A DNA stretch of 39,345 nucleotides from Tannerellaceae bacterium. Lineage in GTDB: Bacteria > Bacteroidota > Bacteroidia > Bacteroidales > Tannerellaceae. Positions within the stretch are counted from its first letter, which is position 1. The number at the start of each line of letters is the position of its first letter. Positions 1 to 39,345 of this stretch are shown here, piece after piece. The stretch spans positions 1 through 39,345 of the forward strand of contig JAISBL010000001.1 of assembly GCA_031266215.1 (NCBI GenBank), read 5' to 3'. The notes beneath the pieces were generated by a model. That model saw only the letters and a program-made list of their open reading frames with translations. It was not told where the DNA came from and ran no database searches. A program made the translations under genes and the position numbers.

Positions 1-201
1 ATAACAATAGATTCGCAGGCATTCAAGGAATTAATGGCAAAAATCAACACGATTGCCAAACTTGTAATCGCCATTCAGGCAAAGATTGAGGAACAGCCCG
101 AAGAAGACGGCTGGGTGGACAGTTATGAAATCTGCACTTTCCTCAAAATCAGTTCGCGTACCTGCACTCTCTCACGAGGGCGCCGCGAGCGTGTTTTATA
201 G
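1..201 (+). pseudogene. Truncated helix-turn-helix (excisionase-like) protein fragment
   Basis: The frame is open from the window edge and stops at the TAG at 199-201. The peptide contains KELMAKINTIAKL and then WVDSYEICTFLKISSRT. This resembles the small Bacteroidota helix-turn-helix proteins (MerR/excisionase-like) common on mobile islands, whose HTH follows a W-[VI]-D-[ST]-x-[ED]-[VI]-C-x-F-L motif. In that family the second helix and a wing normally follow. Here the frame turns into an unrelated Arg-rich tail and ends. A shifted frame downstream (about 160-237) gives SVFYSGAFLSKNSG, which could be the remains of the wing, so a frameshift is likely. The 5' end is outside the window. Family recognition is by eye; the frameshift is inference. 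Confidence 0.45.
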
Positions 202-273
202 TGGAGCCTTCTTATCCAAAAACTCAGGCTTATACGCATGAGGTGCATTGGCGCACATGTGTGGGATGTGCCG

Positions 274-1077
274 TCAGCTCAGGGGTAGCCACCGGCCGGG
301 TGGCAGGTCGGCGGCGGGGGTTATAGAGGAGTCGAAGAGGCCGAAGATGGCGGAGCCGGAGCCTGACATGGATGCGTACGCAGCGCCGGCGTCGTAGAGG
401 CGTTGCCTGATGCCGGCCAGCGAGGGGTGGATGGCAAATATGCTTTGCTCAAAATCGTTGATTATCATCCCTCTCCATTCTTCTACGGGTCGGCGGATGA
501 TTTCTTTAAGCGATGCGGATGGACGTTGCGGACGGACAGAGGAGTAGGCTTCCGCTGTCGATACGGCGATGTCCGGGGGAATGACGAGGTAGAGCCGGTA
601 GGATGCGAGCGACAGGCGTACCGGTTCGAATACATTGCCCGTACCGGAGGCGAAAACAGGGGTGTTGCGAATAAAGAAGGGACAGTCGGCGCCCAGTCCG
701 GAGGCCATCTCCTCCAGACGGTCGTCACCGAGGCCAAGCCGGTACAGTTCATTGAGCAGTTTCAGCATCGAGGCGGCGTCGGACGAACCTCCCCCCAGTC
801 CTGAACCGGGGGGGATGGCCTTATGAAGGTGCACCTCAATGGCGCGGCCCGGCGGAAGCAGCCGGCGCATGGCTTTTACCGCCAGGTTATCTTCCACCCC
901 GGTGTCAGGCAGGGGTATGCCGGTCCGGCTGAAAGAGAAAGCGTCCGCCTCCACCACTTCAAGGGCGTCGCGCAGGGGTATGGGGAAGAAGACGGTCTCA
1001 ATGTCGTGATAACCGTCCGGCCGCCGGCTCACTACGCGGAGGCCAAGGTTGATCTTTGCGTTGGGGAAGCAGATCAT
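274..1077 (-). CDS. ispE: 4-diphosphocytidyl-2-C-methyl-D-erythritol kinase
   Basis: The product is a 267-residue GHMP-family kinase. IspE phosphorylates the 2-hydroxyl of CDP-methylerythritol with ATP in the non-mevalonate isoprenoid pathway, in the cytosol. The N-terminus has PNAKINLGL with the conserved Lys8. The glycine-rich ATP motif PPGSGLGGGSSDAA lies at about residues 89-102. GADCPFF carries Asp131, the likely catalytic base. SMSGSGSAIFGLF near the end is the third GHMP motif. Length is normal or slightly short for the family. The ATG at 1075-1077 overlaps the TGA of the transporter gene (ATGA arrangement), so translation is probably coupled. It is the last gene of the pheT operon. 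Only a weak hairpin (GCACAT/ATGTGC, about 250-272) follows the stop. Confidence 0.95.
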   Translation of the reverse strand: MICFPNAKINLGLRVVSRRPDGYHDIETVFFPIPLRDALEVVEADAFSFSRTGIPLPDTGVEDNLAVKAMRRLLPPGRAIEVHLHKAIPPGSGLGGGSSDAASMLKLLNELYRLGLGDDRLEEMASGLGADCPFFIRNTPVFASGTGNVFEPVRLSLASYRLYLVIPPDIAVSTAEAYSSVRPQRPSASLKEIIRRPVEEWRGMIINDFEQSIFAIHPSLAGIRQRLYDAGAAYASMSGSGSAIFGLFDSSITPAADLPPGRWLPLS

Positions 1078-2435
1078 CTCCTGATATTAGGCAACTCCAG
1101 TCCGTAACCCTTTTTCCTGTTTTCGGCCTTCAGCAGTATGGCGACGATTATGGCAAGGACGCCGAATAACGCGAATACAGACATCGGGACAGTGTAATCA
1201 TACGCCAGCGTCTCACCCGGGATACGGGCGTACCGGTCTATCAGCCACCCGATGAGCATTGGCACGCCCATCAATCCCCAGTTCTGTACATAGAATACCA
1301 GCGAGAAGGCTGTGCCCAGTTGCTTTTGCGGAATGATCTTGGCTACCGCCGGCCACATGGCCGAGGGAACAAGCGAGAAGGCTACCCCCAGCACTATCAT
1401 CACTATGGCGGCAAACCACCATTCGTTAAGTACGGGCAGGGCGAATAGCACGTGCACGACAGTGAGCATTACTGCGCCTATCAGCATCAGGGTATCTCCC
1501 TTGCCAATACGGTCGTACAGGGTGCCGAAGAGCGGCGTCAGCAGTATGGTCCCGGCCGGGAGGATGCCCGGTATGGCGCCGGCCAGGTCGTCGGCCACGC
1601 CATACTTGTAGATCATCAGTTTGGTGGCGAATTTAAGGAAGGGGAAGACCCCTGAGTAGAAGAGTACGCAAAGAAGGGCTATCAGCCAGAACCCCCTGTT
1701 GTAGACGATCAGTTTTATGTCGCTCAGGCGGAAGCCTTCTTCTTTGTTGCTTCCGGCTTCCGGCAGGGCGGCTTCCGAGGCGTCGAGCCTCTTGTCCATC
1801 ACACGGTAAACAAGGAACGTGATAGTGCCGATGCACAGGAACAGGACGCCGAGCCATACCGGGGCCGATACCGCCTCGAAGTGTTTGGCCACGGGCAGGC
1901 TGTAGCTGAGGGCGAAGAACGTGCCGATACGGGCCAGGGCTACCTGGAACCCCATAGCCAGGGCCAGCTCATGGCCGGTAAACCATTTCACGATGATCTT
2001 GCTCACGGTGATGCCTGCAATCTCGGCCCCCATGCCAAAGGTGGCGAAGCCCAGTCCTGCTACCAGCACCTGCAACTTATAACCAAGTATCATGCTTTCA
2101 AGGGGAAAAACGTCAGATACGGCGCATGCTTTTATCACGGCTCCCGCTATCATCAGGAAGCATGACATGAGGCCGGTGAAACGCACTCCCATCTTGTCGA
2201 GTATTATACCTCCTACGATAAGCATAAGGAAGAATACGTTGAACCATCCGTAGGCGCCTGAGAAGATGCCGTATTCCGTAGAGCTCCAGCCGTGCGATTG
2301 CATCAGCATATCTTCAAGCGGTGACATAACGTCGGTAATGAAGTAGCCGCACATCATGGTGAAAGATACGATGCACAGGGTAGTCCAGCGCGCTACACGC
2401 GAACTACTTAGTTTTTGTCTGATAATTTCTGTCAT
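1074..2435 (-). CDS. MFS-type transporter, substrate unknown
   Basis: The product is a 453-residue integral inner-membrane protein with about twelve hydrophobic segments. The first is near residues 18-38 (CIVSFTMMCGYFITD). The loop after the second segment carries LDKMGVRFTG, a form of the MFS motif A (G-x-L-x-D-R/K-x-G-x-R). The central loop at about residues 215-235 is charged (DKRLDASEAALPEAGSNKEEG), as expected between two six-helix halves. The C-terminus is short and basic. It lies 20 bases after folC and overlaps ispE by 4 bases, so it is part of the housekeeping operon. That context does not reveal a substrate; a nutrient or metabolite role cannot be chosen from sequence alone. Family assignment is firm, function is open. 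Confidence 0.85.
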   Translation of the reverse strand: MTEIIRQKLSSSRVARWTTLCIVSFTMMCGYFITDVMSPLEDMLMQSHGWSSTEYGIFSGAYGWFNVFFLMLIVGGIILDKMGVRFTGLMSCFLMIAGAVIKACAVSDVFPLESMILGYKLQVLVAGLGFATFGMGAEIAGITVSKIIVKWFTGHELALAMGFQVALARIGTFFALSYSLPVAKHFEAVSAPVWLGVLFLCIGTITFLVYRVMDKRLDASEAALPEAGSNKEEGFRLSDIKLIVYNRGFWLIALLCVLFYSGVFPFLKFATKLMIYKYGVADDLAGAIPGILPAGTILLTPLFGTLYDRIGKGDTLMLIGAVMLTVVHVLFALPVLNEWWFAAIVMIVLGVAFSLVPSAMWPAVAKIIPQKQLGTAFSLVFYVQNWGLMGVPMLIGWLIDRYARIPGETLAYDYTVPMSVFALFGVLAIIVAILLKAENRKKGYGLELPNIRR

Positions 2436-2455
2436 TGTTATTATTGTTTTTGTTT

Positions 2456-3739
2456 TTACCCGAATAGCGGCAGTATGCCGGCTACGATGAAATTGCTCCC
2501 TCCGATGAACACCATGTCATCCTCCGACGCCTCAGACATGGCGAAGGCTACGGCCTCCGGCGCGGATGCAAAAGCCATGCCGTCCAGTCCCGCAGCCCGT
2601 GCTTTCTCCAGCAGCGTTACGGCTGGCATAGCGCGTTGCGAGCCGGCCTGCGTAAAGATGTAAAAAGCTTCACGTGGCGCCAGTCTGAGTATGGCGTCTA
2701 CGTCCTTGTCGTTTGAAAAGCCTGTGACCATATACGCCCTGCAACCGCGCTCCTTACAGTAGGCTTCAATGCGCGCCGTGATGTACCGCCAGGCTCCGGG
2801 GTTATGCCCCGTGTCGGCTATCGTGTGGGGCCTGTCCCGCAGCTTTTCCCAGCGTCCGCGCAATCCGGTAAGGCCTGCGACATCTGAGGCGCCCCTGTTC
2901 ACGGTTTCCTGATCCAGCCTGAGCGGCAGCAGTCTGCCAAGCTCGCGCAGGGCGCATAAGACGGTCGCCAGGTTCTCGTGCTGCACCTCCCCGGTCAGTC
3001 CGTAACGGATGCGTCCGAAGTCTTTCGTCTCATAGATGGATTGTTCTATATGCGCCGGCTTTTCCTCCTGCGCCAATAGCAGGGGGGCGTTCATTTCGGC
3101 AGCTTTCCGGCGGAAGACGTTAACGACCGTTTCGTCGTCAGCCCGGCCTATCACAACGGGTGTTCCCTGCTTTATGATCCCGGCCTTTTCGATGGCTATA
3201 TCCTTCAATGTGTTCCCCAGAAGTTCCGTATGGTCAATGCTGATGTTTGTTATTATGCTTAGCGCGGTGGAGATGATGTTGGTGCTGTCAAGCCGTCCTC
3301 CCAGTCCGACTTCAATCACGGCGCAGTCCACGTTGCAGTGGCGAAAGTAGTCAAAAGCCATCGCGGAGGTAAGCTCGAAGAAAGAAGGGTGCAACGGTTC
3401 GAAGAAGCTCCGGCTCCGACGGACGAAGTCCGTCACATAGTCCCCGTCAATCATTTCGCCGTTCACACGGATACGTTCGCCGAAGTCCGTCAGGTGGGGC
3501 GAGGTGTACAACCCTGTACGGAGCCCGGCCGCCTGAAGTATGGCGGCCAGTGTATGGCATACCGAACCTTTGCCGTTTGTTCCCGCCACATGAACCGTGC
3601 GATAACAGCGGTGAGGATTACCCAGATAATCATCCAGCGCCCGGCTTGTGCCGAGGCCCGGTTTATATGCCTGCGCCCCACTATGTTGATATACCGGGGC
3701 GCTTGCGTATAAATATTCCAGGGTTTCTTTGTAATTCAT
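2456..3739 (-). CDS. folC: Folylpolyglutamate synthase / dihydrofolate synthase
   Basis: The product is a 427-residue Mur-ligase-type enzyme that adds glutamate to dihydropteroate and to folates, using ATP, in the cytosol. The ATP loop HVAGTNGKGSVCHTLAAIL sits at about residues 50-68. It is followed by LYTSPHLTDFGERIRVNG, the folate-loop region, and VIEVGLGGRLDSTNI, a FolC signature. SIDHTELLG and EKAGIIKQGTPVVIG are the usual central-domain motifs. The C-terminal domain begins near LRGRWEKL and has DTGHNPGA in place of the usual DxAHNP. Length matches the family. It follows the yebC-like gene by 21 bases and precedes the MFS gene by 20 bases. Confidence 0.93.
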   Translation of the reverse strand: MNYKETLEYLYASAPVYQHSGAQAYKPGLGTSRALDDYLGNPHRCYRTVHVAGTNGKGSVCHTLAAILQAAGLRTGLYTSPHLTDFGERIRVNGEMIDGDYVTDFVRRSRSFFEPLHPSFFELTSAMAFDYFRHCNVDCAVIEVGLGGRLDSTNIISTALSIITNISIDHTELLGNTLKDIAIEKAGIIKQGTPVVIGRADDETVVNVFRRKAAEMNAPLLLAQEEKPAHIEQSIYETKDFGRIRYGLTGEVQHENLATVLCALRELGRLLPLRLDQETVNRGASDVAGLTGLRGRWEKLRDRPHTIADTGHNPGAWRYITARIEAYCKERGCRAYMVTGFSNDKDVDAILRLAPREAFYIFTQAGSQRAMPAVTLLEKARAAGLDGMAFASAPEAVAFAMSEASEDDMVFIGGSNFIVAGILPLFG

Positions 3740-3760
3740 CGGTACGGGGGGCGATGGATG

Positions 3761-4489
3761 TTATTCTTCCTGATCGCTCTCACGCATGTTATGGAAGACG
3801 TTTTGCACGTCCTCGTCTTCTTCCAGCCTTTCGATCAGCTTTTCCAACGATTCGCGCTGTTCCGGCGTTACGTCTTTAAGGTCATTAGGGATACGCATGA
3901 ACTCTGCGCTGTTGATCTCGTAACCGTTTTCTTCAAGATATTTCTGTATGGCGGCGTTCTGTGCAAATTCGCCGTAGAGTATGATCTCATCTTCGTCTTC
4001 TTCCACCTCATCGACGCCGTAGTCTATCAGTTCCAGTTCAAGGTCTTCCAGTGAGACACCGTCTTTCCTTACTATATGGAATACGCATTTGTGGTCAAAC
4101 AGGAACTCCAGGCTGCCCGATGTGCCCAGCGAACCGCCGTTCTTGTTGAAATAACTGCGCACGTTGGCCACCGTACGTGTGGTGTTGTCGGTAGCCGTTT
4201 CCACAAAGATGGCGATGCCAAAGGGGCCATAGCCTTCGTAGTTCATCTCCTTGTAGTCTGTATAATCTTTTGATGTGGCTTTCTTAATAGCACGCTCCAC
4301 ATTCTCTTTGGGCATGTTTTCTTTCTTGGCCTGCTGTATCAGTACGCGCAGACGGGGGTTGCTGTCGGGATCGGGACCGCCTGCTTTGGCGGCGATGGTG
4401 ATCTCCTTACCCAGTTTGGTGAATACGCGCGCCATATTGCCCCAACGTTTAAACTTCTTTGCTTTGCGATATTCAAAGGCTCTTCCCAT
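3761..4489 (-). CDS. yebC: YebC/PmpR (TACO1) family protein
   Basis: The product is 242 residues and begins MGRAFEYRKAKKFKRWG, followed by KLGKEITIAAKAGGPDPDSN and NMPKENVERAIKKA. These are the hallmark N-terminal motifs of the YebC/TACO1 family. The middle has NYEGYGPFG and TRTVANVRSYFNKNGGSLG, and the C-terminus is strongly acidic. Family members were first described as DNA-binding regulators (PmpR) and more recently linked to translation, for example through polyproline stretches. The sequence alone does not decide which applies here. Length is typical. It sits 38 bases downstream of pheT, a tRNA synthetase gene, which fits a translation-linked role but does not prove one. It acts in the cytosol. 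Confidence 0.93.
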   Translation of the reverse strand: MGRAFEYRKAKKFKRWGNMARVFTKLGKEITIAAKAGGPDPDSNPRLRVLIQQAKKENMPKENVERAIKKATSKDYTDYKEMNYEGYGPFGIAIFVETATDNTTRTVANVRSYFNKNGGSLGTSGSLEFLFDHKCVFHIVRKDGVSLEDLELELIDYGVDEVEEDEDEIILYGEFAQNAAIQKYLEENGYEINSAEFMRIPNDLKDVTPEQRESLEKLIERLEEDEDVQNVFHNMRESDQEE

Positions 4490-4527
4490 GTTATTGTTCT
4501 TTTAAGTATGATTGGTGATGATCGGTA

Positions 4528-6993
4528 TTATCTCAGGCGGGCGCCAAGCTGCTGTTCCAGACCGGCCTGTATCTTGCTCATAATGCTTTCAATCTGTTTG
4601 TCGTTAAGCGTCTTCCCGGTGTCCTGAAGGTAGAAGCTCACGGCGTACGACTTTTTGCCTGCCGGCAGGTTACGGCCTTCGTAGACGTCGAAGAGGGTTA
4701 CTTTTTTCAGAAGCTTACGTTCGCTGTCGGCGGCTATCCTCTCTATTTCGGCGAAGGGGACGTGTTTATCCAGAAGCAGGGCCAGGTCTCGCTTCACGGT
4801 CTGGAACCTTGGTATTTCGGAGAAGGTCACTTTGCTCTTCTTTATCTCCTTCATCAGGGCCGTCCATGACAGTTCGGCGTAGTAGACGTCGGAGTCTGCG
4901 TCGGTCATTGTCAGCAACCGGCGGCTTACTATGCCCAGCGTTCCCAGCGTGCGCCGGGAGCTTCCGCCCGTCAGGCTCATACCTGTTGAATAAAGGTCCG
5001 TATCCGTATACGCCCACGTAAGGGTATGCATATTGACTCCCAGACGGGCAAGGACGTGTTCGACGTAGCTCCTGAGTTCGTAAACAGAGGATTTCTCATT
5101 GGGGTGCGCCCAGTTATTTTCCACCCTGTTGCCGCATATCCACAAGCCCAGGCGGTAATCTTCGGCAAATTCGGCAAGGGCGTCATTGTCTTTCTTCTTC
5201 GCAGCGTCATACTCATAGCAGTTGCCGAACTCAAAGAAGCGGATGTTCCCGTTCTTGCGTTTCTCATTATGCGCGATGCTTTCGAGACCTCCGAACAGCA
5301 AACTCTGGCGCATAACGTTCAGTTCTGCGCTTATGGCGTTCTTCAGCGTCACGCACCGGGATAGGGGATAGGCGGCAAAACCTTCGTAATATGCCGATCG
5401 CGTCTGCGAGTTGTTAAGTATTTCGTTGAATCCCGCTCCGCATAACTGCTCCGAGATCAGATGCTGTAATCTGTAGCTTTGGTCTGTAGGAGTCCGGTAA
5501 CTCAGGTTTGACCTTACGTTTTCGCTTACCTCCACGTTGTTGTATCCGTATATACGCAGGATGTCTTCTATCACATCCACGTCGCGCTTAACGTCGATGC
5601 GGTAAACGGGGACGTGCAGCGTTAACGCTTCCTGCGTCTCCGATACGACTTCAATCTCCAGACTGTCGAGTATGCTTTTTATCGTTTCGCGTGGAATCAC
5701 TTTGCCCGTCAGGCTGTCTATCTTACTATAAGCCACTTCCACCGTCCAGGGGGCTACGGGAGAAGGATAGACATCCTGCACCTCTCCTGTAATCAGTCCG
5801 CCGGCTATTTCTTTTATCAGCAGCGCTGCACGCTTTAGCACATACATAGTCTGGTTAGGGTCCAGTCCCCGTTCAAAGCGGAAGGAAGCGTCTGTATTCA
5901 AACCGAAACGCCGGGCGGTCCTGCGTATCCATGCCGGATTGAAGTTGGCCGATTCAAGGAACACATTCGTTGTCTGTTCCGTCACGCCGGAATCCAGGCC
6001 GCCGAACACGCCGCCGATGCACATGCCCTTCTCAGCATCGCATATTATCAGGTCTTTGTCGGTCAGAGTACGTTCAACTTCATCCAGAGTCACAAACTTT
6101 GTGCCTGCCGGCAAAGTCTTTACCACCACCCTGCCGTCTTTTATCTTATCAGCGTCAAAAGCGTGCAGGGGCTGTCCCAGCTCATGAAGCACAAAGTTTG
6201 TTATATCAACCACGTTGTTGATAGGGCGCAGGCCTATTGTTTTAAGTCTGTCCTTAAGCCACGCCGGGCTTTCCTTCACCGTTACTCCGCGTATGGTCAC
6301 ACCGGAATAGCGCGGGCAGGCCTCTGCGTTTTCCACCGTCACGGTTACGCCGGGCGTATTGTCATCTATGCGGAAAGCATCCACGGAGGGGCGTTTCAAT
6401 GTCGCCGGACGTCCGTTTTGCCTCAGATAAGCAGTCAGGTCACGGGCTACGCCGAAGTGTGAGGTAGCATCCACGCGGTTGGGTGTGATGTCTACTTCCA
6501 GAACGTAGTCGCTCTTTACATTATAATAATACTTCGCCGGCAGTCCGACGGCGGCGTCAGCCGGCAGAACTATGATACCTTCGTGACCGGTTCCCAGTCC
6601 TATCTCATCCTCGGCGCATATCATGCCGTGAGACTCCACTCCGCGTATCTTTGATTTCCTGATGGTAAAACATTCGTCGCCCTTATACAGCTTTGCGCCG
6701 ATAACAGCCACCACCACCTTTTGTCCGGCCGCTACGTTAGGTGCTCCGCATACTATTTGCAGCGGTTCTCCGCTTCTCGTGTCTACGGTAGTAATATGCA
6801 GGTGGTCGGAGTCAGGATGCTTCGAACAGGTGAGGACCTCGCCTGTCACCAGGCCTTCGAGCCCTCCTTTTATCGGTTGGACTTCTTCCACGCCACCCGT
6901 TTCAAGGCCGATAGAAGTCAGCGCCGCAGCCACTTCGTCGGGCTGAAGGTCAAAATCCAGATAAGTCTTTAACCAGTTATAAGATATATTCAT
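4528..6993 (-). CDS. pheT: Phenylalanyl-tRNA synthetase beta subunit
   Basis: The product is 821 residues from the chosen ATG at 6991-6993 (MNISYNWLKTYLDF). A longer in-frame start exists at 7053, but its extra residues have no family counterpart and they cross the putative promoter -7 element at 7031-7038, so it is rejected. The order is a short N-terminal segment, an EMAPII/OB tRNA-binding domain (GLVTGEVLTCSKHPDSDHL), the B3/B4 editing region, the B5 domain, a catalytic-like core, and a C-terminal ferredoxin-fold anticodon-binding domain (FQTVKRDLALLLDKHVPF). It pairs with PheS, not in this window, as an alpha2beta2 enzyme charging tRNA-Phe. It is the first gene of the housekeeping operon. 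Confidence 0.95.
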   Translation of the reverse strand: MNISYNWLKTYLDFDLQPDEVAAALTSIGLETGGVEEVQPIKGGLEGLVTGEVLTCSKHPDSDHLHITTVDTRSGEPLQIVCGAPNVAAGQKVVVAVIGAKLYKGDECFTIRKSKIRGVESHGMICAEDEIGLGTGHEGIIVLPADAAVGLPAKYYYNVKSDYVLEVDITPNRVDATSHFGVARDLTAYLRQNGRPATLKRPSVDAFRIDDNTPGVTVTVENAEACPRYSGVTIRGVTVKESPAWLKDRLKTIGLRPINNVVDITNFVLHELGQPLHAFDADKIKDGRVVVKTLPAGTKFVTLDEVERTLTDKDLIICDAEKGMCIGGVFGGLDSGVTEQTTNVFLESANFNPAWIRRTARRFGLNTDASFRFERGLDPNQTMYVLKRAALLIKEIAGGLITGEVQDVYPSPVAPWTVEVAYSKIDSLTGKVIPRETIKSILDSLEIEVVSETQEALTLHVPVYRIDVKRDVDVIEDILRIYGYNNVEVSENVRSNLSYRTPTDQSYRLQHLISEQLCGAGFNEILNNSQTRSAYYEGFAAYPLSRCVTLKNAISAELNVMRQSLLFGGLESIAHNEKRKNGNIRFFEFGNCYEYDAAKKKDNDALAEFAEDYRLGLWICGNRVENNWAHPNEKSSVYELRSYVEHVLARLGVNMHTLTWAYTDTDLYSTGMSLTGGSSRRTLGTLGIVSRRLLTMTDADSDVYYAELSWTALMKEIKKSKVTFSEIPRFQTVKRDLALLLDKHVPFAEIERIAADSERKLLKKVTLFDVYEGRNLPAGKKSYAVSFYLQDTGKTLNDKQIESIMSKIQAGLEQQLGARLR

Positions 6994-7030
6994 ATAGTTA
7001 TTATGGGGTTTACGTTTCTTTTTGTGCGGC

Positions 7031-7038
7031 CAAAGATA
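7031..7038 (-). promoter_or_regulatory. Putative -7 promoter element of pheT
   Basis: Read on the minus strand this is TATCTTTG, an exact match to the Bacteroidota -7 consensus TAnnTTTG. It lies 37 bases before the pheT ATG at 6993. A clear -33 TTTG is not seen. Its position supports the shorter pheT start. Assignment is by consensus only. Confidence 0.55.
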
Positions 7039-7139
7039 TGAAGAATTTGCCACACCGGCAGACCGTTCTATGTTTTAAAACCTCACGGAGGCATTCTGCG
7101 TTACCTGTCACCGCAGTGCGGGCGGCCGGGATATATCTC

Positions 7140-7175
7140 AAAAAGAGCCGCCCTTACGTAAGACGTAAGAACGGC
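7140..7175 (-). terminator. Rho-independent terminator of the GH35 gene
   Basis: On the minus strand a 12-base stem (GCCGTTCTTACG with CGTAAGGGCGGC, two G-U pairs) encloses a 5-base loop and is followed by TCTTTTT. It lies about 93 bases after the GH35 stop and separates the polysaccharide locus from the pheT operon. The rest of the gap 6994-7267 shows only GC-rich sequence with further weak hairpins (7190-7255). Confidence 0.75.
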
Positions 7176-7267
7176 CCCTAACCTTTGTCGCCGCAGTCGC
7201 CGGCTATGGCTGCCTTTGCCGGCTAAGCGAAGCAACCCGGTGACGGCGGCGCCCCGACTAACAGGCG

Positions 7268-8938
7268 TTACTTATACCTGTACAGTGTGATTCGTTGTAT
7301 GCCTGCTCCGGGCATTTTCAGTCCTGTGCCTGAGAATGTGCTGCAATGTGTTTCGTCCCCATTTAGAAGTCTGCCCGGCGTCCAGACACCGTTCCTGAAT
7401 GCGCCTTCGTAAACTTTGTCGATACCCACCAGAGGCAGGTCGCCCGGTGTACGGGGTGCGAAGCGTACGTTCAGGTTCCTGCCCAGAACAATATACTCGT
7501 CGCTGCCAAGTTGAATGATCAGGCCACCGGCGGAGGTTGTTTCGAGCAACTGTGACATTGAAGCGTCGGCTGTGACAATGTAATTTCCAAGTTCGAAGGT
7601 CTGGACAGGCGATTCCTTTTCAACTAATATGCCCCTCATGGTTCCTTTGCCCTGATGCTGCATGATAAGTTCGCTCATTCCGCCCAGAAGTGCGTAAGTT
7701 TCCGCCAGTGGGTCGGCGGCCGGCGCCTGATTTGAGGCCGTAGCCGGCATACGCCTCACACGGTCTACTCCGAAGGGCGAGAACCCCATGATGTTGTGCT
7801 CTCCGATTGCCCAGAGTACGCGGGAAGCCCCTACATCGCCGCCCATTGTTTCGGGTATGAATACCGGATTATCCAGGCGATCGTATTGCCCGACCACTTC
7901 CCTGAAATACGGGATGTAGATGTCGGGCGAAAGGAAGTCGATTGCAGGGGCGGCGCACCTCCACATGTCCATTACCTGCGGGAGCGGCCCTCCGCCGGGG
8001 AAGCGGCCCGTCCAGGGATAGTCGGGGCCTTTGAGCCAGGCGTTCACAAAGAGGGGGATGTCGTGCTCCTTTTTCCCTGCCTGGGCAATGTGTCCGACGT
8101 AGCGGGCGTAGTGGTATGCCATGAACAGCTCTTCGGTGTAAAAAGAGAGCGACCTCCAGTCTTTTACATCAAGCGTGCTTCGCCCGAAAACCTCTTCCCA
8201 GGTGCCGGTGGTTTTTGATCCGTTCTGAGTCCAGACTTTTTGCAGTTCGGGGGTCAGCCTGTTTTTATTCCTGCCCAGCCAGACGGACAGTTCCTGTGGG
8301 ATGGGGCTGTTGAATGCCCTGTTGGCTGCGGGTGAAAAGTCGCGGATGGTGTTGAGGATGCCCATTTCATTCTCGACCTGCACCATAATGATCGTACTGT
8401 TCCTGTCGGCCTCGTGTATGTATTTCATAAAGGCGGCAAAGGCTTTTGCGTCGGCTTTCATGGATTCGTCGGCAAAGGTGGAAAGTATCTCAATGCTGTT
8501 CCCATTATGGTCTACGGCCCGTGGGAAACGTTTGTAGTCTTTTTTCACCCAGGAGGGGATGTAGATGGAGCCGCCGTTCTTCCAACTGGCAAACCAGAGG
8601 ATGACGAGCTTCAGGTCTGACTTCTCCGCTCCTTTTATCATAGCGTCTACGAGGGTGAAGTCAAACCTGCCTTCTTCGGGTTCGATCAATTCCCATGAGA
8701 CCGGGGCGAGGATGGTATTCATGTTCAACTGCTTCATACGGGGCCAGATGTCTTCCATGTATTCAACGTTTGAACAGGACGAGTTATGAAGTTCGCCGGC
8801 CAGCATCAGGTAGGGTTTTCCACCGACGATCAGTTGAGTGGCCGCTCCCTGTTTGCGAAGCGCCGGTAAAGATGACTGGGCTTCTGCTGCAAGGGTGAAG
8901 CCGAGGACAAGGGATAAAAGAATGATAAATTTCGACAT
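7268..8938 (-). CDS. GH35 beta-galactosidase with DUF5597-type C-terminus
   Basis: The product is 556 residues with a signal peptide ([18 protein letters not shown], cut near residue 20), so it is probably periplasmic. The TIM barrel starts at about residue 38 ([16 protein letters not shown]). VQVENEMG carries the likely acid/base Glu191, matching QVENEYG of GH35. VFIPETMG carries the likely nucleophile Glu363. After about residue 400 comes a beta-rich region like DUF5597. This architecture is that of the Cellvibrio japonicus xyloglucan-specific beta-galactosidase (Bgl35A type), which removes galactose from xyloglucan oligosaccharide side chains. Family placement is firm; substrate is inferred from the locus. 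It is separated from GH74 by 678 bases and no exact TAnnTTTG was found upstream, so its promoter is unclear. A terminator follows. Confidence 0.88.
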
Positions 8939-9062
8939 ACGATTCTATAATTTTAGGTACAACATTGTTTTTTATAACCGGTTGGGGTATCACCATCCGG
9001 GATTGTTTTCCAATTCCGGCCGTGAGGATGATAAAAGCAGAATGCACAGGATAATTCCCGCC

Positions 9063-9314
9063 GAAACATACTTCCTTTTCAATGAAACGTATATCCTTTT
9101 CGTCGAAACGCACTTCCTTTTCAATGAAACGTATATCCTTTTCGTCGAAACGTACTTCCTTTTCAGTGAAACGTACTTCCTTTTCGTCGAAACGTACATC
9201 CTTTTCAATGAAACGTACTTCCTTTTCGTCGAAACGTACATCCTTTTCAATGAAACGTACTTCCTTTTCGTCGAAACGCACTTCCTTTTCAATGAAACGT
9301 ATATCCTTTTCAAT
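9063..9314. repeat. Tandem array of twelve 21-base units
   Basis: Twelve contiguous units begin at 9063, 9084, 9105 and so on, with a decayed thirteenth from 9315. Each reads about GAAACGTA then YWTCCTTTTC then a 3-base end that is AAT, GTC or once AGT. AAT and GTC ends mostly alternate, giving a 42-base higher-order repeat. Each junction forms an 11-base dyad: TTTCAATGAAA, TTTCGTCGAAA or TTTCAGTGAAA. The base next to the centre changes together with its partner, so all twelve dyads stay intact. There are no spacers, so it is not CRISPR. In frame it would encode a repeated heptad such as EVRFDEK or KYVSLKR, but there is no sign that it is translated. Confidence 0.95.
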
Positions 9315-9578
9315 GAAAATACTGTACGGATTTGCAGGTCACCTTCCACATTCTTACCACAGGATACTTTTCTTCCAGTAATCCATTCACATATACACTT
9401 TTCCATAATCTTAAGACTACCGGGACCAATAGCAGATTAATAACCGGGTAAGGAGTTATACCACCCTTTCGCCCTGATCCTTTTTCTTCTTTGAGGTATG
9501 CCGGCAACATACTCATCCTGTCTACTTTTTTATTCGTTGTATCCTGCGGCAAAAAGACTGTTTTCACTCCTTATACGA

Positions 9579-9609
9579 CCGCTCAGCCGGGGGTGCGCCG
9601 ACTGAGCGG
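9579..9609 (-). terminator. Strong stem-loop after the GH74 stop
   Basis: On the minus strand CCGCTCAG pairs with CTGAGCGG and the stem extends inward by TCGG/CCGG. It begins 7 bases after the GH74 stop. No T-run follows directly; a run of five T lies about 30 bases on. It may stabilise or end the HTCS-GH3-GH74 transcript. Confidence 0.5.
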
Positions 9610-9616
9610 CCGGGGA

Positions 9617-11878
9617 TCACTTTACAGGGTCTGCATACAGGATGCCACGGCCATGAGTGCCTACGTAAACACGGCCGTATAGTTTGGGATCACCCGTGAT
9701 ATGCAGTACCAGACCGTACTGGTGCGCCTCATCGTTGATCCTTGTCCACGACCGTGCAACATCGTCGGAGCGGAAAAACCCGTATACGCCGTTGACAATC
9801 CCTATCATATATAAAGCCGGATAATCACCGGTACTGCCTTTCCCGAAACCAAAGGCCAACATCCGGCGCACCTGGTCGAGCCTGATGAGAGGCTCCCCCG
9901 GCAGGCGGCGGTAGAGACCGTCGTAGTCTGCGATCCAGAGTTCGCCCTCGCGGCCCGGTACGGAATAGACGCGGTCCTGCCCGCCCCGGCTGTCACCCCT
10001 GCCTCCGTATCGCTGCGGTAGCGGGGGTAAAACAGTATCGGCCGAGAAATGCTCTCCCCCGTCGCGGCTCTCATATAATACGCCCGACTGCCTGTCCAGT
10101 CCATAAAAACGCAGTGGATCGACGCGGTCGGCTACAACGCGGATATTTGGCGCTATGCCTTCACTGGGTTGCCAGCCGGCGCCTTTGTCATGGGTAAAGA
10201 AAGCAGGCATGCGGTTGGGAGTCCATATCCATGTACGCCCGTCGGAGGAGACGGCTATGTGTCCGTTGGATACCCGTTCGCCGGGCGGCAGCGTCAGTGG
10301 CATCAGCCAGGTCTGGCCGCCGTCTTCCGAATAGGCTATCGGTTTGCCTCCGGGATGATGCCCCGATACGGTTCCTACACGCACTACCATTTGTGGGTTA
10401 TCTTCAGCCCCCGCCACACCGTTGGTATTACCGAAGTACGGATTGGCATGGCTTCCCGAAGGGGCGGGTTTATCCAGGTCAAAGTGAGTAAAGCCTCCGT
10501 AATCGCCGATGGCTGAAATAAGCCGGGCCCCTTCCCCTGCGGGACTGTACAACTCCAGAGGTACGGTCTCTTCTATGCCTGTGCTCATTATCTGCCAGCG
10601 GACGGGAGCGTTGCCTTTGCCTGCATCGGCAAGATTAAAGGTTTCCCATCCTCCGTAGCCGGTAGTGAACATGGCGTGGTTGGGGTCGAAGGGGTCTATT
10701 TCGATGTCAAACATCCAGTGCAACGGTGTGAACTCTGTATACGGGGCGAGGGAGTAATCCATCTTAACCTCTCCGCCGAAGACGGAACTCCAGGTCATTC
10801 CGCCATCTGTCGAGCGGAAAATATCATCTTCGGTATACCTGCCCGGCAGCGGGCGTCCAAAGGTGCTGACGATAAGATGGCCGGGATTTGCGGCGTCAAC
10901 CGAAACAGAGGCGTAGCCGAAGGTAAGGCCTCCGGCAGGGTCAGGTTTAACGGGCGAGATATCTTCCCACCCGCCGGTAAGCGTATGATATTTCCAGACC
11001 GCCCCGTTTTCCATACGCATCGGGCCGGGATTTGTGCCGTAGGTTATGTACAATGCCCCGTCTTTTGCCAGGCAGGCCTGGGTGGGGCGGTAAGCTTCGG
11101 GCTGATCGGGCAGCGCTTCCCAGCTTAGCCCCGCGTCGCGGCTCACAAAGAGGTTGCTCCGGTTCATCAGCGAGACGCCTGCATAGATGGTACGGCAACC
11201 TTCACCGGCCAGGGCTGTGGCCGGATCAAAAACCACAAAAACGATCCCGCTACCCTGGTTACGGGGGAAAGAACCGGCGGGCGAAGGTTCGCTTACATCG
11301 GGGAAAGAGGCGACACGCTGCCAGCTCATGCCCCTGTCGGCGCTGCGCCACAGTCCGTCCAGCCGCGTACCCATATAAATAATGTCAGTATTCGCAGGGT
11401 CCACCATCATACGCTCTCCGTTGCCGCGTCCGTTCTCGTTACCCCCCATTGTAAAGGGCATGTCTACGCGCCTGAACGTACGTCCTCCGTCGCGCGAGAT
11501 CATGACGGCACCGTTGGAAGAGCGTGTATACGTTCCGCAGGACAGGTATACGCCAAGAGGGTCGGCGGGGTCTACGGCTATGCTTTCAACACCCACCAGG
11601 TTACTGTCTTCGTAGGTTATCCAGTCGAGCATCGACACCCACTGGCGCTGTTCTTTGTCCCAGCGGTAAGCGCCTCCCATATCCGTACGGCAATAACGCA
11701 CATCAGGCGCATTGGGGTGAAAGACGATACCGTCGACAAACCCGCCTCCTGTTATACGGACGCTTTTCCATACATGGGGCTCTGAACGGACGGGAAGCTG
11801 ACCGGAGGCCTGCTCCGCGCATCCGCCCGTAAACAGGGCTGTCAATATACATGCAAGGATATATATCTGCACCTTCAT
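9617..11878 (-). CDS. GH74 endo-xyloglucanase, predicted lipoprotein
   Basis: The product is 753 residues and shows repeated beta-propeller signatures (SRDGGRTF, SADRGMSW, SRDAGLSW, STDGGMTW, SEDGGQTW). These are the Asp-box-like turns of the two seven-bladed propellers of GH74. TDMGGAYRW carries Asp66, the likely general base, and GDYGGF carries Asp459, the likely general acid of this inverting family. Most characterised GH74 enzymes cut the beta-1,4-glucan backbone of xyloglucan. The N-terminus has a hydrophobic stretch ending TGGC with Cys20, a plausible lipobox, so the enzyme may sit on the outer membrane. The start is 3 bases after the GH3 stop, so the two are co-transcribed with the HTCS. 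Endo- versus exo-action cannot be told from sequence. GH74 is unusual in Bacteroidota xyloglucan loci, which normally use GH5_4. Confidence 0.9.
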   Translation of the reverse strand: MKVQIYILACILTALFTGGCAEQASGQLPVRSEPHVWKSVRITGGGFVDGIVFHPNAPDVRYCRTDMGGAYRWDKEQRQWVSMLDWITYEDSNLVGVESIAVDPADPLGVYLSCGTYTRSSNGAVMISRDGGRTFRRVDMPFTMGGNENGRGNGERMMVDPANTDIIYMGTRLDGLWRSADRGMSWQRVASFPDVSEPSPAGSFPRNQGSGIVFVVFDPATALAGEGCRTIYAGVSLMNRSNLFVSRDAGLSWEALPDQPEAYRPTQACLAKDGALYITYGTNPGPMRMENGAVWKYHTLTGGWEDISPVKPDPAGGLTFGYASVSVDAANPGHLIVSTFGRPLPGRYTEDDIFRSTDGGMTWSSVFGGEVKMDYSLAPYTEFTPLHWMFDIEIDPFDPNHAMFTTGYGGWETFNLADAGKGNAPVRWQIMSTGIEETVPLELYSPAGEGARLISAIGDYGGFTHFDLDKPAPSGSHANPYFGNTNGVAGAEDNPQMVVRVGTVSGHHPGGKPIAYSEDGGQTWLMPLTLPPGERVSNGHIAVSSDGRTWIWTPNRMPAFFTHDKGAGWQPSEGIAPNIRVVADRVDPLRFYGLDRQSGVLYESRDGGEHFSADTVLPPLPQRYGGRGDSRGGQDRVYSVPGREGELWIADYDGLYRRLPGEPLIRLDQVRRMLAFGFGKGSTGDYPALYMIGIVNGVYGFFRSDDVARSWTRINDEAHQYGLVLHITGDPKLYGRVYVGTHGRGILYADPVK

Positions 11879-11881
11879 GAC

Positions 11882-14047
11882 TTACTTCACCGTGAGGTTT
11901 TTCTCCAGACGGATGTCGGCTGACGAGGCTCCTATCTGTATGCGGATGTTGCCGGGTTCTACAACGAAACGATGCTGCGCTTCGTCCCACCAGGCTATGT
12001 CTTCCGCCTTAAGGGGTATCTGTACCGTTGCCTGGGAACCCTGCGGGATATTGATGCGTTTGAAGCCTTTGAGTTGCTTAAGGGGGCGTTCTATCTTTGA
12101 ATTAAGGTATTTTACGTACAGTTGGACTACCTCGTCTCCGCCCGTTCGCCCGGTATTCTTTATATCTACCGAGACGGAGATTTCACCGTCACGCTCCAGT
12201 GCAGTCTGACTGAACCGCAGGTTGGAATAGGCGAAGGAAGTGTAGCTCAGTCCGTAACCAAAGGGGTAAAGCGGTTTTTCCTGTGAATACATGTAGGTGC
12301 GTCCGTGGCTGAGGTCGTAGTCCATCATTGGAGGCAGTTGCTCGATGGAAGCAGGCCATGTCTGGTTGGTGCGTCCGGCCGGATTGTAGAGGCCGAAGAT
12401 CACGTCGGCCAGTCCGTTGCCCAGTTCCTGACTGGAGTGCGTGACGTGCAGTATGGCCGGCAGGTGCTCTTCAGACCAGTTGACGGCAAAGGGAAAACTG
12501 CTGTTCACCACCAGAACTGTATTGGGATTGACGGCAAAGACCACCCTTGCCAGCTCTTCCTGTTCGATGGATAGCGCACGGCGGTCAACAGCTTCGCGCC
12601 CGTCGCTCATCACACGCGCCTCGGCCCAGCCGGCGTTAGGCCCTCCGTTGGGATGGTTTCCTACGACTACAATGGCTACGTCGGCATCACGCGCGGCCGT
12701 AACGGCTGCGTCGGCCCGGTTGGCCGGAGAGTAAACGACCTCCACATTAGCCCCGACGGCATTGCGGATGCCTTCAACGATAGAGACGGAGTAGGGAGAC
12801 GAACCGCTATACCAGTCGGGTATCACCTCGTTGGCATAAGGGCCTACGACGGCTATCTTCCTGATCTTATCCGCCTGCAACGGCAACAGATTGCGGTTGT
12901 TCCTGAGCAGGACGACAGATTTGGCCGTCACTTCGCGCACGAAGTCTTTAGTCACCTTAAGCGTCCAGGGGTCGATGGTATCTTTGACGCCTATCATGGC
13001 GTAAGGATCGTTGTCGTCAAGGAACCCCAGCTTCAGGGCGACGAAGAAGTTGCCCCTGACAGCCTTGTCGATGTCCTTTTCGGTAAGCAGTCCAAGCCGG
13101 AGGGCTTCCTGTACGTGAGGCTTACTGACGTCGAGGAACTGTGTGATACCGGCTTTGATACTGGCTGCCGCTCCCTCCGCCATAGTCGGGTAGGCTTTAT
13201 GATCGGCCACGAGCATACCCAGGGCGCCCCCGTCAGTACAGATGATGCCGTTATTCCCCCACTCGTTCACCGTGACGCCGGTCAGAAGGTCGTAGTTGGA
13301 GGTCATAGGCTGACCGTTCACTGCATTGTAGGAAGCCATGTAGGCCCTGGACCCGCCTTCGACAATACCTTTGTAGAACGTATAGCCATAGTACTCACGG
13401 AAGAGGCGTTCGCTGATGTCTGAGGAGGAGGAGTCCCTGCCGTCTTCGTTGCTGTTGGCCAGGAAGTGCTTCATCAGTGAAGCCGTCTGCCAGTAGCCGG
13501 GGTTCTCGCCCTGCAATCCTTTGACAAAGGCTACGGTCAGGCGGGATACAAGAAAGGCGTCTTCGCCGAAAGACTCCTCGGTGCGCCCCCAGCGCGGGTC
13601 GCGGGCCAGGTCTGCATTAGGCGCACGCATAACGAGGGAGCCGCGCAGGTATTTGGGGCTCTGGAAGTAGTAGCGATCCTCGTAACCTTCCATAGCAGCG
13701 ACCTTACGCACCAGTTCTTCGTCCCACGTCTCGCCTAATCCATAGGCCTGGGGGAAGATCGTTGACGGCGCCGGATTGCGCGATCCCCAGTTGGACGGGC
13801 CTCCGTAGGCCAGACCGTGCAATCCCTCGGCATGGCCGCAGTTGCGGATACCAAGACGTGGAACTCCGAACTGAGTGGAGAGGGCGTTAATCTTTTCTTC
13901 GAGGGTCATCAGACTGATGAGATTGTCAAGACGTTCGTCAGCAGACAGCCGTACATCCCTGAAGGGATAAGCAGCCTGCTGGGCTTCTGCGCCGAAGGGG
14001 CATACAAACCCGGCGCATACGATAATGAGACATAATAATCTGGACAT
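11882..14047 (-). CDS. GH3 beta-glucosidase (or beta-xylosidase)
   Basis: The product is 721 residues with a signal peptide (LLCLIIVCAGFVCPFGAEAQ), so it is probably periplasmic. The N-terminal barrel has PRWGRTEESFGED, the substrate-binding KHF motif (SLMKHFLANSNEDGRD, about 190-205) and ICTDGGALGM, in which Asp272 is the likely nucleophile. The second alpha/beta domain follows from about residue 370. A fibronectin-III-like domain closes the protein (GRTGGDEVVQLYVKY). Retaining GH3 enzymes release glucose or xylose from non-reducing ends. In this locus the expected job is glucose release from trimmed xyloglucan oligosaccharides; beta-xylosidase activity is the main alternative. The gene is 11 bases after the HTCS and 3 bases before GH74. 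Confidence 0.9.
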   Translation of the reverse strand: MSRLLCLIIVCAGFVCPFGAEAQQAAYPFRDVRLSADERLDNLISLMTLEEKINALSTQFGVPRLGIRNCGHAEGLHGLAYGGPSNWGSRNPAPSTIFPQAYGLGETWDEELVRKVAAMEGYEDRYYFQSPKYLRGSLVMRAPNADLARDPRWGRTEESFGEDAFLVSRLTVAFVKGLQGENPGYWQTASLMKHFLANSNEDGRDSSSSDISERLFREYYGYTFYKGIVEGGSRAYMASYNAVNGQPMTSNYDLLTGVTVNEWGNNGIICTDGGALGMLVADHKAYPTMAEGAAASIKAGITQFLDVSKPHVQEALRLGLLTEKDIDKAVRGNFFVALKLGFLDDNDPYAMIGVKDTIDPWTLKVTKDFVREVTAKSVVLLRNNRNLLPLQADKIRKIAVVGPYANEVIPDWYSGSSPYSVSIVEGIRNAVGANVEVVYSPANRADAAVTAARDADVAIVVVGNHPNGGPNAGWAEARVMSDGREAVDRRALSIEQEELARVVFAVNPNTVLVVNSSFPFAVNWSEEHLPAILHVTHSSQELGNGLADVIFGLYNPAGRTNQTWPASIEQLPPMMDYDLSHGRTYMYSQEKPLYPFGYGLSYTSFAYSNLRFSQTALERDGEISVSVDIKNTGRTGGDEVVQLYVKYLNSKIERPLKQLKGFKRINIPQGSQATVQIPLKAEDIAWWDEAQHRFVVEPGNIRIQIGASSADIRLEKNLTVK

Positions 14048-14058
14048 AGCGGATAACT

Positions 14059-17000
14059 TTAAACGTTAATATTATTGATAATAGATGTTTTCTTGCCGTA
14101 TAGCTCCGAAGGCAGTACGCCAAACTCTTCCCTGAAGTACTTCCTGAAAAGCTTATGATCGTTCATACCCACCCGGAGAGCCACTTCGCTGACGCGCATA
14201 CCGCTCGACTCGAGCAATTGCGCTGCATACTTCATACGGACGGAGCGGATAAGTTCGAGCGGGGTCTTACCTGTCAGGGAGAGTATCTTCTTGTAGAAAT
14301 TGGCGCGGCTCATGGCCATCTCGCGGCTAAGGCGCTCTACCGACAGGTCGGGACTGGCGATTTGTTCTTCGATGAACGAGACGGTCTTCCTGATAAGCTG
14401 CTCATCCAGCGACACCGGGATATGCCTGGTGAGCGGTATGCTGTGCTGTACGCTGAGGAAGAACTGCTTCCTCATCCGCTCTTTGTATTCGATGATGCGA
14501 AGCATCCGGAGCCGGAGTATTTCCATGTTGAAAGGCTTCTCTATGTAATCGTCGGCCCCGTTTTCCAGTCCGTCGAGCCTGTTTGTGTCGGCCGATTTGG
14601 CAGTCAGCAGGATGACGGGGATGTGCGAGGTGCGGATGTCATTCTTGATCAGCCGGCAAAGCTCTATCCCGTCCATGACAGGCATCATCCAGTCGGTAAC
14701 GACCATATCGGGAAGCTCTCCGGTAACGATCTCCCAGGCCTCCCTGCCGTCCGACGCCGTGAAGACGTTGTAAGTCTCCTCCAGACTGTGCTGCATAAAT
14801 AGGCGGAAGTCGGTATGATCATCCGCCACGAGCACCGAAGGCCGGCCCTCTTCCGCCTTCCGCCCGTCCGCGTATTCTACGGATCCGGATTTGCCGCCGT
14901 TGCAGGAGGAAGAGACAACCTCGTGGACGTTTTCCTGGCTGAAGGGCAGCGAGAGGCAGAACACACTCCCCTTACCCGGTTCGCTTTTCACCGTTATGCC
15001 GCCATTATGCACCCGTGCGTACTCGCGGCATATGTGCAGCCCGATGCCCGTACCTACGGCATCGACACTCTTATAGGCCAGTGGGACCTGGTAGAAGCGG
15101 TTGAAGATCAGTTCGAGCTGGTCGGCGGCTATGCCTATGCCTGTGTCGGAGACTTCGACCAGCAGGTTCATCATGCCGTTATCACACTTTTCAAGCCTGA
15201 GGGCAACGATGATCTCGCCTCCCCCTGCGGTAAACTTGAAGGCGTTACTTATAAGGTTGGAGACGATCTTGAACACCTTGTCGGCGTCAAAACTCATTAT
15301 CAGCGACGAGAAGGCGCTGCTGAACGAGAAGCGGATGCTTTTCTGCTCCGACATGTCTTTGAAGGAGTAAATGATGCTGCGTATGAACAGCACAATGTCG
15401 CCGGAGGAAAGCAGCAGTTTGGTACCCATAACGTCTATCTTGCGAAAGTCGAGCAACTGACTCACCAGAGACAGCAACTGGTTGGCGTTCTTGTGTATCA
15501 GTCCGAGCATCATCTGGTTGGTGGGGTTCATCTCGTTTTTCATCAGCTTCTCCAGCGGGGCCATGATAAGGGTAAGCGGGGTGCGGAACTCGTGGCTGAC
15601 GTTAGTGAAGAACCTGAGCTTCATCTCATCCATCTCATGAAGCTGGTTGGCGGCCAACTGTTCCTGCCGTTTCAGGAACTTACGCTTCTGGATGTTCATT
15701 ATCATCCTGGCTGCGAGGTAAACAACGAGTAGCACAAGCACGAGGTAGATCAGGATAGCCCAGGGCGTCGCCCAGAAAGGAGGCCTGACGGTAATACGCA
15801 GCATAGCCGGACTGATGCTGCCCGTACCATCGTTATTCTCGGCCCTTGCCATGAATGTAAACTTCCCGGCAGGCAGGTTTGTATACGTTATCTTACGGCC
15901 CGAAGCGCCCACGGTTGTCCAGTCCTTGTCAAAACCTTCCATCTTGTATGAAAAGCGGTTCTTTGACGGCAGGAAATAGTTGAGGGCCGAAACCGTGAGG
16001 GTAAAGCTACGCTCCTCGTACCTGAGGTCCAGCCGGTCTTCGTAGCTTATGTCCCGCATGGAGGCGGCTTCCACCTGTGGCAGCATGCGGTTGTTATTCA
16101 CCAGAAAGCTGCTGATGACAACCCTTGGCGGATAGGTGTTATACCTGATCTGCGCAGGGCGGAAGATGGTCAGGCCCGTTGTCCCCCCCAGTATCAGTTC
16201 GCCGGCAGAGGTATGGCAAACGCTGTTACGGTTGAAGATACGTCCCTGCACCCCTTCGTCTTCGTAGTAAGGAGTACAGGGGAAGGTGAATGTACGATCG
16301 GCCCCGTTGTATTGCGGCGTGATCCTGAGCAGTCCGTTCTTCGTTCCCATCCAAAGGGCCTGCCGGTTATCTTCTATCACCGACATGATGGCGTTATCGG
16401 GCAGGCCCGATGTTTTGTCGATCCGGTAAAGCCGGTCGTTAGCCCTGTCGTAGACGGCCAGCCCGTTGTTACTGCCTATCCATAGCAGGTCGCGGCTGTC
16501 TATAAAGGCTACGTTTATGGCTTTGTCGCGGAAGACGGTACTGCCGTCGGCCGTTCCCCCGAAGGCGCCGACGTTGCCGTTCTTTGTATTGACCGTGTTC
16601 ACTCCCACGGCCGTCCCGACGAGCAGATCATCGCCCCATCCCCTGGAAATGGAGTAGATATTATCTGACAAGAGCGGATGGCGGTCGTCGGAGGCCGTAA
16701 ACCGGCCCCAGCTCCTGTCGGTCAGGTTAAGCCGGCAGAGCCCCCCGCCGAGCGTCCCGATCCACAGGCAGTCGCCGTCTCCGCTACTGTCGAGGTGTAA
16801 GGCGTAGACGCTGTTGTTGGATAAGCCGCCGGCATCGTCTGCGGTATAGCGTACGAACTGCCGGCCGTCAAAGTAATTAAGCCCTCCCATATACGTGCCG
16901 ATCCACAAACGCCCCTCACGGTCGCCTGCAAGGCATACGATGATATTGCTGCTGAGGCTGCGTGGGTCCGAAGGATCGTTCAGGTACTGGCGGAAGCTCC

Positions 17001-18159
17001 CGTCAGAGCGGTCGTAGTAAAGCAGTCCGTGCCCGTTGGTCCCTATCCACAGATTGCCCGAAGCCTCATGGTATATGCAGTTGAAGTCATTGATGCCGGC
17101 CTTTGTCTCGTCGCTGACGGGGTACTCCAGGGAGTTGAACTTGAAGATGCTTTCATGGCAGTAACTGATGCCGTTCTTGTGCGTCCCGCACCAGAGGATA
17201 TCATTGTCGTCGCGGTAGAGGCAGATGACGCTGTTCTGGCTCACGCTCCTTGAGTCGAACGGGTGGTTGCGGAGGTAGGTGAAACGCTCCGTCTTCTTGT
17301 CCAGCAGGTTGATGCCGCCGTGGTCGGTAGCTATCCATATCGTGCCGTCGGCATTTTCCTCCACTGCGCGTATCAGTGACGACGACAGCCGGGAAAAGCC
17401 CTGGGTGTAATGCGTCCATCTGCCGGAGTAGGGATTAAAGCGGAACAGCCCGTCGCAGTTCTCCGGATTCATATACACCCATACCTCGCCGCCGGAGTCT
17501 GCAAAGAGATGGAAGCGGTGCACGTCATGGTACTTTTCCAGATAATCGCTCCTTACGATGTTGGTACGGCTCCCGGTGTCGATGATCTCCATCAGGCCCG
17601 ACCGGTGTACCACGTACAGGAGGTCGTCTTTCAGCACAACGTCGCTTATACCGCCCGCCCCCTGGTCTGTCACATAGGCCGTGCGCTGCTTCAGGGCGTA
17701 GTCGTAGGCATACAGCCGGCCGCCGGTCGTTTCATACAGCAGCCGGCCGGCCGATTCGTGGAAGACCTTATGTATATGCAGCGTGCTGTCAAGCTCTTCT
17801 ACGGTACGGAAGCGGTTCTCCCTCGGATTGTAGACGCTTATTTTCCCGTCCCAGTAGGTTATCCAGAGGTTGTCGTCGGCGGTTTCGGTAATCTGGAGGA
17901 TAAATTCTTCGGAGAACAGTACAGAGCCCACTTCGTGACGGAAGACGAGGAACTCATATCCGTCGAAACGGGTCAGTCCGGCGCTTGTGCCAAACCACAT
18001 GAACCCTTTCCGGTCTTTGTATATACAGCTCACTTCGTTGGAGGGCAGACCGCTGTTCACGTCCAGGTGGTTGAACAGGACGTCATTCCCTTCAGCCGCA
18101 AGGGGTAGTGTAAGCACTATCAGGCAAAAGAACAAAGACAGGCGGTACCGGGTTGTCAT
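14059..18159 (-). CDS. Hybrid two-component system sensor-regulator (HTCS)
   Basis: The product is 1366 residues, the full length of a Bacteroidota HTCS. A signal peptide is followed by a periplasmic sensor of many Reg_prop propeller repeats (for example GLPSNEVSCIYKDRKGFMWF, GTIWIATDHGGI, GRLWIGTYMGGLNYF) and a Y_Y_Y domain (about 715-785). A single membrane helix lies at about 800-823. The cytoplasmic part has a histidine kinase with phospho-acceptor His856 (TNVSHEFRTPLTLI), an ATPase domain (SDTGIGI, GTGIGLHIC), a receiver with Asp1156 (VVTDWMMPVMDG), and a C-terminal AraC-type HTH (about 1265-1355). These proteins sense a glycan fragment in the periplasm and activate the cognate locus. 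It heads an operon with GH3 and GH74, so it may raise its own synthesis. Confidence 0.96.
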   Translation of the reverse strand: MTTRYRLSLFFCLIVLTLPLAAEGNDVLFNHLDVNSGLPSNEVSCIYKDRKGFMWFGTSAGLTRFDGYEFLVFRHEVGSVLFSEEFILQITETADDNLWITYWDGKISVYNPRENRFRTVEELDSTLHIHKVFHESAGRLLYETTGGRLYAYDYALKQRTAYVTDQGAGGISDVVLKDDLLYVVHRSGLMEIIDTGSRTNIVRSDYLEKYHDVHRFHLFADSGGEVWVYMNPENCDGLFRFNPYSGRWTHYTQGFSRLSSSLIRAVEENADGTIWIATDHGGINLLDKKTERFTYLRNHPFDSRSVSQNSVICLYRDDNDILWCGTHKNGISYCHESIFKFNSLEYPVSDETKAGINDFNCIYHEASGNLWIGTNGHGLLYYDRSDGSFRQYLNDPSDPRSLSSNIIVCLAGDREGRLWIGTYMGGLNYFDGRQFVRYTADDAGGLSNNSVYALHLDSSGDGDCLWIGTLGGGLCRLNLTDRSWGRFTASDDRHPLLSDNIYSISRGWGDDLLVGTAVGVNTVNTKNGNVGAFGGTADGSTVFRDKAINVAFIDSRDLLWIGSNNGLAVYDRANDRLYRIDKTSGLPDNAIMSVIEDNRQALWMGTKNGLLRITPQYNGADRTFTFPCTPYYEDEGVQGRIFNRNSVCHTSAGELILGGTTGLTIFRPAQIRYNTYPPRVVISSFLVNNNRMLPQVEAASMRDISYEDRLDLRYEERSFTLTVSALNYFLPSKNRFSYKMEGFDKDWTTVGASGRKITYTNLPAGKFTFMARAENNDGTGSISPAMLRITVRPPFWATPWAILIYLVLVLLVVYLAARMIMNIQKRKFLKRQEQLAANQLHEMDEMKLRFFTNVSHEFRTPLTLIMAPLEKLMKNEMNPTNQMMLGLIHKNANQLLSLVSQLLDFRKIDVMGTKLLLSSGDIVLFIRSIIYSFKDMSEQKSIRFSFSSAFSSLIMSFDADKVFKIVSNLISNAFKFTAGGGEIIVALRLEKCDNGMMNLLVEVSDTGIGIAADQLELIFNRFYQVPLAYKSVDAVGTGIGLHICREYARVHNGGITVKSEPGKGSVFCLSLPFSQENVHEVVSSSCNGGKSGSVEYADGRKAEEGRPSVLVADDHTDFRLFMQHSLEETYNVFTASDGREAWEIVTGELPDMVVTDWMMPVMDGIELCRLIKNDIRTSHIPVILLTAKSADTNRLDGLENGADDYIEKPFNMEILRLRMLRIIEYKERMRKQFFLSVQHSIPLTRHIPVSLDEQLIRKTVSFIEEQIASPDLSVERLSREMAMSRANFYKKILSLTGKTPLELIRSVRMKYAAQLLESSGMRVSEVALRVGMNDHKLFRKYFREEFGVLPSELYGKKTSIINNINV

Positions 18160-18239
18160 AATAGCTTGTTTTCCATTTGTTTTTGCTTATCGTTGAACGC
18201 CGCGGCGCTATCTCACTGCGCCTGCGCTCTTCTTTAAGG

Positions 18240-18247
18240 CAAAAATA
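18240..18247 (-). promoter_or_regulatory. Putative -7 promoter element of the HTCS operon
   Basis: Read on the minus strand this is TATTTTTG, matching TAnnTTTG. It lies 80 bases before the HTCS ATG. No exact -33 TTTG is present. Called by consensus only. Confidence 0.45.
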
Positions 18248-18310
18248 CATCGCTTTTCTCTAAATCGGAACTCTTTTTCGTCATCCTTTCACACCCCATT
18301 GGCCGACCAT

Positions 18311-18521
18311 CTTACCAGTCCTTTGGTAAGCGCCTTACCAAGCCCCCGGTAAACACCTTACCAGGCGTCAGGCAGACACCCTGCCGGGCGTCGGGCGCGA
18401 ACCGGTCGTGTTCGTGGGCACGAACATGCCGTGTTCGTGGGTTAGAACAAGCTGTGTTCGTGGGCACGAACAAGCCGTGTTCGTGGCTTAGAACATGCCA
18501 TGTTCGGGAACGGGAATATCC
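18311..18521. repeat. Tandem array of 23-base dyad units, two subtypes
   Basis: Units at 18311, 18334, 18357 and 18380 belong to one subtype. The first is a perfect 7-base-arm dyad (CTTACCAGTCCTTTGGTAAG); the arms decay toward the fourth. After 5 extra bases a second subtype runs from 18408, 18431, 18454 and 18477, with a shortened fifth copy at 18500. Copies one and three contain the perfect dyad GTTCGTGGGCACGAAC; copies two and four keep only the outer GTTC and GAAC, so the units alternate as a 46-base dimer. GTTC and GAAC half-sites fall at 18410, 18422, 18433, 18445, 18456, 18468, 18479, 18491 and 18502, spaced 11 or 12 bases, about one helical turn. There are no spacers, so it is not CRISPR. 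Confidence 0.92.
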
Positions 18522-18530
18522 GGCTCCCTC

Positions 18531-21017
18531 TTAATGGCTTTTGAGTTCAATAAGAGCGTCAGGCAGACCGGCTGCGGAAGCCCTGAGACGGATAGTGCCC
18601 GGAGTCTTACGGCTTCGGACTACCACCAGCGCTTTGCCGTTGAATGCATGCCGTTCGGGTTTCTTCAGGCTGACGGTATCGTTCTGGTTCCCGTTATCCG
18701 TTCCCGCTATAACGCCGGGGCCGCCGTCTATCGAAAAGCGTACCAGGTGTGATGCGCCGGGAACAGGCAGGCCGTCTTTATCCTCTATTTCCACGGTGAC
18801 AAAGGAAAGGTCTTCGCCATCCGCCGCTATCAGGCTGCGGTCGGGCTTAAGCGCTATACGGGCAGGCTCTCCCGCCGTATTGATCCGGCGCGAAAGGACT
18901 ACGTTGCCGTCTTTGCGCGACACGGCCATGAGTTCGCCCGGACTGAAGGGTACTCGCCATGAGACATGGAACGTGGAATCGGTCTTCGCCCGTACACCCA
19001 GGCTCCTGCCGTTGAGGAAAAGCTCCGCCTCGTCGGCCTGGCTGTAATACGCCCATACATCCACCATCTCCCCCTCCTTCCAGTTCCAGTGGGGGAAGAG
19101 GTGCAAGACAGGCTTGTCTGTCCATTCGCTCTGATACATATAATATACATCCTTCGGGAAGCCGGCCAGGTCTACAATGCCGAAAAAGCTGCTGCGGCTG
19201 GGCCATCCGTAAGGCGTAGGCTCGCCCAGATAGTCGAAGCCCGTCCATACAAACAGTCCGGCCACGTGAGACAGCCGTTTCACCTCACGCCACGATACCT
19301 CGTGGGTAGATCCCCAGGGGACGTGGCAGTTGTCGTAGGCGGAGTTAACGTGCTCGTCGCGTAAGAAGGGCCTGTCCCAGCGCTCAGGGCGTATGATGAT
19401 ACTGTCAGACGGCATTTCGTATACGCCGCGGCTCATCAACCCCGATGTGGATTCGCTGACGATAAGCGTTTTGCCGGGGAAGTTCTCAGGGAAAGGCCCA
19501 AAGTCGGCTTCATGATAATTAAAGCCGTACACATCCAGGGCGCCGGAACGGAAGAGGTGGTTGCCGGGGCCGGTCTCATTGTTGCCGGCCGTAACAGCGC
19601 GTGTAGGGTCAAGCTCGCGGACGATGGAGGCAAGCGTAGCGGTGATAAGCGCCTGTACGCTGAGGCTGTCCCCCGGCTGGCGGACCGACTCCGCGCGCCC
19701 GGCGTTGAGCAGGAGGTTGGCCTGGTCGAGGCTGAGCGTGTCGGCCGTGGCATCCGTCCATTGTTCCAGCACCTCGTTGCCGATGCTCCACATGAAGACC
19801 GAAGGGTGGTTGCGGTCGCGCCTGATCTGGTCGCTGAGGTCCTGCCTGTACCACCGGTCGAAGTGGTGTGAGTAGTCGAAGCGCGACTTACGCCTCCGCC
19901 ACATATCAAACGCCTCGTCCTGCACCAGTATGCCGAGGCGGTCGCAGAGGTCGAGCAGTTCCGGGGCGGGAGGATTGTGACTGGTACGGATGGCATTGAC
20001 ACCCATGTCTTTCAGGATGATCAACTGCCGCTCCAGCGCCCGGCGGCTGACAGCCGTACCGAGGCAGCCCAGGTCATGGTGCATGCATACGCCCAGCACC
20101 TTCGTGGCCCGCCCGTTTATGTAGAACCCGCTCATGGGCTCCCAGTGGAAAGACCTGATGCCGAAGGTTGTCCCGTAGTCGTCTATCGTCAGGCCATCCC
20201 TTAGGACGCTGGTCACAGCGGTATACAGGTCGGGATGGTCCGTGTCCCACAGTTGCGGATCGGATACCGCCAGCTCCTGAACGATGACCGCCCGGTCTTC
20301 GCCCCGGAAGCTATGCGATGAGACAGCCTGCCCTACCGTCCGCCCGGAGGGGTCTTTGATGACAGTAGATATCTCCACGGGGGCCGTCCGCCCGTGATTG
20401 CGCAGGGTTGTCTCTACCCTGACAAGGGCGTTGGAGGCGGAAATCTCCGGGGTCGTGACGTAAGAGCCCCAGGTGTCTACATGTATGTCTGCCGTCTTCA
20501 CCAGCCGTACGTTGCGGTATATGCCCGACCCGGAGTACCACCGGGAGTTGGGCTGCATTGAGTTGTCCGCCTGCACGACAATAAGGTTGTCCGTTCCGAA
20601 GTTCAGGTACGGGGTCAGTTCATACGAGAACGACACATAACCGTTGGGGCGCGACCCCAGCAGGCGGCCGTTGATCCAGACCCGGCTGTTGCAGTATACG
20701 CCGTCAAACTCTATAAACACCTTTTTGTCTTTGTCGGCAGCCGGCAGCGCGAAGCTCTTGCGGTACCAGCCCATCCCGCCGGGCAGGGCGCCACCCCCGG
20801 TACCGGCCGGGTAGCGGCGGCCGAAGTCGGCCTCAATGCTCCAGTCATGCGGCAGGTCGAGCAGCCTCCAGCCCGAGTCGTCAGTCCGGCTGCCGGTAGC
20901 CGTCAGCGAATCCGCCCCCAGATCAAAGCGCCATCCCTCGTTGAAGTTGATGGTTTCCCTTGCCGTGGCGAGCGATACCCAGCCTGAAAGTAATGCGAGG
21001 ATACAGAAGAATCTCAT
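18531..21017 (-). CDS. GH2 beta-galactosidase-like enzyme
   Basis: The product is 828 residues with a signal peptide (FFCILALLSGWVSLATA), probably periplasmic. The order is a sugar-binding jelly-roll domain (about 22-180, with LPHDWSIEADF and GVYCNSRVWINGRLLG), an Ig-like domain (about 180-285), the TIM barrel (about 290-590), and C-terminal Ig-like domains (DUF4982-like, about 610-680, then a bacterial Ig-like part). FMWSIGNEVLEQW carries the likely acid/base Glu415, and LIVSESTSG carries the likely nucleophile Glu522. In a xyloglucan locus, removal of side-chain beta-galactose is the expected role; other GH2 activities such as beta-glucuronidase cannot be excluded. It begins 5 bases after the PA14-GH31 gene and is the last gene of operon A. 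Confidence 0.9.
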   Translation of the reverse strand: MRFFCILALLSGWVSLATARETINFNEGWRFDLGADSLTATGSRTDDSGWRLLDLPHDWSIEADFGRRYPAGTGGGALPGGMGWYRKSFALPAADKDKKVFIEFDGVYCNSRVWINGRLLGSRPNGYVSFSYELTPYLNFGTDNLIVVQADNSMQPNSRWYSGSGIYRNVRLVKTADIHVDTWGSYVTTPEISASNALVRVETTLRNHGRTAPVEISTVIKDPSGRTVGQAVSSHSFRGEDRAVIVQELAVSDPQLWDTDHPDLYTAVTSVLRDGLTIDDYGTTFGIRSFHWEPMSGFYINGRATKVLGVCMHHDLGCLGTAVSRRALERQLIILKDMGVNAIRTSHNPPAPELLDLCDRLGILVQDEAFDMWRRRKSRFDYSHHFDRWYRQDLSDQIRRDRNHPSVFMWSIGNEVLEQWTDATADTLSLDQANLLLNAGRAESVRQPGDSLSVQALITATLASIVRELDPTRAVTAGNNETGPGNHLFRSGALDVYGFNYHEADFGPFPENFPGKTLIVSESTSGLMSRGVYEMPSDSIIIRPERWDRPFLRDEHVNSAYDNCHVPWGSTHEVSWREVKRLSHVAGLFVWTGFDYLGEPTPYGWPSRSSFFGIVDLAGFPKDVYYMYQSEWTDKPVLHLFPHWNWKEGEMVDVWAYYSQADEAELFLNGRSLGVRAKTDSTFHVSWRVPFSPGELMAVSRKDGNVVLSRRINTAGEPARIALKPDRSLIAADGEDLSFVTVEIEDKDGLPVPGASHLVRFSIDGGPGVIAGTDNGNQNDTVSLKKPERHAFNGKALVVVRSRKTPGTIRLRASAAGLPDALIELKSH

Positions 21018-21022
21018 GGCGG

Positions 21023-23857
21023 TTATCGTGAAGAGGGAGATACCTCAAGGCTTTCTCCCTTATAGTTTACACTGGATGCCTGTCCTTCGGGATGCTCAGG
21101 CGAGATGAAGACGACGTTAATGCTACGCTCCTCGACCATGCCGGGGTACGATCCCCGGCGGGCGCCGACGGTGAGCCGGCCCGCGGCTTCGTCGTAAGAG
21201 AAAAGGGTAGTGGCGTACAGCCCTTTCTCGTAGTCATACGTCGTGCCGTTGTCCTCGTAAAGCGTGAAGGAAGCATCGGCCCCCGTATAGACATAGAGCG
21301 TGAGGTCTTTCTGAATCTCTGCGGTCGATTGTACTACCTCACCGGCGGGGATGATAGAGCCACCCCTGGCAAACAGGGGGATGCGCCCGTACGGGGCGTC
21401 CACCGTCATGCTCATTCCGCCAGTAATGCTGCGGCCCGTATAGAAGTCGTACCAAAGCCCTTCGGGGAAATAAACTTCGCGGCTACGGGCCTTGTACCGG
21501 TAGACCGGACAGGCCATCAGGGCCGGACCCAGCATGAACTGGTCGTCTACGTCGCGTGCTATCCTGTCAGACGGATGGTCCATCACAAGCGCACGCATGA
21601 TGGTGTAATCGCTGAACCACGTCATACCGGCCAGGCTGTAGATGTAAGGCATCAGGCGGTACCTCAGTTCGTTATAATACTTCATTGACAGCCATGTGGG
21701 AGAGCCTTCGGGCGAGATGCTGTATATCTCGCGGAAGGGATACTGGCCGTGGCTGCGGAAGAGCGGGCAGAAGGCCCCGAACTGATACCAGCGCAGGTTA
21801 AGCTCACGCCATTCGTTCATATCCTCGCTACCCTCCGTCGCCCGTTCGTACCGTCGCTCGACGCAGAAGCCGCCGATGTCCATCGTCCAGTAAGGTATGC
21901 CCGAAAGGGCGAAATTCATACCGGCGCTTATCTGCGCTTTCATGTCTTCCCACCGGGTGGCGATGTCGCCGCTCCATGTCGCCGTGGAATACCGTTGCAG
22001 TCCGGCAAAGCCTGAACGTGTGAGCAGGAATACCCTGTCGTCGGGGTTGACGCCCCGCTGCCCGTTGTAAATCGCTTCGGCATTGACCAAGGCGTAGGCG
22101 TTGAAGAACTTGGCCGAGGGGCCGAGGGCTGTCGGGCCGCAGAGCTTCTTGCGGTAGTCCATATCGTTATTGTCCTGCACATTCGGTTCGGAGGCATCCA
22201 TCCACCATGCGTCTACGCCGAGGGAGTAGAGGTGCTCGTTGAGCTGCCCCCAGAACATTTTGCGCGCCTCCGGGTTGTAGGCGTCGTAGAACGAACCGAT
22301 GTAGCCGGGATATATCCAGTCTTTGATGCTGTCGGTAACGGCCTGCCGGTACATGGCCCCGATGCTGTCCAGCTCTTTATAGTGCCGGGTGGTGACGTAG
22401 AATTTGGGCCAGACGGAGATCATCAGGCGTGCATCCTGTTCGTGCACCTGCCTGATCATGCCTGCCGGGTCGGGGTAACGGGCGGTGTCAAACTCATGGC
22501 TGCCCCATGAATCGCGCGGCCAGTAGTTCCAGTCCTGCACTATGACGTCGAGCGGCACCTGCTGCCGGCGGTATTCGGCGACGGCAGACGTCACCTCTTC
22601 CTGCGTCTTATAGTGCTCGCGGCTGAGCCAGTAGCCCATCGCCCATTTGGGCATTATCTGGCTCTTGCCCGTAACGGAGCGGTACCCGCTGATGACGTCG
22701 TCCATAGTGCCTCCGCGGATAAAGTAGTAGTCTATGTTATCACCCATCTCGCTCCAGAAAGACAGTTGGTTCTGTTCTTCTTCGGGAACGGGCGTGAGTA
22801 CTTTCAGGCCCATATACGATACCTGTCCGTCGGGTATCCACTCGATACGGAGGGGGTAGGCCCTGCCTTTCTCCATAGTCAGGCTGAACTTGTAATCGTT
22901 CGGGTTCCATGCCGTACGCCAACGTTCGGAGACCAGTTCCTGACCGTCTATAAAGACCCTGACGTAGCCGGCGTAGTGTAGCCTGAAATGGTACAGGCCC
23001 GTTTCCGGCGACTCCAGCGCTCCCTCCCACGTGGCGGCGCTGTTGCCGCGGGGGAAACGTGGAGGGAAGTTGCGTATGGTTGTCAGGTATTCATAATCGA
23101 TGTTTGTCTCCTGCCTTACCGTGTCGCGCCTGTTGCCGCCCCTGTCCTCTGAGGAGTACGAGGCTGTGAGGCTGCCTTCGCGGCCTGCGGCGTCATAGAG
23201 CTTAAACGCTTCGTCGAGGTTGGAATACGGACGGGCGTCTCCGAAGCGGCTCAGCGAATAGTTGTGCCACAGCACGCCGTAGCCTTTGGTGGAGACTATG
23301 AAGGGGACGCTCACCTTGGTGTTGTACTGGAACAGTTCTTCGTTGCGCCCTTTGTAGTTAAATTCATCGCTCTGGTGTTGCCCAAGGCCATAGAGGGCCT
23401 CGTCTTCCACGTTCTCGAAGACCTGGCGCGTTGTGTAGCCACTGGAGCCTTCCACCTCTATGGGGAGGAAGGATTTGCCGCCTCCCTGCTTTTCGCGCAG
23501 GATGAGGCCGCCGCCGGCGTCGGTAAACCAGACCTCGCCCGTAGACTGCAACATCAGGGCGCGGGTGGTTGCCGTACTCAGCACGACCGTATCTCCGCTT
23601 TGGCTGACGGTGAATGCCGGAGGCGTATGTGCTTTGGTATCTTCTATCAGATTGACGTCTTCGGTTATCCGGGGAAGCGGCGAGGCTGTCACCCTGATCA
23701 CATCATCTGTTACGACCTGTAAGCGGACGGTGCCCGACCGGTCTGCGCCGGTCCTGACTATCACGCCGTCGGCCGTTTGCATCACATGGCGGCTGCAGTT
23801 GGAGAAAAGCAGCAGCAATGCTGCGAGGTTCAGACAGTAAAACAGTATCCTTTTCAT
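21023..23857 (-). CDS. GH31 alpha-xylosidase with PA14 insert, predicted lipoprotein
   Basis: The product is 944 residues from the ATG at 23855-23857. An in-frame ATG at 23875 exists directly after the upstream stop. The inner one is preferred because MKRILFYCLNLAALLLLFSNC is a complete lipoprotein signal and AGAAGAG lies just before it. A GH31 N-terminal beta-sandwich is split by a PA14 domain (about residues 230-355, TGLYHFRLHYAGYVRVFIDG). The barrel follows, with VDAWWMDASEP carrying the nucleophile at about residue 554. The same PA14-in-GH31 architecture is found in the Cellvibrio xyloglucan alpha-xylosidase Xyl31A, where PA14 helps bind long oligosaccharides. Removal of the non-reducing-end alpha-1,6-xylose is the expected reaction. 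Confidence 0.9.
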   Translation of the reverse strand: MKRILFYCLNLAALLLLFSNCSRHVMQTADGVIVRTGADRSGTVRLQVVTDDVIRVTASPLPRITEDVNLIEDTKAHTPPAFTVSQSGDTVVLSTATTRALMLQSTGEVWFTDAGGGLILREKQGGGKSFLPIEVEGSSGYTTRQVFENVEDEALYGLGQHQSDEFNYKGRNEELFQYNTKVSVPFIVSTKGYGVLWHNYSLSRFGDARPYSNLDEAFKLYDAAGREGSLTASYSSEDRGGNRRDTVRQETNIDYEYLTTIRNFPPRFPRGNSAATWEGALESPETGLYHFRLHYAGYVRVFIDGQELVSERWRTAWNPNDYKFSLTMEKGRAYPLRIEWIPDGQVSYMGLKVLTPVPEEEQNQLSFWSEMGDNIDYYFIRGGTMDDVISGYRSVTGKSQIMPKWAMGYWLSREHYKTQEEVTSAVAEYRRQQVPLDVIVQDWNYWPRDSWGSHEFDTARYPDPAGMIRQVHEQDARLMISVWPKFYVTTRHYKELDSIGAMYRQAVTDSIKDWIYPGYIGSFYDAYNPEARKMFWGQLNEHLYSLGVDAWWMDASEPNVQDNNDMDYRKKLCGPTALGPSAKFFNAYALVNAEAIYNGQRGVNPDDRVFLLTRSGFAGLQRYSTATWSGDIATRWEDMKAQISAGMNFALSGIPYWTMDIGGFCVERRYERATEGSEDMNEWRELNLRWYQFGAFCPLFRSHGQYPFREIYSISPEGSPTWLSMKYYNELRYRLMPYIYSLAGMTWFSDYTIMRALVMDHPSDRIARDVDDQFMLGPALMACPVYRYKARSREVYFPEGLWYDFYTGRSITGGMSMTVDAPYGRIPLFARGGSIIPAGEVVQSTAEIQKDLTLYVYTGADASFTLYEDNGTTYDYEKGLYATTLFSYDEAAGRLTVGARRGSYPGMVEERSINVVFISPEHPEGQASSVNYKGESLEVSPSSR

Positions 23858-23875
23858 ATCTCTTCTGTTCCCCAC

Positions 23876-26266
23876 TTAGTTTAACGTCCAGTTCAGCTTA
23901 CCTTCCAGTCCCGGAGCCGTGACCTTCTTATCCTTTACCCTGACGCTTACCCTGTGGAGCTGGTTATCCGAAGGCAGGCATACCAGGCCGGAGGCTTCCG
24001 TCTCGTCAGCAACGTACAGCTTCAGGTTAATCCGGCCCCAGTCCATTTGGGCGGTCGATTGCGCCAGTCCGATGTGTGGTATGGCCGAGCCGTCGCGCAC
24101 CAGTATGATTGCCGGTATGGCGCCTGCCGCGATGGTCTGGTACCCGCCGTTGTAGACTTTGCCCGTCTGGTAATCTATCCACCTGCCGCGCGGCAGGTAG
24201 ACCGCCCGGCTGTTCCCGCTCTGGATAAGGGGCGCTACCAGTATCTGGCTGCCGAACATATATTCGTCTTCGACCAGCCATGCCCCGGCGTCGTCAGGAA
24301 ATTCTACAAAGAGGGCGCGCACCATGGGAAGGCCCTTCTCGGTACACTCCCTGGCTTGTGCATATACGTAAGGCATGAGTTTATATTTAAGTTCTGCGCT
24401 CTGGCGGAAAGCCTGCACGAACTTCTCATTATACAACCACGGTTCGGTAGGAGGAGCGCCATGCGCACGGGAGTGCGAACTGAGGAATCCGAAGGGCAGC
24501 CAGCGGCGGTAAAGCTCTTCGGGCGTAGAGACGACAAATCCTCCGATGTCGTGGCTCCAGAAGGAGAATCCGCTTAACCCCAGCGAAAGTCCGCCCCGCA
24601 ACGATCCCATCATACCGTAATCGGTATTGGCGGCATCACCTCCCCAATGCAGCGGATAGCGCTGTGAACCCGCCCAGGCGCTACGCGCCCAGATGATAGT
24701 CTGGCCGCTTACCTCTTTCGTTATGTCGGCCACGGCCTTATTATATCGCAGGGGATAGAGGTTGTGTTCATATAACCCCGTCTTGCCCGAAGCATACAGG
24801 CCGTTCAAAGGAGCGGCTTCTCCAAAGTCTACCTTGATGGCCCCTACGCCCATACGGATGAGTTTGCCTATCTTTTCCTGATACCAGGCGACCGTCTGTG
24901 GGTTGGAGAAGTCGAGCACTACGTCTTCGTAAGGAAGCTCGCCCTTGCTGTCTTTCACATACAGCCCTTTGTCAATCAGTTCGGGGAAGAAGCGGTTTTT
25001 GGGAGTGAAGTAAGGGAGTTGCCACAAACTGATACGGAAGCCTTCATTCTTAAGGTCGTCGATCATCTTCTGCGGGTTAGGGAAGCGTGAGGGAGAAAAC
25101 TCGTAATCGCACTGCCAGTCTACGTCGAACCATCCGGTATCAAAGTGTATCACATCAGACGGTATCTTATGCTTACGCAGGTTTTGGGCCACCTCGTACC
25201 CCTCCTTTTCAGAGAAGTAGGTTATACGGCTCATCCATGTGCCGAACGACCATAGCGGAGGCATGGCGGCTTTGCCGACAATGTCTGTGTACTCGTTCAG
25301 GACATCTTTAGGCTCTCCCAGGAAGACGAAGAAGTCCAGACTCTCGTCTCCCATAAAGAGCTTCATGGCATTGATTGACGTGGCGCCGAAATCGCAGGTC
25401 ACCGGGGCTGAGGTGTGCATGAAGACGCCATACCCACGGTTACTCATGAAGAAAGGCACCGGCTTATACATCTGGTCGGTCTCAGGTCCCTGCGGGTCGG
25501 TTGCGAACAGATGCACCTTCTGCCCTACCTTGTCGAGTTTGGTGAACGACTCGCCGCATCCGAATATCTTCTCGTCAGGCGAAAGGGTAAATACGGGATT
25601 GAGGCTGCGGCTGTTGTCGTGCCCACGCTTGATAAAGTTGAACGGCAGTATCTTCACCTGCGTGGAATCGTTATCACGCAGGCGCTGGGTTTTGGTGAGC
25701 AGGTTGCCCTGTGCATCGCGCAGGACGATCCTCCAGGGGCGCCTTTCGATGCTGATGCTCCCGTAGGCGCTGGCGTACGTGATCATTACCGAGTCATTAC
25801 GTGTGACCTTCCACGTATTGTCTTTCCCCGGTTCCCCGGCAAGCATGACGGAGGCTTCTTCCTTTGGCTCGACAGGCGTAGTGAGCATGCGGATGCGGAG
25901 CGTACGCGGGGTGATGAAGTCGAGTTTGAAACTCAGCGCCGGATTGTTCTCATACGACCGTCCGGGAAAATCAAGCATCCGCAGAGGGCGGGCGACGACG
26001 GTATTGGTATTAAAGGCCTGGCGCGTAAAAAGGTTGTAACGCCTCCAGAGTATCCTGCCTTCGTTACGGGTTTCGTCAAAAGACGCCAGTTCGTCGGCAA
26101 AGAAGAAGATGTTGGTAAAGTCGCCAAAGTCTGCGCTCATGTCTTTTGCCACATTCAGCAAATAGGGAACGCCTGCATTGGTCTGCAACTGGGCTTCGCT
26201 ATTGGGAGCGAAACCCGATAAGGCGCAGACAAGACCGGTTAAGATGATACACTTTCTGTTTTTCAT
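23876..26266 (-). CDS. GH31 glycosidase, probable alpha-xylosidase (YicI-like)
   Basis: The product is 796 residues with a signal peptide (CIILTGLVCALSGFAPNSEAQ), probably periplasmic. An N-terminal galactose-mutarotase-like sandwich precedes the barrel. GAIKVDFGEAAP carries the likely nucleophile Asp480, and WGGDAANTDYGMM carries the likely acid/base Asp544. KVDFGE and the region around it look like YicI-type alpha-xylosidases rather than the WxDMNE alpha-glucosidases. No PA14 insert is present, so it differs clearly from its neighbour. Possible division of labour: short isoprimeverose-like products here, longer oligosaccharides for the PA14 enzyme; that is inference. It lies 45 bases after GH9 and directly before the second GH31. 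Confidence 0.88.
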   Translation of the reverse strand: MKNRKCIILTGLVCALSGFAPNSEAQLQTNAGVPYLLNVAKDMSADFGDFTNIFFFADELASFDETRNEGRILWRRYNLFTRQAFNTNTVVARPLRMLDFPGRSYENNPALSFKLDFITPRTLRIRMLTTPVEPKEEASVMLAGEPGKDNTWKVTRNDSVMITYASAYGSISIERRPWRIVLRDAQGNLLTKTQRLRDNDSTQVKILPFNFIKRGHDNSRSLNPVFTLSPDEKIFGCGESFTKLDKVGQKVHLFATDPQGPETDQMYKPVPFFMSNRGYGVFMHTSAPVTCDFGATSINAMKLFMGDESLDFFVFLGEPKDVLNEYTDIVGKAAMPPLWSFGTWMSRITYFSEKEGYEVAQNLRKHKIPSDVIHFDTGWFDVDWQCDYEFSPSRFPNPQKMIDDLKNEGFRISLWQLPYFTPKNRFFPELIDKGLYVKDSKGELPYEDVVLDFSNPQTVAWYQEKIGKLIRMGVGAIKVDFGEAAPLNGLYASGKTGLYEHNLYPLRYNKAVADITKEVSGQTIIWARSAWAGSQRYPLHWGGDAANTDYGMMGSLRGGLSLGLSGFSFWSHDIGGFVVSTPEELYRRWLPFGFLSSHSRAHGAPPTEPWLYNEKFVQAFRQSAELKYKLMPYVYAQARECTEKGLPMVRALFVEFPDDAGAWLVEDEYMFGSQILVAPLIQSGNSRAVYLPRGRWIDYQTGKVYNGGYQTIAAGAIPAIILVRDGSAIPHIGLAQSTAQMDWGRINLKLYVADETEASGLVCLPSDNQLHRVSVRVKDKKVTAPGLEGKLNWTLN

Positions 26267-26311
26267 TGTGGTTATAATTAATTTATTTCTATTGACAATA
26301 AAAGTAGTACA

Positions 26312-28846
26312 CTATTTCCCAGACAATATCTTCTGGGCCGCCAGCGCCATGTACATGAAGAACGAAGCCTCGCCTCCCATACAATACTCGCCTTCCTGCC
26401 ATATGAAGGGGAAGTCGTAAAGCTCCGGCAGGTCGGGACGTATCAGCACTGTGCCCGGCGTAACTCCGCCCGGTATATAAGACCAGTCGGCCCTGTTGGT
26501 TCCATAAGCAACCGTAGCAGACCTGGCACCCACTCCTGAAGCAAACGAAGCGGTATTACTGCCCGGATGACATCCGAGGATAAAGTTTACCGCGTCAAAG
26601 ATGTAATCCGGTTTGAATATCTCCGGATAGGCTGCCTGGTAGAAACAGTAGTAGTAACCCAGCGTCTGTACATCCCATGATCCCGACGTACGGTTACCTC
26701 TGTCGGGAGGAAGTCCGTAGGGCGAACGGGAAGCCAGTTGCGCATAATTGTCCCTGACCTTAACCAGTGCTGCCCTGAAAGCCTCCGAAAAGGCCTTGTC
26801 GTTCGCCGCCTTCTCAAACCGGCACATGTACCAGCCGGATTGTAGAATGGTCTGTATGACGTATGGTTGTTCCGAGAGGACGTAATTCTTATATGTATCC
26901 TCACCGGTGGTTAGGAAGAGTTCTGCGGCGGCGTATATCTTCGCACCCTTCGTGCGGTCGTCCGTCACGGTGACCCGATAAAGCTCACGGGCTATCAGGA
27001 GGCACTGCCGGCTAAGGGTGTCGTTGAAGTGTTGCAATACGCGCGACATGGCGGCCAACTGGGCGGCGGTCGTCAGTTCGCGACGGGGATTGTCTTCGGT
27101 GAACACCCAGCGGTCGTCTGCGTCATGTTTATGATTGGTGTGAGAACCGGCATCTCCCAGGTGGACGTATTGGCGCACGCTGTTGCAGATGATACCGCGG
27201 TATAGTCTGCCAAGGGCGTTATAACCGGCGACGATGGACAAAGCTCCGTTCTCGACCTGCTGGAGGACGTCGGGCCGTCCGTCGGGCTGGTGAAGTTCGG
27301 CAACACGTCCGATCTGGTCTATCGACGTCTCGTCGTAGGTGCGTATAACCGGGAAGTTTTCATAAGCCATCGCCTGTATGTAAGCCTCTCCGGCCTGCGA
27401 TTCTATGCGCAGGTCATAGTCGCCGGCATCGTGCCATCCGCCGATATTGAGCCCCGGTACTATCTCGCCCGACAGGAAGCTGGTCAGCGTAGAAGGCCCC
27501 TGCACGTATCCGTCGGTGTGGTTAAGATCAACCGGGGCCATCCGGGCGTCATCATCGTGGCAGTAGTCGTGCCATACACGGTATTTCTCATTCACCCGCA
27601 TATGGCACATCTGGATGGGGAGAAAGTATTCGAGCGTAGGCTGCCATACTCCACGGTCGTATACATCGGAGGCGATGCGGAAGACGTTTGACCGGCTGGC
27701 GCCGTACTTCACGTAATACAGGCCTTCGCTCTTCACATCCGAGAAGTCGAAATGATAATAGTTGTAGCGTAAAAAGTTTCCCCAGTCCGTCATCTTCCCT
27801 GCCCGGGCGACCTCTTCTTCACCCCCGGCCGTGATCCTGTACAAGGCGGCGGACTGGGTGCGGACGTCGCGGCTGTCTGTTTCTATGACCGCGACCTTTG
27901 GCTGGTTGGGGTGGTAGCCTATCTGTGAGGTTTGCACTACGGGAGTATACCTCCAGTCGCTCACCACATTTGGGCGTATGATCCACTCGATAGCTCCGCG
28001 TGATACGCCAGGGGGGATTTCTGTGCGCAGTATAAACCATCCGTTCTGATGGTTCATACGTCCGTCGTACAGGATAAGGTCGCCTTTCATTGATTCAAAA
28101 GTGACTTTGCTGTAAGGGTCTCCGGGGTTCATTACGAACTGTCTGCCCCGTGCGTATGGCTCGGCAATAATATCGTCTGCTATCATGGGGCTGTATCCTC
28201 CGTCGCCAAGCAGTTGTCTGACATTTGCCCTGCCCCCGGGGTTGAAGTCGCCTATATATTTTGTATTCGTTTCCTGAGTAGTAGTCGGGCCGTTTGCCTG
28301 AAGGGGGAAGATGCCTGTATGGTCATCCAGTATCCAGGGCTTACCCATGAGCAGGTCGGGGAAGAGCTCAAGATTGAAACCTGCCTTCCCGGCGTATTTT
28401 TCGGGCACCGGCCTGTCCAGGTCTACCCGTAGTATGATATGATCTCCTTCGCTCCTGACCTGTATGGTGTAGTTAAAGGCAAAGTCGGGGTATATCATCG
28501 GGTTGAACCCTGCCAGATGCTTCGCCGAGTCGGGATAGCTCTCTGTAACGGTGATAGTATTCGTTGATGCATCTGCCTGCCTTTGCCTCATGCGTGGCAG
28601 TCCCTGCCATTGTCCCTGCGAGACTTCGAGGCGAATATCGCCGTTAGCCGCTACGCGGTTACCGTTCATTACGAGTGTAAGTCCTCCCTGTCGTCCTTCG
28701 GGGTAGACGTCGTTAAAGACCATCACGTTTACCCCTTCATAGCTGAAGTATCCCGAAGGCGTTATCCTGAAGTCCTGACCTTCCAGCAGCGATGGGAAAC
28801 ACAGGAGGATGCAGCCCATCGAAAAAAGAACTCTTTTCATATACAT
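26312..28846 (-). CDS. GH9 endo-beta-glucanase with long N-terminal region
   Basis: The product is 844 residues; ATGs at 28846 and 28840 are both possible starts (MYMKRVLF). A signal peptide follows, ending near EGQ. About 300 residues of beta-rich sequence come first, without a family I recognise. A CelD_N-like Ig domain follows (about 305-395, TSQIGYHPNQPKVAVIET), then the (alpha/alpha)6 GH9 barrel. GGWHDAGDYD carries Asp473 and Asp476, the catalytic base motif. MGGEASFFMYMA has Glu826, the likely acid. GH9 enzymes invert and cut beta-1,4-glucan; the Bacteroides ovatus xyloglucan locus also has a GH9. It is first in operon A and divergent from susC across 635 bases. Confidence 0.9.
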   Translation of the reverse strand: MYMKRVLFSMGCILLCFPSLLEGQDFRITPSGYFSYEGVNVMVFNDVYPEGRQGGLTLVMNGNRVAANGDIRLEVSQGQWQGLPRMRQRQADASTNTITVTESYPDSAKHLAGFNPMIYPDFAFNYTIQVRSEGDHIILRVDLDRPVPEKYAGKAGFNLELFPDLLMGKPWILDDHTGIFPLQANGPTTTQETNTKYIGDFNPGGRANVRQLLGDGGYSPMIADDIIAEPYARGRQFVMNPGDPYSKVTFESMKGDLILYDGRMNHQNGWFILRTEIPPGVSRGAIEWIIRPNVVSDWRYTPVVQTSQIGYHPNQPKVAVIETDSRDVRTQSAALYRITAGGEEEVARAGKMTDWGNFLRYNYYHFDFSDVKSEGLYYVKYGASRSNVFRIASDVYDRGVWQPTLEYFLPIQMCHMRVNEKYRVWHDYCHDDDARMAPVDLNHTDGYVQGPSTLTSFLSGEIVPGLNIGGWHDAGDYDLRIESQAGEAYIQAMAYENFPVIRTYDETSIDQIGRVAELHQPDGRPDVLQQVENGALSIVAGYNALGRLYRGIICNSVRQYVHLGDAGSHTNHKHDADDRWVFTEDNPRRELTTAAQLAAMSRVLQHFNDTLSRQCLLIARELYRVTVTDDRTKGAKIYAAAELFLTTGEDTYKNYVLSEQPYVIQTILQSGWYMCRFEKAANDKAFSEAFRAALVKVRDNYAQLASRSPYGLPPDRGNRTSGSWDVQTLGYYYCFYQAAYPEIFKPDYIFDAVNFILGCHPGSNTASFASGVGARSATVAYGTNRADWSYIPGGVTPGTVLIRPDLPELYDFPFIWQEGEYCMGGEASFFMYMALAAQKILSGK

Positions 28847-28889
28847 AACTTTTATTTTCGTGTTTCTAATTTAACCGGCCCCCACTATC

Positions 28890-28919
28890 TCTTCGAGAAT
28901 CTCTGTGTCTTCGCGAATC
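28890..28919. repeat. Direct repeat of TCTTCGNGAATC in the GH9 leader
   Basis: The 12-base motif occurs at 28890-28901 and 28908-28919, starts 18 bases apart. The cores are TTCGAGAA and the perfect palindrome TTCGCGAA. They lie 44-73 bases before the GH9 start and could be an operator pair. Confidence 0.5.
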
Positions 28920-29189
28920 GTAATATTATCAAAGTTTTCATGTGTCATAAACTTATGAATATAATGAAGCATTAATATAGATTCAAATTAATGCTATATC
29001 TTTAAAATGCACGATAGGAAAATGTTTCAGTGACAGGGGAGTATTTATTCACACAAAGGGAGTGAAACGATTTTTTAGAAGGTTGTTTTGTTTTTGGTAT
29101 ATAGATTCATCTGCACTTTTCTCATTGTCCACATCATAGCCAGCAGAGAAATTAGCCTATATGATTAGCGCCCGGTCTAACGTCCTTCC

Positions 29190-29209
29190 CACCGGTCAAT
29201 ATACCGGTG
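29190..29209. promoter_or_regulatory. Inverted repeat CACCGGT-N6-ACCGGTG
   Basis: Perfect 7-base arms are separated by 6 bases (CAATAT), with one-helical-turn symmetry typical of a dimer binding site. It lies about 270 bases before susC. No T-run follows, so a terminator is unlikely. An operator role is inference. Confidence 0.45.
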
Positions 29210-29232
29210 TTATATGTTTGAGCGTAAAAAGT

Positions 29233-29274
29233 GAAAACCCACTTAGGTGTTTTTCATTACGTACATGGGTTTTC
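29233..29274. promoter_or_regulatory. Inverted repeat GAAAACCCA / TGGGTTTTC
   Basis: Perfect 9-base arms at 29233-29241 and 29266-29274 are separated by 24 bases. It may be an RNA stem or paired protein half-sites upstream of susC. Function is not known. Confidence 0.45.
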
Positions 29275-29441
29275 TATCTTCTACATTATGGATTTCAATT
29301 TCTATATGTTTTTAAGGCTACAGGGGTTATTACGAATTAGAGACAAAACACCCCCATTAAATTTACTTTATACACCCTGTCACTCCACGATTCTACCTAC
29401 CCTATGAAACATTCATCCTATAATGCTTTATGAGATCACTG

Positions 29442-29449
29442 TATATTTG
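29442..29449 (+). promoter_or_regulatory. Putative -7 promoter element of susC
   Basis: TATATTTG matches TAnnTTTG and lies 32 bases before the susC ATG. TTTA sits 11 bases upstream of it. The same TTTA-N11-TATATTTG arrangement occurs before the 1213-residue GH2 gene (38431-38453, minus strand). No canonical -33 TTTG is seen. Confidence 0.5.
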
Positions 29450-29481
29450 ATGCCTATCAGAAACTTTAAATAATATTAAGC

Positions 29482-32400
29482 ATGAAAAAACACATTCGAA
29501 TTTTACTGTTTATTAAAACAACGGGATTTGCTTTTCTATATTGTCTGTATTGTCCAACAACAATGATGGCATCAGACAATAGTGCAAATCCGGAAGTAAC
29601 GGTAACCCAACAAGAGTCGAAACAAATTACGGGTACCATCACCGACGAAAACGGAGGACCAATCGTTGGTGCAAATATCGTGATAGCGGGTACCGCTACA
29701 GGTGTGATCAGCGACGTGGACGGGAAGTTCCAGCTTAGTGTACGGGAGGGAGCTGAAGTAAGGATTTCTTATATTGGCTACCTTCCGCAAACAATCAGAA
29801 TCGGAACACGTAACAATTATCCCATCGTACTCAGGGAAGATACCGAGACGCTTGATGAAGTAGTAGTAGTAGGCTATGGAACTATGAAGAAAAGTGATAT
29901 CTCCGGCTCTGTTGCATCGGTTAATCAGGAAGAAATGATGAAACGTAATCCCATCAATATCACCCAGGGATTACAGGGTGCAGCAGCCGGGGTAATGGTG
30001 ACGCGGACTTCAGGTGACCCCTCAGGAGAAGCTACAATCCGTATCCGTGGAGTAGCCACGGTAAATGGGTCTGCCGACCCGCTTTATGTGGTTGACGGAG
30101 TACAGGTAGGAACCAGCATAGACTTCATCAATCCGGCTGATGTGGAAAGTATTGAGATACTTAAAGACGCCTCTGCAACGGCCATTTATGGCGCACGCGG
30201 CGCTAATGGCGTTATTATGGTAACCACAAAAAGAGGAGAACAGGGAAAAACTAATGTTAATTTCTCCGCAAACTTCGGAATACAAAACCTGCAGGGGAGC
30301 TTAGATGTAGCCGACGCCGAACTGTTTGCTTACTCTGTACGCCAGGGACGCGCCAATGATGGCGCAATGATCACCAATAAGGCATTCGGAGAAGAGTATA
30401 TCGGCAAACTCCGTTCCATCGACTGGCAGGACGCGATGACCCAGACTGCTTTCAGACAGAATTATATGTTATCTGTCTCAGGTGGAACTGAGAAAACACA
30501 GTCTACATTCTCTGTCGGATATCTGGCTAATGAAGGGATTGTTTTGGATACCAGATATTCCCGTCTGACCGCACGGGCCAGTACCGTTTATAAAGTGAAA
30601 GATTTAATTGAAGTCGGCGGCAATCTCTCTTTCCAGCACAATGAAAGAAATATCACAGGGAACCTCCGCAATTATGCGATTCTGACTCCGACTATGGACT
30701 ATGTAGACGATGTTACCGGAGAATTTATCAGCCACAATTATAACGACATGGCGGCAGGTGGCACCTATTATGCTTTTATGCAGGTGTCCGGTGAAGGCGA
30801 CATCCAGAAAGGACAGGATAACCCCTATGCAGCACGGAAGGAGGCAGATAAAACTCCTGATTATTCCAATACCATACTTGCCAGCGCTTATCTGGATTTA
30901 AAGCTATTCAAAGGATTGTCTTTCCGTACGCTGGGGTCTTACCGTCTCGGCACTTCTGATGGGAGCAACTTTAATACAGTCAATTATCGTGTTCCTTCTT
31001 CTGCGGCCTACAACAGTTTTAATATGAATCAGAACCAGTCAAACGATATTGCACTGGAAAGTTATTTTACTTATAACTGGAAAACTGATCTTCACAATCT
31101 GAATCTGGTGGCCGGTAATACGGTAAGTAACAGTTGGAGGCACTCGGTAAATGCAAGCGCGAACAACTTTATGTCTGACACTTATCGGGATATCTCCCTG
31201 ACCAGTGATCAGGCTTCCCGTACCGGCGGTGGCTCATACAGTCTCAAAACACGGTATATTTCATTCTACGGACGTGCCATGTATTCACTGGCGGATCGCT
31301 ATATCCTGACAGCTACAGTGCGTCGTGACGGTTCTTCTAATTTTGGTGCCGGAAACCGTTGGGGTGTTTTCCCTTCCGCCGCCCTGGCCTGGCGTGTATC
31401 CGAAGAAGATTTTATTAAGAGCCTGGATCTTTTCAGTAACTTGAAATTACGTGTAGGCTGGGGACAAACAGGTAATGCCGGAAATACAACAAACCTTTCG
31501 GTAGCCCAACTTTCTTCCAACCGCGTTTCTTACGACTGGGGTTCTTTGAACGGATCGACCGGCGATTATACTAAGGAGCCCGGGATTGCACAATTAAAGG
31601 AAATAGATACCAACCTGAAATGGGAGACTAATACGCAGACAAATATAGGCCTTGATATCGGCTTGCTTAATAACAGCCTGAATATTACAATGGATTATTT
31701 TATCCGCGACTCTAAAGATCTGCTCCTGTACCGCAATATGCGTCCTTCAACCGGATATAACGAAGTATACACCAATGCCGGACATATCCAGAATAAAGGC
31801 TTTGAACTTAATGTCGCCTATAATAAACGATTGGGCGATTGGATGTTTGGGGCTGTGCTGACCGGAGCTACCCTCAAAAATAAAGCAATTGAAGTAGGAG
31901 ATCCTATTTATCATGAGAATTTTGATTCGGGTGATGAATGGGACGATCACTCTGTAACCATGAATGGAGACGCAGTAGGTTCCTATTACGGTTACGTGGT
32001 TGAAGGAATTTTCCAGTCTCAGGAAGAAGTAGATGCGTTAAACGCACAGGTATCCGAATTAACAAACGGCGAAATTAGGGTATACCAGTTGCAGGCCACT
32101 ACAGCCGGAGATTATAAATTCAAAGATGTGAATGGCGACGGATATATTGATGGATATGACCGGACTGTTCTTGGAAACGGTTTCCCTACTTTAAATTACG
32201 GATTAACTCTTACGGGCGGATATAAAAACTTTGATGCAATGGTTTACATGTATGGTGTGGCCGGGATGGAAATTTATTCTTATGCTGCTATGAAGATGAC
32301 ACAATTATATAAGACATCCGGCGGTATCCAGAACACTCTGCAAGAGTATATCAATAATGCCTGGACTCCGCAAAACAAAAGCACGACCTATACCCGGCTG

Positions 32401-32697
32401 ACAATTGTAGACAGGAACCATAATAAACGGGCATCCGATGCTTATGTTAAAAACGGTGATTTCCTGAAAATGGCGAATATCCAGATAGGATACAATTTCC
32501 CTAAATCGGTACTGACTCCGTTAAAAATGGAAAGCGCCCGTATTTTTGCTTCTGTTGAGAATCTCCTCTGTATCTCAGGATACAATAAATATGGTGATCC
32601 GGAAGTAGGAAACACCAATGTATTACGCACCGGTTTCGATAGCGGGCGTTATCCTTATCCGAGGACCTTTAATTTTGGTTTAAGTGTACAATTTTAA
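29482..32697 (+). CDS. susC: SusC/RagA-family TonB-dependent outer-membrane transporter
   Basis: The product is 1071 residues. After a signal sequence (to about residue 31) comes a carboxypeptidase-D-regulatory-like domain (about 49-118, ITGTITDENGGPIVGANIVI). The SusC signature TLDEVVVVGYGT follows at about 123-134, then the plug domain (SGSVASVNQEE to VIMVTTKRGE) and a long 22-strand barrel ending in FNFGLSVQF with the aromatic C-terminus of outer-membrane barrels. It imports oligosaccharides with energy from TonB, in complex with SusD. Xyloglucan oligosaccharide is the inferred cargo. Base composition is clearly lower in GC than the enzyme genes: one line of its sequence (30601-30660) has 25 of 60 G+C, against 39 of 60 in a GH31 line (21481-21540). 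The symbol names the family, not an ortholog. Confidence 0.95.
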   Translation: MKKHIRILLFIKTTGFAFLYCLYCPTTMMASDNSANPEVTVTQQESKQITGTITDENGGPIVGANIVIAGTATGVISDVDGKFQLSVREGAEVRISYIGYLPQTIRIGTRNNYPIVLREDTETLDEVVVVGYGTMKKSDISGSVASVNQEEMMKRNPINITQGLQGAAAGVMVTRTSGDPSGEATIRIRGVATVNGSADPLYVVDGVQVGTSIDFINPADVESIEILKDASATAIYGARGANGVIMVTTKRGEQGKTNVNFSANFGIQNLQGSLDVADAELFAYSVRQGRANDGAMITNKAFGEEYIGKLRSIDWQDAMTQTAFRQNYMLSVSGGTEKTQSTFSVGYLANEGIVLDTRYSRLTARASTVYKVKDLIEVGGNLSFQHNERNITGNLRNYAILTPTMDYVDDVTGEFISHNYNDMAAGGTYYAFMQVSGEGDIQKGQDNPYAARKEADKTPDYSNTILASAYLDLKLFKGLSFRTLGSYRLGTSDGSNFNTVNYRVPSSAAYNSFNMNQNQSNDIALESYFTYNWKTDLHNLNLVAGNTVSNSWRHSVNASANNFMSDTYRDISLTSDQASRTGGGSYSLKTRYISFYGRAMYSLADRYILTATVRRDGSSNFGAGNRWGVFPSAALAWRVSEEDFIKSLDLFSNLKLRVGWGQTGNAGNTTNLSVAQLSSNRVSYDWGSLNGSTGDYTKEPGIAQLKEIDTNLKWETNTQTNIGLDIGLLNNSLNITMDYFIRDSKDLLLYRNMRPSTGYNEVYTNAGHIQNKGFELNVAYNKRLGDWMFGAVLTGATLKNKAIEVGDPIYHENFDSGDEWDDHSVTMNGDAVGSYYGYVVEGIFQSQEEVDALNAQVSELTNGEIRVYQLQATTAGDYKFKDVNGDGYIDGYDRTVLGNGFPTLNYGLTLTGGYKNFDAMVYMYGVAGMEIYSYAAMKMTQLYKTSGGIQNTLQEYINNAWTPQNKSTTYTRLTIVDRNHNKRASDAYVKNGDFLKMANIQIGYNFPKSVLTPLKMESARIFASVENLLCISGYNKYGDPEVGNTNVLRTGFDSGRYPYPRTFNFGLSVQF

Positions 32698-32822
32698 TCA
32701 TTTTGTCTAACGAAAAAATGAATGACTCATATGAAACGAAGCATGAAAACGCTGTTCACGCCAAAGGCGATAGATAAAACGTACTGCGAGTTCCATACCA
32801 CCATTAAAAAAAAATTATTCGT

Positions 32823-34523
32823 ATGAAAAAGACATATTTATATACATTGGCAGGATTGCTGTTATTGACGACCAACTCCTGTAGCGACTATCTGGAAGTA
32901 GATCATTATGATATTCTTCCCGGCGACATGATGTTTGATAGCGAAGAAAATGCAAAAGCCGGCCTGGCCGGATGCTACGATACTTTTTACCCGACAAAGC
33001 AGAATGCACCCACTGATCTGGCTATGTGGGGCTTTAAACCTCAGTTTATGCTGGCCAATCACCCCACAATGGATACCCAGGCCAGCGGTTGGGATAAAAC
33101 CTATTGTACGCAGGACTGGACAGCGAAAAGCGGTGAATTTGAACAGGTATGGATCGGACATTATACCGCTATCTCCCGCTGTAATATCTTTCTGGCGGGT
33201 CTTAACGATATGGAAGATTTCCTGTTTGAAGCAGGAGAGCAAACGAAAAAAGAATTAGAAGCCCAGGCGCGCGCCATCCGTGCGTGGAATTATCTGAATT
33301 TAGCAAGAAACTTCGGCCGCATCCCAATGCTGATGACAGGAGAAACCTATTCCAATACGCCGTCAAAACCACGTCCCGACAACGAAGATGGCACATGGGA
33401 TCAGATTGTGGAAGACCTGGTTTATGCTGCCGGCATACTGGACTGGACCCCTGCCAATGGAGAATACGGACGTATCACAAAAGGCTTCTGCCTGAGCTAT
33501 CAGGCAATCGCCAGAATGTATCAGGAAAGATATGATGAAGCAAAAGCTTTATTCAAACAGGTAATCGACAGTAAAGTTTATTCATTGCTGCCTTGTTACA
33601 GCTATCTGTTTGATCCCGAAAGAGCCTGGACAGATGAAGACGTATTTGCAGTGGTGATGTGGTCTGATTGGGGTAATAATATGGGAGGAACCAATGGATG
33701 GGGTCCACAGGAAGATCATTACATGTTTGTATCTTACAGCACTGCATCCATGGAATATAATGGCTGGGGATCCCTTTTTATATCATGGGAATGTTACTAC
33801 TCATTCGAAGAAGGAGATCGCCGCAGAAAGGCATCCATGGTAGCACTGGGAGAAACTAATCCATGGACCGGCCAGACCATTGGCGCCGTAAGCGCTCCGG
33901 CCGTAAAAACAGGCGCCGAGTTTATGCCTAATATCTCCAGTGTAAAATACTGGCGTAAAGATTGTGATTACTGGACAACGATTAACCAGCCGTTTACCAT
34001 ACGTACACTGCGCTATGCGGAAGTATTATTGGATTATGCAGAATGCTGTTTCCGTACCGGAGAAGCTGCAACCGGTTGGGAGGCGGTAAAGCTGGTACGT
34101 GAACGTGCTTTTGGGAATCAGGAAGTGACGCTCAACGATCCTCAATATCCGATCCCAATGCAAACAGAAGCAGTTGTAGTTCCTGATGCTAACACATATT
34201 ATACACAGTATAAAGCGGACAAAGGTTATGCGGCTGAGTCCTGGCTGATTGCAGTCAACATGGAACGCCGTCATGAATTCAACGCAGAATATAGTTTCTT
34301 CTATGACCTGAAACGCTCTGGCCTTCTGGATGAATTTATTGAAAATGAATATCCTAAAAATGTTGGTGTCGACCCAGCCGTCAATCCTGACGGAGCCCTG
34401 AATGACTGGCATATCTACCGCAAATTTGATCATAATCCGAACAAAATGTTATTCCCGATTCCTGAAAGGGAAATCATGACAAATGACGCAATCAATGAAG
34501 AAGATCAGAATCCTGGCTACTAA
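32823..34523 (+). CDS. susD: SusD/RagB-family surface glycan-binding lipoprotein
   Basis: The product is 566 residues with a lipoprotein signal (LLLLTTNSCSDYLEVDH, Cys20). The TPR-like helices of the SusD fold are visible as ARAIRAWNYLNLARNFGRIPM and LRYAEVLLDYAECCFRTG. The C-terminus PIPEREIMTND..NPGY is the standard SusD ending. It forms the lid of the SusC channel and binds glycan at the cell surface. Trp-rich stretches (AMWGFKPQF, WSDWGNNMGGTNGWGPQ) could form an aromatic binding platform for a glucan chain; that is inference. The gene is 125 bases after susC. A strong terminator follows, so the transcript ends here and no second surface binding protein is encoded downstream. Confidence 0.95.
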   Translation: MKKTYLYTLAGLLLLTTNSCSDYLEVDHYDILPGDMMFDSEENAKAGLAGCYDTFYPTKQNAPTDLAMWGFKPQFMLANHPTMDTQASGWDKTYCTQDWTAKSGEFEQVWIGHYTAISRCNIFLAGLNDMEDFLFEAGEQTKKELEAQARAIRAWNYLNLARNFGRIPMLMTGETYSNTPSKPRPDNEDGTWDQIVEDLVYAAGILDWTPANGEYGRITKGFCLSYQAIARMYQERYDEAKALFKQVIDSKVYSLLPCYSYLFDPERAWTDEDVFAVVMWSDWGNNMGGTNGWGPQEDHYMFVSYSTASMEYNGWGSLFISWECYYSFEEGDRRRKASMVALGETNPWTGQTIGAVSAPAVKTGAEFMPNISSVKYWRKDCDYWTTINQPFTIRTLRYAEVLLDYAECCFRTGEAATGWEAVKLVRERAFGNQEVTLNDPQYPIPMQTEAVVVPDANTYYTQYKADKGYAAESWLIAVNMERRHEFNAEYSFFYDLKRSGLLDEFIENEYPKNVGVDPAVNPDGALNDWHIYRKFDHNPNKMLFPIPEREIMTNDAINEEDQNPGY

Positions 34524-34567
34524 TGAATAAGCAGGTTTATTTTTAAAACAGTTGAATCAGAGAAACC

Positions 34568-34603
34568 AGCCCTGAGTCTTTACAACAGGACTCAGGGCTT
34601 TTC
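34568..34603 (+). terminator. Rho-independent terminator after susD
   Basis: A perfect 11-base stem AGCCCTGAGTC / GACTCAGGGCT with a 10-base loop is followed by TTTC, 45 bases after the susD stop. Confidence 0.8.
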
Positions 34604-34697
34604 AATTGAGCGCTTTTGTGTTTAAGCGATCAGACTTCTTCGGAAAATAGTATAAGAAAATCACTTGTAGCCCGGATCAGAGAGGGGGATAAAGAGA

Positions 34698-34728
34698 GAG
34701 GCTGCCACACGTGGTACGGGGCAGCCTC
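34698..34728. terminator. Second hairpin, probable terminator of the convergent GH2
   Basis: GAGGCTGCC (34698-34706) pairs with GGCAGCCTC (34720-34728). Read on the minus strand it lies 26 bases after the GH2 stop and is followed by a pyrimidine-rich stretch (TCTCTTT). On the plus strand TTTGCTTTT follows, so it may work in both directions. Confidence 0.65.
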
Positions 34729-34753
34729 TTTGCTTTTCAGAAATTGATTACTC

Positions 34754-37700
34754 TCAGATATTGAAGCCGGTGACCTCTACACCGGGAGTTTCGCCACGGG
34801 TGTCTCTGTTTTGCAGACGCATGGTGATGGTCTTTTCTTCGCCGGGCATCAGGGCGATGTAGTTGTCGCTGAAGAATACGGGAAGGATACGGGCGGAGGT
34901 CTTATCGCCTGTTACCTGGAGCCTGACCATGAGGGCGGGCGTCGGTGTGTCGTTCTTCAGGGTGGTGGTAAGCAACCATTCTTCGCCGGAACGGACGACC
35001 GTGGAGGTAGTCGAAAGGGTTACCTTCGGCATCTGGTGGAGCGACTGGTAGTTACCGTCTTCCTTGCCCCTGACGTAGAAGTTATCTGATATGACTTCGC
35101 CGTTTTCGGTGAGCGTCAGTTTGATAAAGTATGTGTCGGAAAGCGTTTCGGGATATTCCAGATTGAAGGCTTTAACGGTTGAGTCTTCGGGTGCGGAGAT
35201 GACTACCTCTTTCTCCCACTGTACGGAGCCGTCCTGATTGATGAGCTGGGCTTTGGCCGTGAGGCCGGTGCGATCCCATGCATGGTAGTTGACCACTTCT
35301 ATGAAGTCCTGCTTCTTATAGTCGTATACCGGATTCCACTGTATGTGTATGGGTTCGGAGGCTTTCTTGCAGCCGAAGTATGCGCCTGTCGGGTCAAAGT
35401 AATAGTCGTAGGTCTGCCATACCATCGAGGGCCATGCCGGATGGCTCATCCAGAGTAACATCCCGCGGCGATATTCGCTACGTCCTTCGAAGATGGCCCG
35501 GTAGCCGTTGTAGTTGATCCACTGCGCCCACTGGGCGAACTGTCCGGCGTCTCTGGGAGGGCCGAAGGCTTTCTCTATCATGGCGTTGAAAGATGCGGCC
35601 GACTGTGCGCTGGCGAGCGTGTAGTCATGCAGTCCGTACTGGCTGTTCTGCGGCCAGAGGACTTCAGGCGGGAGTGTCTGTCGGAGGCTTTCGTAGTTCA
35701 TCACGTTCGGCATGCCCCGTTCGCTGTGGAACTTGTCGTTGCCGTACAGCAGGAAGTAATCCCGTGGCGGCAGGGCCCTGTACGGACCTCCCCCGCTTAC
35801 TACGCCCATGGCTGAGTTTGAGATGTAGTGTATGCCGGGATGGTTGGCGGGTACAATGCTGCGGATGGCGTCGTCGAGTATCTGCGGTGGATTGCCTTCG
35901 TTCCTTCCCACGTATATGCCTATGGACGGGTGGTTGCGGATGCGTTTGACGAAATCTTCGGCGTTGGCGATGAACAGGTCGTTATCGTACGGGTTGGGCC
36001 CGTCCACGGGGTTAGCCAGCCAGAAGTCCTGCCATACCATGACGCCGTGGCGGTCGCAGGCTTCGTAGAACTCTTCGTCGCCGATCTGCCCTACCCAGTT
36101 GCGTATCATGGTGAAGTTCATATCTGCATGGTATGCGACGGCTATGTCATATTCGCGCCCGCGATAGTTGAGGTTAGACTCGCCAAAGCCCCAGTTGCCT
36201 CCGAAGCCGATGAACCGCCGGCCGTTGACAAAGAGGCTGAGCGTCTGGTTGTCTTCGTTGAACGTCATCTGACGGACACCTGACCTGAAGGCGACCTCGT
36301 CGGAAGCCTTCCCGTCTATGTCGAAGCTGAGCTTAACGTCGTAGAGGTAAGGCTCGCCGTATCCCTTTGGCCACCACAGGCGTGGAGACCGGAGGAGGAG
36401 CGAGGGCGTGGTGGACGGGTCGAGGCTTACGACTTTCGTCTCCGACGCTTCAAGCGTCACGTCCTGTTCAAACGCTGTTTCGCCGTAAAGGCCTTTGAGC
36501 GTGCCCGAGACGGGGGCGGCAGTCTGGTTCCTGAGCGTGACTTCTACGAACAGTCTGGCCGAGGTGGTGTCGGGCAGCGGCAGTTCGGCGCGTATGAAGG
36601 GGTCTTCGATTGCGACGGAGCCGGTGCCGGTGATGAAGACATCGTTCCAGATGCCGATGTTACGGCCGCGTATGGTAGGTATCCAGTCCCATCCGACGGT
36701 GGCGTGGAAGGTAGGATTGTCGGCTCCCAGAATACCGCCGTTCTGGTCTGTACTGATGGCGGTCTGTTCCTTGATGGCTCCGGGGTGTGCGTTTTTGATG
36801 ATCTCAACGGCCAGTACGTTGGTCTTACCGGCTCCGGCCAGAAGAGATGTGATGTCGAACCTGCCACGCATAAAGGCCCCCTCGATACGTCCGGCCTTCT
36901 GTCCGTTGACGTATACGTTGGCCTTCCAGTTGATGCCGTCGAAGTTGAGGAAGAAGCTCTGTCCGCCGAAACCGGCAGGCAGGGTGAACTCGTTGCGATA
37001 CCAGAAGTCTGAGTTGAAGAACGATTCGGATATCTGAAGCTGGTTGTCGCCATAGTTGGGATCAGGCAGGGCGCCTATCCTCATGTAGCTCGTCAGAACA
37101 GTTCCGGGCACGGTAGCCGGTATCCAGCCTTCGGCGCTGAAGCCTGACTGTGATATTTCTTCGCCCGAAGCTGCCACCTCCGAAGAACGTTGCAGCGTCC
37201 ATGAGCCTCCGGAGAGTGTGAGGCGGTTTCCGTCGGGCGCGGGCGCTTTCACGGGACGCGGGGCGAGGCCGCCTTTTCCCCACACTTCAAGTTCGCTCAG
37301 GATGTAAGGAGTGTTGTTTTCGGACTCCCTCATGAGTACTCTCACGTACCGGCCTTTGGCCGTGCCGGAGAGGGTGATGGCGTCGGTCTTTTCGCTCCCG
37401 CCCGGAAGTGGGGCTACGTCGTTCCATGCCCTGGCGTCGTCCGATACCTGTATCGCTCCGTCAGTGGCTTTATTGAGCCAGTGGAGGTTGACCTTGTCGA
37501 AGGATGCCGTGGCTCCGAGGTCTACATAGACCCATTCTTCGCCCGCGCCGGCGCTCTCCCATGCGCTGTTGAAGTATTGTGAGGGAGTGATGGTGAGCAA
37601 CTCTCCGGCGTTGTAGAAGTCCCAGTCGCTCAGGGCCCATTCCTTTGCAGACGGCATCCTGAGGCTGATCTTATAATAGGAGTAGTTTACCGCCTGGTCG

Positions 37701-38395
37701 AGAGTGAAGACCTGGTTTATGATGGTAGACGGCTCCGGCGGGGAGAAGCTGAACGCAAAAGAGGGCCTGGGGGCGTCGGGGTCTACGGGTGGCATCCTGA
37801 AGCCTCCGAAGCCTCCGCGGCGCTGGGGTTCCGCACCTATGCGTCCCGGCCCCTTTTCTTCTCCGAGCGGTTGCCACTGTACGCCGTCGGTCGATCCGTA
37901 AGCAGCCACCTCGTATCCGCGCGGCTTGGCGGGGTCAAAGGTTACGCTCCCGCGGAGGACGATCTTGTCGACCGGGAGATCCATGTTGTTCATCGCCAGT
38001 TGCAGGAAGACGTCGTCGCCGCTCATCCGGTAGCGGGAGTCGCTTTTACCGTCGAAGAACCATTCACGTTCGTTCTTTTTCAATTCCCCATCCTGTGTGG
38101 AGACGTTAATAGTAGCAGGCAGGCCGGCGGATATAATACCGTCGGTGGCCAGTTGCGCCGTCAGGTTATAGTCGTAGCTCGAAGAGTGGTAGGCGCTCCT
38201 TAGCTTAGCCAGGTTGCGGTAGTTGCCGCCGGCTGGTACAAGCTCAGGGGCGAAATCTTCGGCAGGGTCTCCGGGATAAGCGCCTATCCCGCGCGTGTAG
38301 TAGTCTGAACGGCTTGCCGGCGAATCGCATCCCGGCAAAAAGAGGCATAAGCACGTTATACCTGTGATTAAGGGCATTAATCGTGTTGTTTTCAT
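34754..38395 (-). CDS. Large GH2 lipoprotein with discoidin-like N-terminus
   Basis: The product is 1213 residues. LCLFLPGCDS gives a good lipobox (Cys23). Residues about 55-380 look like an F5/8 (discoidin) carbohydrate-binding fold: it starts NLAKLRSAYHSSSYDYN and ends ILSELEVWGKGG, with a long insert including a Gly/Arg/Pro-rich stretch near residues 190-210. The GH2 jelly-roll follows (WTLQ..WIPATVPGTVLTSY), then Ig-like domains and the barrel. GRNEGNPP carries the likely acid/base Glu833 and FHSERGMPN the likely nucleophile Glu892. The GRNEGNPP and WQDFW motifs resemble the beta-mannosidase/exo-glucosaminidase branch of GH2 rather than classical beta-galactosidases. Its substrate in this locus is unclear. 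It is convergent with susD and has its own putative promoter. Confidence 0.85.
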   Translation of the reverse strand: MKTTRLMPLITGITCLCLFLPGCDSPASRSDYYTRGIGAYPGDPAEDFAPELVPAGGNYRNLAKLRSAYHSSSYDYNLTAQLATDGIISAGLPATINVSTQDGELKKNEREWFFDGKSDSRYRMSGDDVFLQLAMNNMDLPVDKIVLRGSVTFDPAKPRGYEVAAYGSTDGVQWQPLGEEKGPGRIGAEPQRRGGFGGFRMPPVDPDAPRPSFAFSFSPPEPSTIINQVFTLDQAVNYSYYKISLRMPSAKEWALSDWDFYNAGELLTITPSQYFNSAWESAGAGEEWVYVDLGATASFDKVNLHWLNKATDGAIQVSDDARAWNDVAPLPGGSEKTDAITLSGTAKGRYVRVLMRESENNTPYILSELEVWGKGGLAPRPVKAPAPDGNRLTLSGGSWTLQRSSEVAASGEEISQSGFSAEGWIPATVPGTVLTSYMRIGALPDPNYGDNQLQISESFFNSDFWYRNEFTLPAGFGGQSFFLNFDGINWKANVYVNGQKAGRIEGAFMRGRFDITSLLAGAGKTNVLAVEIIKNAHPGAIKEQTAISTDQNGGILGADNPTFHATVGWDWIPTIRGRNIGIWNDVFITGTGSVAIEDPFIRAELPLPDTTSARLFVEVTLRNQTAAPVSGTLKGLYGETAFEQDVTLEASETKVVSLDPSTTPSLLLRSPRLWWPKGYGEPYLYDVKLSFDIDGKASDEVAFRSGVRQMTFNEDNQTLSLFVNGRRFIGFGGNWGFGESNLNYRGREYDIAVAYHADMNFTMIRNWVGQIGDEEFYEACDRHGVMVWQDFWLANPVDGPNPYDNDLFIANAEDFVKRIRNHPSIGIYVGRNEGNPPQILDDAIRSIVPANHPGIHYISNSAMGVVSGGGPYRALPPRDYFLLYGNDKFHSERGMPNVMNYESLRQTLPPEVLWPQNSQYGLHDYTLASAQSAASFNAMIEKAFGPPRDAGQFAQWAQWINYNGYRAIFEGRSEYRRGMLLWMSHPAWPSMVWQTYDYYFDPTGAYFGCKKASEPIHIQWNPVYDYKKQDFIEVVNYHAWDRTGLTAKAQLINQDGSVQWEKEVVISAPEDSTVKAFNLEYPETLSDTYFIKLTLTENGEVISDNFYVRGKEDGNYQSLHQMPKVTLSTTSTVVRSGEEWLLTTTLKNDTPTPALMVRLQVTGDKTSARILPVFFSDNYIALMPGEEKTITMRLQNRDTRGETPGVEVTGFNI

Positions 38396-38430
38396 AAAGG
38401 AAATGAGTATTAAGATTGTTTTTACGGGAA

Positions 38431-38438
38431 CAAATATA
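38431..38438 (-). promoter_or_regulatory. Putative -7 promoter element of the large GH2 gene
   Basis: Read on the minus strand this is TATATTTG, matching TAnnTTTG, 35 bases before the GH2 ATG. A TTTA lies 11 bases upstream, the same arrangement as before susC. Confidence 0.5.
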
Positions 38439-38701
38439 GTCTGTTTTTATAAATACGGTATAGTACAAAGGGTTGAAATGCAGGGCTGGCGTATCTGATT
38501 TATCAGGAGTTTGCCGGATATATTATACCATCCTGCTTTTAATCGTTTGCCTCTCACTCCGGCTTTTGTTGTTTTCTCATTATTTAAGCATGCTCAGGGT
38601 AATGCGGTTTAGTTCTATGTAAGTGCGTTTATTTTGAGGTAAGCAGTATATGCGGCTGCCTGTTTTACAAACTCTTCGGGAAAAACACATTTATTGTCGC
38701 T

Positions 38702-38737
38702 AAAAAAAATAGCCGCATCCGCCGGTCATTGACCGGC
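38702..38737 (-). terminator. Perfect 8-base-arm dyad followed by T-run
   Basis: GCCGGTCA-T-TGACCGGC spans 38721-38737. On the minus strand it is followed after 11 bases by eight T (38702-38709). The separation is long for a standard terminator, but placement after the possible gene end at 38793 fits. Confidence 0.4.
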
Positions 38738-38792
38738 CCGGGCAATACCAGCCGCGGAATGCATAACCTTCCCGTTTCGTGAAAAACTACTT

Positions 38793-38885
38793 TTAATAGC
38801 TGGGCTCAGCCTGAAGGCGCTGGGCCTTGCGGCGCAGGCGTTCTGTTTCCTGTATGTGAGTGTCAATCTCTCCCCGTCCGCTGTT
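38793..38885 (-). pseudogene. Possible decayed 3' end of a gene
   Basis: A minus-strand frame of about 30 codons ends GEIDTHIQETERLRRKAQ..QAEPSY. Its Glu/Arg/Gln-rich amphipathic composition looks like a genuine coiled-coil C-terminus rather than random sequence. A stop codon (38886-38888) interrupts the frame upstream, and no start is nearby. A hairpin with T-run follows at 38702-38737. The family is not recognised. It may equally be chance. Confidence 0.25.
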
Positions 38886-39227
38886 TTACTCTGATGAGTC
38901 ACAGGCCTGAGTCGGATTTAAGCAGTGTGTTACACAGTTGCCTGTCAGCCTTCGATACTTCTGCCGTCCGGCGCCTGTATCTTAGTGTATGAGGCCGGCT
39001 GCGATTGTCTGTCGGCCGGTCAGCCAGGTCTCCGGGTACCGCCCGTTCAGATTTGCGACTCACAATATATGTAACAGGATTGTCCATGCAGCTTATTTTT
39101 TTCACCTGTACTTAAATTCCATTTACCAGCGCCGGATACTATTGCTTCCGAAACACTTATATACTTGTATATTAATTGATAAAACACTTTAGTGTCGGAT
39201 GTTTTCACGTACAAATATGAAAAAAGC

Positions 39228-39345
39228 GAGACTGTAAACTAAACTGTGTCAAGTAGGAATAAATTATTATTTTTACTAACACAGTTTTTTTATGAAAAAA
39301 GAATTTGATTTTGAAGACATTAAAAAGAAAGCCCTTGAGCAACTT
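39228..39345 (+). mobile_element. Left end of an IS256-family insertion sequence
   Basis: The likely terminal repeat begins near 39228 with GAGACTGTAAACTAAACTGT, resembling ends of IS256-type elements in Bacteroidota. A short AT-rich leader follows, then the transposase start. The exact boundary and target duplication cannot be fixed because the right end is outside the window. Confidence 0.7.
39292..39345 (+). CDS. IS256-family (mutator-type) transposase, 5' fragment
   Basis: Only the first 18 codons are present: MKKEFDFEDIKKKALEQL, running off the window. This is the characteristic opening of Bacteroidota IS256-family transposases, DDE enzymes that move the element by cut- or copy-type transposition. 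The catalytic part is outside the window, so activity cannot be judged. Confidence 0.75.
   Translation, partial: MKKEFDFEDIKKKALEQL

Follow-up and report, generated by a model that had tools for sequence, protein, structure and literature searches.

A probable xyloglucan utilization locus in a Tannerellaceae bacterium, with a GH74 endo-xyloglucanase candidate in the apparent operon of its sensor

The window, meaning the whole 39,345-nucleotide stretch of DNA analysed here, comes from a member of the Bacteroidales whose genome (assembly completeness 86.9%) falls into one genus with Parabacteroides sp. PH5-46. Domains were called with Pfam on 17 window ORFs and families were assigned from PDB sequence matches. 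The ORF list and both searches confirm the gene set proposed by the first-pass annotation (GH35, GH74, GH3, HTCS, GH2, two GH31, GH9 and SusC/D), laid out as follows:

7268-8938, minus strand: GH35 of the DUF5597 type (Pfam and PDB matches), probably peripheral
8990-9406: ORF beside the GH35 gene, mostly 21-bp tandem repeat, no Pfam match
9062-9318, no strand: tandem array separating GH35 from GH74, with 21/42-bp units and some 12 copies of the 21-bp one
9617-11878, minus strand: GH74 endo-xyloglucanase candidate of 753 aa, with a lipobox-like FTGGC, D66 and D459
11882-14047, minus strand: GH3, a candidate beta-glucosidase, beta-xylosidase or isoprimeverose-releasing enzyme
14059-18159, minus strand: HTCS hybrid two-component sensor/regulator (Reg_prop, Y_Y_Y, HisKA, HATPase, receiver, AraC-type HTH)
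18353-18506, no strand: tandem repeats of 23/46 bp between HTCS and GH2
18531-21017, minus strand: GH2, beta-galactosidase-like and GalB-like (866 bits)
21023-23875, minus strand: PA14-GH31 alpha-xylosidase, BoGH31A-like (Pfam and PDB matches)
23876-26266, minus strand: second GH31, 5F7C/YicI-like, alpha-xylosidase candidate
26312-28846, minus strand: GH9, divergent (37.5 bits), with an N-terminal extension, a CelD_N domain and GGWHDAGD kept
29482-32697, plus strand: SusC-like TonB-dependent transporter
32823-34523, plus strand: SusD-like glycan-binding protein with a lipobox-like N-terminus
34754-38395, minus strand: second GH2, exo-beta-glucosaminidase-like with an F5/8 type C domain, convergent with SusD

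Both hallmarks of a Bacteroidota polysaccharide utilization locus (PUL) are present, a SusC-SusD pair and a linked HTCS regulator. The second GH2 (34754-38395) probably lies outside the xyloglucan unit. Pfam matched neither GH43 nor GH95 in any of the 17 ORFs, and a genome-wide search for GH5 (PF00150) with a threshold of E ≤ 0.01 came back empty; GH5 is likely, if not proven, to be absent from the source genome. The earlier reading of a xyloglucan-type PUL with GH74 and without GH5 in the locus is supported.

The GH74 assignment is secure: a PDB sequence search aligns 7KN8 with residues 29-751 (575.7 bits, E 1.4e-171), nearly the full length. Nor does the protein belong to another propeller family: eighteen PDB matches are listed at E ≤ 0.001, of which 17 reach E ≤ 3.8e-82 and are named xyloglucanase, xyloglucan hydrolase, cellulase, cellulose-binding, oligoxyloglucan cellobiohydrolase or BNR-repeat hydrolase (6p2l); the eighteenth, 3b7f, is partial and weak (9.6e-12). 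Pfam returned short sortilin/BNR matches and nothing else; a sortilin-type propeller is ruled out by the xyloglucanase-type PDB matches. Four residues, D66, D459, Gly458 and Trp388, fall on key positions of 7KN8; the two Asp, which we take to be the catalytic pair, align with Asp of its RTDxGGAYRW and GD motifs. Across an alignment of 44 GH74 rows, D66 is kept in every row with a residue there (43/43), and D459, Gly458 and Trp388 are kept in all 44. At the aligned places, the window protein has neither the adjacent Trp pair of 6p2m nor the four Arg of the Xanthomonas enzyme; residues ~350-388, presumably where the long + side loop of an exo GH74 would sit, show no long insertion relative to 7kn8 and 6p2m. 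We regard the protein as a candidate endo-xyloglucanase. Its prediction as a lipoprotein holds for the window N-terminus, but the lipobox is not conserved: by eye, none is seen at the signal end in 3/8 rows of the supported GH74 clade, including both named Parabacteroides isolates, PH5-46 and P. faecis.

Several side-chain enzymes could accompany this activity. The PA14-GH31 matches BoGH31A of Bacteroides ovatus with 1249 bits (query residues 28-945), 7kmp with 929.5 and CjXyl31A with 874. A homologue of the second GH31 lies within 68 bp of GH74 in 5/44 GH74 loci, and a GH31 of either type adjoins GH74 in other lineages (L018, L022, L042, L043, L049, G082, G215). The window GH35 is closest to Bxy_22780 and carries Trp at the W288 position, where XacGalD has Ala; it thus differs from the xyloglucan-active CjBgl35A/XacGalD type, marked by Ala at that position. 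According to the accessible text of PMC11739564, wild-type Bxy_22780, a beta-1,2-galactosidase, had no detectable activity on xyloglucan oligosaccharides, and the Trp-to-Ala change alone was far from sufficient to change GH35 specificity. In PH5-46, the ORFs of stretches L063-L065 that reach 200 aa include no GH35 match. The GH2 at 18531-21017 just misses the 900-bit cut-off for GalB-like proteins, and its homologues adjoin PA14-GH31 in PH5-46, G004, G082 and G215; this GH2 is likelier than GH35 to be the xyloglucan galactosidase. The nearest relatives of the GH3 are beta-xylosidases.

The GH9, one of nine GH9-family matches in the source genome, is a second candidate endo-enzyme; no lipobox was seen by eye at its signal end. 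The PDB relatives of SusD are weak (nine at E ≤ 0.001, best 2.3e-13), and these nine do not include the codes that we take for the B. ovatus xyloglucan SusD. No SGBP-B was found in the window beside SusD, presumably its position in the B. ovatus xyloglucan locus (XyGUL); the next large ORF is the convergent GH2. SusD and GH74 travel together: of 100 relatives, the source genome included, five reach 63% identity or more for GH74, and all five reach 66% or more for SusD; two have the SusD match only and 93 have neither (Fisher p 2.8e-7, for cut-offs set after the lists were seen and genomes that are not independent).

The composition of SusC/SusD sets them apart (GC3 0.43/0.45; the other window PUL genes range over 0.63-0.75 and further SusC fragments from the source genome over 0.51-0.75), as does their identity to PH5-46 (84/86%, compared with 56-72% for HTCS, GH74, GH9, PA14-GH31 and GH2 and 75/79% for PheT/MetG). 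No such excess separates P. faecis from PH5-46 (SusC and SusD 72, GH74 71, HTCS 64%), and GC3 of the SusC/D orthologues is higher in G009 and G004 (0.55-0.74) and lower in G016 (0.37-0.38). We do not claim a horizontal swap: SusD is 80-88% alike across four genomes of the genus, the fourfold-site difference of SusC/D (0.58) is about that of MetG (0.59; PheT 0.67), and rpoB/rpoC/tuf-like genes, names that we assigned from N-termini, also have GC3 of 0.37-0.43.

The gene set is not a one-off: the same core occurs in Parabacteroides sp. PH5-46, P. faecis and MS495-74, with GH9 as the next gene after SusC-SusD in all three. The HTCS-GH74-SusC-SusD-GH9 loci of the isolates PH5-46 and P. faecis JCM 18682 resemble the window in their core genes and encode closely related proteins, but their HTCS directly precedes GH74, at a gap of 17-22 bp and with no GH3 between, their core lies on one strand, an extra GH9 is present and GH74 lacks the lipobox. 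PH5-46 also differs in showing no second GH31 and no GH35 match among the ORFs examined; its 630-aa gene between GH9 and GH31 (L091), a possible SGBP, gave no Pfam match for a 469-aa piece. The P. faecis stretch examined ends in the second GH9. The window locus is thus a real variant of the known xyloglucan PUL, in a layout common to several relatives.

What is new here is the pairing of HTCS and GH74 in one apparent operon. The HTCS is the first gene of an HTCS-GH3-GH74 group with gaps of 11 and 3 bp, and HTCS and GH74 share an apparent operon, HTCS first, in 7/8 rows of the supported GH74 clade, the eighth row starting at a contig end. Among 14 HTCS-like genes examined in PH5-46 as a control, only the one before GH74 is followed within 50 bp by an ORF on its own strand; for four others that distance is 104-171 bp. 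Apart from the supported clade, G082 and G215 show a looser HTCS-GH74 linkage, with a gap of 126-128 bp, an ordinary distance by the same control. The apparent operon and the PH5-46 spacing together suggest a scout role, with endo-enzyme and sensor produced jointly. The order of the importer and side-chain genes, and even their contig, varies between strains.

Taken as a whole, a xyloglucan utilization locus working as proposed here is, in our judgement, highly probable. The sequence shows the family memberships, the conserved residues and a gene order that is itself conserved; substrate, location, induction and order of steps are inferred. Slight basal expression of the HTCS-GH3-GH74 group would bring GH74 across the inner membrane and, in this strain, probably to the cell surface. 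The enzyme, perhaps with the assistance of GH9, would cut the xyloglucan backbone by a dissociative endo mode, SusC/SusD would import the oligosaccharides, and the HTCS would bind an oligosaccharide and switch on the remaining genes. The Bacteroides -33/-7 promoter motif, scanned for before the gene groups with the consensus that we assume, has one match in the window, inside GH3. More tentatively, in one branch of the Tannerellaceae and kin the endo-xyloglucanase may have entered the operon of its own sensor, with basal GH74 making the signal that the jointly produced HTCS detects and the importer and side-chain enzymes responding; we see this as possible, at somewhat less than even confidence.

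An unlikely but serious alternative is that GH9 is the real surface endo-xyloglucanase, GH74 being auxiliary or periplasmic and trimming imported oligosaccharides. The place of GH9 after SusC-SusD in the three relatives and the missing lipobox in three GH74 clade rows are in line with it, as is the Xanthomonas GH74 deletion strain, which still depolymerised xyloglucan, a GH9 and two GH5 being named as possible substitutes (PMC8245568, accessible text). The window GH9, however, is divergent and without a visible lipobox, the nine family matches make GH9 less specific to xyloglucan, and the window GH74 does carry a lipobox-like signal. We give considerably less credence to a mixed or different beta-glucan as target, with xyloglucan one substrate among others: GH9, GH3 and GH2 are not diagnostic, the solved relatives of SusD are weak and a Flavobacterium GH74 cluster was not xyloglucan-induced (PMC11892949, in part), but without xyloglucan the joint presence of GH74 and a BoGH31A-like PA14-GH31 would be difficult to account for, and GH31 adjoins GH74 in several other lineages. 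Equally improbable is that the genes, with two groups each on one strand, SusC/D apart and GH35 and GH2 isolated, are loose neighbours and not one co-regulated unit. The window genes are indeed split by a change of strand and by gaps of 371, 635 and 678 bp, and HTCS-GH74 and SusC-SusD-GH31-GH31 lie on different contigs in G009; the PH5-46 core nevertheless forms one same-strand run, and GH74 and SusD orthologues co-occur.

If the preferred reading of a GH74-based xyloglucan locus holds, GH74 can serve as the endo-enzyme of a xyloglucan PUL in Bacteroidales, named Parabacteroides isolates among them, and substrate prediction requiring GH5_4 would therefore miss such loci. Through the conserved HTCS-GH74 pairing, the 'scout' role that has been proposed for GH74 of Cellvibrio (PMC5816542, accessible text) also becomes testable in a culturable host.

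Known systems share parts of this arrangement. The XyGUL of Cellvibrio japonicus has GH31, GH35 and a TonB receptor, like the window, and GH95; 'GH74' and 'SusD' do not occur in the accessible text of PMC4285296. The C. japonicus GH74 is secreted, encoded elsewhere than the locus and not up-regulated on xyloglucan, and a substrate-sensing role was proposed (PMC5816542, in part). In the window GH74 lies within the locus, and GH31 and GH35 are nearer Bacteroides enzymes; the likeness to Cellvibrio drawn in the first-pass annotation thus fails, and a Cellvibrio origin of the side-chain enzymes is ruled out by the PA14-GH31 scores and the GH35 Trp. The Xanthomonas XyGUL combines GH74, GH31, GH35 and TonB-dependent transporters, and its authors report that PULDB contains nothing organised alike beyond two- or three-gene clusters (PMC8245568, accessible text). 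The window GH74 is closest to 7KN8 and keeps the group I Gly, but the window adds SusD and HTCS, lacks the Arg platform and the Ala-type GH35, and has no GH95 domain matched among the 17 ORFs. In the open-access literature, the scope of our survey, GH74 with SusC/D appears in passing only, as far as the accessible texts go: in Flavobacterium 'XyGUL-like' clusters, where some Bacteroidota SusCD clusters have a GH74 homologue but also GH5_4, the OSR005 cluster not being xyloglucan-induced (PMC11892949), and on Svalbard reindeer rumen fosmid Sc00008, binned to Prevotellaceae, where GH74, susC and susD share a scaffold that, unlike the window, also carries two GH5 (PMC3368933). Further passages on GH74 in the surveyed literature deal with family counts, cell-wall assays or other phyla. 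Compared with the B. ovatus XyGUL (PMC4967831, accessible text), the window has GH74 in place of the GH5 endo-enzyme (no PF00150 in the 86.9% complete genome), adds a second GH31 and GH35, and lacks SGBP-B beside SusD and a matched GH43; the window HTCS shares an apparent operon with GH74. 'GH74 instead of GH5_4' is thus fair for the locus, but overlooks GH9 as another candidate endo-enzyme, the B. ovatus locus too having a surface GH9. Both loci further share a TonB-dependent transporter, a SusD-like protein, GH2, GH3 and a PA14-GH31 alpha-xylosidase, that of B. ovatus being the closest solved relative of the window's.

The locus is best read as a xyloglucan polysaccharide utilization locus (PUL) of a new form, common to a small Bacteroidales group, and its most interesting trait is a conserved pair of sensor and endo-enzyme genes, HTCS (hybrid two-component sensor/regulator) and GH74. 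The first-pass annotation was sound in observation and only partly right in interpretation: its gene list, coordinates included, is borne out by ORFs and by Pfam and PDB comparisons. Contig C113, which makes up the window, belongs to a 2.70-Mb assembly that is 86.9% complete; its layout is given below.

Gene layout of the window
Minus strand, in transcription order: GH9, YicI-like GH31, PA14-GH31, GH2 (gaps 45, 0 and 5 bp)
Minus strand, 371 bp beyond GH2: HTCS, GH3, GH74 (gaps 11 and 3 bp)
Minus strand, 678 bp beyond GH74: GH35
Plus strand, divergent from GH9 with 635 bp between: SusC, SusD
34754-38395, converging on SusD: a second, large GH2 that resembles exo-glucosaminidases and carries an F5/8 type C domain

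By Pfam, the left flank encodes a phenylalanyl-tRNA synthetase beta chain, a TACO1/YebC family protein, a Mur-ligase-like protein, an MFS transporter and a GHMP kinase, which look like housekeeping genes. Tandem repeats of 23/46 bp (unit around CGTGTTCGTGGGCACGAACAAGC) occupy 18353-18506, between HTCS and GH2, and related 21-bp tandem arrays of about 12 copies lie at two sites in the genome, window 9062-9318 and 699-959 of stretch L150 (contig C83), and differ in their higher period (42 or 63). GC3 of SusC and SusD (29482-34523) is 0.43 and 0.45, against 0.63-0.75 in the adjoining PUL genes and 0.51-0.75 in the genome's other SusC fragments; codon bias or within-genus exchange may account for this.

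The GH74 assignment is confirmed: residues 29-751 align with the Xanthomonas structure 7KN8 (575.7 bits, E 1.4e-171), followed among PDB matches by 6p2m, 2cn2 and others. 7KN8 is named in PMC8245568, and the seven residues numbered there match its chain once the numbering is shifted by 36. By this mapping, Gly458 is equivalent to G465, the glycine which that text describes as a sign that subsite -1 accepts X or G, Trp388 to W396 (+1) and Tyr117 to Y128 (-3); one presumed catalytic Asp, D459, directly follows Gly458 and the other, D66, lies within RTDxGGAYRW. Gly458, D459 and Trp388 are invariant in all 44 GH74 rows (the window itself and, of the 44 loci found by a scan with its GH74, all but L017), and D66 is kept in the 43 rows with a residue at that position. 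The four arginines placed at +2/+3 in the same text (R354, R356, R510, R513) are absent from the aligned window enzyme, which has G, P, S and H there, and the adjacent Trp pair of 6p2m, in our own reading a +3/+5 platform, has no equivalent in STFGRPLPGRYTEDD of the same loop. Judged from its sequence, the window GH74 is a predicted endo-dissociative xyloglucanase.

Among the 44 loci, SusC is found in the flanks of four and HTCS in those of seven (once on the opposite strand), many flanks being short. PH5-46 and related Tannerellaceae strains and MAGs are presumably of termite or cockroach origin.

Arrangement in relatives
Parabacteroides sp. PH5-46: HTCS-GH74, then SusC-SusD-GH9-unknown-PA14-GH31-GH2-GH9, one strand throughout
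P. faecis: HTCS-GH74-SusC-SusD-GH9-GH9, to the end of the stretch compared
MS495-74: HTCS-GH74-GH43, a reverse ORF, then SusC-SusD-GH9
MAG Ncb351_bin13 (G004): GH3-GH74 on one contig, SusC-SusD-PA14-GH31-GH2 on another
MAG Nc350_bin136 (G009): HTCS-GH74 and SusC-SusD-YicI-like GH31-PA14-GH31 on different contigs
Genome G053: SusD with fragmented GH9 and YicI-like GH31, one contig

Of the order's 393 genomes, 12 show a GH74 match at E ≤ 1e-100. In a set of 100 relatives that counts the window's own genome, nine carry GH74 (E ≤ 1e-30; five at ≥ 63% identity) and 14 SusD (E ≤ 1e-60; seven at ≥ 66%). Each of the five genomes with the close GH74 also has the close SusD, and of the two SusD-only genomes one has two stops in the gene (G045) and the other an intact copy (G016). 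The Fisher p for this co-occurrence, 2.8e-7, overstates the case because the lists had already been inspected when the identity cut-offs were fixed, and because the genomes share ancestry. Elsewhere, genome G296 has three GH74-like genes in about 40 kb (L080, L081), plus GH2- and GH31-like genes; in L073, from a genome of the same genus (G017), a distant GH74-like gene (33% identity) has SusC 28 bp on and HTCS upstream on the opposite strand, forming another GH74-like PUL.

In a maximum-likelihood tree of 56 rows, the window falls in an eight-row clade (support 100/99). Seven rows have a same-strand HTCS upstream of GH74, with GH3 intervening in the window; in the eighth (L010, Ncb351_bin13) the contig ends inside the GH3 upstream of GH74. 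The gaps are 14 (L012, Nc350_bin136), 16 (L011), 17 (L025, PH5-46), 22 (L013) and 45 bp (L014), the start in L015 being uncertain. No HTCS is labelled in the 16-row sister clade, mostly Bacteroidaceae and Prevotellaceae, where L023 and L029 have less than 1 kb upstream. Outside the clade, in another family, HTCS lies 126-128 bp before GH74 in G082 and G215, with PA14-GH31 and GH2 behind GH74 and, in G082, GH3 as well. As a spacing control, using first-ATG starts in a few genomes, 14 of 17 PH5-46 Y_Y_Y matches (open frames > 1280 aa; three with shorter frames left out) were taken as HTCS on Y_Y_Y alone. A same-strand ORF (≥ 150 aa) follows within 50 bp in a single case, the HTCS that precedes GH74; behind four others (L134, L140, L142, L144) such an ORF lies 104-171 bp away, and for the remaining nine the first ORF of at least 150 aa is not on the same strand. 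In the window's genome one of three HTCS has an ORF within 50 bp, at the GH74 locus only. Since the control HTCS of both genomes lack an ORF this close, the tight HTCS-GH74 pairing is unusual against background; the G082/G215 spacing is not.

The proposal that GH74 is a lipoprotein holds less evenly. The window has a lipobox-like FTGGC, in which the Thr at -3 is unusual, and similar ends are seen by eye in L010 (AAGC), L012 (GVAC) and L011 (GTAC), but in L013, L014 and L025 no lipobox closes the hydrophobic stretch by eye, an early Cys being present in L014 and L025. A simple lipobox pattern picked out just two rows of the clade, the window and L010; the reading by eye covers seven of the eight rows, all but L015.

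GH74 had also been said to stand in the place of GH5_4. This applies to the locus and to the window's genome, whose 86.9% complete assembly has no match to PF00150 (GH5 as a whole, subfamilies not told apart) at E ≤ 0.01. Most GH74 carriers have GH5 elsewhere: 19 of 20 searched genomes with GH74 loci have a PF00150 match (those of L011 and L013 left out). Within the genus, matches at E ≤ 0.001 are present in 12 of 18 genomes, 11 of which pass the curated cut-off. The six lacking one are G000 (the window's), G001, G004, G008, G011 and G017, a group that includes several incomplete assemblies; the four genomes with a close GH74 have none (G000, G004), one (G009) and five (G006, PH5-46). Against no PF00150 match, G000 has nine GH9-family matches. 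The window GH9 matches Pfam weakly (37.5 bits); by eye it keeps GGWHDAGD, and the late Glu is kept in rows reaching that far. A second, related SusC-SusD-GH9 cluster lies in G000 (contig C133, L106 7881-16031; SusC 1055, SusD 367, GH9 1217 bits).

The YicI-like GH31 is nearest 5f7c (448 bits) and YicI (388-390 bits), and is tied to GH74 because homologues above 1000 bits adjoin GH74, on the same strand and within 68 bp, in five of the 44 loci (L018, L022, L042, L043, L049). GH3 is ambiguous by sequence, scoring 306 and 303 bits with beta-xylosidases, 283 with a beta-glucosidase, 263 and 245 with isoprimeverose-producing enzymes and 184 with BoGH3B. YicI acts on isoprimeverose, and a possible route would have GH3 free this disaccharide and the YicI-like GH31 cleave it. 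GH2 matches beta-galactosidases (666 bits). GH35 is nearest Bxy_22780 (398 bits), has no match in L063-L065 among the PH5-46 ORFs that reach 200 aa, and so appears peripheral, with GH2 the likelier galactosidase; a GH42-type ORF adjoins the PH5-46 locus. GH35 has NAWL where XacGalD shows NAAL. According to PMC11739564, wild-type Bxy_22780 has no detectable activity on xyloglucan oligosaccharides and replacing the Trp by Ala falls, by itself, well short of altering specificity, so the Trp is a hint, not proof.

In the portions of the open-access literature searched, GH74 in a SusC/D setting is met only in passing, in Flavobacterium XyGUL-like clusters (PMC11892949) and one reindeer rumen scaffold (PMC3368933); the Xanthomonas paper reports no similar organisation in PULDB bar clusters of two or three genes (PMC8245568). 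The window PA14-GH31 is nearer Bacteroides ovatus BoGH31A (1249 bits) than Cellvibrio japonicus CjXyl31A (874), with 7kmp between (929.5). Cellvibrio GH74 shows constitutive low-level expression, and the authors of that study suggest that it serves to sense the substrate (PMC5816542). It is conceivable, if somewhat doubtful, that the HTCS-GH74 pair of the Tannerellaceae branch is a hard-wired form of this Cellvibrio sensing logic.
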